Source: Protonemura montana (Eukaryota; Arthropoda; Insecta; Plecoptera; Nemouridae). Taken from it: a DNA stretch of 64,000 nt. The notes beneath the pieces are model-generated. The model was not told the origin of the DNA and searched no databases. It saw only the letters and a list, made by a program, of their open reading frames with translations. A program made the position numbers and the translations under genes. Position 1 is the first letter of the stretch. Every line of letters begins with the position of its first letter. This document shows positions 1 to 64,000 of the stretch, piece after piece. The DNA lies in NCBI GenBank assembly GCA_947568835.1, contig OX387603.1, forward strand, positions 498,501 to 562,500, written 5' to 3'.

Positions 1-599
1 AGGTCGAGCTCAAACGTTTCGTCCCAGTCGAAGACGAGGTCTCCGGTTCGAACCACGGTGCGAGCCTTGTGCACCCGGTCGCACTCTAGCACGCAGTACA
101 GGTCGCGAAGTTCCCCACTGCCACCAACCCCTGAAACAAAACCACGTGGATTGAAACGCTGATCTCAGGGAACCAAGGTGACCACCGGCTTAACGTCCCT
201 TCCGAAGGACGGTACAACGCGAACAACAGGATTCCTCCACAAATCCATGCTGTTGAGAGGTTGATAAGCAAGGCGAGTGAAGTTGCTGTACTAACTTTCA
301 TCCCTCCAACCTCTCACCCGAACAGAACTGGTCATGTGTATGATGGTCACCCATCCTATACCTGACCCAGTGCAGTGTTGCTCAACTTTCATCCCTCCAA
401 CCTCTCTCCCGAACAGAACTGGTCATGTGTATGATGGTCACCCATGCAATACCTGACCCAGCTCAGTGCTACTCACCTATAGGTGGTTGACCTGATGGGG
501 TCCCTGGGGTGGAGACTGCTGAAGTGGAGGCAGTGGAACGTAGACCACGCCCAGCGAGGAGATGAACCCAGAGCAAACCACTGACTCCTGGCTCAGAGT
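1..599 (-). CDS. syd-1: C2-domain exons of syd-1 (partial)
   Basis: Exon 477-599 encodes the first C2 strand ([15 protein letters not shown]) followed by a Ser/Thr/Pro-rich loop. Exon <1-130 continues with [19 protein letters not shown] and ends in [10 protein letters not shown] at the window edge. The acceptor at 131-132 was chosen over a nearer AG at 119-120 because only it keeps the phase-1 junction and it has the better pyrimidine tract. The Ser/Thr/Pro insertion in the first loop is long. Confidence 0.88.
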
Positions 600-3500
600 C
601 TGGAACAAGAAAAAACAAACCAATCAGAGACAAGCACAAGGCAAGGCATGGCATGGCATGGCATGGCATGGCATGGCATGGCAAGGTATGGCCTGGCATG
701 GCAAGGCAAGGTATGGCATGGCATGGCATGGCATGGCATGACAAGGCAAGGCCATGTAAGGTAAGGACTATGAACTGACCTGACATCATAGAATGAGGTT
801 TCTCTGGTTTGTATTTGATGAACTCTGCTGGGTTGATCTCTAGACAGCGTTGCTTGTCAAGCGCTGGTGAGTGCCTTGAAGGAGTGCTTGGAGTTGACTG
901 GGTCGGCATACAATGCCGTGCCTCAAGCTCCAACAAGTGACGCATTCGTCGCAACGAGCTTGCGTTCCGTTCCGCCGAGGACGCAGCTGACTGGTGGCGG
1001 TACTGGTGGCGGTCGAGAGTACTAGTCACGTGACCACCGCCCACCGAGGAGGAGGGGCCTCGATATCCGCTAGCACTGACGTAGCCACTCGAGCTGGCAG
1101 CAGCCATAGCATCCTGGAAACCAATACATTGTTGGCAACGAGCAGGAGTCAATTAAGCTGAGCTAATTTTAGAGTTTAGCTGGCTGGATCCTATGCTCTA
1201 TCCAGGTTATTTGAGATCAGCTGGCTGGATCCTATGCTCTATCCAGGTTATTTGAGATCAGCTGGCTGGATCCTATGCTCTATCCAGGTTATTTGAGACC
1301 AGCTGACTGGATGCTATGCTCTATCCAGGTTATTTGAGATCAGCTGGCTGGATCCTATGCTCTATCCAGGTTATTTGAGATCAGCTGGCTGGATCCTATG
1401 CTCTATCCAGGTTATTTGAGATCAGCTGGCTGGATCCTATGCTCTATCTAGGTTATTTGAGATCAGCTGGCTGGATCCTATGCTCTATCCTGGTTATTTG
1501 AGATCAGCTGACTGGATCCTATGCTCTATCCAGGTTATTTGAGATCAGCTGGCTGGATCCTATGCTCTATCCTGGTTATTTGAGATCAGCTGGCTGGATC
1601 CTATGCTCTATCCAGGTTATTTGAGATCAGCTGGCTGGATCCTATGCTCTATTCAGGTTATTTGAGATCAGCTGGCTGGATCCTATGCTCTATCCAGGTT
1701 ATTTGAGATCAGCTGGCTGGATCCTATGCTCTATCCAGGTTATTTGAGATCAGCTGGCTGGATCCTATGCTCTATCCAGGTTATTTGAGATCAGCTGGCT
1801 GGATCCTATGTTCTATCCAGGTTATTTGAGATCAGCTGGCTGGATCCTATGCTCTATCCAGGTTATTTGAGATCAGCTGGCTGGATCCTATGCTCTATCC
1901 AGGTTATTTGAGATCAGCTGGCTGGATCCTATGCTCTATCCATGTTATTTGAGATCAGCTGGCTGGATCCTATGCTCTATCCAGGTTATTTGAGATCAGC
2001 TGGCTGGATCCTATGCTCTATCCAGGTTATTTGAGATCAGCTAGCTGGATCCTATGCTCTGTCCAGGTTATTTGAGATCAGCTGGCAGGATCCTATGCTC
2101 TATCCAGGTTATTTGAGATCAGCTGACTGGATCCTATGCTCTATCCAGGTTATTTGAGATCAGCTGGCTGGATCCTATGCTCTATCCTGGTTATTTGAGA
2201 TCAGCTGACTGGATGCTATGCTCTATCCAGGTTATTTGAGATCAGCTGGCTGGATCCTATGCTCTATCCTGGTTATTTGAGATCAGCTGGCTGGATCCTA
2301 TGCTCTATCCAGGTTATTTGAGATCGGCTGGCTGGATCCTATGCTCTATCCTGGTTATTTGAGATCAGCTGACTGGATGCTATGCTCTATCCAGGTTATT
2401 TGAGATCAGCTGGCTGGATCCTATGCTCTATCCTGGTTATTTGAGATCAGCTGGCTGGATCCTATGTTCTATCCAGGTTATTTGAGATCAGCTGGCTGGA
2501 TCCTATGCTCTATCCAGGTTATTTGAGATCAGCTGGCTGGATCCTATGCTCTATCCTGGTTATTTGAGATCAGCTGACTGGATCCTATGCTCTATCCAGG
2601 TTATTTGAGATCAGCTGACTGGATCCTATGCTCTATCCAGGTTATTTGAGATCAGCTGACTGGATCCTATGCTCTATCTAGGTTATTTGAGATCAGCTGA
2701 CTGGATGCTATGTTCTATGGCAGGTATGTGAGATGTCTAGAAGCTAAGAATAACCTCAGAACGGTGCATGAGGTTGATATTTTCAGCACTGCATGAGAAT
2801 CGCGCTGCTCGCTGTCGTTGCACCATCTCACGTGACTGACGGATTCTCTCGTAGATGGCGCTGGTGGAGGGAGTACGAGACAACCACGCTCTGTATTCGC
2901 TGGCAGTGAATACACTGGGGCTGGAGGGAAGCCGTCCTGAGAACATGTACATGACATTCAATCAGGAACATTAACACAGCACAGAATGTCAGAAGATTTG
3001 CTTGCTATTTGTTATTTCAGCTTTATTCTGATTGAAACATCGGCTGCTGTCACTTTTATAACCCGGCTTTTATACGGCTTAAAAGCGCTCGACCATTTAC
3101 TCTCTCACTTGGAACCAGTTTTACCGACGCATTTTAAATCTTGCTTAATCAAAGGTTAGGACAAAAGTGATTTTCCCCGTTTAGCTGACTGTGTAGATAA
3201 ATACACAAAAAAGATGTAAATATAATTTGAATTTGTTGATGATTCAGGAAGGCTTTGTCCTGTCACATAAAAGAAATTTAATTTAGCAGCCGTCACTATT
3301 TTCTCTCCGTGCAAATCATTGTTTAATATTTGAACCTGCAAGGCTGGGGTTTAACTTTTAAACTGTCATTAGGAGGTCAAAGTTAGAAGTCCCATTGATA
3401 TTTTGTTTGTATTTCCAAGTCGCCAAATATTCTGTTTCAAAGCACAGCAGTCTTGGCTTCATAATCTGAACCACTGCTGCCATCTGGCAAGAAATCATGA

Positions 3501-6500
3501 CACTTAAACATAGTGTTACAGTTTGCTACTAGATGGCAGATGAGTTCAGAATGACATACACATGCTCATTGAGCCGAGATGATAAGCGATCCATATTCTC
3601 TCAAAAGATACTTTTATTTAAAGTTTTAACTTTGTAATTCCAAGTCACCAAAAATTCTGTTTGAAAGCCAACACATTGTTGAACACTATTTTATTCTTGT
3701 TCTTCTTGTGTTGTCTGAGTTTCTTGGTTTGCTTTTATTAAAATATCATTGTTTTAAAGCAAATTACTGCGCCGGATAAAATCACGCCTGAACGGCGTTT
3801 AGGTTACATTCTATTGTTGAGAACAATTTGTCTCTTGTTCTTCATGGGTTGCTATGGTTACATATTGGTTACTTACCTCTGTCTCGCCTGGCAGTTGGCA
3901 GCTCTGGAGCAGACAAAGCCCCATCGCTGTCGTCGTGCTCAGCTAAGCCCCCAACGACTCCTGATCGTGCATCAAACCCAACGTTGCCGTGGTTACATAT
4001 TGGTTACTTACCTCTGTCTCGCCTGGCAGTTGGCAGCTCTGGAGCAGACAAAGCCCCATCGCTGTCGTCGTGCTCAGCTAAGCCCCCAACGACTCCTGAT
4101 CGTGCATTGAACCTAACGTTGCCGTGGTTACATATTGGTTACTTACCTCTGTCTCGCCTGGCAGTTGGCAGCTCTGGAGCAGACAAAGCCCCATCGCTGT
4201 CGTCGTGCTCAGCTAAGCCCCCAACGACTCCTGATCGTGCATTGAACCTAACGTTGCCGTGGTTACATATTGGTTACTTACCTCTGTCTCGCCTGGCAGT
4301 TGGCAGCTCTGGAGCAGACAAAGCCCCATCGCTGTCGTCGTGCTCAGCTAAGCCCCCAACGACTCCTGATCGTGCATCAAACCCAACGTTGCCGTGGTTA
4401 CATATTGGTTACTTACCTCTGTCTCGCCTGGCAGTTGGCAGCTCTGGAGCAGACAAAGCCCCATCGCTGTCGTCGTGCTCAGCTAAGCCCCCAACGACTC
4501 CTGATCGTGCATCGAACCTAACGTTGCCGTGGTTACGTGGAGCTGACGGTCGACCTCGATGATCTCGTGGCAGTGAGTTGGAACGCAGTCCCGAAGACAT
4601 CAAGGGGGCGGAGCTTGGAGGGGGGCGTGTCGCTTGTGTCAGCCCTTGACTGGAATGTGAACAAAGGGGTGTGGTTTAGCGGTGGTCAACTCTAATTGTC
4701 TCCATGGCGACCATGTTGTTTGTACCGGTAGTAGTAGTATGAGGTCCTGGGCGAGGCTGAGCAGGTTGCCTCGGTGTCTGAGGCGTAGTCTAGTGCCGGG
4801 CGGTGCCGTCGTGTTAGAGTCCCCGTAGTGAACTGCTGCTGGCGTCCAGGAGGCTCTCCTCTGCTGCCGTAGCTGCAAGCAATGTTGCAACATTGTACAT
4901 TAACCTAACATTAACACGGCAAGCAACGTTGCAACAGCGTCTGGTTCTTATTCCTCATATTCCAAGCTCTTTAGAAGTCGTGGTTCTTGTACCCGTTAGA
5001 TATAGCAGAGGCAAATAAGATATTTCTCGTAGGTTAACTCGCTTTTTAATATCGTTACGTGTTTATCAATCGTTGAGGTAAACATTGATGGAGATTTTTT
5101 GAGCATGAAAAGTCACAAAAGCGAGTTAACCTACGAGAAATATTGAAATTACATTTCATACGACAGTGGCTCCACTTAACGGCATGTTCCGGTACTCTGC
5201 ATTTTTGTCGGTAAGGTAGTAATTTGGCGGCCATCTTTCACGCAGAGACTGTAACATTGACGTTGTTTCTCTGCCTATAACCTACACACTCAACGGTTTA
5301 ACATTGACGTTGTTTCTCTGCTTATAACCTACAATTCAACTTTAGAGCCAACAATAACAAGCGAGTGTTGTTTTACCCGTGCTGTGACTTGAGACTGCTG
5401 CGCAGCGCGGTGTGGGTTGCGTACTCCGTGCGCGGCAGATGTTGATCGGATCCCGAGCGCGGCATCACGTGCGCGCGCCGCGTAGCTCCGTAGTAAGCCA
5501 CGCCCCCGGACCCGCCTAGCGGCGTGGTGGGCGTGGTCATGCCTGATCGGGTCCCGCCTCCTGACGCACGACGCCCCGCCCCCGGCATCGGGCCCCCGTA
5601 GAACGCGTGTATCTGCCGCAGGAGGGGGAAAGGGAGGACGGAAACACATAGAATCAACGTGGCTTATGGAACCGAGCACGACAACTATTTTTATATAATT
5701 ACAAAAATATTTGACCGATATTTGGTGACAAGTCTGGGTGCTAAGTTGTCAACACAGAAATATCGTCTGCAAAGTTCGACCTGAAGTTAGGCCACCTGGA
5801 TCGCAAACAAAGTCAAATGATTTTTTTGGTGTAAGTGTCATTTAAGATTTAGCTTCTCTCATATTTTACTGGCAAAGCTCAGGGTAACGTCCAAGATCTT
5901 GCAATCCGAGTCAGCTTTCTTGTAATTTCACATCGTGACCACAATTTCAGTCTAATCTGAGAAGAATGCAACTTATTTTTTAGGGAAATGTCATTTTTAG
6001 TAAAAGACCAACAGGTTAGGTTGGTCTATGTTTTGTAATGTATAAGACCGTGTTGTTCCTTCATCTACCTTCTCTGCCAACGACTCCAACGTGTTCGGAT
6101 ATCCGCGCTCGTAAGGTTGGTAATGCTGAGTCTTTGGCTGCTCAGTTATGACAGGCGGCGGCGGGGGTTGGTACGACCTGCAATTATACAGAATAACTTT
6201 ATTTGTTTATTGGCTGCTAACAAATATATTGTAGTTGTATCGGCCTATTCTAGTAAAGATTGTTATATGTAGGTAACATGATGGTAATATTGTACCGTTT
6301 ATAACATGAACAAGTAAATAAAGGTTATAATATTGGTAGTAATGGTAAGGATTTTACAATCACATTTGTGCCTACCATTGGTCGTGATTTCTTCTTTCTC
6401 CACGGCGCGCGCTCTCCTCCGGCCTTGAGTTGTAGTAGAGGTCGTTGCCCCCGAGAGCATCGTGACCGTTGGAGTCAAGGTGATGCTGAGATCCCAAACC

Positions 6501-8976
6501 AGTGAGACCGAGACGAGATCTGAACATAAAACAAGTCGAGATATAGGGTCACATAGGACATAGAGAGACATATAGGGAGGACATAGAGAGACATATAGGG
6601 CTGCCATAGAGAGACATATAGGGCTGCCATAGAGAGACATATAGGGCTGCCATAGAGAGACATATAGGGCTGCCATAGAGAGACATATAGGGCTGCCATA
6701 GGACATAGGGAGACATATAGGGTCCATACGGTTGCATAGGGCTGCATGGGGCTGCCATAGAGACATATAGGGTCGGATAGGGGAACATAGGGCTGGTCTA
6801 GAAAGGCTGACACTTGTTGAAACGGAAAGTTAGTTGTTCTGAACAAAGTTTATGATCAAGTGACCGTGCTAACCTCGAAGTTGTCAGCTGTTCCCGGGCG
6901 TCCATCCTGTCCCGGGCTTCCCTGGCGTCCCTAGCGTCCCTAGCGTCCCGTCTCCTGCAATCTTCCTCCCGATCTTCCCGATCTTCATCATCACGCATGT
7001 CCCGTTTCATGACCACCACCGGCGGGGCCTTGTGTTCAGCCCGAGTCTGCAGGAGTGGACTCGACACTCCTTGACCTGGAGGAATGACATAATTAATTAA
7101 CATTAACATTATCACAAGCAAGGTAAATTCAAATTATTTAGCTTTTTATGGGATTGCGTCAGAATTTTGCATTAACCAAGTGACCACAAAGGGCGATGGT
7201 CGCCGGATTCCAGGGTCACGAGATCCGAGTTCGCTGGATTCCAGGGTCACAGGATCAATGGGGACTCGATTTTCCAGATGAATTTTTGACATTAATTTTT
7301 GAGACGGTTATGGTGTTCATCATCAAATAAAATACCCCGCGCATTGCAAGCGTTTGCAATTTAAATAAGATTTCATATAAAATTGCCAGATTTCATTTCA
7401 TTCCAGTAAAAAAGGTGTACCGAATTGTCCCCCTATGTCATGGTATGGTCATGGTATGGTTCGTAGGCTACGATCAAATTATCTTTTCTATACGCATTTT
7501 CTTTGTTTTCTGGCAATTTATCTGTAATGTGTAATCATAATCAGGGCATCGAACCCGAAACCGAACTCGAATCGAAATTTCACATTTACCGAACCTGAAA
7601 CTGAACCCGAACCGATATTAATTTTGGTTCGATGCCCTGATCATAATGTATCTTTAATCTTGACGAGTCCAGATATTTTGCTTCCCAAGTTTGTTACCTG
7701 CTTTGCGTTGTCTCGTGGCCAGCACCAGGCGGCGAGGTATCGACATAATGATGACGACATCGTCCAGAGACATTCGCGTCACATCCACCAAGTTGACTGC
7801 CAGGATCTCATCACCGACCTAATAAACAATAACCAGGTTCATTAACCGGGACTTCACCTGTCCCGGGGGTTGCTCTAACCAATTGAGCTACTTGGACCCC
7901 GATCACCACCTGTCGCGGGTGTTGCTCTAACCAATTGAGCTACTTGGACCCCGATCTCCACCTGTCACGGGTGTTGCTCTAACCAATTGAGCTACTTGGA
8001 CCCCGATCACCACCTGTCGCGGGTGTTGCTCTAACCAATTGAGCTACTTGGACCCCGATCTCCACCTGTCACGGGTGTTGCTCTAACCAATTGAGCTACT
8101 TGGACCCCGATCTCCACCTGTCACGGGTGTTGCTCTAGCCAATTGAGCTACTTGGACCCCGATCTCCATCTGTCACAGGTGTTACTCTAACCAATTGAGC
8201 TACTTGGACCCCGATCTCCACCTGTCGCGGGTGTTGCTCTAACCAATTGAGCTACTTGGACCCCGATCTCCACCTGTCACGGGTGTTGCTCTAACCAACT
8301 GAGCTACTTGGACCCCGATCTCCACCTGTCGCAGGTGTTGCTCTAACCAATTGAGCTACTTGGACCCCGATCTCCACCTGTCGCAGGTGTTGCTCTAACC
8401 AATTGAGCTACTTGGACCCCGATCTCCACCTGTCGTGGGTGTTGCTCTAACCAACTGAGCTACTTGGACCCCGATCTCCACCTGTCGCGGGTGTTGCTCT
8501 AACCAATTGAGCTACTTGGACCCCGATCTCCACCTGTCACGGGTGTTGCTCTAACCAATTGAGCTACTTGAACCCCGATCTTCACCTGTCACGGGTGTTG
8601 CTCTAACCAATTGAGCTACTTGGACCCCGATCTCCACCTGTCGTGGGTGTTGCTCTAACCAATTGAGCTACTTGAACCCCGATCTTCACCTGTCACGGGT
8701 GTTGCTCTAACCAACTGAGCTACTATGACAATTGTTTTTGTGTTGGTTTACCTTGAGACAACCTGAGTTGTAGACGGCTGATTCCAGTGCAATGCGTGAG
8801 ATGAAGACTCCGTCCGTCCTGTCGTGGCCGTTGCCTTCTCTTATGTAAAGACCCAACGTCTGGCCTGGACGCTTCACTATCTCCACCAGGAACACCCCAT
8901 ATTTCCCATCCTGTAACAGAACAGACCATACAGGAGTCAGACCTCCATCAGCTCTGAACAAACCCACGCTACATAA

Positions 8977-9020
<44 letters not shown>

Positions 9021-12000
9021 ATCTTAAATAACAAGTCTAGAAATTATAAAATTTGTTTACGCTGTAGAAACAGTTGTCCATTAAAAACTCTCTGAGCCTC
9101 GTCCTGAAGGACCGATCCTGTATTACTTTGCGTTCAAGGACGGTGTTTGCGCCTGCATATAACGGCCCTTCTGTCACCTTATTTAGTCTATACCTTGACA
9201 AGGTTAATACATTTGTATGCCTGGTACTTGTACCCTTCTGACTGGCTTGCGATGTACAGGCAAAGCAGAGGTAGTTATAACCTAGTAGTTGTTTAATTGC
9301 TCACCTGCAGCGCTAGGAATCTCTTGACTGCGTCGCTGGCAGCTCGACCCACGTGACGGGGATCTAGGACACGGACCAACATCTCGCCCCGACGTTCTAC
9401 AGCTTCTAGTGCGGCAGCCGTCGTAGCGTCGTGATCGTTCTCCACCGTCTCTATCTGTCTGAAGATCTCCGTGCTGATCCCACTCACCTACAGAATGTAA
9501 CAATACATTAGAGAACATATTCTACATTAGAGAACATAGTTTACATTCAAGAACATATTCTACATTGCAGTGTTTTGTTTTGGTTTCTGGCATTTCCACT
9601 AGGAAGCTTAAACCAGCAAGCAGATGATGAGAAGGAAGCAAGACTGGATAATATGCAACTATACCAGGATAAGAACCCGAGACCTCCTAATTGCCGGTCG
9701 GGTTCTCTCCCAACTGAGCTATCAGAGCTTCCTTTATATATTTTATATTGTTGACAGTCTAAGCTTTGTGTGTAGGTTCTAGGTAGAGAAACAACGTTGA
9801 TGTTAAACCGTTGAGTGCAGGTTCTAGGTAGAGAAACAACGTCAATGTTAAACCGTTGAGTGTAGGTTCTAGGTGGAGAAACAACGTCAATGTTAAACCG
9901 TTGAGTGTAGGTTCTAGGTGGAGAAACAACGTCAATGTTAAACCGTTGAGTGCAGGTTCTAGGTAGAGAAACAACGTCAATGTTAAACCGTTGAGTGTAG
10001 GTTCTAGGTGGAGAAACAACGTCAATGTTAAACCGTTGAGTGCAGGTTCTAGGTAGAGAAACAACGTCAATGTTAAACCGTTGAGTGTGCAGGTTCTAGG
10101 TAGAGAAACAACGTCAATGTTAAACCGTTGAGTGTAGGTTCTAGGTAGAGAAACAACGTCAATGTTAAACCGTTGAGTGTAGGTTCTAGGTGGAGAAACA
10201 ACGTCAATGTTAAACCGTTGAGTGCAGGTTCTAGGTAGAGAAACAACGTCAATGTTAAACCGTTGAGTGTGCAGGTTCTAGGTAGAGAAACAACGTCAAT
10301 GTTAAACCGTTGAGTGTAGGTTCTAGGTAGAGAAACAACGTCAATGTTAAACCGTTGAGTGCAGGTTCTAGGTAGAGACAGAACGTTAATGTTAAACCGT
10401 TGAGTGCAGGTTCTAGGTAGAGAAACAACGTCAATGTTAAACCATTGAGTGCAGGTTCTAGGTAGAGAAACAACGTCAATGTTAAACCGTTGAGTGCAGG
10501 TTCTAGGTAGAGAAACAACGTCAATGTTAAACCGTTGAGTGTGCCGGTTCTAGGTAGAGACAGAACGTCAATGTTAAACCGTTGAGTGCAGGTTCTAGGT
10601 AGAGAAACAACGTCAATGTTAAACCATTGAGTGCAGGTTCTAGGTAGAGAAACAACGTCAATGTTAAACCGTTGAGTGCAGGTTCTAGGTAGAGAAACAA
10701 CGTCAATGTTAAACCGTTGTATTGTATTGTATTGTATTGTATTGTATTGTATTTATTATCCCGTTGACTAGTACATTGTACATGGTATGGGTATCGTCAA
10801 TGATTATGATTATGCTATGTGATATGATTATGCTATGATTATGCGTATGGTTAGAATAGAATAATTTTATATGATCATATGATACATGTAGATGAGTGGT
10901 GAAGGATAAATGATGTTTAAATAATAATAATAATGATGGTATGGTTTTGGTGAATGATGGTGAAAGATATGATACAGTTATGATACAGATATGATACAGA
11001 TATGATACAGGGTTAGATGTTGGGAGGCTGGGTCTATGGTCTAGGTACAGTTAGAGTTTGGTGGTGGGATGGAGGCTAATGGGAGGTGTCATGGTTGAGG
11101 TATTCTGAGAGGGTATAGAAGGGGTGTTGGATTAGGAAGGACTTAAGCTGGCTTTCAAACGATGTGAGGGAGGTTGAACTGACGATTGAGGCTGGGAGTT
11201 TGTTGTAGATTATTGTGCAGATGTAGTGGGGGCTATTTGTGAAGGAGGAGTGGGCGTGAGTCGGTAGTCTTATGTTGTTTCTGTTTCTGGTGGTGTGGTG
11301 ATGGACAGAGGAGTTGGGGGGGAATTGATCAGGGTGGGTGCGGACATAAGTGGAAGCAATCTGTATGAGTGTGCAGGGGAGTGTGAGGATGGATAGTTTT
11401 GTGAAGTGGGGTTTGGCGGATTGGCGGCGGGAGACTCCTGCTAGGATGCGGATGGCTTGTTTTTGCAGGATAAGGATGCGTTTGGAGGAGGATGAGTTGC
11501 CCCAGAAGTGTGCAGGTTCTAGGTAGAGACAGAACGTCAATGTTAAACCGTTGAGTGCAGGTTCTAGGTAGAGACAGAACGTTAATGTTAAACCGTTGAG
11601 TGTGCAGGTTCTAGGTAGAGAAACAACGTCAATCTTAAACCGTTGAGTGCAGGTTCTAGGTAGAGAAACAACGTCAATGTTAAACCATTGAGTGCAGGTT
11701 CTAGGTAGAGAAACAACGTCAATGTTAAACCGTTGAGTGCAGGTTCTAGGTAGAGAAACAACGTCAATGTTAAACCGTTGAGTGCAGGTTCTAGGTAGAG
11801 ACAGAACGTAAATGTTAAACCGTTGAGTGTGCAGGTTCTAGGTAGAGACAGAACGTCAATGTTAAACCGTTGAGTGTAGGTTCTAGGTAGAGAAACAACG
11901 TCAATGTTAAACCGTTGAGTGTGCAGGTTCTAGGTAGAGACAGAACGTCAATGTTAAACCGTTGAGTGCAGGTTCTAGGTAGAGACAGAACGTTAATGTT

Positions 12001-15000
12001 AAACCGTTGAGTGTGCAGGTTCTAGGTAGAGAAACAACGTCAATCTTAAACCGTTGAGTGCAGGTTCTAGGTAGAGAAACAACGTCAATGTTAAACCGTT
12101 GAGTGCAGGTTCTAGGTAGAGACAGAACGTAAATGTTAAACCGTTGAGTGTGCAGGTTCTAGGTAGAGACAGAATGTCAATGTTAAACCGTTGAGTGTGC
12201 AGGTTCTAGGTAGAGAAACAACGTCAATGTTAAACCGTTGAGTGTGCCGGTTCTAGGTAGAGACAGAACGTCAATGTTAAACCGTTGAGTGCAGGTTCTA
12301 GGTAGAGACAGAACGTTAATGTTAAACCGTTGAGTGTGCAGGTTCTAGGTAGAGACAGAACGTTAATGTTAAACCGTTGAGTGTGCAGGTTCTAGGTAGA
12401 GACAGAACGTCAATGTTAAACCGTTGAGTGTAGGTTCTAGGTAGAGACAGAACGTTAATGTTAAACCGTTGAGTGTGCAGGTTCTAGGTAGAGAAACAAC
12501 GTCAATCTTAAACCGTTGAGTGCAGGTTCTAGGTAGAGAAACAACGTCAATGTTAAACCGTTGAGTGCAGGTTCTAGGTAGAGACAGAACGTAAATGTTA
12601 AACCGTTGAGTGTGCAGGTTCTAGGTAGAGACAGAACGTCAATGTTAAACCGTTGAGTGTGCAGGTTCTAGGTAGAGAAACAACGTCAATGTTAAACCGT
12701 TGAGTGTGCCGGTTCTAGGTAGAGACAGAACGTCAATGTTAAACCGTTGAGTGCAGGTTCTAGGTAGAGACAGAACGTTAATGTTAAACCGTTGAGTGTG
12801 CAGGTTCTAGGTAGAGACAGAACGTTAATGTTAAACCGTTGAGTGTGCAGGTTCTAGGTAGAGACAGAACGTTAATGTTAAACCGTTGAGTGTGCTGGTT
12901 CTAGGTAGAGACAGAACGTCAATGTTAAACCGTTGAGTGCAGGTTCTAGGTAGAGACAGAACGTCAATGTTAAACCGTTGAGTGTAGGTTCTAGGTAGAG
13001 ACAGAACGTTAATGTTAAACCGTTGAGTGTGCAGGTTCTAGGTAGAGAAACAACGTCAATGTTAAACCGTTGAGTGTAGGTTCTAGGTAGAGACGGAACG
13101 TCAATGTTAAACCGTTGAGTGCAGGTTCTAGGTAGAGACAGAACGTCAATGTTAAACCGTTGAGTGTAGGTTCTAGGTAGAGACAGAACGTTAATGTTAA
13201 ACCGTTGAGTGTGCAGGTTCTAGGTAGAGAAACAACGTCAATGTTAAACCGTTGAGTGTAGGTTCTAGGTAGAGAAACAACGTCAATGTTAAACCGTTGA
13301 GTGCAGGTTCTAGGTAGAGAAACAACGTCAATGTTAAACCGTTGAGTGTGCAGGTTCTAGGTAGAGAAACAACGTCAATGTTACAGTCTCTGCGTGAAAG
13401 ATGGCCGCCAAATGACTACCTTACCGACAAAAATGCAGAGTACCGGAACATCACGTTAAGTGGAGCCACTGTCGTACTAATGTACCAATCTTATGTTGGT
13501 TTCAAGACTCATGTCTACTTGATGTAAACTTAGCACTAGTTTTAACAAAAACTATTTCAACTGGGTTTTCAATGCTAAGTGAAGAACAACTGAATTTCCC
13601 AACGTTTTGTAACTTGTACCTGTTACTTTATCAAGGGTAAGAGCAGTCCTGACAATAAATCAAGTAGACTTGCGTCTTTTGTTGATACAATTTCTATTCT
13701 ATTGTTGTAGCTGTCAAACATAACTTCAATGTCTAGCCTAATCATCTCTATTATATAAATCCTCTAAATTATCAAATTCTTCTTTGAGGAGGAAAATCTT
13801 GAGGTTTGTCTTCAAAGCATCTCAGTTGTAGTGGCAGGTTAATCATGAACCAGGAAATACATGAACTAGCTCGGGGTGTTTGGGAGAACTAACAGAAAGG
13901 GACTTCCAAGATGGCGGCCTTGGCTTCATACGGTCACGTGTTACCTTGCGGAAGTCTCCCTGGACCACCATGGCAGGTGGCCCAGGCTGACGGTGCGCAT
14001 GCGTCACATTTCCCGGCGTCTGGTTCTGATTCTGAGGCGTCTGGCGTCGCGGTGACGTCGCCATGTCGCCGCCGTCTCGACCCTCCTGTGAAAACAAAAC
14101 ACTCTCAAGATGGCTGCCGTGGCTTCAAACTGCCTCCATGCAACGTAATCCACCAAGCCGTGGTAAGAGTCAAGTCTGCCGGGCGCTCGGTTTGTGAATC
14201 AAAACTTCGGATAAACTCGGGAATACTCGGCCAGAGCTCCACTGTGATGATTTAACACTAGCAGCCAATATTAGGGAGCCTGAACCTCGTCCACTCCTGA
14301 CCACGTGTGGGTCTACATCCCCAATGTTTGGTAGAAGCCGGGGGCTGCTAAAAGTGTGACCACGTGTGGGTCTACATCCCCAATGTTTGGTAGAAGCCGG
14401 GGGCTGCTAAAAGTGTGACCACGTGTGGGTCTACATCCCCAATGTTTGGTAGAAGCCGGGGGCTGCTAAAAGTGTGACCACGTGTGGGTCTACATCCCCA
14501 ATGTTTGATAGAAGCCGGGGGCTGCTAAAAGTGTGACCACGTGTGGGTCTACATCCCCAATGTTTGGTAGAAGCCGGGGGCTGCTAAAAGTGTGACCACG
14601 TGTGGGTCTACATCCCCAATGTTTGGTAGAAGCCGGGGGCTGCTAAAAGTGTGACCACGTGTGGGTGGGTCTACATCCCCAATGTTTGGTAGAAGCCGGG
14701 GGCTGCTAAAAGTGTGACCACGTGTGGGTCTACATCCCCAATGTTTGGTAGAAGCCGGGGGCAGCTAAAAGTGTGACCACGTGTGGGTCTACATCCCCAA
14801 TGTTTGGTAGAAGCCGGGGGCTGCTAAAAGTGTGACCACGTGTGGGTCTACATCCCCAATGTTTGGTAGAAGACGGGGGCTGCTAAAAGTGTGATCACGT
14901 GTGGGTCTACATCCCCAATGTTTGGTAGAAGCCGGGGGCTACTAAAAGTGTGACCACGTGTGGGTCTACATCCCCAATGTTTGGTAGAAGCCGGGGGCTG

Positions 15001-18000
15001 CTAAAAGTGTGACCACGTGTGGGTCTACATCCCCAATGTTTGGTAGAAGCCGGGGGCTGCTAAAAGTGTGACCACGTGTTGGTCTACATCCCCAATGTTT
15101 GGTAGAAGCCGGGGGCTGCTAAAAGTGTGACCACGTGTGGGTCTACATCCCCAATGTTTGGTAGAAGCCGGGGGCTGCTAAAAGTGTGACCACGTGTTGG
15201 TCTACATTCCCAATGTTTGGTAGAAGCCGGGGGCTGCTAAAAGTGTGACCACGTGTGGGTCTACATCCCCAATGTTTGGTAGAAGCCGGGGGCTGCTAAA
15301 AGTGTGACCACGTGTTGGTCTACATCCCCAATGTTTGGTAGAAGCCGGGGGCTGCTAAAAGTGTGACCACGTGTTGGTCTACATCCCCAATGTTTGATAG
15401 AAGCCAGGGGCTGCTAAAAGTGTGACCACGTGTTGGTCTACATCCCCAATGTTTGGTAGAGGCCGGGGGCTGCTAAAAGTGTGACCACGTGTGGGTCTAC
15501 ATCCCCAATGTTTGATAGAAGCCGGGGGCTGCTAAAAGTGTGACCACGTGTGGGTCTACATCCCCAATGTTTGATAGAAGCCGGGGGCTGCTAAAAGTGT
15601 GACCACGTGTTGGTCTACATCCCCAATGTTTGATAGAAGCCGGGGGCTGCTAAAAGTGTGACCACGTGTGGGTCTACATCCCCAATGTTTGGTAGAAGCC
15701 GGGGGCTGCTAAAAGTGTGACCACGTGTTGGTCTACATCCCCAATGTTTGATAGAAGCCGGGGGCTGCTAAAAGTGTGACCACGTGTGGGTCTACATCCC
15801 CAATGTTTGGTAGAAGCCGGGGGCTGCTAAAAGTGTGACCACGTGTGGGTCTACATCCCCAATGTTTGGTAGAAGCCGGGGGCTGCTAAAAGTGTGACCA
15901 CGTGTGGGTCTACATCCCCAATGTTTGATAGAAGCCAGGGGCTGCTAAAAGTGTGACCACGTGTTGGTCTACATCCCCAATGTTTGATAGAAGCCAGGGG
16001 CTGCTAAAAGTGTGACCACGTGTTGGTCTACATCCCCAATGTTTGGTAGAAGCCGGGGGCTGCTAAAAGTGTGACCACGTGTGGGTCTACATCCCCAATG
16101 TTTGATAGAAGCCGGGGGCTGCTAAAAGTGTGACCACGTGTGGGTCTACATCCCCAATGTTTGGTAGAAGCCGGGGGCTGCTAAAAGTGTGACCACGTGT
16201 GGGTCTACATCCCCAATGTTTGGTAGAAGCCGGGGGCTGCTAAAAGTGTGACCACGTGTGGGTCTACATCCCCAATGTTTGGTAGAAGCCGAGGGCTGCT
16301 AAAAGTGTGACCACGTGTGGGTCTACATCCCCAATGTTTGGTAGAAGCCAGGGGCTGCTAAAAGTGTGACCACGTGTGGGTCTACATCCCCAATGTTTGG
16401 TAGAAGCCGGGGGCTGCTAAAAGTGTGACCACGTGTGGGTCTACATCCCCAATGTTTGGTAGAAGCCGGGGGCTGCTAAAAGTGTGACCACGTGTGGGTC
16501 TACATCCCCAATGTTTGGTAGAAGCCGGGGGCTGCTAAAAGTGTGACCACGTGTTGGTCTACATCCCCAATGTTTGGTAGAAGCCGGGGGCTGCTAAAAG
16601 TGTGACCACGTGTTGGTCTACATCCCCAATGTTTGGTAGAAGCCGGGGGCTGCTAAAAGTGTGACCACGTGTGGGTCTACATCCCCAATGTTTGGTAGAA
16701 GCCGGGGGCTGCTAAAAGTGTGACCACGTGTGGGTCTACATCCCCAATGTTCAAGTTTGGTGCTCGGGACGAGATGAATTATCGACTGTACCCGATCATT
16801 AGTGCAAGATCCAGGCCGGTGGTCGGGGATCGAACCCCAAGCCTATCATTTAAGTGATCCACATGAGCGGTGACTTCTTGAATGTTACCTTCTTGGAGAA
16901 GAAGCAGCCGGCCCCATCACGGTCACACATCGCCGCCCTCCTGCCCCCACCCCTCGATCCACCCCTCGCTCCAACCCGCGGTGGGTGGCTATTGATCACA
17001 GCCCAACTGACACAACCATAACGGGCACAGAACACGCGGCACTCACAGAAGAAAACTCTCAACAAGGTCTTCACGGAGACTCGAACTCAGGATACGGATA
17101 ACACGGCGGGTAGGAGCGCGATACAAGGACAGCTCACTGGACGGACCCAAGGTAAGGGACTGGAGGTTGCTGGGTTGCAATCTCTGCCACAACGAGCGCT
17201 GCCAGCAACTCTGACTGCTTCGACCACGATGAGGGGTCGGGGGGAGCATGCGCACCACTGCCCCGCGGGGTCACCGCCTTCCCAGAACCCGGTGGCGCGG
17301 GTTCGATCCCCCCTCGACAGACAGAGACCCGGGAAAGTGGGCCGCTTCGGGAGGACGTTGGAATCAACGGGGCAGGTTGCGGGTTCGAACCCCGAGTGGG
17401 TTCGAGACCATTGCGTTCGAAACCAGGTAGAATAGGTAGAATAGGGGAGATCGAAGACCCCACTGGCTTGGAAACCAGACCACGGGATGCGCTATCCACG
17501 CAAGTGTGTACAGACCAGTGGGTTACACAGGTAGAATAGGGGAGATCGAAGACCCCACTGGCTTGGAAACCAGTCCACGGGATGCGCTATCCACGCAAGT
17601 GTGTACAGACCAGTAGGTTACACAGGTAGTATAGGGGAGATCGAAGACCCCACTGGCTTGGAAACCAGACCACGGGATGCGCTATCCACGCAAGTGTGTA
17701 CAGACCAGTGGGTTACACAGGTAGAATAGGGGAGATCGAAGACCCCACTGGCTTGGAAACCAGTCCACGGGATGCGCTATCCACGCAAGTGTGTACAGAC
17801 CAGTGGGTTACACAGGTAGAATAGGGGAGATCGAAGACCCCACTGGCTTGGAAACCAGTCCACAGGATGCGCTATCCACGCAAGTGTGTACAGACCAGTG
17901 GGTTACACAGGTAGAATAGGGGAGATCGAAGACCCCACTGGCTTGGAAACCAGTCCAGGGGATGCGCTATCCACGCAAGTGTGTACAGACCAGTGGGTTA

Positions 18001-19568
18001 CACAGGTAGAATAGGGGAGATCGAAGACCCCACTGGCTTGGAAACCAGTCCACAGGATGCGCTATCCACGCAAGTGTGTACAGACCAGTGGGTTACACAG
18101 GTAGAATAGGGGAGATCGAAGACCCCACTGGCTTGGAAACCAGTCCACGGGATGCGCTATCCACGCAAGTGTGTACAGACCAGTGGGTTACACAGGTAGA
18201 ATAGGGGAGATCGAAGACCCCACTGGCTTGGAAACCAGTCCACGGGATGCGCTATCCACGCAAGTGTGTACAGACCAGTGGGTTGCACAGGTAGAATAGG
18301 GGAGATCGAAGACCCCACTGGCTTGGAAACCAGACCACGGGATGCGCTATCCACGCAAGTGTGTACAGACCAGTGGGTTACACAGGTAGAATAGGGGAGA
18401 TCGAAGACCCCACTGGCTTGGAAACCAGTCCACGGGATGCGCTATCCACGCAAGTGTGTACAGACCAGTGGGTTACACAGGTAGAATAGGGGAGATCGAA
18501 GATGCCACTGACTTGGTAACCAGTCCACGGGATGCGCTATCCACGCAAGTGTGTACAGACCAGTGGGTTACACAGGTAGAATAGAGGAGATCGAAGACCC
18601 CACTGGCTTGGAAACCAGTCCACGGGATGCGCTATCCACGCAAGTGTGTACAGACCAGTGGGTTACACAGGTAGAATAGGGGAGATCGAAGACCCCACTG
18701 GCTTGGAAACCAGTCCACGGGATGCGCTATCCACGCAAGTGTGTACAGACCAGTGGGTTACACAGGTAGAATAGGGGAGATCGAAGACCCCACTGGCTTG
18801 GAAACCAGACCACGGGATGCGCTATCCACGCAAGTGTGTACAGACCAGTGGGTTACACAGGTAGAATAGGGGAGATCGAAGACCCCACTGGCTTGGAAAC
18901 CAGTCCACGGGATGCGCTATCCACGCAAGTGTGTACAGACCAGTGGGTTACACAGGTAGAATAGGGGAGATCGAAGACCCCACTGGCTTGGAAACCAGTC
19001 CACGAGATGCGCTATCCACGCAAGTGTGTACAGACCAGTGGGTTACACAGGTTGACTAGGGGAGATCGTTATCCACGTAGTATAGAGGTTGTACTAGCGA
19101 AGTCACGACGCTTGCGCCGGATTGTGACGTCACGCAGGCGGCCGATTGATCCGGCGCCGGCAGGACACGTGAGGTTAGAACCAGGAAACGATGGAATTCC
19201 CCCCCCCCCCCCCTCCTTCACGGCCCACTTCCCCTCCCAACCGAGGCAGTCCAGCGCCCGGTGAATCGTTGAACGGGGTGAATCCGACATAGACATAACA
19301 CAGTCCGAGCTTCCTCTGCTGCTACCCTGGATGCATGAATGGTACTCATTCGCTTATAAACCATCCTCCCACCCCACCCCACCCCGACACCGAGCAGATT
19401 ACTTCCCTAGACGGAACATTCTAGACAAATTGTTCCGCCCAGTGGCGTACTGACGTAGAATCTATATGGCAGTGGCGTAATGACGTAGAATCTATATGGC
19501 AGTGGCGTAATGGCGTGGAATCTATGTGGCAGTGGCGTACTGACCTTCCTTCTGCCGCAGCACAACAT
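1..19568 (-). CDS. syd-1: SYD-1 / RhoGAP100F homologue, PDZ-C2 portion (3' end outside window)
   Basis: Presynaptic organiser of the SYD-1/RhoGAP100F family (PDZ, C2, then a RhoGAP-like domain); the last domain would lie beyond base 1. Exons in transcript order: 19545-19568, (16889-17041, tentative), 13945-14085, 9305-9487, 8752-8910, 7698-7818, 6874-7075, 6376-6519, 6069-6177, 5377-5612, 4726-4872, 4417-4649, 2755-2936, 780-1113, 477-599, <1-130. All borders are GT..AG and every junction keeps phase. Diagnostic segments: N-terminal [80 protein letters not shown]2 start [12 protein letters not shown]. About 870 residues are in the window. The middle is low complexity (Arg/Asp-rich 6874-7075, Pro-rich 6069-6177, a Tyr run near 4730). 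In-frame ATGs also exist at 19619 and 19598; 19568 is preferred because it begins the family-like Cys-Cys motif. Family assignment is from remembered homologues, not a search. Confidence 0.92.
133..300 (-). repeat. Composite dispersed repeat block (SINE-like piece plus one 36-bp unit)
   Basis: Positions about 165-239 are the reverse complement of 56582-56680 (containing GGGACGTTAAGCCGGTGG), and 240-297 holds one to two units of the 36-bp repeat that is expanded at 55560-56262. The block continues into 5S-like units. The same three-part order recurs inverted at 56297-56750. It lies in a syd-1 intron. Confidence 0.7.
298..476 (-). repeat. 5S-rRNA-like 91-bp repeat, two units
   Basis: Two units of the family described at 23612. 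This copy reaches to the donor site of the syd-1 exon 477-599. The minus-strand sense carries the 5S-like boxes. Confidence 0.85.
640..760. repeat. (GGCAT)n microsatellite
   Basis: Pentamer GGCAT repeated with slight variation, in the 180-bp syd-1 intron 600-779. A second long tract of the same pentamer is at 40700-40875. Confidence 0.9.
1176..2719. repeat. 41-bp minisatellite, about 37 copies
   Basis: Unit contains GATCAGCTGGCTGGATCC and CTCTATCCAGGTTATTT. The array fills syd-1 intron 1114-2754 from about 60 bp inside the acceptor side to about 35 bp from the donor of exon 2755-2936. Each unit includes a CAGCTG E-box-like palindrome. The same repeat in opposite orientation forms 19697-21782. 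Confidence 0.95.
2937..3855. other. syd-1 intron segment, mostly unique
   Basis: AT-rich intronic DNA between exon 2755-2936 and the 135-bp array. I see no coding signal, RNA gene or recognisable element in it. Confidence 0.5.
3856..4535. repeat. 135-bp tandem repeat derived from a syd-1 exon-intron junction, 5 copies
   Basis: GGTTACATAT recurs at 3856, 3991, 4126, 4261, 4396 and 4531, a period of exactly 135. Read on the minus strand, the copy at about 4417-4530 is the 3' half of syd-1 exon 4417-4649 with its donor (GACAGAG|GTAAGT). The other four copies repeat that exon segment and its donor inside the intron. Copies are nearly identical, so the expansion is recent or homogenised. Because the unit is 45 codons, long frames run through it on both strands. 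Confidence 0.93.
5018..5335. mobile_element. DNA-transposon fragment with inverted arms and subterminal repeats
   Basis: Arms at 5020-5045 and 5117-5143 are inverted copies of each other (CTCGTAGGTTAACTCGC and its complement) around a 70-bp centre. The segment 5144-5335 matches 57118-57280 and 13384-13480. It ends in two units resembling the 45-bp array unit (AACATTGACGTTGTTTCTCT). It is located in syd-1 intron 4873-5376, reaching almost to the donor of exon 5377-5612. Confidence 0.75.
5613..6068. other. syd-1 intron, nothing recognised
   Basis: A 456-bp AT-rich intron between exons 6069-6177 and 5377-5612, with no repeat or coding signal that I can see. Confidence 0.5.
6549..6780. repeat. 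23-bp minisatellite in syd-1 intron
   Basis: CATAGAGAGACATATAGGGC repeats with a 23-bp period for about six clean copies, with degenerate units at both ends. It lies in intron 6520-6873. Confidence 0.9.
7265..7400. repeat. Half copy of the tRNA-derived palindromic element
   Basis: TTTTGAGACGGTTATGGTGT through GCATTGCAAGCGTTTGCAAT matches the right arm of the element at 59585-59822. Only one arm is present here. It is intronic in syd-1. Confidence 0.75.
7698..8910 (-). CDS. syd-1: PDZ-domain exons of syd-1 (two exons)
   Basis: Exons 8752-8910 and 7698-7818 together encode the PDZ domain. The carboxylate-binding loop is the TLGLYI segment in the first exon, and the second supplies [20 protein letters not shown] and the final strand [11 protein letters not shown]. 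The intervening intron (7819-8751) is almost entirely the 52-bp tRNA-derived array. The preceding exon (9305-9487) encodes the conserved helical stretch [20 protein letters not shown] that sits just before the PDZ in this family. Confidence 0.93.
7852..8724 (-). repeat. 52-bp tRNA-derived tandem array, about 17 copies
   Basis: On the minus strand each unit has TAGCTCAATTGG, a match to the tRNA A box (TRGCNNAGYNGG), then GGTTAGAGC of a D arm and CACC..GGTG of an anticodon stem. The intact tRNA-like progenitor, with a B box, survives in the palindrome at 59585-59822, which shares ACCCGCGACAGGTGGAGATC. The array fills syd-1 intron 7819-8751 almost completely. The same family fills GIPC intron 5. 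Confidence 0.9.
8981..9019. repeat. (AAT)n microsatellite
   Basis: Simple AAT/TAA tract of about 39 bp in the syd-1 intron 8911-9304. Confidence 0.95.
9560..9745 (-). mobile_element. tRNA-derived SINE
   Basis: On the minus strand, TAGCTCAGTTGGGAGAGA (A box) is followed about 35 bp later by GGTCTCGGGTTCTTATCC (B-box-like), then an unrelated body of about 100 bp. It lies beside the 45-bp array in the intron 9488-13944. The T-arm sequence has drifted from GGTTCGA, so it is not a functional tRNA gene. Confidence 0.7.
9765..13383. repeat. 45/47-bp minisatellite, about 60 copies, split by a LINE insertion
   Basis: Unit GCAGGTTCTAGGTAGAGA + AACAACGTCAATGTTAAACC + GTTGAGT, with 45-bp and 47-bp (GTGTGCAGG) length variants and AACAACG/CAGAACG sequence variants. 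It runs 9765-10712 and 11509-13383. The right end passes without a break into the DNA-transposon end sequence at 13384. The same unit sits once or twice in the transposon copies at 5255-5335 and 57235-57280, which identifies its origin. It occupies most of syd-1 intron 9488-13944. Confidence 0.95.
10711..11508 (-). mobile_element. 5'-truncated non-LTR retrotransposon (LINE) inside the 45-bp array
   Basis: The minus strand encodes the C-terminal tail of a LINE reverse transcriptase ([15 protein letters not shown], then [16 protein letters not shown] and [20 protein letters not shown]). The element ends in an (ACAAT)n tail at 10711-10757, typical of CR1/L2-like LINEs. Array units resume on both sides, so it inserted after the array had expanded. 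The 5' part of the element is missing; no clear target-site duplication is visible inside the repetitive target. Confidence 0.85.
13384..13480 (-). mobile_element. DNA-transposon end fragment
   Basis: Reverse complement of 57140-57235 and similar to 5160-5255 (contains AAAGATGGCCGCCAAATGAC). It borders the 45-bp array directly. Confidence 0.75.
13484..13660 (-). mobile_element. Penelope-like terminal segment
   Basis: Solo terminal piece shared with 46883-46986, 52430-52580, 54775-54930 and 58280-58440. It is recognised by TTCCCAACGTTTTGTAACTT followed by GTACCTGTTACTTTATCAAG. Confidence 0.75.
14311..16752. repeat. 59-bp minisatellite with one CACGTG per unit, about 41 copies
   Basis: Unit begins GTGACCACGTGTGGGTCTAC and includes CCCCAATGTTTGGTAGAAGC; the period is 59. 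Nearly every unit holds the palindrome CACGTG. One unit near 14665 has an extra GTGG. Variants (GTTGG for GTGGG, GATAG for GGTAG) recur in neighbouring blocks, showing local higher-order duplication. It fills syd-1 intron 14086-16888. Confidence 0.95.
16770..16870 (-). repeat. tRNA-derived SINE remnant with B box
   Basis: On the minus strand GGGGTTCGATCCCCGACC contains a perfect T-arm/B box. No intact A box precedes it. It lies between the 59-bp array and the candidate exon 16889-17041. Confidence 0.6.
16889..17041 (-). CDS. Candidate second coding exon of syd-1
   Basis: A 153-bp open stretch on the minus strand, flanked by a pyrimidine-rich AG acceptor (17042-17043) and an AAG|GTAAC donor (16887-16888). 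It is a multiple of three and phase 0 at both ends, so it would join MLCCGRRK to the next certain exon (13945-14085) without shifting frame. The 51 residues are Cys/Arg/Gly-rich and I cannot match them to a remembered homologue. It could be alternatively spliced or not an exon at all. Confidence 0.4.
17270..17430 (+). repeat. Two tRNA-derived B-box remnants
   Basis: GGTGGCGCGGGTTCGATCCC near 17291-17310 and GTTGCGGGTTCGAACCCC near 17377-17394 each hold a T-arm/B box. Neither has a complete cloverleaf around it. Confidence 0.5.
17432..19055 (-). repeat. 95-bp tRNA-derived tandem array, about 17 copies
   Basis: On the minus strand the unit reads GCGTGGATAGCGCATCCCGT, then TGGTTTCCAAGCCAGTGGGG and TCTTCGATCTCCCC. 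These are D-arm/A-box, anticodon-arm-like and degenerate B-box blocks at tRNA-like spacing, followed by a linker with ACCCACTGGTCTGTACACAC. The same family runs in the opposite orientation at 39965-40705. It occupies the first long intron of syd-1. Confidence 0.85.
19440..19544. repeat. 30-bp repeat abutting the first syd-1 donor
   Basis: About 3.5 copies of GGCAGTGGCGTAATGACGTA + GAATCTATAT at 30-bp spacing (19441, 19471, 19501, 19531). The last copy forms the donor region (GTCAGT) of exon 19545-19568. Confidence 0.85.
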
Positions 19569-19696
19569 GACTTTGCTTCCCGTCAACTCGTGGCACATGC
19601 GCGGTTGATCCCAACGCATCTGTGTGAACCTGATGACCCGTCATCCCCTGGTGGACATAAAACAAACCACAAGATAGATCATCTCAACAAAGATGG

Positions 19697-21782
19697 AGCA
19701 TAGGATCCAGCCAGCTGATCTCAAATAACCTGGATCGAGCATTGGATCCAGCCAGCTAATCTCAAATAACCTGGATAGAGCATAGGATCCAGCCAGCTGA
19801 TCTTCAATAACCTGGATAGAACATAGGATCCAGCCAGCTGATCTCAAATAACCTGGATGGAGCATAGGATCCAGCCAGCTGATCTTCAATAACCTGGATA
19901 GAACATAGGATCCAGCCAGCTGATCTCAAATAACCTGGATAGAGCATAGGAGCCAGTCAGCTGATCTCAAATAACCTGGATAGAACATAGGATCCAGCCA
20001 GCTGATCTCAAATAACCTGGATAGAACATAGGATCCAGTCAGCTGATCTCAAATAACCTGGATAGAGCATAGGATCCAGCCAGCTGATCTCAAATAACCT
20101 GGATAGAGCATAGGATCCAGTCAGCTGATCTCAAATAACCTGGATAGAGCATAGGATCCAGCCAGCTCATCTCAAATAACCTGGATAGAGCATAGGATCC
20201 AGCCAGCTGATCTCAAATAACCTGGATAGAGCATAGGATCCAGCCAGCTGATCTCAAATAACCTGGATAGAGCATAGGATCCAGCCAGCTGATCTCAAAT
20301 AACCTGGATAGAGCATAAGATCCAGCCAGCTGATCTCAAATAACCTGGATAGAGTATAGGATCCAGTCAGCTGATCTCAAATAACCTGGATAGAGCATAG
20401 GATCCAGCCAGCTGATCTCAAATTACCTGGATAGAACATAGGATCCAGCCAGCTGATCTCAAATAACCTGGATAGAGCATAGGATCCAGTCAGCTGATCT
20501 CAAATAACCTGGATAGAACATAGGATCCAGCCAGCTGATCTCAAATAACCTGGATAGAGCATAGGATCCAGCCAGCTGATCTCAAATAACCTGGATAGAG
20601 TATAGGATCCAGCCAGCTGATCTCAAATAACCTGGCTAGAGTATAGGATCCTGCCAGCTGATCTCAAATAACCTGGATAGAGCATAGGATCCAGCCAGCT
20701 GATCTCAAATAACCTGGATAGAGCATATGATCCAGCCAGCTGATCTCAAATAACCAGGATAGAGCATAGGATCCAGCCAGCTGATCTCAAATAACCTGGA
20801 TAGAGCATAGGATCCAGCCAGCTGATCTCAAATAACCTGTATAGAGCATAGGATCCAGTCAGCTGATCTCAAATAACCTGGATAGAGCATAGGATCCAGC
20901 CAGCTGATCTCAAATAACCTGGATAGAGCATAGGATCCAGCCAGCTGATCTCAAATAACCTGGATAGAGCATAGGATCCAGCCAGCTGATCTCAAATAAC
21001 CTGGATAGAGCATAGGATCCAGTCAGCTTATCTCAAATAACCTGGATAGAGCATAGCATCCAGTCAGCTGATCTCAAATAACCTGGATAGAGCATAGGAT
21101 CCAGCCAGCTGATCTCAAATAACATGGATAGAGCATACGATCCAGCCAGCTAATCTCAAATAACCTGGATAGACCATAGGATCCAGCCAGCTGATCTCAA
21201 ATAACCTGGATAGAGCATAGGATCCAGTCAGCTGATCTCAAATAACCTGGATAGAGCATAGGATCCAGCCAGCTGATCTCAAATAACCTGGATAGAGCAT
21301 AGGATCCAGCCAGCTGATCTCAAATAACCTGGATAGAGCATAGGATCCAGCCAGCTGATCTCAAATAACCTGGATAGAACATAGGATCCAGCCAGCTGAT
21401 CTCAAATAACCTGGATAGAGCATAGGATCCAGCCAGCTGATCTCTAATAACCTGGATAGAGCATAGGATCCAGCCAGCTGATCTCAAATAACCTGGATAG
21501 AGCATAGGATCCAGTCAGCTGATCTCAAATAACCTGGATAGAACATAGGATCCAGCCAGCTGATCTCAAATAACCTGGATAGAGCATAGGATCCAGCCAG
21601 CTGATCTCAAATAACCTGGATAGAACATAGGATCCAGCCAGCTGATCTCAAATAACCTGGATAGAGCATAGGATCCAACAAGCTGATCTCAAATAACCTG
21701 GATAGAGCATAGGATCCAGCCAGCTGATCTCAAATAACCTGGATAGAGCATAGGAACCAGCCAGCTGATCTCAAATAACCTG
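19697..21782. repeat. 41-bp minisatellite upstream of syd-1, about 51 copies
   Basis: Reverse orientation of the array at 1176-2719 (unit with GGATCCAGCCAGCTGATCTC). It begins about 80 bp upstream of the furthest in-frame start codon of syd-1. Confidence 0.95.
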
Positions 21783-23611
21783 TTTTAGTTATTTAGTCAT
21801 GATACTAGAGATAATACAAATAACAAAATTAAATGTTACTTTGATTAAAGGCCACTATCAATCAGAGTAAATAAATGAGCAAGAATATTTGGGAACACGA
21901 AATCAATATAAGATTTCAAGAAAGAATAGTGTAACCATTATGAAAAGAAAGACTCGGTTTAGAATTGATGTTAAAGCAATGACAGCCAAGTTAAACATAG
22001 ACAACCCTGGGGCTGGGTGACGTGTGATTCATGTTGAAGATTCTTTCAACTACACATGACAAACAAATTGCAATGCCATAACATGACATTCCTCAGCTTG
22101 CACTGAGCATGCGCTTTGACAGGGTGGCCCAACAATATGGGTCGCTGTTTTCCAATTCAAACAATTGTGGATGTAGTTTAGGGTAGCGAGACAATAGTTG
22201 ACTACGTTCATATGTTTTAGTGAGACTAGGCTTTACTTCGTGGGAGCCACGCTGCGATCCTTGGGTAATAAAACCCAACCGTATTTATTACTAAACCCTT
22301 GTTCAGACAATTTAAGATCATGACCATCATTCTATGACAAAATAAAGAATTATTATTATTATTTTATAGTTTTTGAAGCCTGTTTTCTAACAATTAGGGC
22401 CAGTAAATCGGTGAAAACAAGTGATATTTCTGACTGGAGTCCAACGTGCTTTGCCCACCTAACAAAACAATCCTCTGTGACGCACCGCGAAGGCGAGCTG
22501 TGACCCGACACAATGCCTGTGAAACGCCCTCCATCGAGGAGGCACAAATACACAAGAAACAGTTGAACGGAGACTGACAGGTAATCAACAGCAATCAAGT
22601 CAACAGGTGAAGTCCGAGTGCAATCAGATTCACTGCCAGTTGGAAGCTTTATGTTGCTAGACATTAAAGAGGCACAACTTAACCTAACCGCGCGGTAGAA
22701 CATACCTCCATTAGCTGACAATCTTTGCACAGAAGCTTCATTCAAGATGAAAAAACAACTGAGTGAGATCGCAACGAGTAGCACACGAGTAGCACACGAG
22801 TAGCACACGAGTAGTGGTTAATTTGTAATGAAACAGTTGGCTTCGCTCTCAATTGAATTCAGGTGCTGTTCTAGATCGTGTGTTTTCTTGGGGGGAACAA
22901 GGAAGCCGTGCTAAAAGTTGAAAAACATTGAAACAATTTCTATACTCTCGCTATGCTTTGTCGGCGCTGCCTGACAAAGGCTAGCGTTGCCTGAGCTTAG
23001 CTAAGCTTAGTCTTGCTATCGCTTTGCATTGTCATAATTATGAGCTTGTGTATTCGGCATTTATTTTTCAGAATGATAAGATTCTGTGAATTTACCTACG
23101 TTCTGTTGAATGCCATTTCCAAATAAATTGTTCACATACGCGTAAAAATAACGCGTGTTTCTTGAATTTAAATGTAAAGCAGACCAAACTTTTCCCGGAA
23201 TAAGCGATCGACTGTTGCAAGGAAAGATGCGTGAGCGTACGCACAAAATAAACCACTGCACACGAGTAACAATAACTTGTTTAAACCTGACCGTGGAGAC
23301 AGAACATATGACGAACATGAAGCCACCACGAGACGCTGGACTCAACTGACTGCTATGATGAACAAGGAAGCTGATGTTTCCAGTTGCTCTGGTTGCTGGC
23401 CTTGATCACTGACCGTTGTGCGAATGTGGGAAACAAGTGAAGGGTTTGTTGCTTGTGTCAAGACAGGGTTGCCAACTTGCCATAGCGCTCAATTCTAAAC
23501 ACGAATCACGATCCTTGTCGAGGAAAGAGATTATTTTCAAAGAAATCGGGAGTGAGAGAGATTTATTAGAATTCAGTAGACAAGAGAATATTGGATTCAA
23601 GATTGAATTGT
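21783..23611. other. Intergenic DNA, no gene recognised
   Basis: A mostly unique 1.8 kb between two arrays. It contains four copies of a 13-bp unit (GTAGCACACGA, 22775-22815) and an AT-rich stretch. Open frames here lack homology that I recognise and good start sites. Confidence 0.5.
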
Positions 23612-24888
23612 TCATCCCTCCAACCTCTCTCCCGAACAGAACTGGTCATGTGTATGATGGTCACCCATCCAATACCTGACCCAGCGCAGTGTTGCTTAAC
23701 TTTCATCCCTCCAACCTCTCTCCCGAACATAACTGGTCATGTGTATGATGGTCACCCATCCAATACCTGACCCAGCGCAGTGTTGCTTAACTTTCATCCC
23801 TCCAACCTCTCTCCCGAATAGAACTGGTCATGTGTATGATGATCACCCATCCAATACCTGACCCAGCGCAGTGTTGCTTAACTTTCATCCATCCAACCTC
23901 TCTCCCGAACAGAACTGGTCATGTGTATGATGATCACCCATCCAATACCTGACCCAGCGCAGTGTTGCTTAACTTTCATCCCTCCAACCTCTCTCCCGAA
24001 CAGAACTGGTCATGTGTATGATGATCACCCATCCAATACCTGACCCAGCGCAGTGTTGCTTAACTTTCATCCCTCCAACCTCTCTCCCGAATAGAACTGG
24101 TCATGTGTATGATAGTCACCCATCCAATACCTGACCCAGCGCAGTGTTGCTTAACTTTCATCCCTCCAACCTCTCTCCCGAACAGAACTGGTCATGTGTA
24201 TGATAGTCACCCATCCAATACCTGACCCAGCGCAGTGTTGCTTAACTTTCATCCCTCCAACCTCTCTCCCGAACAGAACTGGTCATGTGTATGATGGTCA
24301 CCCATGCAATACCTGACCCAGCGCAGTGTTGCTTAACTTTCATCCCTCCAACCTCTCTCCCGAACAGAACTGGTCATGTGTATGATGGTCACCCATCCAA
24401 TACCTGACCCAGCGCAGTGTTGCTTAACTTTCATCCCTCCAACCTCTCTCCCGAACATAACTGGTCATGTGTATGATGGTCACCCATGCAATACCTGACC
24501 CAGCGCAGAGTTGCTTAACTTTCATCCCTCCAACCTCTCTCCCGAACAGAACTGGTCATGTGTATGATGGTCACCCATGCAATACCTGACCCAGCGTAGT
24601 GTTGCTTAACTTTCATCCCTCCAACCTCTCTCCCGAACAGAACTGGTCATGTGTATGATGGTCATCCATCCAATACCTGACTCAGCGCAGTGTTGCTTAA
24701 CTTTCATCCCTCCAACCTCTCTCCCAAACAGAACTGGTCATGTGTATGATGGTCACCCATTCAATACCTGACCCAGCGCAGTGTTGCTTAACTTTCATCC
24801 CTCCAACCTCTCTTCCGAACAGAACTGGTCATGTGCATGATGGTCACCCATCCAATACCTGAGCCAGCACAGTGTTGCTTAACTTCGG
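23612..24888 (-). repeat. 5S-rRNA-derived 91-bp tandem array, about 14 copies
   Basis: On the minus strand the unit contains AAGTTAAGCAACACTGCGCT and, at the same distance as in 5S rRNA, TTGGATGGGTGACC. Aligned by eye with the internal control region of animal 5S rRNA (A box to C box, 44 nt), it keeps the length exactly and about 30 of 44 bases, with the C box almost perfect. The rest of the unit (GTTCGGGAGAGAGGTTGGAG) is not recognisably 5S. Other loci: 298, 37640, 56297, 63583. Confidence 0.88.
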
Positions 24889-25451
24889 TAATGACTTGAC
24901 TTTCCTTGATATTGTTGGCAGGTGAAGTTATAAATGTTTGCTAGATTTAAACAAAGTATTATCAGGTTTAGTCTCCCTAGAAGCTGCTGGCAAGGATTGG
25001 ATCTCTGGAAGGAAGGTTGTCTGTTTGTTAATAGAGCGCGTCCTTCTCAAGGTGGGCCTCCAGGCTCGAGTGATCTCGAAACATCAAGAGGGTGGCCTAA
25101 CAACTCTCCAACTGTTGCCAACTGTTAGTAATGAAAAGTAGGGGGCGTCAAGTGGGAGGGGTTTAGTTGGCAACCCCCAGCTTCAGTGAATCTGGAGTTG
25201 GTTTGCAGTGGACCTAGAATTAGATGCTTCCAGTGGCGTAGGGGTTGTAGTCGAACCAGTAGCGACTGCAATGAGTGAAGACATAACTTGTCTCATACCT
25301 GGCATTGTGCATGGCTCAGCTCGGCGCTAGCACAGACTCATTGGCACCCTTTGCAGCACCCGATCACCGTCATAGACGTCCATGTTCGACGCCAACCCTC
25401 GGGCAGGGCACAGCTGTCAATCTGCAAGCAAGCATTGACTGTCATTGTATC

Positions 25452-25720
25452 TCTAGGCAAGATTAAGATTAGGTGATGGAAGGGACGTTAAGCCGGTGGT
25501 CACCTTGGTGCTCTTCGACAGGAGTAGGCTACGTGCTGGCACCGGGTTTCCCCTCCTCCCTTCTAGGCAAGATTAAGATTAGGTGATGGAAGGGACGTTA
25601 AGCCGGTGGTCCCCTTGGTCTTCGACAGGAGTAGGCTACGTGCTGGCACCGGGTTTCCCCTCCTCCCTTCTAAGCTAGGTTAGGTTCATCATCATCCTCA
25701 TCATCATCCAATCATTAACC
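25452..25720 (+). repeat. SINE-like repeat, two tandem copies with (ATC)n tail
   Basis: AGGCAAGATTAAGATTAGGT + GATGGAAGGGACGTTAAGCC begins at 25454 and again at 25565 (period about 111). Both copies run on to CACCGGGTTTCCCCTCCTCC, and the second ends in GGTTAGGTTCATCATCATC. Another copy ends at 56750 with the same tail. Confidence 0.75.
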
Positions 25721-25737
25721 GACGCCATTTGACCAGT

Positions 25738-25900
25738 GCCCATTTCCCAACGTTTCGTAACTTGTACCTGTTACTTTATCAAGGGTAAGTCTAGTTTAGG
25801 GAAATTTAGTTGTTCTTCACTTGGCATTGAAAGCCCAGTTGAAATAGTTTTTGTTAAAACTAGTGCTAAGTTTACATCAAGTAGACATGAGTCTAAAAAC
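25738..25900. mobile_element. Penelope-like terminal segments, head to head
   Basis: A minus-orientated terminal segment (25745-25787) meets a plus-orientated one (25795-25890), giving an inverted pair of the family described at 45480. Confidence 0.7.
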
Positions 25901-27110
25901 AATCATGATTTTGTGTTGTTTATTATTTATCGTTGTTCTTGGTTATTTAGCATCGAGTTAACTCCGTTGTTCGTTGTATTTAGAGAAGATTAAAGCGGTA
26001 TCGAATTTTTTGAATTTTTTACAACAATCTTTTGACAGCTACCGTCAATTGTTTTCGAATAAATCATCTCGCCCAGCGTAGAATTCTAAAATCTTCCACA
26101 ATGCAGTGACCCACAATAGCAAAGGCGCCAAATTTCAAATAGAGATACGGTTTGTGAATGACGGTTTCTACAATTAGAAAGCAAATAAAAGCAAATAAAA
26201 AGTAAAGAGCAATACTTGATGGAAGCCAGCGCAGGCGACAAGTTTTGTTCGACTCCTCGAGTTGGCATGTTTTGGTACAGAGCAAGACTAAAGTTTGTCT
26301 AAAGATTCCGCCTAAAATCAGTCTCGATCAATTATACCACAGCGTGGCCGCCTCTTCGCCACTTCTCGGAGCACGCGCTCTACGACGTAGAGGGAGCCAG
26401 CTCGTCTTCCAATCGATACAAACGCCCCCCTCCCCTCCCCTCCCCTCCCCCCCCTGGCGACCAACCCCTACAACCCACGACCAGTAGAACACGGGGCGCT
26501 ACTCTAAAGTACAAAAACATCTGTCAATCTCACGGCACGCTAGAGTCACCAGTAGGATCTCATGCTTGAAGGTTCAATCTGACATCTACGAGGTCCATAG
26601 AGACACTTGCAAGACTAACGTACAACAAATCTTGCCAATACAAAAACATAAAGCACATAGAACATAACCCACAGTCGCATTGCATCGCTAACACTAGAGC
26701 ATCCCTGACGAACGCTAACCAGCCGTTAAGCGTGCGTTAAGCCGAGTTAGGGTTGGGTTTAGCCCGAGATTTGGTTGCCAGGAGATGCTGTGAGAGCCAG
26801 AAGAAATAAGATGGCCGGGCTCACCTTGCCTGCCTGTCTATCGCTTGTATTCACTCACGCATGGACACACGCATGTACACACGCACGCAAACACGCACGC
26901 GTGACGAACACCTGAACACGCTGCACTAACTGCAGTCACGGCCCGTGGCACGAGGCGGGCTGCGATCCTGGGGGCTGATACTCCCGTCAAGTCGCGTAAC
27001 CGTGCGATCTCGTTTCCAGGAAGCAATGGACGGCGAGTTGTCGCCGTCGCCGCCCAGGTGGCAGCACTGAGCGGCGTCGGTCGGCCACACGACGTATGCC
27101 AGGTTCGATC

Positions 27111-30048
27111 CTGGTGGCCGGCTATCCTGGTAGTGAGAGCGCCATGTCTGTCTTGCATTCGGGAGGTCCCAGGTTCGATCCTGGTGGCCGGCTATCCTGG
27201 TAGTGAGAGCGCCATGTCTGCCTTGCATTCGGGAGGTCCCAGGTTCGATCCTGGTGGCCGGCTATCCTGGTAGTGAGAGCGCCATGTCTACCTTGCATTC
27301 GGGAGGTCCCAGGTTCGATCCTGGTGGCCGGCTATCCTGGTAGTGAGAGCGCCATGTCTGCCTTGCATTCGGGAGGTCCCAGGTTCGATCCTGGTGGTCG
27401 GCTATCCTGGTAGTGAGAGCGCCATGTCTGCCTTGCATTAACAAGGTCCCAGGTTTGATCCTGGTGGCCGGCTATCCTGGTAGTGAGAGCGTCATGTCTG
27501 CCTTGCATTCGGGAGGTCCCAGGTTCGATCCTGGTGGCCGGCTATCCTGGTAGTGAGAGCGCCATGTCTGCCTTGCATTCGGGAGGTCCCAGGTTCGATC
27601 CTGGTGGCCGGCTATCCTGGTAGTGAGAGCGCCATGTCTGCCTTGCATTCGGGAGGTCCCAGGTTCGATCCTGGTGGCCGGCTATCCTGGTAGTGAGAGC
27701 GCCATGTCTGCCTTGCATTCGGGAGGTCCCAGGTTCGATCCTGGTGGCCGGCTATCCTGGTAGTGAGAGCGCCATGTCTGCCTTGCATTTGGGAGGTCCC
27801 AGGTTCGATCCTGGTGGCCAGCTATCCTGGTATTGAGAGCGCCATGTCTGCCTTGCATTCAGGAGGTCCCAGGTTCGATCCTGGTGGCCGGCTATCCTGG
27901 TAGTGAGAGCACCATGTCTGCCTTGCATTCGGGAGGTCCCAGGTTCGATCCTGGTGGCCGGCTATCCTGGTAGTGAGAGCGCCATGTCTGCCTTGCATTC
28001 GGGAGGTTCCAGGTTCGATCCTGGTGGCCGGCTATCCTGGTAGTGAGAGCGCCATGTCTGCCTTGCATTGGAGAGGTCCCAGGTTCGATCCTGGTGGCCG
28101 GCTATCCTGGTAGTGAGAGCGCCATGTCTGCCTTGCATTCGGGAGGTCCTAGGTTCGATCCTGGTGGCCGGCTATCCTGGTAGTGAGAGCGCCATGTCTG
28201 CCTTGCATTCGGGAGGTCCCAGGTTCGATCCTGGTGGCCAGCTATCCTGGTAGTGAGAGCGCCATGTCTGCCTTGCATTCGGGAGGTCCTAGGTTCGATC
28301 CTGGTGGCCGGCTATCCTGGTAGTGAGAGCGCCATGTCTGCCTTGCATTCGGGAGGTCCCAGGTTCGATCCTGGTGGCCGGCTATCCTGGTAGTGAGAGC
28401 GCCATGTCTGCCTTGCATTCGGGAGGTCCCAGGTTCGATCCTGGTGGCCGGCTATCCTGGTAGTGAGAGCGCCATGTCTGCCTTGCATTCGGGAGGTCCC
28501 AGGTTCGATCCTGGTGGCCGGCTATCCTGGTAGTGAGAGCGCCATGTCTGCCTTGCATTCGAGAGGTCCCAGGTTCGATCCTGGAGGCCAGCTATCCTGG
28601 TAGTGAGAGCGCCATGTCTGCCTTGCATTCGGGAGGTCCCAGGTTCGATCCTGGTGGCCGGCTATCCTGGTAGTGAGAGCGCCATGTCTGCCTTGCATTC
28701 GGGAGGTCCCAGGTTCGATCCTGGTGGCCGGCTATCCTGGTAGTGAGAGCGCCATGTCTGCCTTGCATTCGGGAGGTCCCAGGTTCGATCCTGGTGGCCG
28801 GCTATTCTGGTAGTGAGAGCGCCATGTCTGCCTTGCATTCGGGAGGTCCCAGGTTCGATCCTGGTGGCCGGCTATCCTGGTATTGAGAGCGCCATGTCTG
28901 CCTTGCATTCAGGAGGTCCCAGGTTCGATCCTGGTGGCCTGCTATCCTGGTAGTGAGAGCGCCATGTCTGCCTTGCATTCGGGAGGTCCCAGGTTCGATC
29001 CTGGTGACCGGCTATCCTGGTAGTGAGAGCGCCATGTCTGCCTTGCATTGGGGAGGTCCCAGGTTTGATCCTGGTGGCCGGCTATCCTGGTAGTGAGAGC
29101 GCCATGTCTGCCTTGCATTCGAGAGGTCCCAGGTTCGATCCTGGTGGCCGGCTATCCTGGTAGTGAGAGCGCCATGTCTGCCTTGCATTCGGGAGGTCCC
29201 AGGTTCGATCCTGGTGACCGGCTATCCTGGTAGTGAGAGCGCCATGTCTGCCTTGCATTGGGGAGGTCCCAGGTTTGATCCTGGTGGCCGGCTATCCTGG
29301 TAGTGAGAGCGCCATGTCTGCCTTGCATTCGAGAGGTCCCAGGTTCGATCCTGGTGGCCGGCTATCCTGGTAGTGAGAGCGCCATGTCTGCCTTGCATTG
29401 GAGAGGTCCCAGGTTCGATCCTGGTGGCCGGCTATCCTGGTAGTGAGAGCGCCATGTCTGCCTTGCATTCGGGAGGTCCCAGGTTCGATCCTGGTGGCTG
29501 GCTATCCTGGTAGTAAGAGCGCCATGTCTGCCTTGCATTCGGGAGGTCCCAGGTTCGATCCTGGTGGCCGGCTATCCTGGTAGTGAGAGCGCCATGTCTG
29601 CCTTGCATTCGGGAGGTCCCAGGTTCGATCCTGGTGGCCGGCTATCCTGGTAGTGAGAGCGCCATGTCTGCCTTGCATTCGGGAGGTCCCAGGTTCGATC
29701 CTGGTGGCCGGCTATCCTGGTAGTGAGAGCGCAATGTCTGCCTTGCATTCGGGAGGTCCCAGGTTCGATCCTGGTGGCCGGCTATCCTGGTAGTGAGAGC
29801 GCCATGTCTGCCTTGCATTCGGGAGGTCCCAGGTTCGATCCTGGTGGCCGGCTATCCTGGTAGTGAGAGCGTCATGTCTGCCTTGCATTCGGGAGGTCCC
29901 AGGTTCGATCCTGGTGGCCGGCTATCCTGGTAGTAAGAGCACCATGTCTGCCTTGCATTCGGGAGGTCCCAGGTTCGATCCTGGTGGCCGGCTATCCTGG
30001 TAGTGAGAGCGCCATGTCTGCCTTGCATTTGGGAGGTCCTAGGTTTGA
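27111..30048 (+). repeat. 70-bp tRNA-like tandem array, about 42 copies
   Basis: Unit GCCGGCTATCCTGGTAGTGA + GAGCGCCATGTCTGCCTTGC + ATTCGGGAGGTCCCAGGTTC + GATCCTGGTG. Visible tRNA parts: the D-arm segment TCCTGGTAGTGAGAGC, a CCTTGCATT loop region, the T stem CCAGG/CCTGG and a perfect TTCGATC T loop (B box). GCCGGC is self-complementary, so the 5' GCCGGC of one unit can pair with that of the next to give an acceptor-like stem. The anticodon arm is irregular, with about four extra bases. The array lies 3' of GIPC. Confidence 0.88.
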
Positions 30049-30168
30049 TCCTGGCGATCCTGGTAGTGGTACTGACTCAAAAACTTCATCTTTGAGCTAG
30101 AGGGAAGAGGCTGAGATGACTTTCAGCCAGAATGACATAAATAATACCCAACATTTTTTGGAAATCTT

Positions 30169-30178
30169 TTTATTTATT
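30169..30178 (-). terminator. Poly(A) signals of GIPC (two overlapping)
   Basis: Two overlapping AATAAA hexamers on the minus strand about 400 bp past the GIPC stop, in AT-rich DNA just before the 70-bp tRNA-like array. Confidence 0.5.
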
Positions 30179-30444
30179 AATAATTATAAATATTTCAGGC
30201 AGAAATTATTTCGATCTTGTAGAAAACAAAACAAACAAATTAAAATGTTTGACCAAACTGTTTAAAGTTTTGTTTAAAAGCCTACAACTTCTGTAGCAAA
30301 TGTCACCAACAGAATGCAGGAACCGACGTTGTGGGTTTAGCAGGGAAAGAGTTATTTTGGCGGCGAGGTGTATTTCAACGTGACGTCTCTTTCCACGTCG
30401 TGGCTTCTCAGCAAGGCTGAGTCTCAGGTCCAGCTTGGTTGTCA

Positions 30445-30555
30445 ACGCTAGCGACTAAGGCACGCTAGCGTCTAAACCACGCTAGCGTCTAAGGCACGCT
30501 AGCGTCCAAGCCACGCTAGCGTCTAAGCCACGCTAGCGTCTAAGGCACGATTTCT
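30445..30555. repeat. 17-bp repeat with GCTAGC core in the GIPC 3' UTR
   Basis: About six copies of CACGCTAGCGTCTAAGG immediately after the GIPC stop codon (30572). Each contains the palindrome CGCTAGCG, so a transcript of this region could form many small hairpins. Confidence 0.85.
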
Positions 30556-30571
30556 CTCGTCCTAGTCTCGG

Positions 30572-33500
30572 CTAGAACCGTCCCGAGCGGGCATCGGTGA
30601 CTACGCCCCACAGCTCGATGATGAAATCGTCGGTGAACCCGAACGCTTCAAGGTCCGACCCGTCGATGGCTTCTGCGAAGTCCATGCTGTTTGATTTCCC
30701 CACCGCGAGGTCCCAGATCTGCGTTGCTATAACACAAAGCTGAGTGTCACGGACTTGAAGCTAAAGAGCTTCTAGTTATTATTATTTATTTATTAGATGC
30801 TTATAATTCTCATCGGATAAACCTAGAGATGTGTGTTCTTCGTTTGAACTATATATGCTATCAGTCACTATTAACACGTATTTCTAGGTAAACATTCAGC
30901 AGAATTCAGCAGAATTGACAGACTATTTTCTAAAACAAACATAAACACAAAGCTTATATTTATTATTGAGTTTCTCTCAATATTCTGACATCTACCAATA
31001 TTAGTAGCTGTCAGAATATCAAACAAAACTGTAGCACATTTTGTAAAAGTCAAATTCACTGTCAGATCCATCTCACCTAAGCTTAATGGATCATCTCACC
31101 TAAGCTTAATGGATCATCTCACCTAAGCTTAATGGATCATCTCACCTTAGCTCGATGGATCCACAATCCAGGATTTTGTCCACAGTTTCCTTTGCGATAT
31201 TCTACGAGGTATTCTTCACCTCCCCAAATCATGGTCAACTTACCGTGGTGGAAATAACTGATAACCTAACCTAACAAATTCCCCGTCATCTCTTGCAGTT
31301 CATTGTTTCAACATTACTACGTTGTTGTTTCAATTGGACGTTGTGGCTTACCAAGGTCTGCGTCGTTGATGCCCATGAAGCTCTCCAGCAAATTGTTGAT
31401 CTTGTCAACGCCAAGGGTTGCCTCATCGTCCTAGGAACAAAACAAACCAATCACAAGCCTCGAACTTGAACCCTGATCTTCACCTGTCGCGGGTGTTGCT
31501 CTAACCAATTGAGCTACTTGGACCCCGATCTCCACCTGTCGCGGGTGTTGTTCTAACCAATTGAGCTACTTGGACCCCGATCTCCACCTGTCGCGGGTGT
31601 TGCTCTAACCAATTGAGCTACTTGGACCCCGATCTCCACCTATCACGGGTGTTGCTCTAACCAATTGAGCTACTTGGACCCCGATCTTCACCTGTCGCGG
31701 GTGTTGCTCTAACCAATTGAGCTACTTGGACCCCGATCTTCACCTGTCACAGGTGTTGCTCTAACCAATTGTGCTACTTGGACCCCGATCTCCACCTGTC
31801 ACGGGTGTTGCTCTAACCAATTGAGCTACTTGGACCCCGATCTCCACCTGTCACGGGTGTTGCTCTAACCAATTGTGCTACTTGGACCCCGATCTCCACC
31901 TGTCACGGGTGTTGCTCTAACCAATTGAGCTACTTGGACCCCGATCTCCACCTGTCGTGGGTGTTGCTCTAACCAATTGAGCTACTTGGACCCCGATCTC
32001 CACCTGTCGCAGGTGTTGCTCTAACCAACTGAGCTACTTGGACCCCGATCTCCACCTGTCGCGGGTGTTACTCTAACGAATTGAGCTACTTGGACCCCGA
32101 TCTCCACCTGTCGCGGGTGTTACTCTAACGAATTGAGCTACTTGGACCCCGATCTCCACCTGTCGCGGGTGTTACTCTAACGAATTGAGCTACTTGGACC
32201 CCGATCTCCACCTGTCGCGGGTGTTGCTCTAACCAATTGAGCTACTTGGACCCCGATCTCCACCTGTCGCGGGTGTCCCAGGTTAAGTTGTCTCACCTGT
32301 CTGGTGATCTCTGCGGTGCCATTGGCCTTGAACCGGAGGGTCTCCTTGCCGCTGCCGTAGCCTGGTTTCTTACGAGCTCGGGCGTCAGACTTGGGACCCA
32401 CGTGGACTGGAACATAAATACACTGACTCTCTGTAGTTGAACATATATACTTCCCACTGACTCTCTGTAGTTGAACATATATACTTCCCACTGATGTTCT
32501 GTAGTTGAACATATATACTTCCCACTGATGTTCTGTAGTTGAACATATATACTTCCCACTGATGCTCTGTAGTTGAACATATATACTTCCCACTGATGTT
32601 CTGTAGTTGAACATATATACTTCCCACTGATGTTCTGTAGTTGAACATATATACTTCCCACTGATGCTCTGTAGTTAAACATATATACTTCCCACTGATG
32701 TTCTGTAGTTGAACATATATACTTCCCACTGATGTTCTGTAGTTGAACATATATACTTCCCACTGATACTCTGTAGTTGAACATATATACTTCCCACTGA
32801 TGTTCTGTAGTTGAACATATATACTTCCCACTGATGTTCTGTAGTTGAACATATATACTTCCCACTGATGCTCTGTAGTTGAACATATATACTTCCCACT
32901 GATGTTCTGTAGTTGAACATATATACTTCCCACTGATGCTCTGTAGTTGAACATATATACTTCCCACTGATGTTCTGTAGTTGAACATATATACTTCCCA
33001 TTGATGCTCTGTAGTTGAACATATATACTTCCCACTGATGCTCTGTAGTTGAACATATATACTTCCCACTGATGCTCTGTAGTTGAACATATATACTTCC
33101 CACTGATGTTCTGTAGTTGAACATATATACTTCCCACTGATGCTCTGTAGTTGAACATATATACTTCCCACTGATGTTCTGTAGTTGAACATATATACTT
33201 CCCACTGATGTTCTGTAGTTGAACATATATACTTCCCACTGATGCTCTGTAGTTAAACATATATACTTCCCACTGATGTTCTGTAGTTGAACATATATAC
33301 TTCCCACTGATGTTCTGTAGTTGAACATATATACTTCCCACTGATACTCTGTAGTTGAACATATATACTTCCCACTGATGTTCTGTAGTTGAACATATAT
33401 ACTTCCCACTGATGTTCTGTAGTTGAACATATATACTTCCCACTGATGCTCTGTAGTTGAACATATATACTTCCCACTGATGTTCTGTAGTTGAACATAT

Positions 33501-36500
33501 ATACTTCCCACTGATGCTCTGTAGTTGAACATATATACTTCCCACTGATGTTCTGTAGTTGAACATATATACTTCCCATTGATGCTCTGTAGTTGAACAT
33601 ATATACTTCCCACTGATGCTCTGTAGTTGAACATATATACTTCCCACTGATGCTCTGTAGTTGAACATATATACTTCCCACTGATGCTCTGTAGTTGAAC
33701 ATATATACTTCCCACTGATACTCTGTAGTTGAACATATATACTTCCCACTGATGCTCTGTAGTTGAACATATATACTTCCCACTGATGTTCTGTAGTTGA
33801 ACATATATACTTCCCACTGATACTCTGTAGTTGAACATATATACTTCCCACTGATGCTCTGTAGTTGAACATATATACTTCCCACTGATGTTCTGTAGTT
33901 GAACATATATACTTCCCACTGATGCTCTGTAGTTGAACATATATACTTCCCACTGATGCTCTGTAGTTGAACATATATACTTCCCACTGATGTTCTGTAG
34001 TTGAACATATATACTTCCCACTGATGCTCTGTAGTTGAACATATATACTTCCCACTGATGCTCTGTAGTTGAACATATATACTTCCCACTGATGCTCTGT
34101 AGTTGAACATATATACTTCCCACTGATGCTCTGTAGTTGAACATATATACTTCCCACTGATGCTCTGTAGTTGAACATATATACTTCCCACTGATGCTCT
34201 GTAGTTGAACATATAAACTTCCCACTGATGCTCTGTAGTTGAACATATATACTTCCCACTGACGCTCTGTAGTTGAACATATATACTTCCCACTGATGCT
34301 CTGTAGTTGAACATATATACTTCCCACTGACGCTCTGTAGTTGAACATATATACTTCCCACTGATGCTCTGTAGTTGAACATATATACTTCCCACTGATG
34401 CTCTGTAGTTGAACATATATACTTCCCACTGACGCTCTGTAGTTGAACATATATACTTCCCACTGATGCTCTGTAGTTGAACATATATACTTCCCACTGA
34501 TGCTCTGTAGTTGAACATATATACTTCCCACTGATGCTCTGTAGTTGAACATATATACTTCCCACTGATGCTCTGTAGTTGAACATATATACTTCCCACT
34601 GATGTTCTGTAGTTGAACATATATACTTCCCACTGATGCTCTGTAGTTGAACATATATACTTCCCACTGATGCTCTGTAGTTGAACATATATACTTCCCA
34701 CTGATGCTCTGTAGTTGAACATATATACTTCCCACTGATGTTCTGTAGTTGAACATATATACTTCCCACTGATACTCTGTAGTTGAACATATATACTTCC
34801 CACTGATGCTCTGTAGTTGAACATATATACTTCCCACTGATGTTCTGTAGTTGAACATATATACTTCCCACTGATGCTCTGTAGTTGAACATATATACTT
34901 CCCACTGATGCTCTGTAGTTGAACATATATACTTCCCACTGATGCTCTGTAGTTGAACATATATACTTCCCACTGATGCTCTGTAGTTGAACATATATAC
35001 TTCCCACTGATGTTCTGTAGTTGAACATATATACTTCCCACTGATGCTCTGTAGTTGAACATATATACTTCCCACTGATGCTCTGTAGTTGAACATATAT
35101 ACTTCCCACTGATGCTCTGTAGTTGAACATATATACTTCCCACTGATGCTCTGTAGTTGAACATATATACTTCCCACTGATGCTCTGTAGTTGAACATAT
35201 ATACTTCCCACTGATGCTCTGTAGTTGAACATATATACTTCCCACTGATGCTCTGTAGTTGAACATATATACTTCCCACTGATGCTCTGTAGTTGAACAT
35301 ATATACTTCCCACTGATGCTCTGTAGTTGAACATATATACTTCCCACTGATGCTCTGTAGTTGAACATATATACTTCCCAATGATGCTCTGTAGTTGAAC
35401 ATATATACTTCCCACTGATGTTCTGTAGTTGAACATATATACTTCCCACTGATGCTCTGTAGTTGAACATATATACTTCCCACTGATGCTCTGTAGTTGA
35501 ACATAAATACTTCCCACTGATGCTCTGTAGTTGAACATATATACTTCCCACTGATGCTCTGTAGTTGAACATATATACTTCCCACTGATGCTCTGTAGTT
35601 GAACATATATACTTCCCACTGATGCTCTGTAGTTGAACATATATACTTCCCACTGATGCTCTGTAGTTGAACATATATACTTCCCACTGATGCTCTGTAG
35701 TTGAACATATATACTTCCCAATGATGCTCTGTAGTTGAACATATATACTTCCCACTGATGCTCTGTAGTTGAACATATATACTTCCCACTGATGCTCTGT
35801 AGTTGAACATATATACTTCCCACTGATGCTCTGTAGTTGAACATATATACTTCCCACTGATGCTCTGTAGTTGAACATATATACTTCCCACTGATGCTCT
35901 GTAGTTGAACATATATACTTCCCACTGATGCTCTGTAGTTGAACATATAAACTTCCCACTGATGCTCTGTAGTTGAACATATATACTTCCCACTGATGCT
36001 CTGTAGTTAAACATATATACTTCCCACTGATGCTCTGTAGTTGAACATATATACTTCCCACTGATGCTCTGTAGTTGAACATATATACTTCCCACTGATG
36101 CTCTGTAGTTGAACATATATACTTCCCACTGATGCTCTGTAGTTGAACATATATACTTCCCACTGATGCTCTGTAGTTGAACATATATACTTCCCACTGA
36201 TGCTCTGTAGTTGAACATATATACTTCCCACTGATGCTCTGTAGTTGAACATATATACTTCCCACTGATGCTCTGTAGTTGAACATATATACTTCCCACT
36301 GATGCTCTGTAGTTGAACATATATACTTCCCACTGATGTTCTGTAGTTGAACATATATACTTCCCACTGATGCTCTGTAGTTGAACATATATACTTCCCA
36401 CTGATGTTCTGTAGTTGAACATATATACTTCCCACTGATGCTCTGTAGTTGAACATATATACTTCCCACTGATGTTCTGTAGTTGAACATATATACTTCC

Positions 36501-39500
36501 CACTGATGTTCTGTAGTTGAACATATATACTTCCCACTGATGTTCTGTAGTTGAACATATATACTTCCCACTGATGCTCTGTAGTTGAACATATATACTT
36601 CCCACTGATGCTCTGTAGTTGAACATATATACTTCCCACTGATGTTCTGTAGTTGAACATATATACTTCCCACTGATGTTCTGTAGTTGAACATATATAC
36701 TTCCCACTGATGTTCTGTAGTTGAACATATATACTTCCCACTGATGTTCTGTAGTTGAACATATATACTTCCCACTGATGCTCTGTAGTTGAACATATAT
36801 ACTTCCCACTGATGCTCTGTAGTTGAACATATATACTTCCCACTGATGCTCTGTAGTTGAACATATAAACTTCCCACTGATGCTCTGTAGTTGAACATAT
36901 ATACTTCCCACTGATGTTCTGTAGTTGAACATATATACTTCCCACTGATGCTCTGTAGTTGAACATATATACTTCCCACTGATGCTCTGTAGTTGAACAT
37001 ATATACTTCCCACTGATGCTCTGTAGTTGAACATATATACTTCCCACTGATGCTCTGTAGTTGAACATATATACTTCCCACTGATGCTCTGTAGTTGAAC
37101 ATATATACTTCCCACTGATGCTCTGTAGTTGAACATATATACTTCCCACTGATGCTCTGTAGTTGAACATATATACTTCCCACTGATGCTCTGTAGTTGA
37201 ACATATATACTTCCCACTGATGCTCTGTAGTTGAACATATATACTTCCCAGCGATGTATTAACTTACTGAACCCATCTTTGAGTGGCTCAACGAGTCTTA
37301 TGACGAAGGTTGAGTCACGTGGTATTTCTTTCAACAGCCGAGCTACCTCGAAGTGACGTCGACCCACGAGATTTTCGCCGTCGATACGTTCGATGTGGTC
37401 ACCAACCTGTGGAGCGCAGAGTGAGGTTAGAATCAGTCGGCCTGGAAAGTGAGGTTAGGGACGGACAAAACATGACGTGTTACCTGTATATGCTGTATTG
37501 TGTCGATGATGCTGCCCTCTTTTATCCGCTTTATGAACGCGTAGCCGGCGCCGTTGTCTGTGATCGTCAGTCCGAGCGCATCCTCGTTCTTAGTGATTTC
37601 AATCTCCTTAGGTCGCCCTGGAAACCAAACAAAGTCAGCCAAGTTAAGCAACACTGCGCTGGGTCAGGTATTGGATGGGTGACCATCATACACATGACCA
37701 GTTCTGTTCGAGAGAGAGGTTGGAGGGATGAAAGTTAAGCAACACTGCGCTGGGTCAGGTATTGGATGGGTGACCATCATACACATGACCAGTTCTGTTC
37801 GGGAGAGAGGTTGGAGGGATGAAAGTTAAGCAACACTGAGCTGGGTCAGGTATTGAATGGGTGACCATCAAACACATGACCAGTTCTGTTCGGGAGAGAG
37901 GTTGGAGGGATGAAAGTTAAGCAACACTGCGCTGGGTCAGGTATTGGATGAGTGACCATCATACACATGACCAGTTCTGTTCGGGAGAGAGGTTGGAGGG
38001 NNNNNNNNNNNNNNNNNNNNNNNNNNNNNNNNNNNNNNNNNNNNNNNNNNNNNNNNNNNNNNNNNNNNNNNNNNNNNNNNNNNNNNNNNNNNNNNNNNNN
38101 NNNNNNNNNNNNNNNNNNNNNNNNNNNNNNNNNNNNNNNNNNNNNNNNNNNNNNNNNNNNNNNNNNNNNNNNNNNNNNNNNNNNNNNNNNNNNNNNNNNN
38201 ACCAGTTCTGTTCGGGAGAGAGGTTGGAGGATGAAAAGTTAAGCAACACTGCGCTGGGTCAGGTATTGGATGAGTGACCATCATACACATGACCAGTTCT
38301 GTTCGGGAGAGAGGTTGGAGGGATGAAAGTTAAGCGACACTGCGCTGGGTCAGGTATTGGATGGGTGACCATCATACACATGACCAGTTCTGTTCGGGAG
38401 AGAGGTTGGAGGGATGAAAGTTAAGCAACACTGCGCTGGGTCAGGTATTGGATGGGTGACCATCATACACATGACCAGTTCTGTTCGGGAGAGAGGTTGG
38501 AGGGATGAAAGTTAAGCAACACTGAGCTGGGTCAGGTATTGGATGGGTGACCATCATACACATGACCAGTTCTGTTCGGGAGAGAGGTTGGAGGGATGAA
38601 AGTAAAGCAACACTGCGCTGGGTCAGGTATTGGATGGGTGACCATCATACACATGACCAGTTCTGTTCGGGAGAGAGGTTGGAGGGATGAAAGTTAAGCA
38701 ACACTGCGCTGGGTCATGTATTGGATGGGTGACCATCATACACATGACCAGTTCTGTTCGGGAGAGAGGTTGGAGGGATGAAAGTTAAGCAACACTGCGC
38801 TGGGTCAGGTATTGGATGGGTGACCATCATACACATGACCAGTTCTGTTCGGGAGAGAGGTTGGAGGGATGAAAGTTAAGCAACACTGCGCTGGGTCATG
38901 TATTGGATGGGTGACCATCATACACATGACCAGTTCTGTTCGGGAGAGAGGTTGGAGGGATGAAAGTTAAGCAACACTGCGCTGGGTCAGGTATTGGATG
39001 GGTGACCATCATACACATGACCAGTTCTGTTCGGGAGAGAGGTTGGAGAGATGAAAGTTAAGTAACACTGCGCTGGGTCAGGTATTGGATGGGTGACCAT
39101 CATACACATGACCAGTTCTGTTCGGGAGAGAGGTTGGAGGGATGAAAGTTAAGCAACACTGCGCTGGGTCATGTATTGGATGGGTGACCATCATACACAT
39201 GACCAGTTCTGTTTGGGAGAGAGGTTGGAGGGATAAAAGTTAAGTAACACTGCGCTGGGTCAGGTATTGGATGGGTGACCATCATACACATGACTAGTTC
39301 TGTTCGGGAGAGTGGTTGGAGGGATGAAAGTTAAGCAACACTGCGCTGGGTCAGGTATTGGATGGGTGACCACTGAACGGTTAATCATGTCTCACCCTTC
39401 CTGTGCACGAAGATGAAGTCGTCGAGGCCGATCTGTCCTCCGAGCAGCTTGGACATATCCACCTTGTGAGTGTTCAACGTGCAGAATAGAATCTGCAACA

Positions 39501-42291
39501 ACAACAACACGTTAGGGTCTGTAATCAACAACTTGGGGCTGATTTGAAAACACTTGTTTACTACGGTAACCATAGTAACCATGGCAACCATAGTAACCAT
39601 AGTAACCATAGTAACCATGGCAACTCGGCCACACCACAAGAGATAACAGAAAAAAAAACGGTACAATCAGGCGAAAGTTCGACAAAGCAAGACAACAAAT
39701 TGTTAATTTAATTCAAGAAGAGATAGAAGTCATTTTATTATTCAGTATTTAATCGTAAAACACTGAAAACACGCTGTGCGAATTTGTTCAAACATCACAG
39801 CCGACTTGACAACCAATCCACGAGAGCAACAAGCAAATTGTTGAGTGAAGGCTGTGACAGCAATCCACGTAGGCGCATATAGGTCGATGTTGAGCGTCCG
39901 GAACCACGCATTATTGGAGGCACAATGCGTGCAAGGAATCTGTATCATGCGTGAGCTGGTTACCAAGCCAGTGGGGTCTTCGATCTCCCCTATTCTACCT
40001 GTGTAACCCACTGGTCTGTACACACTTGCATGGATAGCGCATCCCGTGGACTGGTTTCCAAGCCAGTGGGGTCTTCGATCTCCCCTATTCTACCTGTGTA
40101 ACCCACTGGTCTGTACACACTTGCGTGGATAGCGCATCCCGTGGACTGGTTTCCAAGCCAGTGGGGTCTTCGATCTCCCCTATTCTACCTGTGTAACCCA
40201 CTGGTCTGTACACACTTGCGTGGATAGCGCATCCCGTGGACTGGTTTCCAAGCCAGTGGGGTCTTCGATCTCCCCTATTTTACCTGTGTAACCCACTGGT
40301 CTGTACACACTTGCGTGGATAGCGCATCCCGTGGACTGGTTTCCAAGCCAGTGGGGTCTTTGATCTCCCCTATTCTACCTGTGTAACCCACTGGTCTGTA
40401 CACACTTGCGTGGATAGCGCATCCCGTGGACTGGTTTCCAAGCCAGTGGGGTCTTCGATCTCCCCTATTCTACCTGTGTAACCCACTGGTCTGTACACAC
40501 TTGCGTGGATAGCGCATCCCGTGGACTGGTTTCCAAGCCAGTGGGGTCTTCGATCTCCCCTATTCTACCTGTGTAACCCACTGGTCTGTACACACTTGCG
40601 TGGATAGCGCATCCCGTGGACTGGTTTCCAAGCCAGTGGGGTCTTCGATCTCCCCTATTCTACCTGTGTAACCCACTGGTCTGTACACACTTGCGTGGAT
40701 AGCATGGCATGGCATGGTATGGCATGGCATGGCACGGCATGGCATGGCATGGCATGGCATGGCATGGTATGGCATGGCATGGCACGGCATGGCATGGCAT
40801 GGCATGGCATGGCATGGCATGGCATGGCATGGCATGGCATGGCTTGGCACGGCACGGTACGGCTCGGCACGGTACGGCTAATTGTATGCTAACCTAACTA
40901 GAGCAGGATGGATAACAATGTGGAGTGAAAAGATGACCGATCGTCAGACTTCTGTTGCTTTGATTTGCAAATGATGACGAGCACGTGAAAGTTTTAATTT
41001 GCTAAGATCTCCTAGCACCAGCACCAGCACCTGCACCTGCGCATTACTCCCAGCTGAGTGGGTATTTTAACAGTGGGATGGTAGAACTCGATTGATTTTC
41101 ATTTATTTCCACATTTTTTGCAGTGCCAGTCTTGGTCCTACTATCTTAGTAGCAGAGATATTGATGGTACAAGTCCTCCTGTCCTCTAGAGGACGGCCCT
41201 CTAGATCCCTGTCCTCTATCAAGTCAACCTGGCCATGTGTAAGAGTTTAATAGGGTTTACAATTAGTGGTGTTTTAGTGTGTGTTTACTCGAGTGGTAAG
41301 TTTGTGCCCAAACATAACCTAACAACACAGGACTGAGCTGCCCTGCGTTTGTTTATCAATCATCTGAACGTGGTTACAGTCGCCTGCATTTATCAACTCT
41401 GCAAGTTATTTTTGTTTGTTGTGATGTTTCCACTCAGGATCCAAACTGCGCGGGAGAATATCAATCTGACTTCCACTGACCATCGCAGCGTTACCAATTG
41501 TTTACCACAAAACTTTACTGCCACGAACTTATGTTTAACTCAAGATGAACGAAGGCTGCTTGTTTTGTTATTGGAAAATTCTCAAGACTGCTCTTAACCT
41601 TGATAAAGTAACAGGTACAAGTTACGAAACGTTGGGAAATTCAGTTGTTCTTCACTTAGAATTCAAAACCCAGTTGAAATAGTTTTTGTTAAAACTTGTG
41701 CTAAGTTTACATCAAGTAGACATGGGTCTAGGAACTATCATAAGGGTGTTTGCTCACTTTGCTATTTCAATTTCTCAGAAGTACATTATTGTCGTTTCAA
41801 TGCAATATTTGAAGCTAAATGTTACAAGGTCTTGATCTACTAATTGTGCGGATACAAAATTAAGAGCAAAACTCTCAGTCCCATCTCTTGCTGCAACAGA
41901 AGAAGTCATGGAAGAAACAGAATATCCAGACACACCGTGAGTTTAGGTGTTTAAATTCGAGTACATATGAACCTGACGGCAACAAGACGCAAGCAAAATG
42001 AAATCTCAGACAACTCACGTCGTTGGCCGGGAAGTCGTAGCACTCCCCGATCTTTTGATAGAGCTCTCGCACGTTACCGAATCCTGAAATCAGACCGGTG
42101 GGACTTCCGTGAGCCTGCTGGCAGTGAAATACAAGCTTAGGTCTCTGCACAGACCCATCGCCAGGACTCTCCTCCACTCTGTTGCGGCTTCCATTCTGTG
42201 TCGGTCTCGCTGCTTGTTTATCACCCCCGCTCTTGTTGCTTGCACTTCCCACATCACTCGATTTATTAACTACAGGCCTCTTTTTAAACAT
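30572..42291 (-). CDS. GIPC: GIPC PDZ-domain adaptor protein, complete
   Basis: Adaptor that links PDZ ligands of transmembrane receptors to myosin VI on endocytic vesicles (family knowledge). Seven exons: 42019-42291, 39396-39492, 37484-37617, 37268-37406, 32297-32406, 31352-31430, 30572-30726; all GT..AG with phases 0,1,0,1,0,1. Product 328 aa, close to the 333 aa of human GIPC1. Domains: basic start MFKKRP; GH1 from about residue 50 ([14 protein letters not shown]) through [23 protein letters not shown] with binding loop [19 protein letters not shown] near 137-155 and [10 protein letters not shown] near 185; GH2 from about 255 ([11 protein letters not shown]) to the C-terminal [14 protein letters not shown]. 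The ATG at 42291 is the first one in the frame. Introns 2, 4 and 5 are filled by tandem arrays; intron 4 is 4.86 kb of one 34-bp repeat. Confidence 0.96.
31070..31150. repeat. 23-bp repeat, three copies
   Basis: ATCTCACCTAAGCTTAATGG repeats at 23-bp spacing in GIPC intron 30727-31351; a fourth copy is degenerate. Confidence 0.85.
31469..32277 (-). repeat. 52-bp tRNA-derived tandem array in GIPC intron 5, about 15 copies
   Basis: Same family and orientation as 7852-8724 in syd-1, with the A-box segment TAGCTCAATTGG on the minus strand. It fills intron 31431-32296 from about 19 bp of one splice site to about 40 bp of the other. Confidence 0.92.
32407..37250. repeat. 34-bp minisatellite making up GIPC intron 4, about 142 copies
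   Basis: Unit GAACATATATACTTCCCACT + GATGCTCTGTAGTT. It starts 17 bp after the donor of exon 37268-37406 and runs to the acceptor of exon 32297-32406, whose own AG lies in a decayed unit (TATTTATGTTCCAG against TATATATGTTCAAC). Main variants are GATGCTC, GATGTTC and GATACTC. No unit has a stop in any minus-strand frame, so frames of over 1500 codons run through it. This is an intron, because exons on both sides join in phase 1 to give normal GIPC. Confidence 0.95.
37640..39372 (+). repeat. 5S-rRNA-derived 91-bp array filling GIPC intron 2
   Basis: About 19 units in the opposite orientation to 23612-24888; the 5S-like boxes read on the plus strand, antisense to GIPC. It spans intron 37618-39395 from about 22 bp of the acceptor to about 24 bp of the donor, interrupted by an assembly gap. 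Confidence 0.9.
38001..38200. other. Assembly gap (200 N)
   Basis: Exactly 200 Ns within the 5S-like array; the true size is unknown, as expected where reads cannot cross near-identical tandem units. Confidence 1.
39965..40705 (+). repeat. 95-bp tRNA-derived array in GIPC intron 1, about 8 copies
   Basis: Same family as 17432-19055, opposite orientation. It ends abruptly in GCGTGGATAGC followed by the GGCAT microsatellite. Confidence 0.88.
40700..40875. repeat. (GGCAT)n microsatellite
   Basis: A pentamer tract drifting to GGCAC/GGTAC at its right end. It starts within the A-box segment of the last 95-bp unit. It matches the tract at 640-760. Confidence 0.92.
41590..41740 (+). mobile_element. 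Penelope-like terminal segment in GIPC intron 1
   Basis: Solo plus-orientated terminal segment (CTTGATAAAGTAACAGGTAC and AAGTTACGAAACGTTGGGAA), as in the element at 45480-46990. Confidence 0.78.
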
Positions 42292-42729
42292 GGTCTGCCA
42301 ACTCAATAGTTAGCCCAGCGATTCAATGGATCACGCACACGAATTCCTTGGGTAGATGCTGTTGAAATCAGATAGCTAATCATTTGTGATATCCGTTATT
42401 TATCTTATAAAATATGAAATCATACTCCAAAGTACAGATAATAGTCTTTATTAGCCTTCATATTATTGTAATCTTCTCAACGCAAATATAGCACAACAAC
42501 GCAAGCGCTCGCCTCGCAATGCCACACGGCGAGATTAAACTTGATTACACAAATAAATGTTGACACTGACAGAAATGGCAACCAGTATTTGCAACAGGTG
42601 GATCAGAGAGGAGAGGTGGATCTTGGTTGGATCGGATAAAAGGTGGCTACTAGCGCGATCTATCCGCCTGTCGGTGAACTGTATGAACATCGAGGAGAAA
42701 AATGCATTCTCAAACAAGAGGTATATTTA

Positions 42730-43600
42730 AACCAGTTTGATTAATAATAATAATAATAATGATTTATTTCATTGTCAATGTGATTAAATTACATGATAGA
42801 GATGACAGTCAATTTCCTTAACTTCAACATAATCTATACACAAATCATTACAGGCTATCACAAAGTTCTTTAACATTTTAAACATTTCTGTAATAAGTAG
42901 GTTTTAAGTTTTGTTTTAGAATTATCATTCTTGCTGTCTTTTATATAATTTGGTGAGGCGTGGTACAGTTTTATCCCCGAGTAAACAGGATTCATCTGTG
43001 AAATAGATTGTGAGTATCTTTTTGTGCCAGTTATGCTATTTCTTTAGTCGTGCAAACGCTGTTTTGTTCTGTCAATGTGATCGTTGTCCACTACGAATAA
43101 AATGCACTTTTAAATGTACAGACAAGTAATAGACATACAAAACAACAGACAGGGCAATGAAAGGACCTAGAGACTATGAAACAAAGTCTTGCACAAGTCT
43201 TTCATATAAGTGACAGCTGTCAGATTATAGCTCGACTTTGCCATGCATCGAAGTACTTTATTTGTATAGCAAAAAGTTGGGCAACATTTTTAGATCTGCC
43301 CCAAAAATATGATTCCGTATTGTAGCCAGGATTGAATAAATGCAAAGTAAACAAGTTTTGCTGTTTGTTCATCAGGTAAATGATTCTTCTAATAATAATG
43401 TAGCATTCAGCTGATTCTTTGATGCAAGTGTTTTTAAAATGTGCTACATTTCATTTACTGTCCACGTTGATGCCTAAAAATGTTGTTTCTCTTTCCCAGC
43501 GATTGTTTTACTGCTTAACTTGATTGGGGGGGCTGTTGTCCATTTTTGTAAAATTTGAGGTGATGAGCATTGATTTCCTTTATTGACTTAAATAATAAAA
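42730..43600 (-). mobile_element. Decayed LINE, 3' part
   Basis: The minus strand still shows pieces typical of the end of a LINE reverse transcriptase: FLGINVDSK, IIIRRIIYLM and, downstream, WGRSKNVAQLFAIQIKY. These are interrupted by stops. An (AAT)n tail-like tract at 42747-42765 marks the 3' end. Heavily mutated and therefore old. Confidence 0.6.
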
Positions 43601-45479
43601 ACTATTTACAAGCCATGAATCCCGTTAGACATCGTAAGGATAGTAAATAAAAGTAATATTAATAAAATACAGTAATAATACTTATGATAAATTACTTAAT
43701 AATAATGATATTCATAGGAAATATAAAGCTTGGTGATAAAAGTAACAAATTGAGGAATAATAGGAACCTAGGAAACTAAGTTTATCTCATTAAAGAATTA
43801 ATTGATTGAGTTGCATGCTTTGTTAGCAATGAAGTTACTTAGCGATCGTTTGAATTGGATCGGGTCTTTGATATCTTTCCAACTTGAGACAAGTTTGTTG
43901 GAAATTATTGAGTGAATAAAATGTTAGTTTAGTTGAATTTGTTTGTTTGTTTTAAATTATACTTGAAGCATCTTGCTTTGTCTGGCGTTGTGTTTGTGAA
44001 TAATATTATTGTTGTACTCATTTAGTTTCAATTCCTTGCCACGGCTTGCTATGGATGATTCTAGAATCAGGAGGCTGCAGATTGTCAGGGTTTTATTTGA
44101 TATAAAGTATGGTTTATGGTTTTATATGACATGTTTATATGATGTGTATTTGATTTTATATTTCTCAATACCTAGTGTTAATTCTCCTCAATGCTTTTGT
44201 TTGTAATTTGAATATTTTGTTTGTGTCAATGGCTGAGTTCCTTGTTAAATACTTTGAAGATCTCCAGCAAGTCTAACAATTCTCGTTGATAACTTTTACT
44301 TTTATATTTACGTCCTCAGTGGCTTTATTATTACTGTCAATGTATTCATCCATCATTTCCCACACTTATTTTGTTTATTATTTTATTTTCAAAGCTAGAG
44401 ATGAAACTGTTCTAAACACGCTTCTGTATTCGTTGTATAATTTAGTCAAGTTGGGAATATTAAAGTCTACTTCGAGTTGAAAGAGAGATTTAAGATTGAT
44501 TTGTGAGATTATGATTCCTTGGGTTAACCACGTTGCTTGTTTGCAGCATTTATTTTTGGTAATTTTCTATTCTGAAAAGAATTTATGAAAGAACATTGTT
44601 AGAATCCTGCTGAACATAGCATATTGCTCTTCAGGGCATATTGTTGGATATATTTTTTTCCAACTTTAGGTTGTTTTTGGTATTTATTATTATCTGTTGA
44701 AATGAGCTTTGAAAGAAGCGTTGAAATGAGCTTGTTAAATTACTTTTGCATAAGACAGGGATTTTAGACAGCGGTACAGAAATAGCAAGTTGGTAAGAAA
44801 GTTGGTAATTCCTGATGTTTGTTAGTTGTGTTGCTAGGCACATTTCTTGCAATGCCTTGGATACACATTTGTTATCGAAGTCAATCCATGTTGGGTCTGA
44901 GATTGTAATTTGCATTGTGTTGTTGACGATCGTTTACTAGTTCTTGTGTTTTTAAAAGAAGTCAATGTTAAAGTTGCCTATGATTAGTATTTATATTTTT
45001 CCATGAAGATTTTGTGTGGAAAAGAGTTGAGGGTTTCAGTGAAATGTCAATATTATTTCTATATTTGTTCTTAATGTATGTTCTGTTAATATAAAAGAAT
45101 TCAACGAGACTTCAATGTTTAATGTGGGTTTAATTTGCTGTTTTGCTTCCAGTTTTCAGAGATGCAAAGCATAATATTGCTTGTCTAAGAATATTTCACT
45201 GTTAGGTTCAGAGTTTCATAATCCCTGCATGTTCTGGTGCACCTTATGATGGTTTATAGACTCATGTCTACTTGGTTTATCTTGATTTATCTTGGTTTAT
45301 CTAGGTGTACCTTCTCTTGTAAATATTCTTCAAGTCTGATTTTATTGTGTTTATTGCTAGCGTTGAGATCGTCTGATAATTCAACATGGCTTGGCTTGAT
45401 TTGGTTGCTTGTGCAGGTTGAGACCTGACGTAGAAGTGTCCTTCATTAGCGATAGGTGCACCAGCACATGAAATAGCTG
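43601..45479. other. AT-rich intergenic DNA, probably old transposon debris
   Basis: About 1.9 kb of T-rich sequence without a recognisable gene. It precedes the Penelope-like element, and its 3' part may belong to that element's 5' region. Confidence 0.45.
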
Positions 45480-46990
45480 GAACCATAGGAAAGATCTTGA
45501 GAGAACTAGTGGTGAAGGCTAAATAATTTGTAAAGAATTCTCAAGACTTTTTATCAAAGGTAAAACAGGTGCATTTGGAAGAAGGAGATATGCTGGTTAG
45601 TTTAGATGTTTTTGGACTATTTAGTAACATTCCATTTAACAAAACGATAAGAATTTTGAAGACAAATAATAGAAAGTTTAGGCTACCAATAACGTTGATC
45701 AATTTGATAGAAGAATGTTTAAAATGCAATTATTTCTTATGGGATGGTCATATTTATCAGCAGAAAGAAGGAATAGCAATGGGGTCAACTTTATCTCCAG
45801 CATTAGCAAATATCTTCATGGATAATCTAGAGACAATAGCGTTGAATAGTGCAGAACTCAAGTCCAGATGCTTCTTCAGATATGTAGATGACACTTTGTT
45901 GGTTTGGCAACATTTTTAGAACACATGAATGGACAGCATGATAGGATAAAATTCACTATGGAAGGTAGGAGAGAATAGATGTTTAGCTTTTCTTGATGTT
46001 TTGGTTATTAGAAAAGAAGATGGCTCATTAGGGCACAAAGTCTACAAAAATAAAACAAACACAAACAGGGTTTTACACGCAGATTCATGTCATCATCCTC
46101 GGAAAAAACAGGGGGTACTAAACACATTAGCGACAAGATCAGCGAGATTAACAGATGAGGAACACTTCGAGGCAGAAAAAGAAACACTTAGGACAATTTT
46201 TCAACAGAATGATTATAAAACCAAAGAAATAAGAAGAGTACTTGAAAAAATGAACCGATTATAAAATAAAGAAACTAGGAAAGTAAACTCTGAGACAGTT
46301 GAAAAGGGAATTAGTGAAAACAGTTTGGATGAAATCTAATCCATCGCAGTTTTACCAAATGTACCTAAGATAGGAGAGAAAATTAAAAAAGTGCTGTTGA
46401 AAAAGCAGATTTGTACAGCATTTAGGGCAGATAGAAAAATAAGTACAATGGTAAGACCAGTGAAGGATCAGGTTCCATTAGAATGCAAAGGCGTCTATGA
46501 GGTAAGTTGTGAGTGTGGAAAAGTTTACATAAGAGAAACAGGTAGGAAAATTAGCACAAGAGTCAAGGAACATGAAAGACACATCCAGAAGAAAATATTT
46601 GGACGAGTAGATTAAGAACTAAACGTAATGAATGAGGAAATTATGATTGTATCACATAACGTTAGGACAACCTCGAAAAATTGGCGTTTTTTCCTTACGC
46701 ATAATTAGTTAGTTAAAAAACACCAATTTGTTTGGGATCTTATTTCAGAAAATACATAATACATTAGTTTTTGTGTTATTGACCCTGATTATTTTATTTA
46801 GATGCATTTAGGAAGCTTGAACTTGGTAATTGTTATAATTTTATGTAGTTCTTTTGTCATTGGAAAATTGTCAGGACTGCTCTTACCCTTGATAAAGTAA
46901 CAGGTACAAGTTACGAAACGTTGGGAAATTTAGTTGTTCTTCACTTAGCATTAAAAACCCAGTTGAAATAGTTTTTGTTAAAACTTTCAA
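45480..46990 (+). mobile_element. Penelope-like retroelement, degraded
   Basis: Fossil Penelope-like element. Parts in order: reverse-transcriptase region (about 45570-45920, with the YVDD catalytic box and a Penelope-type MGSTLSP segment), a connecting region, a GIY-YIG-type nuclease region (about 46390-46615), a 3' non-coding region (46680-46880) and a terminal segment (46883-46986). It is broken in several places and not intact. Its terminal segment is scattered through introns across the window, so the family was active here. Confidence 0.85.
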
Positions 46991-48156
46991 TACATTGATG
47001 TATTTCCATGCTTTAAAGTGTATTTATGTCGTATAATATACTTTCATTACAGTTTGTACGTAATTCTAAAACTTACGTACAATGGAATAAAAAACATTTG
47101 TAATTGAATTACGCTGCATCCTGCACTTGAGTAAATAAATCCCTTCGTGCTAAGTCTGTGAACCTTCATCCAACAAGATTTCAAATCATATTTCATGATG
47201 GTCATGCATTACACTTGCTAATTATGAAAAGAAAATATGCATTAGCTTATGAAGTTATAAGATTCAATGCAAGATTCAACTTCAGGAAGCCACTGAGATG
47301 CAGAGCAAGATATCAAATGAATATTTACAATTGTTAGACTTGCTCAACTTATACTTTCAGTGAAATCAGGCAAATGAAGAATGTATTGCCGTCGTATCAG
47401 TCAGCATTTTGCCATTCCCTACGTCCGATAGAATGCATCTCATGTACATTTAAACAAATTCACATAAACAACTGCATTGTTTTTATCCTCAATTACAAAG
47501 CATTGACCCCCGGAAAGTTGGGCCATCAAGTAACTAGACATAAAGCAAGCTATGAGCTCCTAAAACACCATCAACTGTCTTAACCAAACAAACAATTCAC
47601 TCAGACTGTTAACTTTTAAATGCACTTCCCATGAGCTGCTGCAAGTGAACTGTGATAAACCAAACTTAAAGCTTTTTAACTGGAATACTGTTATTTTATT
47701 TCAAATGTAAGCAATTAGGACCTGAATATTCCGTACTTTTACTGAGATAATAACCGTCTGTATATCAATGTATTGATCAAATTCAACAATAAACTAACTA
47801 TTATTATTATAAAACATCCCCCAAGCAGTTCCACCTGACACAATCCCACCATGTGTTCAGTACACGTACAAGATCAGCAACATCTCAAGATCGAGAAGCA
47901 AAGCAACGTTTAGCCACACATTTCAACATAACACAGGAGAAACCACGGCAACGACATCCCAGGACATTATAACTTGATCCTGAGCTGGGACCAGCAGCCT
48001 TTAGCTGACAATCCTACAAACAGCCCGTCTTCAGTTTCTAAGCAACCACCATGTAAACAACAATAGATCAAGACAAGGACAGGAGGAGTTGGTTCAGTTG
48101 GTTGGTTCAGTGGGGCAAATAACAACTCTTCATGTTTAGGCTTTGCAGATGTGTGT
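46991..48156. other. Intergenic DNA 3' of RPL37
   Basis: AT-rich sequence between the Penelope-like element and the RPL37 poly(A) signal; I recognise no gene or repeat. Confidence 0.45.
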
Positions 48157-48162
48157 TTTATT
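48157..48162 (-). terminator. Poly(A) signal of RPL37
   Basis: AATAAA on the minus strand, 30 bp downstream of the RPL37 stop codon. Confidence 0.7.
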
Positions 48163-48191
48163 TACAAGCCATGTAAAGAACGTAGAATAGT

Positions 48192-50728
48192 TTAAGACGA
48201 GGCTGGGGCGACCGGCTTCTTGCCCGGCTTCTTGCCGCCCTCGCGGAAACCGTTACGGAAACGTCGTCGTACAACCTTCAAGTGTCGCATCCGCCCGGTC
48301 CCGGTCGTCTTCCTGCGCTTAGCCTTCACGCTCCAATTGTCTGAGAACAAAACACAAGCACAGATGGTAACACTCAGATGGTAACCCAGGGTTTGGTTGG
48401 TAAACAATGAAAGATAAGCTGGAGGAGGGTTTATAGAGACTGCATGAAATGATCTTTCATTAAAGTTCTGTTGGAAGTCTGTAGCTCCAATAAAACCCAA
48501 GATATTGAGGAAAATGGAAGTCAATGCACGTGCGGAGGTAAAATTAACACATTTTCCAACCCCTGGAACTTTTTAAACATTTGAGTAAAAAAATAAATAA
48601 AAAAACATTTGAGGCTAAATCCACATTCTCAACAAGTTGACAAAATTTCATCAAAATCTGAGTCAATCATCGACAAAGTTGAACGATTTCACGTCTAAAT
48701 TATCAGATTTCCTATCAATTTCCTGACAAGTGCATCGCACACTTCTCTGGTAAGTTGTGAAAGTTCCATCTGACTCAGAGACTGATTGTTGCCCCCCATA
48801 CTGTTCTATACTGTGGGGCAGGGGCAGGGCAGGGTGGAGGGAAGATAGGTTGGGAGAGAGGGACACCGATGCCAGTCTCTTCTCTCCAGTAATAAAGACA
48901 ACGGTGGAAACATTTACAAACAAGAATCCACTATCACGGCCGGCCACTCACCGCTCTGTACTCTGGCTGTACTGTCACGATCTACGCTTGGTTTTAAAAT
49001 ATCAGACGAGACCACCTGATGGATCTGTCAGCGAGGAAGACAAGAGACTGATACAGCGTTCGTTCCAACTGTGTTTGCAACAACTTCATTCAAACATCTG
49101 CTGTCGCAAGAAAGTGAGTCTCCTCGTTTGTCTTTCTGTTCAATACAACTTGACCCATACAAGGCCATCAAGTAAGCTTAGGAATGATGGGTTAGGTTGG
49201 TATCGACCAGCTGCTGGGACGGGTCTATCCCCGCAGAATAGCAACAAACTACAATTGAATCTCCCCGCAGGAACGCAAAGCTCCGCCTCCTTCGACACAC
49301 AATGGTCGCAGCCAAAATACATTCCGTGAAACTAACACCGAAATCAGGTAATTTCGTGAAAAACAACGCAAGGATTTCACGTCAATTCCTTGGCAATACT
49401 GAGTTACACTCACGATTGGATATAATCATAACAAACATTCAGTGACTTCGTTGTCATGGAGTTTTTGTTAAAACTAGTGCTAAGTTTACATCAAGTAGAC
49501 ATGAGTTTAAGAAACCATAATAAAGAAGCTACTGGTTTGTTGAGAAAATGTTTATGTGAGTTGTTTGAATAATTGAACTTGACTTAAGATTCTTGGCCAT
49601 CTTTAGCGCGTGTTTTGCATTGTACGATGCCCAGACAAGATAATTGCTTTTATTTGGAAACCATACGAAGGCAAGATGAGGTTTGTGATTCAACTTTCTT
49701 TACTTGTAAATTACTTTCAAATCTAATTACTTTACTTCCATTTGGTTGTCCACCTTGGATCACCCGTTTCGCTTTGCCTTTCAAATCAAATCAACTTGAG
49801 ACTGCGGTTATTGAACTGGAAACGCGGCTGGATTTGGCTTTCAAACAGCGACCATGTTTTTAAAACAGTGGTCCTAGCGGTCCATAATGACAGATCTAAC
49901 TCAAGAGTAATCACAAGCCTCCAACGAGCACCAGGGCTAAAATACCACTCAATCATATCAGCTCAGAATTAGTCAAGGAATCCAAGAACATTAGATAGAA
50001 AGCGGCCCAATAATTCAGCTGTTTAATTAAGAATCAATCTAAATGCAGTGGAATATCTGTCAACTTCAGCCAACAGCTTTGAATCCCACTTGGTTTTAGT
50101 TGGACGGCAGTGGCAATAGATTAGCTCAGTAGTTAAGAACTCACAAGATCGGAGTTTAGCGCTTGGGTAGCCACACTGAGAGCACGTTGACTTCTGGATG
50201 TGATAAGATGATCGACCGCAGCGACGGCAAAGCGTGTGCGTCTTATTGCGCCGCTTTCCGAAGCTGGATGTTCCTTTCGTCTGCGAACAAACAGCGTGTG
50301 ATTACCACATGTGCAGAGATACAAAATATTGCAGTGCAGCAACGTTCACCGGCAGTTAGGGAAGATTTAGTCTTTTCTAGGTTATGATTTGTGTTCATCG
50401 TTTCACAAGAAACAATAGCCACTACTTAAATTATTCACCAACTAAAAAGAATACTAGAGAAATTTTGTTTGTAAATTGAGATGTGTATTGTATATAATAC
50501 TATTTCCTTCCAATAACATTTGAGCGAGCACGACAATACAATTGAAGGGACGAATAGACGTGATAAATCACCTTTACCGGATTGAAGTGAAACCAAATAA
50601 AATAAAAACTGGCTAACTTCAGAAGCTAAAATTATGCAGAATTCAATTCAGTTATTTGTTGCCTATAACAAGAACTGATGGCATCGGTGTAATGAGATAA
50701 TAATAAAATATTTTTCCGAACTCACCAT
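48192..50728 (-). CDS. RPL37: 60S ribosomal protein L37 (eL37), complete
   Basis: Structural protein of the large ribosomal subunit with a C2-C2 zinc finger. Exons: 50726-50728 (the ATG alone, followed by GTGAGT), 50145-50280, 48192-48340. A first coding exon of just the start codon is also the known layout of RPL37 in other animals. Product 95 aa (human 97). Visible blocks: [20 protein letters not shown], zinc ligands in LCRRCG and [28 protein letters not shown], basic tail ending KKPVAPASS. Intron 2 (1.8 kb) contains a fragment of the Penelope-like family. A TTTATT (AATAAA on this strand) lies 30 bp past the stop. The gene is head to head with IMP4. Confidence 0.96.
49445..49670 (+). mobile_element. 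Penelope-like 5' fragment in RPL37 intron 2
   Basis: GTTTTTGTTAAAACTAGTGC to ATAATTGCTTTTATTTGG is the reverse complement of 52280-52470. It is a non-coding piece of the family described at 45480. Confidence 0.7.
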
Positions 50729-50956
50729 GTTTCTTCCTTCACGTCTACAAGGATTAACTCCGAATTTCGCCCAATCAGAAGTACGGATTCGTGGATGTGT
50801 AAAGTGCTGCTCATAGCCGCTGTTGGCGTTATAATTCGGAACTAGTGTACTGCCTTCATGCTTGATGTCGAATACACGTTCCTCGCTTAACCTCACAATT
50901 AATCAAACTTTAATAATTTACTGAATATTTGTACATAATTCGTGCTACGTTTCACT
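50729..50956. promoter_or_regulatory. Shared divergent promoter of RPL37 and IMP4
   Basis: Only 228 bp separate the RPL37 start codon (minus) from the IMP4 start codon (plus), so both 5' UTRs and core promoters must lie here. A CCAAT motif occurs near 50771. No TATA box stands out for either gene. RPL37 mRNAs usually begin with a 5' terminal oligopyrimidine tract; a short CCTT run near 50748-50751 is the only weak candidate I see. Confidence 0.75.
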
Positions 50957-52963
50957 ATGTTAAGACGCCAAGCTCGCATGAGGCGTGAGTATTTGTATAG
51001 AAAATCTGTGGAACAAAAACGACGAATAATTCAAGAGAAGAAAGACCATTCGAAGAGGAAGCCTTCGAAAGAAGATGGGGAACTTCAGGATACCATTAGT
51101 TCTTTACAACATGCAACACCATTCAGATTGAGTGGGATAGATAATGACGCCTCAGCCGACAACGAATACAAGTGGGCAGCTGTAGAAGATCCAAAAGTGA
51201 TGATTACAACATCCCGTGACCCATCATCGCGACTGAAGATGTTCGTTAAAGAAATGCGACTCATGTTTCCTAATTCGCAGCGAATGAATCGCGGCAACTA
51301 TGAAATGGGTCAGCTAGTGCACGCCTGTAAGGCTAATAATGTGACAGATTTCATTATTGTTCACGAGCATCGAGGCGTTCCTAACAACCTGATTGTCTGC
51401 CATCTGCCGTTCGGGCCGACGGCATACTTTAACATCTCTGGAGTCGTCATGAGACACGATGTGCCTGACATTGGAACAATGTCCGAGCAGTACCCGCATC
51501 TCATTTTCCACAATTTCCAATCTGTGTTGGGCCGTCGATTTCAGTGCATTCTGAAGCACTTGTATCCGGTCCCAAAGGAAGACAGCAAACGTGTCATCAC
51601 ATTCGCCAACCATGATGATTACATTGCATTCCGTCATCATACATTCAGCGGAAACGGTTAGTAACAGTGACACAAATCAGTTTGCACTTTCCATGGTCTA
51701 CTTTATCAACTTTATCTTTGCTAATTTAGAACTAGTCTTACCACTAGCAACTTAGATGAAGGATTGTTAATCTTTTATCTATGCTAGCACTATCTTAGAA
51801 CTAGTTTAAAAAACAACTATTTACAACTAGGCTTTTGATTGCTAAACTTTGCACTTCTTTCCTTGGTATTTGGGATATAACTTAGGTTTTTAAGGCAGTC
51901 TTTATTCCTTTCTTGACTTGAGAGCGGTTGGTCCTGGGTATTCAAGGTTTGAGTAAGAAACTTGTCTGAATAGTTCTGTGCTAAGTTGGGTGCTATCATT
52001 GGTGCTATTGTTATTATACCTTGCCTAGACAAGCTAGCAATATAGGTAATAGATTGTGATAGGTAGGTTACAACTTGGGTGGAAAGTAACTGCCTTGATT
52101 GGGAGATAATAGAAGGATTGCTGAGCTTAGTCATTATGCTGCTAATTAAAGATCATTGAAAAACACATTTTGAAATGTTGGTTTTTGAATGCTCAGTAAA
52201 CCAGCAAATTTGTTCAAAGTCTTGCTATGCCTGTTACTTCATCAAGTGCGCAAGTAATTGTGACTTAAATCCGATAACAAAAGAACCTCACAAATAAAAG
52301 CAATTATCTTGTCTGGGCATCGTACAATGCAAAACACGCTCTCCAAGAATCTTAAGTCAAGTTCAATTATTCAAACAACTCACATAAACATTTTCTCAAC
52401 AAACCAGTAGCTTCTTTATGATTGTTTTTAGACTCATGTCTACTTGATGTAAACTTAGCACTAGTTTTAACAAAAACTATTTCAACTGGGTTTTCAATGC
52501 TAAGTGAAGAACAACTGAATTTCCCAACGTTTCGTAACTTGTACCTGTTACTTTATCAAGGGTAAGAGCAGTCCTGACAAAACACAATAACAAAAGAACC
52601 ACATAAAATTATAAGAATTACCAAGTTGAGCTTCTTCTTCTATAATTTTGTTGGTCTTGGGTTTGATGAACTGGATTTACCTAATGATGTGATGTATGGG
52701 TAATAATTTAGCCGATGTTCATCAGTTTGAAGTTGTATAAGCAATGTTATCGTCTGATTTCAGGCAACAACGTGGAGTTGAGTGAAGTTGGTCCACGGTT
52801 TCAACTGCGACCGTACAAGATCTTGCTTGGAACGCTGGACATGGAGGGCGTGGCTGACACTGAGTGGGTCTTGAGACCGTTCATGAACACAGCAGCAAAA
52901 CATCGAGCTCTTTCTGACAAGGACGGGTGGAAAAACAAAGACGGCTCCACGTTCAACTCATAG
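50957..52963 (+). CDS. IMP4: U3 snoRNP protein IMP4, complete
   Basis: Brix-domain component of the SSU processome, needed for U3-dependent cleavage of pre-18S rRNA in the nucleolus. Two exons, 50957-51656 and 52764-52963, joined in phase 1. Product 299 aa (human 291). The start MLRRQARMRREYLYRK aligns with the human N-terminus; an A at -3 gives a fair Kozak context. Brix blocks: EDPKVMITTSRDPSSRLKMF, MNRGNYE, TDFIIVHEHRG, CHLPFGPTAYF, HDVPDIGTMSE, RVITFANHDDYIAFRHH; the second exon gives VELSEVGPRFQLRPYKI and the conserved W near the C-terminus. The 1107-bp intron carries a minus-strand Penelope-like terminal segment (52170-52590). AATAAA at 53383 is the likely poly(A) signal. Confidence 0.96.
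52170..52590 (-). mobile_element. Penelope-like non-coding copy in the IMP4 intron
   Basis: Terminal segment (52430-52580) plus adjoining non-coding part (52240-52430), in reverse orientation to the gene. No coding region of the element is present. Confidence 0.75.
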
Positions 52964-53382
52964 CCACGCCCACTCTCGGAGGGGTCCACGATCGAGCTGG
53001 GGTGCAGTTTGATTCTGGGGCTTTTAAAGGACATTTTTGGTTTTTTTTTTACCCAAACCCAGGTCCTTGTTGGTACTGCAGTGAAACTGTTACACTACGT
53101 CACGATCCTTCCATACTTTTCATTGTGATGCAAACTTTCAACTCTCAGCTGCTGATGAGGGGACAGTTCTTTGTCCAATCAGAGCTCAGCACGGAGCTCA
53201 CGAGGACATTAATGTCACGTTATCTTCTCAATTCAGACACAAACACACAAACAAAATGTATCCAATATTTTCTAACATTTCACTATCCTTGTTGTAAAAC
53301 TATGCATTGTGAATAATATCTTCAATTCGAGGCTGCTTCGGTGACGACAAATACAAATACTGTGTACTTTCGTTGATTTTGA

Positions 53383-53388
53383 AATAAA
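53383..53388 (+). terminator. Poly(A) signal of IMP4
   Basis: AATAAA on the plus strand, about 420 bp past the IMP4 stop; no closer canonical hexamer was noticed. Confidence 0.55.
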
Positions 53389-53577
53389 ATTAGTGATTTT
53401 GAAGATGAATACAAAAGCAAGAAATGATTGTTAATTCAGCACTGGGCGGATAATTTGTTTGATGTTCAACGGGGTCTATGCTTCAGAAGGCTGTGTGTTC
53501 ATTTGAATCTTCGTCTCCATGGCAACCTGACAGGACATGGGATGATGAAACTCTACCATTAAAACAAGAACATTCAA

Positions 53578-53583
53578 TTTATT
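53578..53583 (-). terminator. Poly(A) signal of EIF2B3
   Basis: AATAAA on the minus strand about 150 bp past the EIF2B3 stop codon. Confidence 0.6.
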
Positions 53584-53589
53584 TCCCTC

Positions 53590-53725
53590 CATTGCCTGGT
53601 CTTACATCTCCACATAGTCTTACCCCTCCATAAGGTCATATATACCTCCATTGCCTGGTCTTACATCTCCACATAGTCTTACCCCTCCAAGAGGTCATAT
53701 ATACCTGCATTGCCTGGTCATGTAT
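53590..53725. repeat. Short duplicated segment in the IMP4-EIF2B3 interval
   Basis: CCATTGCCTGGTCTTACATC + TCCACATAGTCTTACCCCTC occurs twice, about 59 bp apart, with a partial third unit. It lies within the 768-bp tail-to-tail interval, probably in the EIF2B3 3' UTR. Confidence 0.75.
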
Positions 53726-53731
53726 CTGGTA

Positions 53732-56700
53732 TTATATCTCCATGAGATCTTCAAGTTCAGTCAGTGTCTCACTCTGGTGTTTCGTTCCTGCAGCGACCAG
53801 GAAGTTGGCTCCGACGATGCAGTCTGTGAGCTTGCAGTTGTCTTCAATGACTGCCCCGTCGCAGACTACGCAGTTGACAAGAACACATCTGCAACAAACA
53901 TTGCACGGAACTCATTTACTGGCACAGATAACCATAGATAACCACCATAAACCACAATACAGCTTTTACTAATTGAAAACTATCGCAATAATTGGGAAAT
54001 CTCTTTAAATCTGAAACTATTTTTTTGTGAGAAAATAATGAACAAGTATTTTTTTATTTTCTTCTAAATTCAATTTTGAATAAAATATCTCTGTTTAAAA
54101 TGTTTGCGTTTGAATCTCGTACGAAAACGAGGGTCGCCATTTTTTCTGACATGAAGTGAAATCTGACGTCAGTATGACGTCAAGAAACAGAAGCGAACGC
54201 AAAGGATACAACAAAATGACGTCAGAACTACGTGTAGTTAATCACAGCCCGTTTTAATCCCGCCACGAGAATTCATATTTTAGCCATTCTTAAAACAAAT
54301 ATAAATAGAAAAGTTATGATCGGATTATAAAAAGAGAAAATACATCAGATTTTATTTTAAACGCGTATTTGAACACAATGATAATAATTAAATAATAATC
54401 TTAATGAGATTTCCCTATTGATAAACATGTCATTCCCTCTACTTGCCAGATGCCCAAGTAATAATAATAATATGTTAAAATTGTAACCTGATTATACGTA
54501 TATATTTACTAACCCCTCGTGTACGGAGGCCGATCCAATGAGAATGCAACGTTGCAGTCGAACTTTCTGCCTTACGTCGCATCTTGCCCCAACCATCGAG
54601 TTGGCAACACTTGTTCTCTCCGCCAACGTTGCCTGCTCCATAACATAGCTACGTTGGCACAACTGCGTAGACTTGATGCTAGCGTCGGGGTGGGCGGAGC
54701 TTGGAGGAGACACGCCCCCAGTCACACGATCCCACCAATCGAATATCTGCCGAGAAGAAACAATCACAATCACTCTAGACTCATGTCTACTTGATGTAAA
54801 CTTAGCACTAGTTTAAACAAAAACTATTTCAACTGGGTTTTCAATGCTAAGTGAAGAACAACTGAATTTCCCAACGTTTTGTAACTTGTACCTGTTACTT
54901 TATCAAGGGTAAGAGCAGTCCTGACAATTTTCCAATAACAAAAGAACCACATAAAATTATAACAATTACCAAGTTCAAGCTTCCTAAATGCATCTAAATA
55001 AAATAATCAGGGTCAATAACTTAAAAACTAATGTATTTTGTATTTTCTGAAGTAAAATCCCGAACAAATTTGTGTTTTTTACTAACTAATGTCGTTGAGT
55101 GTGCAAAGTAAAGTAAAGTTGCATTGGTTTTACCAGCGTAGGTCACTTCCAGGGGACAGAATTGAATCTTCTATATTATCAGAATTATTATTATTATTAC
55201 TGTATTTTATTATTATTACTTTTATTTACTATCCTGACGATGTCTAACGAGATTCATGGCTTGTAAATGTGTTATTTATTTAAGCCAATAAAGTCTATCA
55301 ACCATTCAATCGTGTGGTTAACAAAATGGCCGTCTATCGCTTGTCTCCTGACCTGATTGTTCGCTTGACAGAAGCTTGACATGGAGTTGACTCGGAGGCC
55401 GATAGTTCCCGGTGCTGCCATCAGAGCGTAGCAACGATACGGATCTCCGAGCAGCGGCTGCCGCAGATCTTCTTTGTGATCCGTGTAAAGTGACAGCTGA
55501 CGAGCTTTCAACTCCAACGGATGCTCCAACGCAAAGTCAACGATATCTGGAATTATATATAGGTCATTAAAGTTAGAACAACTTCACTTGCCTTGCTTAT
55601 CAACCTCTCAACTTCAACTTCACTTGCCTTGCTTATCAACCTCTCGACAGCAACTTCACTTGCCTTGCTTATCAACCTCTCAACAGCAACTTCACTTGCC
55701 TTGCTTATCAACCTCTCGACAGCAACTTCACTCACCTTGCTTATCAACCTCTCGACAGCAACTTCACTTGCCTTGCTTATCAACCTCTCGACAGCAACTT
55801 CACTCACCTTGCTTATCAACCTCTCGACAGCAACTTCACTCGCCTTGCTTATCAACCTCTCAACAGCAACTTCACTCGCCTTGCTTATCAACCTCTTGAC
55901 AGCAACTTCACTTGCCTTGCTTATCAACCTCTCGACAGCAACTTCACTCACCTTGCTTATCAACCTCTCGACAGCAACTTCACTCGCCTTGCTTATCAAC
56001 CTCTCAACAGCAACTTCACTCGCCTTGCTTATCAACCTCTTGACAGCAACTTCACTCGCCTTGCTTATCAACCTCTCAACAGCAACTTCACTCGCCTTGC
56101 TTATCAACCTCTCGACAGCAACTTCACTCGCCTTGCTTATCAACCTCTCAACAGCAACTTCACTCGCCTTGCTTATCAACCTCTCAACAGCAACTTCACT
56201 CGCCTTGCTTATCAACCTCTCGACAGCAACTTCACTCGCCTTGCTTATCAACCTCTCGACATCATGGATATTGATATACTAGATGATTGTTTAGGGTCAG
56301 GTATTGGATGGGTGACCATCATACACATGACCAGTTCTGTTTGGGAGAGAGGTTGGAGGGATGAAAGTTAAGCAACACTGCGCTAGGTCAGGTATTGGAT
56401 GACCATCATACACATGACCAGTTCTGTTCGGGAGAGAGGTTGGAGGGATGAAAGTTAAGCAACACTGCGCTGAGTCAGGTATTGGATGGGTGACCATCAT
56501 ACACATGACCAGTTCTGTTCGGTAGAGAGGTTGTAGGGATGAAAGTTAGTACAGCAACTTCACTCGCCTTGCTTATCAACCTCTCGACAGCATGGATTTG
56601 TGGAGGAATCCTGTTGTTCGCGTTGTACCGTCCTTCGGAAGGGACGTTAAGCCGGTGGTCCCCTTGGTCTTCGACAGGAGTAGGCTACGAGCCGGCACCG

Positions 56701-59700
56701 GGTTTCCCCTCATCCCTTCTAGGCTAGGTTAGGTTCATCATCATCAGACCAGTGCCACACGGAGCTATGTTACAAACAAAACAAAGTGTAACGTACCCTT
56801 CTCCATCTCCTCAGGGGGCGTGGCCCTCTCTGCCCCGCCCTCTGCAACACCGAGGTCATCCACCTCCCGGTCCGAGTCCGAGTCTTCGTTGGTCAACTTG
56901 GACTTGTTTCGTTGTGATGGACGTCCGAGCTGATGTTTAACAACGTGTGGCAGTACCTCTCCTTTGAATGTGCTGAGCTCGCTGTCAGGTAAAACATTCT
57001 TGTTATTTCAGTACTTTGACACAATATTTCAGACTTTTCATGCTCAAAAAATCTCCATCAATGTTTACCTCAACGATTGATAAACACGTAACGATATTAA
57101 AAAGCGAGTGACCTACGAGAAATATTGAAATTAAATTTCATACGACAGTGGCTCCACTTAACATGATGTTCCGGTACTCTGCATTTTTGTCGGTAAGGTA
57201 GTCATTTGGCGGCCATCTTTCACGCAGAGACTGTTACATTGACGTTCTGTCTCTACCTAGAACCTGCACTCAACGCTATTACACTTTCGTGTATAATTTT
57301 AATAATTTAACATGCCGTGTTGTTTCGTATTTGGCTGTTCAAATAATGCCTTAAAGAATGAGGGAGCCTTTCCATCGTCTGGATTTCTAAAAGTGTTTCT
57401 TTATCGGTTCCCGAATAAAGATAAAAATCCAGATCAATTACAAAACTTGACTGATTTGTTGGCGAGAAAAGTCAATCCCACGATCCACAGTCGCGTTTGT
57501 TCCTATCATTTTTTGAAGTCGGATTTCAACGCAGATGCTTTGTAACGAATGAGTGACCAAGTCACTTGAATCGAGGGGTACACTGTCAAGTGATATTCTC
57601 ACCCCACTCATGGCAAAAGGCATCGATCCCTCGAAAACATAGCGATTGCGACTGCTATGTTATTCCGCTGCTGTAAGTTTCCGCAATTTTCAACAGCTTG
57701 CTTACATTGTAAAACTTGCGTTTTTCTCGGCGAAAACATACCACACCATCATCAATAGCTGTGTCAATCGTATAATAGCATATATATATGGTATAATACC
57801 ATATATATGCTATTATAGCATATATAAGCTATTATAGCATATATATGCTATTATAGCATATATATGCTATTATAGCATATATATGCTATTATATGCTATT
57901 ATATGCTATAATAGCATATAATAGCATATAATAGCATATAATAGCATATAATAGCAATTAGCAATGAAGATTTGGACGTCGGTGACGATCAAATGGAAAC
58001 ATTGTTTAGTGCGTTGTTATAACTCAATGGTTTAACTTACGTTGTGAACGCCAGGTAGTCCAGGATCCAGCGTCGTATCACATAAAGGTGGGAGTCAATC
58101 AATGAGCTGTGAAACAACACACGAAGATGTTTCTGTAGCAAACGTTTGCGTATCGGCAGCTCGTTGTCATGGAGATCAGAGGCTGACCGGCAGTAGACCA
58201 GGCGTGACGTGCCGGGCTCCCAACCAATAATATCCCTCTCTGTAAACAAAACACAACACAACACATAATAATATCAATAACATGACTCATGTCTACTTGA
58301 TGTAAACTTAGCACTAGTTTTAACAAAAACTATTTCAACTGGGTTTTCAATGCTAAGTGAAGAACAACTGAATTTCCCAACGTTTCGTAACTTGTACCTG
58401 TTACTTTATCAAGGGTAAGAGCAGTCCTGACAATTTTCCATACACACAATTAGTTGGTTAGTTAAATACACAAATTTGTTCAGGATTTTATTTCAGAAAA
58501 TACATAATACATTAGTTTTTGAGTTATTGACCCTGATTATTTTATTTAGATGCATTTAGGAAGCTTGAACTTGGTAATTGTTATAATTTTATGTGGTTCT
58601 TTTGTTATTGGAAAATTGTCAGGACTGCTCTTACCCTTGATAAAGTAACAGGTACAAGTTACAAAACGTTGGGAAATTTAGTTGTTCTTCACTTAGCATT
58701 GAAAACCCAGTTGAAATAGTTTTGACGTGACTACGTCTTAAAGTGCATTATATAGGGAGGCAGGTACGGATTTGCTCTCCAAAATAGCCAATGTGTAACA
58801 AGCTCTACAGCCTACAGGAAGCTAAGTATAGAGTGCGACTTATTATCATTCAATAGTTCAGACAATTCTCTAAAAGTACTTTTTTTTTATTTTCGATAAA
58901 ATAAATATTGGAGGCGTTAGAGGGGTTGGCGTTTTTAATTCTCTCCATAAGACCAATGTTAAATTACGCAAAATGGCAAATGTGTAACAACCTCTACAGC
59001 CTACAGGAAACAAAGGACAGAATGCGACTTATTATTGTTCAATAGTTCAGACAATTCTCTAAAAGTACTTTTTTTTGATTTTCGATAAAATAAATATTGG
59101 AGGCGTTAGAGGGGTTGGCGTTTTTAATTCTCTCCATAAGACCAATGTTAAATTACGCAAAATGGCAAATGTGTAACAACCTCTACAGCCTACAGGAAAC
59201 AAAGGACAGAATGCGACTTATTATTGTTCAATAGTTTAGACAATTCTCTAAAAGTACTTTTTTTTTATTTTCGATAAAATAAATATTGGAGGCGTGAGAG
59301 GAGGCAGCGTTTTTGGCACTCGTCATTAGACTAATGTAAAATAAAATATATACATCGCAAGATGACACTTCCATCCCAATCTGTAAAGTCCTTCAGCATG
59401 TAAATTAGATATGAAAACACAACCCAAATAAAGAGAGATGTAAAACTTGCATGTGAAGTATGGGCAGTACTGTAGTTGACCTACGTACCTACGCGGTAGT
59501 TGAACGTAGTTACGCTTAAATATCGGCCGTATCAATAAGATACAGTTACACCAGGTTTTTTTGTTAAACCCTGGTCATGCTCAGTGAAATCTGATTTAAA
59601 TTGCAAACGCTTGCAATGCGCAGGGTATTTTATTATTAACAACAATATAACCGTCTCAAAACTTGATGCCCAAACGGGGACTCGAACCCCGATGCACCCG

Positions 59701-61843
59701 CGACAGGTGGAGATCGGGGTTCGAGTCCGCGTTTGGACATCAGTTTTTGAGACGATTATAGTGTTGATAATAATAAAATACCCTGCGCATTGCAAGCGTT
59801 TGCAATTTAAATCAGATTTCATCCTAATAAAGTGCCAGCAAGTTGGTACCAGCACTCACCGGGTCTGTTCTTAGTCTTGGGTCCCGGAACGGTCTCGCTG
59901 AATGTGTTCGGTGGGAAGAACACGGTCACTAGCGACGCTTGCCGTACACGGAACACATCTAGAACGTCTCGGAGTCTGAACTCGGTGATCAAGTCACAGC
60001 TGAGAACCACGACATCCGTCTGGCAGTGATACAAACATTGAGGTTAGAGATGATTGTTGATTTATTTTCATAATTTCAGATAATAATTATTTATATTTGT
60101 GAATAATACTTTATCACTGTTTTAAAAATTGGTAAAATATATATTTTTTAAAATTGATATTGAGCAGAATTGTTAAATGTATGGTTCTATGACACAGTGG
60201 GATTTATTGTTCCCACTGCTGGTTTTACTCACAAAAACAAAAATCTTGAAAAATCTAAATGAACCAAGAAGCCAAGTTGAAAGCAATGAAAGTTAAACCC
60301 CGTTGATTAGAGACCTGGGGGTATCGACCTCGTCAAGGAAGAGCGTAGCAATAATCAACAGGTTGGTTTAAATGTACTCACGGTAATCTTCTTGCCCACG
60401 AAGCGTAAGGAATCTGCCGTCCCCCAATCTTCAGCTGCAGGGATACCAACGTAATCAATGTGAATCTTGAGTCCAAGTCGATCCAGTGCAACCTGAATCT
60501 CAGTCCTCGCTGCTTCTTGTACAATCAATATCACATCTGCAAGACATCAGACAGATATATATCGGTGAGACATCAGGGAGAAATATATCGGTGAGACATC
60601 AGGGAGAAATATATCGGTGAGACATCAGGGAGAAATATATCGGTGAGACATCAGGGAGAAATATATCGGTGAGACATCAGGGAGAAATATATCGTTGAGA
60701 CATCAGGGAGAAATATATCAGTGAGACATCAGGGAGAAATATATCGGTGAGACATCAGGGAGAAATATATCGTTGAGACATCAGGGAGAAATATATCAGT
60801 GAGACATCAGGGAGAAATATATCGGTGAGACATCAGGGAGAAATATATCGTTGAGACATCAGGGAGAAATATATCGTTGAGACATCAGGGAGAAATATAT
60901 CGGTGAGACATCAGGGAGATATATATCGGTGAGACATCAGGGAGAAATATATCGGTGAGACATCAGGGAGAAATATATCGGTGAGACATCAGGGAGAAAT
61001 ATATCGGTGAGACATCAGGGAGAAATATATCGGTGAGACATCAGGGAGATATATATCGGTGAGACATCAGGGAGAAATATATCGGTGCTTTAATGTGAAC
61101 AACAACATAGAAGACTTCTTTATCAAGCAACAACTCAAGCAACAACTCAATCAACAACTCAAGCAACAACTCAAGCAACAACTCAAGCAACAACTCAAGC
61201 AACAACTCAAAGTATCAATCATTGGCCACAAAATGTGGTACCTCCAAATTTAGACTAACATCTGTAAACGTTAGCAATGTAATGCTAATGTAATGCTAAT
61301 GCAATGTTAGTAACACGAACAATTTCAACCGCTGGACCCAGCACAACGTATCGGATCTGTGATTTCATCTGCGACACCAAGCTTAAGCGTGGAACGTTTA
61401 TGACTATTTTCAAGAAATACCGCAGACTTTAAATGTTGGCACCACTTCTCACCAAAGATATTATTTCCTTCTTATGTCCAAATGTCTCATGCTTCTTGTA
61501 GCATGGCAACGCTACTACGCTTCTGTGCCAAAACAAAATAAGTACGAGGCTGCGAGAGTTACTCAATTTCAGGTTAGTCTCGGTGCAGATTTCCAGCGAC
61601 AAGATTCGAAGTTGTGATGAACACAAGCGACTGCACTAACAGCTTCTACACAAATAACTCAGTAGCAGAGAACCCACCTTGGAAACCGTTACGTTCCAGT
61701 AGTTGTAAGGGATACCAAACCATTGGCTTGCATCCGATGGGTAGCAGACATTTAGGTCGAGCGGCTGTCAAATCCATCATCCGGGATCCTTTGCCCGCTG
61801 CCATGATCACCGCCTGGAACTCTGGAGGCTCTAATGCCGCCAT
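53732..61843 (-). CDS. EIF2B3: Translation initiation factor eIF2B subunit gamma, complete
   Basis: Gamma subunit of the GDP/GTP exchange factor for eIF2; with epsilon it forms the catalytic subcomplex. Eight exons: 61678-61843, 60382-60536, 59860-60019, 58041-58239, 56797-56981, 55353-55546, 54514-54746, 53732-53888; all GT..AG and phase-consistent. Product 482 aa (human 452). The N-terminal nucleotidyltransferase-like domain shows [48 protein letters not shown] and [10 protein letters not shown]. The C-terminal left-handed beta-helix shows repeating hexads, with [20 protein letters not shown] and [16 protein letters not shown]. The terminal LEDLMEI matches the family ending. Extra length lies in an acidic Ser/Asp insert in exon 5 and in the start of exon 7. 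IMP4 and EIF2B3 converge tail to tail. Confidence 0.96.
54775..55085 (-). mobile_element. Penelope-like non-coding copy in EIF2B3 intron 6
   Basis: Terminal segment plus the 3' non-coding region of the 45480 element, in reverse orientation. It starts about 30 bp from the acceptor of exon 54514-54746. Confidence 0.78.
55560..56262. repeat. 36-bp minisatellite in EIF2B3 intron 5, about 19 copies
   Basis: Unit TTGCTTATCAACCTCTCGAC + AGCAACTTCACTCGCC. At 12 codons per unit it is open on both strands ([12 protein letters not shown] on plus, [12 protein letters not shown] on minus). It begins about 14 bp from the acceptor of exon 55353-55546. Single units recur at 240-297 and 56550-56590. Confidence 0.93.
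56297..56550 (+). repeat. 5S-like 91-bp repeat, about three units
   Basis: Same family as 23612-24888; one unit carries a deletion of about 8 bp near 56398. It joins directly to the 36-bp repeat on both sides. Confidence 0.85.
56551..56755 (+). repeat. Composite block: 36-bp unit plus SINE-like repeat
   Basis: One 36-bp unit, then GGAGGAATCCTGTTGTTCGC, then the SINE-like repeat with its CATCATCATC tail. It is the inverted counterpart of 133-300. Confidence 0.72.
57035..57640 (+). mobile_element. DNA-transposon fragment encoding a partial THAP domain
   Basis: 57102-57280 matches the transposon ends at 5117-5300 and 13384-13480. It is followed at 57312 by a reading frame of 77 codons beginning [12 protein letters not shown], with [10 protein letters not shown] and [13 protein letters not shown]. 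The Cys pair, then Cys-X2-His near residues 62-65, fit a THAP zinc finger, the DNA-binding module of P-element-like and related transposases. The frame stops soon after and no transposase core follows, so this is a truncated copy. It sits in EIF2B3 intron 4. Confidence 0.65.
57770..57956. repeat. AT-rich palindromic microsatellite
   Basis: About 185 bp of ATATATGCTATTATAGCAT repeated and inverted, then (ATAGCAT)n. Nearly every segment is its own complement, so the tract can extrude as a cruciform. Confidence 0.92.
58280..58735. mobile_element. Penelope-like non-coding element with inverted terminal segments
   Basis: A minus-orientated terminal segment (58280-58440), the 3' non-coding region (58440-58620) and a plus-orientated terminal segment (58628-58722). 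It is a coding-free derivative of the family at 45480, in EIF2B3 intron 3. Confidence 0.8.
58770..59335. repeat. 189-bp tandem repeat, three copies
   Basis: TAAATATTGGAGGCGTTAGA recurs at 58902 and 59091 and, with small changes, at 59280. Units share CTACAGCCTACAGGAAAC and a T8-9 run. No coding potential. Confidence 0.9.
59585..59822. mobile_element. tRNA-derived palindromic element (head-to-head 3' halves)
   Basis: Arms 59585-59680 and 59735-59822 are inverted copies (CTGATTTAAATTGCAAACGC at one end, GCGTTTGCAATTTAAATCAG at the other). Inside, GGTTCGAGTCC (B box) reads on both strands, and the centre CACC-CGCGACA-GGTG forms an anticodon-like stem-loop shared by both halves. The left half keeps a perfect T stem (CGGGG/CCCCG). 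It is therefore two tRNA 3' halves joined at the anticodon arm. A single arm is at 7265-7400, and the 52-bp arrays share its central part. Confidence 0.85.
60543..61085. repeat. 26-bp minisatellite adjoining the EIF2B3 exon 2 acceptor, about 21 copies
   Basis: Unit GAGACATCAGGGAGAAATAT + ATCGGT. The first units lie 3-10 bp upstream of the acceptor of exon 60382-60536. The pyrimidine tract and any branch point are thus made of repeat sequence (CTCCCTGATGTCT on the minus strand). Confidence 0.95.
61128..61212. repeat. 12-bp repeat (CAACAACTCAAG)n
   Basis: About seven copies in EIF2B3 intron 1, close to the 26-bp array. Confidence 0.92.
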
Positions 61844-63582
61844 CTCACCCGGTAATCAACTCAATTAAAGGTAAACTAATTGATATCAACCAGAACCAAC
61901 TTGGGTCGAATAACCTAGAAAGTAAACCATGGGTTCACACTGGGCAACAGCTGTTGCGGGCGGAGCTTGATAAGCAGCTTCCCAAGATTTAAATCTGTCT
62001 TTAATTTACTGTCAGCTCATTAAACCTTTGTCGTTAAAGAATAATAAAGGAGATCTCATCGAATCATTCTAATTAGAGGTACTTCTTGTAAGACCTTTGC
62101 ATTGATTAATTGATTTATTTTTTAAAATTTGAATAGTGTTCTTAATTTCGCGATGCGACTGTGACGCGATCTATGTGCTAATGTCGACACCAACCACCAA
62201 CCACTGTTTCAAATCGGTGACAAGTGTAATCGAGAAGTGATTCTCTCTTCCGGTATTCAGTTTCACTTTCAACAATCTATCAACTAGAACCGCAAGTCAG
62301 AGCGATCAGTTGTCGACCAGCTCTCGACGGACGAGGTTATTTGACCTGTCAGTGAATTAAACAGTTGTCGCTTTCATCCGCTCTAAAGTCCGTTACGTGT
62401 TCCTTGGAATAATTCACTCTTGCAAACAGGTAAGCAATTGCTTCAACATTTAGCCCGCGGCGGTAAATACTTTCTAGGACTTACTCTTTTAGTTTTACGA
62501 TTGCCGAGGATTGGCGAAGACGATAGAATTCAAAACAAATACAAACTATAACCTTGAAGTGGAGGTAAACACTGACTTTCCGTATGTTTATTTTGAATTA
62601 TTGTCCCTATGTGAAGCGACGATGAGAAGTGGGGAGAATATTTATTGAATATTGGATTCCGGTTTGAGAAACTTTGCTCTAGAAACGTGAATATTTAGCT
62701 GGGCAAGAATGGCTCTGCTGCTGAAATGAAAGGACAGGTCGTCGTGTCGAGATCTTGGCAACCGAGAAGTAAACTGGAAGCAGTAAATACTCCATAAATC
62801 CAAACATTGCAAGCCAACGGACAAAGTTTAGACACGTTTCAGAAGTAAACATTGACTTGCGTTCAATTGAATGAAAATAAAATCAGGAAAGTAAGTGAGT
62901 GGTGTTGAAGAATAAGACAAGTTTAAGGAAATGATTTAAAGAGATGTAAAGTTGAAATATGTCCCGGCCAGTGCGACACTGGATTGACTCCAAGGGGCTG
63001 TGTTAACCGGGAACACTGGGTCATACTGGGGACATAGGGTTAAGTCTGAACCACCAAACCCTGGGCTGGCATCGACACTGGCTCGGGACCATACGCCACT
63101 GCCATTAGGATCCAATATTTAAACAAAAGTGTCGTAAATCTTTGTGTTATCTTCTGAAGTTTACTTAGAAGCTGTTATTACAGCATCTAAGTTCTAATTG
63201 CTGGGAGATAGCGGCCTTCTTGGCGGCTTATATACGTCCAACATTACGCACTTTGTTTTCTAACATATTTGTCACAGAGATGTGATTGAAATCATCAAAG
63301 GGGCCGTGCAGGTGAATTACTTTCAATGTCGGGTCCCTATTAGGTGGTCAAGTTGGCACGCCTTGTTTCACCCGCATTCCACAAACACAAGTACGCAAAC
63401 CACTTCCCCAGAGAAACCAGGGGGACAAGCGTTAGTCACGTGGTCACGTGGTCACGTGGTCACGTGGTCACGTGCTGGGCCGGAAACCATCGAGTATGCG
63501 CGGAAATAACACCGGAAGCCCTCGTTGCGTGCACGCAGTTCGGGTCAGTCGTGATTCCCGCATTAAACTACCAACTGTCCGT
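61844..63582. other. Upstream region of EIF2B3
   Basis: EIF2B3 5' UTR and promoter should lie at its left end. A consensus donor (AACAG|GTAAGC at 62425-62434) follows a GC-moderate stretch and could end an untranslated exon of a plus-strand gene outside the window, but nothing else supports it. CACGTG repeats occur at 63435-63472. Confidence 0.4.
63435..63472. repeat. Tandem CACGTG E-boxes
   Basis: GTCACGTGGT repeated about four times in 40 bp, so CACGTG occurs at 9-10 bp spacing, that is, on one face of the helix. Confidence 0.9.
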
Positions 63583-64000
63583 GTGTATGATGGTCACCCA
63601 TCCAATACCTGACCCAGCGCAGTGTTGCTTAACTTTCATCCCTCCAACCTCTCTCCCAAACAGAACTGGTCATGTGTATGATGGTCACCCATCCAATACC
63701 TGACTCAGCGTAGTGTTGCTTAACTTTCATCCATCCAACCTCTCTCCCGAACAGACCTGGTCATGTGTATGATGGTCACCCATCCAATACCTGACTCAGC
63801 GCAGTGTTGCTTAACTTTCATCCCTCCAACCTCTCTCCCGAACAGAACTGGTCATGTGTATGATGGTCATCCATCCAATACCTGACCCAGCGCAGTGTTG
63901 CTTAACTTGCATCCCTCCAACCTCTCTCCCGAACAGAACTGGTCATGTGTATGATGGTCACCCATCCAATACCTGACCCAGCACAGTGTTGCTTAACTTT
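63583..64000 (-). repeat. 5S-like 91-bp array, at least 4.5 units, running out of the window
   Basis: Same family and orientation as 23612-24888; it continues past the right edge. Confidence 0.9.

Follow-up and report, generated by a model that had tools for sequence, protein, structure and literature searches.

Tandem arrays that fill introns of Protonemura montana are concentrated near contig ends

A stretch of 64,000 nucleotides from the stonefly Protonemura montana (the window), located 0.5 Mb from an end of contig C2, was analyzed in this study together with loci elsewhere in the assembly, which revealed that the main niche of tandem arrays in this genome is the chromosome end. Arrays concentrate at the ends, and their parent SINE is spread along the contigs, where interior copies mostly carry a single segment. 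Chromosome position seems to decide where repeats grow; it is probable that a zone at the chromosome ends, within which the window lies, turns ordinary sequence into tandem arrays. Contig ends are assumed here to be chromosome ends.

Arrays detected by TRF (at least 150 bp long, period of at least 10) make up 43.9% of the window. Seventeen introns of syd-1, GIPC and EIF2B3 were fixed by their splice sites (the measured introns), a set that leaves out the introns of these genes containing 289-475, 3848-4536 and 55579-56261; nine of the 17 carry arrays. The features of the window are as follows, with distances given to the donor and acceptor in that order.

173-475, minus strand: 5S-like-headed SINE with a 91-bp segment in 2.1 copies (289-475), a 36-bp segment (248-289) and the tail (173-250).
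1178-2734, plus strand: 41-bp array (TRF) in syd-1 intron 1114-2754 (gene on the minus strand), 20/64 bp.
3848-4536, minus strand: 135-bp array of 5.1 copies, each unit holding a syd-1 exon end and a GTAAGT donor (by reading).
7855-8724, plus strand: 52-bp array, tRNA-like SINE head, in syd-1 intron 7819-8751, 27/36 bp.
9766-13383, plus strand: 45-bp array in syd-1 intron 9488-13944, 561/278 bp, not edge to edge.
14298-16751, plus strand: 59-bp array in syd-1 intron 14086-16888, 137/212 bp, not edge to edge.
17434-19068, minus strand: 95-bp array outside the measured introns, presumed intergenic.
19692-21782, minus strand: 41-bp array of the 1178-2734 family, outside the measured introns, presumed intergenic.
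23611-24885, minus strand: 91-bp array of the same family as that in GIPC intron 37618-39395, outside the measured introns, presumed intergenic.
25452-25672, plus strand: 107-bp duplication (two copies) of a SINE tail segment.
27099-30054, plus strand: 70-bp array with a tRNA-like unit, outside the measured introns, presumed intergenic.
31464-32276, plus strand: 52-bp array in GIPC intron 31431-32296, edge to edge, 20/33 bp, no SINE remainder seen.
32421-37250, plus strand: 34-bp array of 142 copies in GIPC intron 32407-37267, edge to edge, 17/14 bp.
37641-39372, plus strand: 91-bp array in GIPC intron 37618-39395, edge to edge, 23/23 bp.
39956-40878, plus strand: 95-bp array and then a 5-bp array in the 2526-bp GIPC intron 39493-42018, the 95-bp array at 1315/463 bp.
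55579-56261, plus strand: 36-bp array with 19 copies of the SINE's middle segment; by reading, an EIF2B3 acceptor lies some 30 bp away.
56294-56667, plus strand: 5S-like-headed SINE with the 91-bp segment in 2.7 copies, the 36-bp segment and the tail.
60542-61087, plus strand: 26-bp array in EIF2B3 intron 60537-61677, 590/5 bp.
63582-64000, minus strand: 91-bp array, truncated after 4.6 copies by the end of the window.

TRF recovered each of the nine arrays named in the initial annotation, with edges at most 20 bp from those first reported; the 95-bp array in GIPC intron 39493-42018 was absent from that list. The 91-bp GIPC array appears as two TRF rows around a 200-N assembly gap (38001-38200), and intron 5614-6068 is array-free (its acceptor was placed one base off, which leaves the counts unaffected). 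The arrays had been described as private, a description that does not hold, as introns in other parts of the genome contain the same units of 34, 41, 52 and 91 bp. The 41-bp unit of 1178-2734 recurs at 19692-21782 and on contig C15, and its double unit has 2590 exact matches genome-wide; the 34-bp family also fills a kinesin intron at C2:1245744-1247067. Within the DNA examined, families of 34, 41, 52, 68 and 91 bp are common to several loci, and those of 26, 59 and 70 bp occur at a single place.

The SINE heads and units were labeled 'tRNA-like' or '5S-like' by eye, from their box letters. These remain by-eye labels because an Rfam search of the window at gathering scores gave no match, neither a tRNA nor a 5S gene, and a weak search gave one sub-threshold tRNA match (the 70-bp unit, 21.8 bits, under the gathering score of 29). 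The same search at gathering scores led us to reject the arrays as tRNA or 5S genes, and a weak Rfam-model search of the 91- and 52-bp stretches yielded no match.

The genome sample comprised 166 introns of four gene families (166 of 199 continuous exon pairs, 33 not being covered). Twenty introns with weak splice calls were retained and aldehyde dehydrogenase matches were left out; for the kinesin, HECT and myosin genes, mostly longer spans were sampled, chosen blind to arrays. Arrays were identified in 18 of 35 introns within 2.5 Mb of a contig end vs 1 of 131 elsewhere (p = 1.4e-13), which indicates that being an intron is not sufficient for carrying them. Their share of intron bases is 35% near the ends and 0.5% elsewhere, and 9 of 10 loci near an end contain arrays vs 1 of 36 in the remainder. 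Exact patterns of repeated units gave a similar picture among the matches listed, the lists being assumed complete: all 56 clusters of two 91-bp units on C1-C5 sit no more than 4.5 Mb from an end (36% expected within 5 Mb), and all 31 clusters of four 41-bp units and all 12 of four 34-bp units on C1-C2 lie within 5 Mb (32% expected). As a control, the parent SINE tail was found within 5 Mb in 37 of 80 matches listed on C1-C2 vs 25 expected (p = 0.005), with no excess within 2.5 Mb (7 of 80 vs 12.7 expected). The end zone reaches a depth of up to about 4.6 Mb (among the matches listed) on contigs 13-33 Mb long, and it is patchy, since eight 3-kb loci on C1 between 0.14 and 3.7 Mb contain no array. 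Two interior loci, at 6.15 Mb on C14, carry about 3.5 copies of the 92-bp unit. A telomere-pointing orientation of the 41-bp arrays was considered and rejected, being contradicted by minus-strand arrays at 31.3-32.1 Mb on C1.

Array units of 91, 36 and 52 bp match segments of dispersed SINEs; no such match was shown for those of 26, 34, 41, 45 and 59 bp. One SINE supplies the 91- and 36-bp units as well as the tail duplication, and tRNA-like heads supply the 52-bp unit, which in the case of 7855-8724 is present as single copies within SINEs at other loci and as a dimer (2.1 copies) within a tRNA-like SINE at 2.35 Mb. Interior SINEs that were seen mostly have one 91-bp segment, some of them together with one 36-bp segment, while the 91-bp segment is amplified in place at chromosome ends (8.2 copies in a C15 SINE with its tail intact). 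Having single segments in chromosome interiors and amplified ones at the ends makes this SINE a natural before-and-after series. The rest of the SINE lies beside the array on C15 and at 56.3 kb in the window and is absent from GIPC introns 37618-39395 and 31431-32296. Direct repeats were read at the unit borders: AAGTTA (91 bp), ACAGCA (36 bp), CAAGTA (52 bp, 51 apart in the sole copy showing it), CAGGACTC (32 bp) and, imperfectly, GTAACCAYRGCAAC at the borders of the 135-bp array. Of 140 lags in the SINE consensus, 7 have a direct repeat of at least 6 bases, lag 91 among them, but two of four copies lack the repeat at lag 91; at lag 36, a 6-bp direct repeat is present in one copy only.

Exon ends are included in a few arrays. 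A kinesin array on C14 is composed of 24 exon-plus-donor units, and this type was found in 1 of 35 end introns, 0 of 131 others and 0 of 17 window introns at a bit score of 42.1. This 72-bp array starts inside an exon, its unit border showing no more than about 3 bp of homology (by eye), and a 32-bp kinesin array on C2 covers five exon bases. With these two exceptions, the tested arrays lie within introns and stop at exons; arrays are also present outside the measured introns.

We propose that the seeds of arrays would be internal segments of dispersed SINEs with 5S-like and tRNA-like heads and, less frequently, local intron or exon-junction sequence. A first tandem duplication may arise between short direct repeats pre-existing in the seed, and further expansion could proceed via unequal exchange or repair synthesis, which might be frequent near chromosome ends, perhaps from the clustering of breaks or crossovers there. 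Where an array disrupts an exon or a splice site, selection would remove it, leaving survivors in short introns that look cut to fit. A broader version, offered tentatively and with chances that we rate somewhat below even, makes the ends a bounded, sequence-independent amplification zone of several Mb in depth, in which seeds of every kind grow into arrays, whether SINE, intron, intergenic DNA or exon-splice junction. If it is true, genes would acquire array-filled introns purely from chromosomal location.

Arrays might instead have spread mainly by the copying of array DNA between ends (through circles, template switching or gene conversion), not by repeated birth in place. In-place growth alone is insufficient, because the SINE-derived 91- and 52-bp arrays of GIPC lack any SINE remainder, and the many identical 41-bp double units, together with the lack of an interior seed in the sampled loci, also point to copying. 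However, SINE arrays with intact tails (C15 and 56.3 kb in the window) and exon-born arrays started in place, and we consider copying rather unlikely as the main route.

The initial annotation saw introns as a privileged niche in which arrays grow with splice signals as their sole limit; a weaker form would have introns favored within the end zone. Edge-to-edge filling, on which this was built, is present in five of the nine measured array introns (41-, 52-, 91-, 34- and 52-bp arrays; one gap of 64 bp vs the 60 bp first given) and absent from the other four. Splice-site distances were compared with random placement of arrays in the leftover intron space. For the window, 1, 8 and 10 of 18 edges lie within 10, 30 and 60 bp of a splice site vs 2.3, 6.5 and 10.1 expected (p = 0.15 at 30 bp); for the independent sample, the numbers are 5, 11 and 14 of 38 vs 4.0, 7.7 and 11.0 (p = 0.03 at 30 bp). 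Of the idea that edges lie closer to splice sites than random, what survives is a mild pooled excess at 30 bp (19 of 56 vs 14.2 expected, p = 0.01), with none at 10 or 60 bp in this test. Array introns also contain less non-array DNA than end-zone introns lacking arrays (p = 0.002). Less than 100 bp is left over in 8 of 28 array introns vs 5 of the 130 interior introns that lack arrays (p = 0.0003), although five of these eight are the window's own, and in the sample by itself the count is 3 of 19 (p = 0.07).

Measured window introns are 70% array vs 34% for presumed intergenic DNA (25 kb in four pieces with 60%, 0%, 0% and 19%), a higher density, seen in one window with few independent arrays, that position alone does not predict. 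The 60% piece, 16931-30570, extends from the first placeable syd-1 exon to the GIPC stop, is presumed intergenic but may include a 5′ UTR intron, and contains the same families as the introns. RPL37 and IMP4 had been noted as genes without intronic arrays; the RPL37 intron is indeed array-free by eye, and IMP4 is uninformative because no intron was seen in its single 240-aa frame. Since a single intron among the 131 situated away from the ends carries an array, we regard a privileged intron niche, also in its weaker form, as improbable; the density in window introns and the 30-bp excess give the initial interpretation partial support and make a secondary intron preference within the end zone possible.

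An origin of these introns from the arrays themselves, as introner-like mobile units bringing their own splice sites, is very improbable. Two unrelated introns (GIPC and kinesin on C2) are filled by the 34-bp family, leaving 31 bp in each, which is below the 77 bp of the shortest interior intron seen without an array, and the kinesin donor letters from +4 onward lie inside the array. However, the arrays include neither of the two acceptors nor the GIPC donor, and the same families are also present outside the measured introns. An older short intron is possible in each case, because the leftover plus one unit copy gives 65-137 bp in the five window introns filled edge to edge and in two kinesin introns on C2, and 51 bp plus a 114-bp unit in an eighth case, HECT on C12. 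In both introns, the 34-bp unit is opposite in orientation to the gene, on which ground the introner reading was rejected.

That GC-rich or quadruplex-forming sequence drives the expansion, as proposed for chicken dot chromosomes, is scarcely credible here: array sequence has a GC content of 0.479, somewhat above non-array DNA, but non-array GC at the sampled loci is 41.8% within 2.5 Mb of ends vs 41.1% elsewhere, a quadruplex motif is present in 0 of 51 TRF units, and the 34-bp family is 38% GC. Because GC hardly differs between ends and middles at the sampled loci, GC or quadruplex formation and chromosome position could be separated as drivers in this genome.

Expansion within a chromosome-end zone, the explanation preferred here, has partial counterparts in other animals. 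In the sequence stuttering of chicken dot chromosomes, described in the abstract as unreported in any other vertebrate, arrays fill introns of ordinary genes (PMC12954441). As in P. montana, these are exon-bounded, have units of tens to hundreds of bases, some of which copy an exon end and splice site (here kinesin on C14 and the 135-bp unit of the window), and are concentrated in one chromosomal compartment (PMC12954441). That compartment is tiny GC-rich chromosomes in chicken and, here, the end zones of 13-33 Mb contigs with GC unchanged; the chicken repeats are described as local, whereas several families here are genome-wide and SINE-derived (PMC12954441). Intron length is reported to vary among individuals in chicken (PMC12954441); our data come from one assembly.

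Similar to squamate SINE satellites, units are portions of SINEs and long loci lie near chromosome ends, the parent SINE there being evenly spread (PMC10702118). A SINE end is often kept beside the array in squamates (PMC10702118); here it is kept on C15 and at 56.3 kb in the window and absent from the two GIPC introns. Unlike in that system, one SINE here gives two units and a tail duplication, tRNA-like heads give another, introns of coding genes are filled by arrays, and the seeds also include exon ends (PMC10702118). Human long-unit repeats likewise show enrichment in the last 5 Mb of chromosomes, introns included, most strongly for units above 60% GC (21-fold) (PMC7608644); in contrast, the median unit GC here is 0.50 (51 TRF rows) and the end/interior contrast is near all-or-none in the sample. 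Among invertebrates, autosome arms of Caenorhabditis elegans are enriched for repeats, including tandem repeats, while its subtelomeric DNA is generally not repetitive, with exceptions (PMC9071541). The passages cited from that review contain no description of array-filled introns such as those found here (PMC9071541). Among the literature titles listed as matches, none that we noticed described array-filled introns at the chromosome ends of an invertebrate, which does not prove that such a report is lacking.

The P. montana genome joins intronic stuttering of chicken, SINE satellites of reptiles and subtelomeric VNTRs of human, hitherto reported apart. If the broader, sequence-independent version of the end zone is true, these three would represent a single process acting in different compartments and governed by the density of breaks or crossovers, not by GC content. 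Intron size in this genome depends on map position, which calls for caution in gene finding; in the window, the GIPC exons join into one complete 328-aa frame with the GIPC GH1, PDZ and GH2 domains.

Seventeen introns of syd-1, GIPC and EIF2B3, a subset of those in these genes, were fixed by their splice sites. Removal of six introns from GIPC gives one complete 328-aa frame with GIPC GH1, PDZ and GH2 domains; EIF2B3 matches eIF2B gamma, with exon matches that exclude the gene's middle exons; the first gene of the window encodes a PDZ domain, and its name syd-1 otherwise follows the initial annotation. TRF recovered each of the nine tandem arrays named in that annotation, and arrays of at least 150 bp with a period of at least 10 make up 43.9% of the window. 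Arrays are present in nine of the 17 measured introns, in which the non-array DNA left amounts to 349, 839, 63, 84, 1778, 46, 31, 53 and 595 bp (the 46-bp remainder leaves out a 200-N gap inside the array). Filling from edge to edge, as originally described, was observed in five of the nine and not in the other four. The gap (window 38001-38200) interrupts the 91-bp array in one of the GIPC introns, and the real length of that array may differ from the assembled one. The arrays had also been regarded as private to each intron, which does not hold, as several units recur at other places; the 26-, 59- and 70-bp units each occupy a single place within the window and the fetched DNA.

Recurrent array units in the window and in genes outside it (C1 to C15 are contigs of the assembly)
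41-bp unit: 1178-2734, and reversed at 19692-21782; HECT gene on C15
52-bp unit: one syd-1 intron and one GIPC intron; dynein gene on C13 and HECT gene on C15
91-bp unit: 289, 23611, 37641-39372, 56309 and 63582; HECT gene on C15 and, as 92 bp, myosin gene on C14
95-bp unit: 17434 and 39956
34-bp unit: one GIPC intron; kinesin gene on C2

Exons of myosin, kinesin, dynein heavy chain and HECT genes were found genome-wide by Pfam searches and neighbouring exons were paired by profile continuity (199 pairs), from which 166 introns (146 strong, 20 weak) were called in the fetched stretches. Arrays were identified in 19 of them, and several of the families are also present in the window. Arrays occur in 18 of the 35 introns that lie 2.5 Mb or less from a contig end, taken here as a chromosome end (15854 of 44878 bases), compared with 1 of 131 farther away (326 of 68477 bases). 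By locus, arrays occur at 9 of 10 in the end zone versus 1 of 36 in the interior (p = 9e-8), a contrast robust to the four array definitions and two zone widths tried. The window (C2:498501-562500) lies inside this zone. The zone is patchy, since none of eight 3-kb loci on C1 between 0.14 and 3.7 Mb contains an array. It is not explained by GC content (non-array DNA of fetched loci: 41.8% at ends versus 41.1% elsewhere), and a quadruplex motif was found in 0 of 51 TRF units. Array-free introns are also longer near the ends (median 691 bp within 2.5 Mb versus 392 bp, p = 4e-5), and the end zone may therefore gather other DNA too.

Introns had been proposed to be a privileged niche for array growth. 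Arrays constitute 70% of the 17 measured window introns versus 34% of the presumed intergenic DNA, four stretches pooled, and an intron preference may thus exist within the end zone; against the niche as proposed stands the single array-bearing intron among those away from contig ends.

Presumed intergenic stretches of the window
16931-30570: 60% array; may be partly a 5' UTR intron of syd-1
42310-48190: 0% array
51700-55200: 0% array
61845-64000: 19% array

Several units appear to derive from dispersed SINEs, classified by eye as 5S-like or tRNA-like. Interior copies of the former (on C3 at 5.79 Mb and 7.73 Mb, on C1 at 8.07 Mb and on C14 at 6.15 Mb) comprise a 5S-like head containing one 91-bp segment, then one 36-bp segment and a tail; C13 has a more diverged copy at 7.03 Mb. 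At two of the ten places where the 91-bp unit matches interior DNA, both near 6.15 Mb on C14, it is repeated about 3.5 times; the other eight hold it singly or in part. This stretch of mid-C14 (fetched loci L076 and L022) is the sample's sole interior locus with arrays, its two arrays having a 92-bp unit and further SINE copies nearby. A SINE on C15, 1.66 Mb from an end, has the 91-bp segment repeated 8.2 times and keeps its 36-bp segment and tail whole; 19 repeats of the 36-bp segment lie in the EIF2B3 region. A tRNA-like SINE has the 52-bp unit as its head, seen single in the interior and as a 2.1-copy dimer on C13 at 2.35 Mb. Unit borders fall on short direct repeats (AAGTTA, ACAGCA, CAAGTA) in the single-copy element, from which a first tandem duplication may have arisen, a step that is suggestive only because in the SINE consensus seven lags, 91 among them, show six or more matching bases and the repeat is missing from some copies. 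No SINE remainder was found beside the 91-bp and 52-bp arrays of GIPC introns.

Other units contain exon ends, as follows.

72-bp kinesin array: exon and donor, 24 copies
32-bp kinesin array: acceptor and five exon bases, 10 copies
135-bp syd-1 array: exon and donor, five copies

These arrays most simply started in place, because their units are exon sequence adjoining that exon. Array DNA was probably also copied between loci; the 34-bp family occupies all but 31 bp of each of two introns, with its unit running opposite to the gene.

Exact unit patterns were searched over the genome, with clusters counted among the matches listed only. The doubled 91-bp unit has 243 matches (listed places cover C1-C5 and part of C11), and all 56 clusters listed on C1-C5 lie within 4.5 Mb of an end. 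For four successive units, the clusters listed on C1 and C2 number 31 of 31 within 4.6 Mb of an end for the 41-bp unit (408 matches genome-wide) and 12 of 12 within 3.9 Mb for the 34-bp unit (842 matches genome-wide). As a control, a 44-base stretch of SINE tail picked from interior copies gave 516 matches, those listed being scattered along C1 and C2. Among the matches listed, this control is itself mildly enriched within 5 Mb (37 of 80 clusters versus 25 expected, p = 0.005) and has 7 of 80 clusters within 2.5 Mb (12.7 expected). On C1 and C2, all 21 listed array clusters and 37 of the 80 SINE clusters lie within 5 Mb (p = 2e-6).

The claim that arrays stop close to splice sites beyond chance was retained only in part. 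With each array placed randomly in the space its intron leaves, edges within 30 bp of a splice site number 8 of 18 in the window (6.5 expected, p = 0.15), 11 of 38 in the independent sample (7.7 expected, p = 0.03) and 19 of 56 together (14.2 expected, p = 0.01); the 56 pooled edges show no excess within 10 bp (6 versus 6.3 expected) or within 60 bp (24 versus 21.1). In the sample, nearer edges lie closer to splice sites than a uniform distribution gives (KS p = 0.008), and the window leans in the opposite direction (KS p = 0.14). Array edges therefore tend mildly toward splice sites, a tendency mostly explained by the small amount of other DNA in the intron. Compared with array-free introns, the remainder in array introns is shorter than those of the end zone (p = 0.002) and not different in length from interior ones (p = 0.30). 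An excess of remainders below 100 bp (8 of 28 array introns versus 5 of 130 array-free interior introns) leans on the discovery window, the independent sample alone giving 3 of 19 (p = 0.07).

The nearest report describes sequence stuttering in introns of chicken dot chromosomes, including exon-derived units (PMC12954441); intron arrays and exon-derived units are common to both, whereas the setting described there is small GC-rich chromosomes with local repeats, unlike the present case. Squamate SINE-derived satellites are described with long loci at chromosome ends and an evenly spread parent (PMC10702118), thus sharing with our case the SINE seed, the chromosome-end long loci and the spread parent. 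Human VNTRs, above all GC-rich ones, are reported to be over-represented in the outer 5 Mb of chromosomes (PMC7608644), and C. elegans arms as enriched for repeats, tandem ones included (PMC9071541). As these sources describe them, the present case unites features of chicken stuttering, squamate satellites and human VNTRs, without the GC factor.

CATGC-like 5-/10-bp units form short arrays at window 640-752 and 40702-40878 and at 8466-8637 of fetched locus L041, two of the three in called introns. An AT-rich 38-bp repeat with TATATAGC/GCTATATA-like inverted motifs lies at window 57771-57956. A tRNA-Leu called by ARAGORN at 30441-30525 overlaps a 17-bp repeat and is probably false. A THAP-domain open frame (57306-57542, plus strand, E = 2.5e-7) lies between two EIF2B3 exon matches. 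An RVT_1 reverse transcriptase fragment (45527-45916, E = 9e-13) and a nearby open frame without a Pfam match (46340-46612), both in an array-free stretch, probably represent a retroelement.
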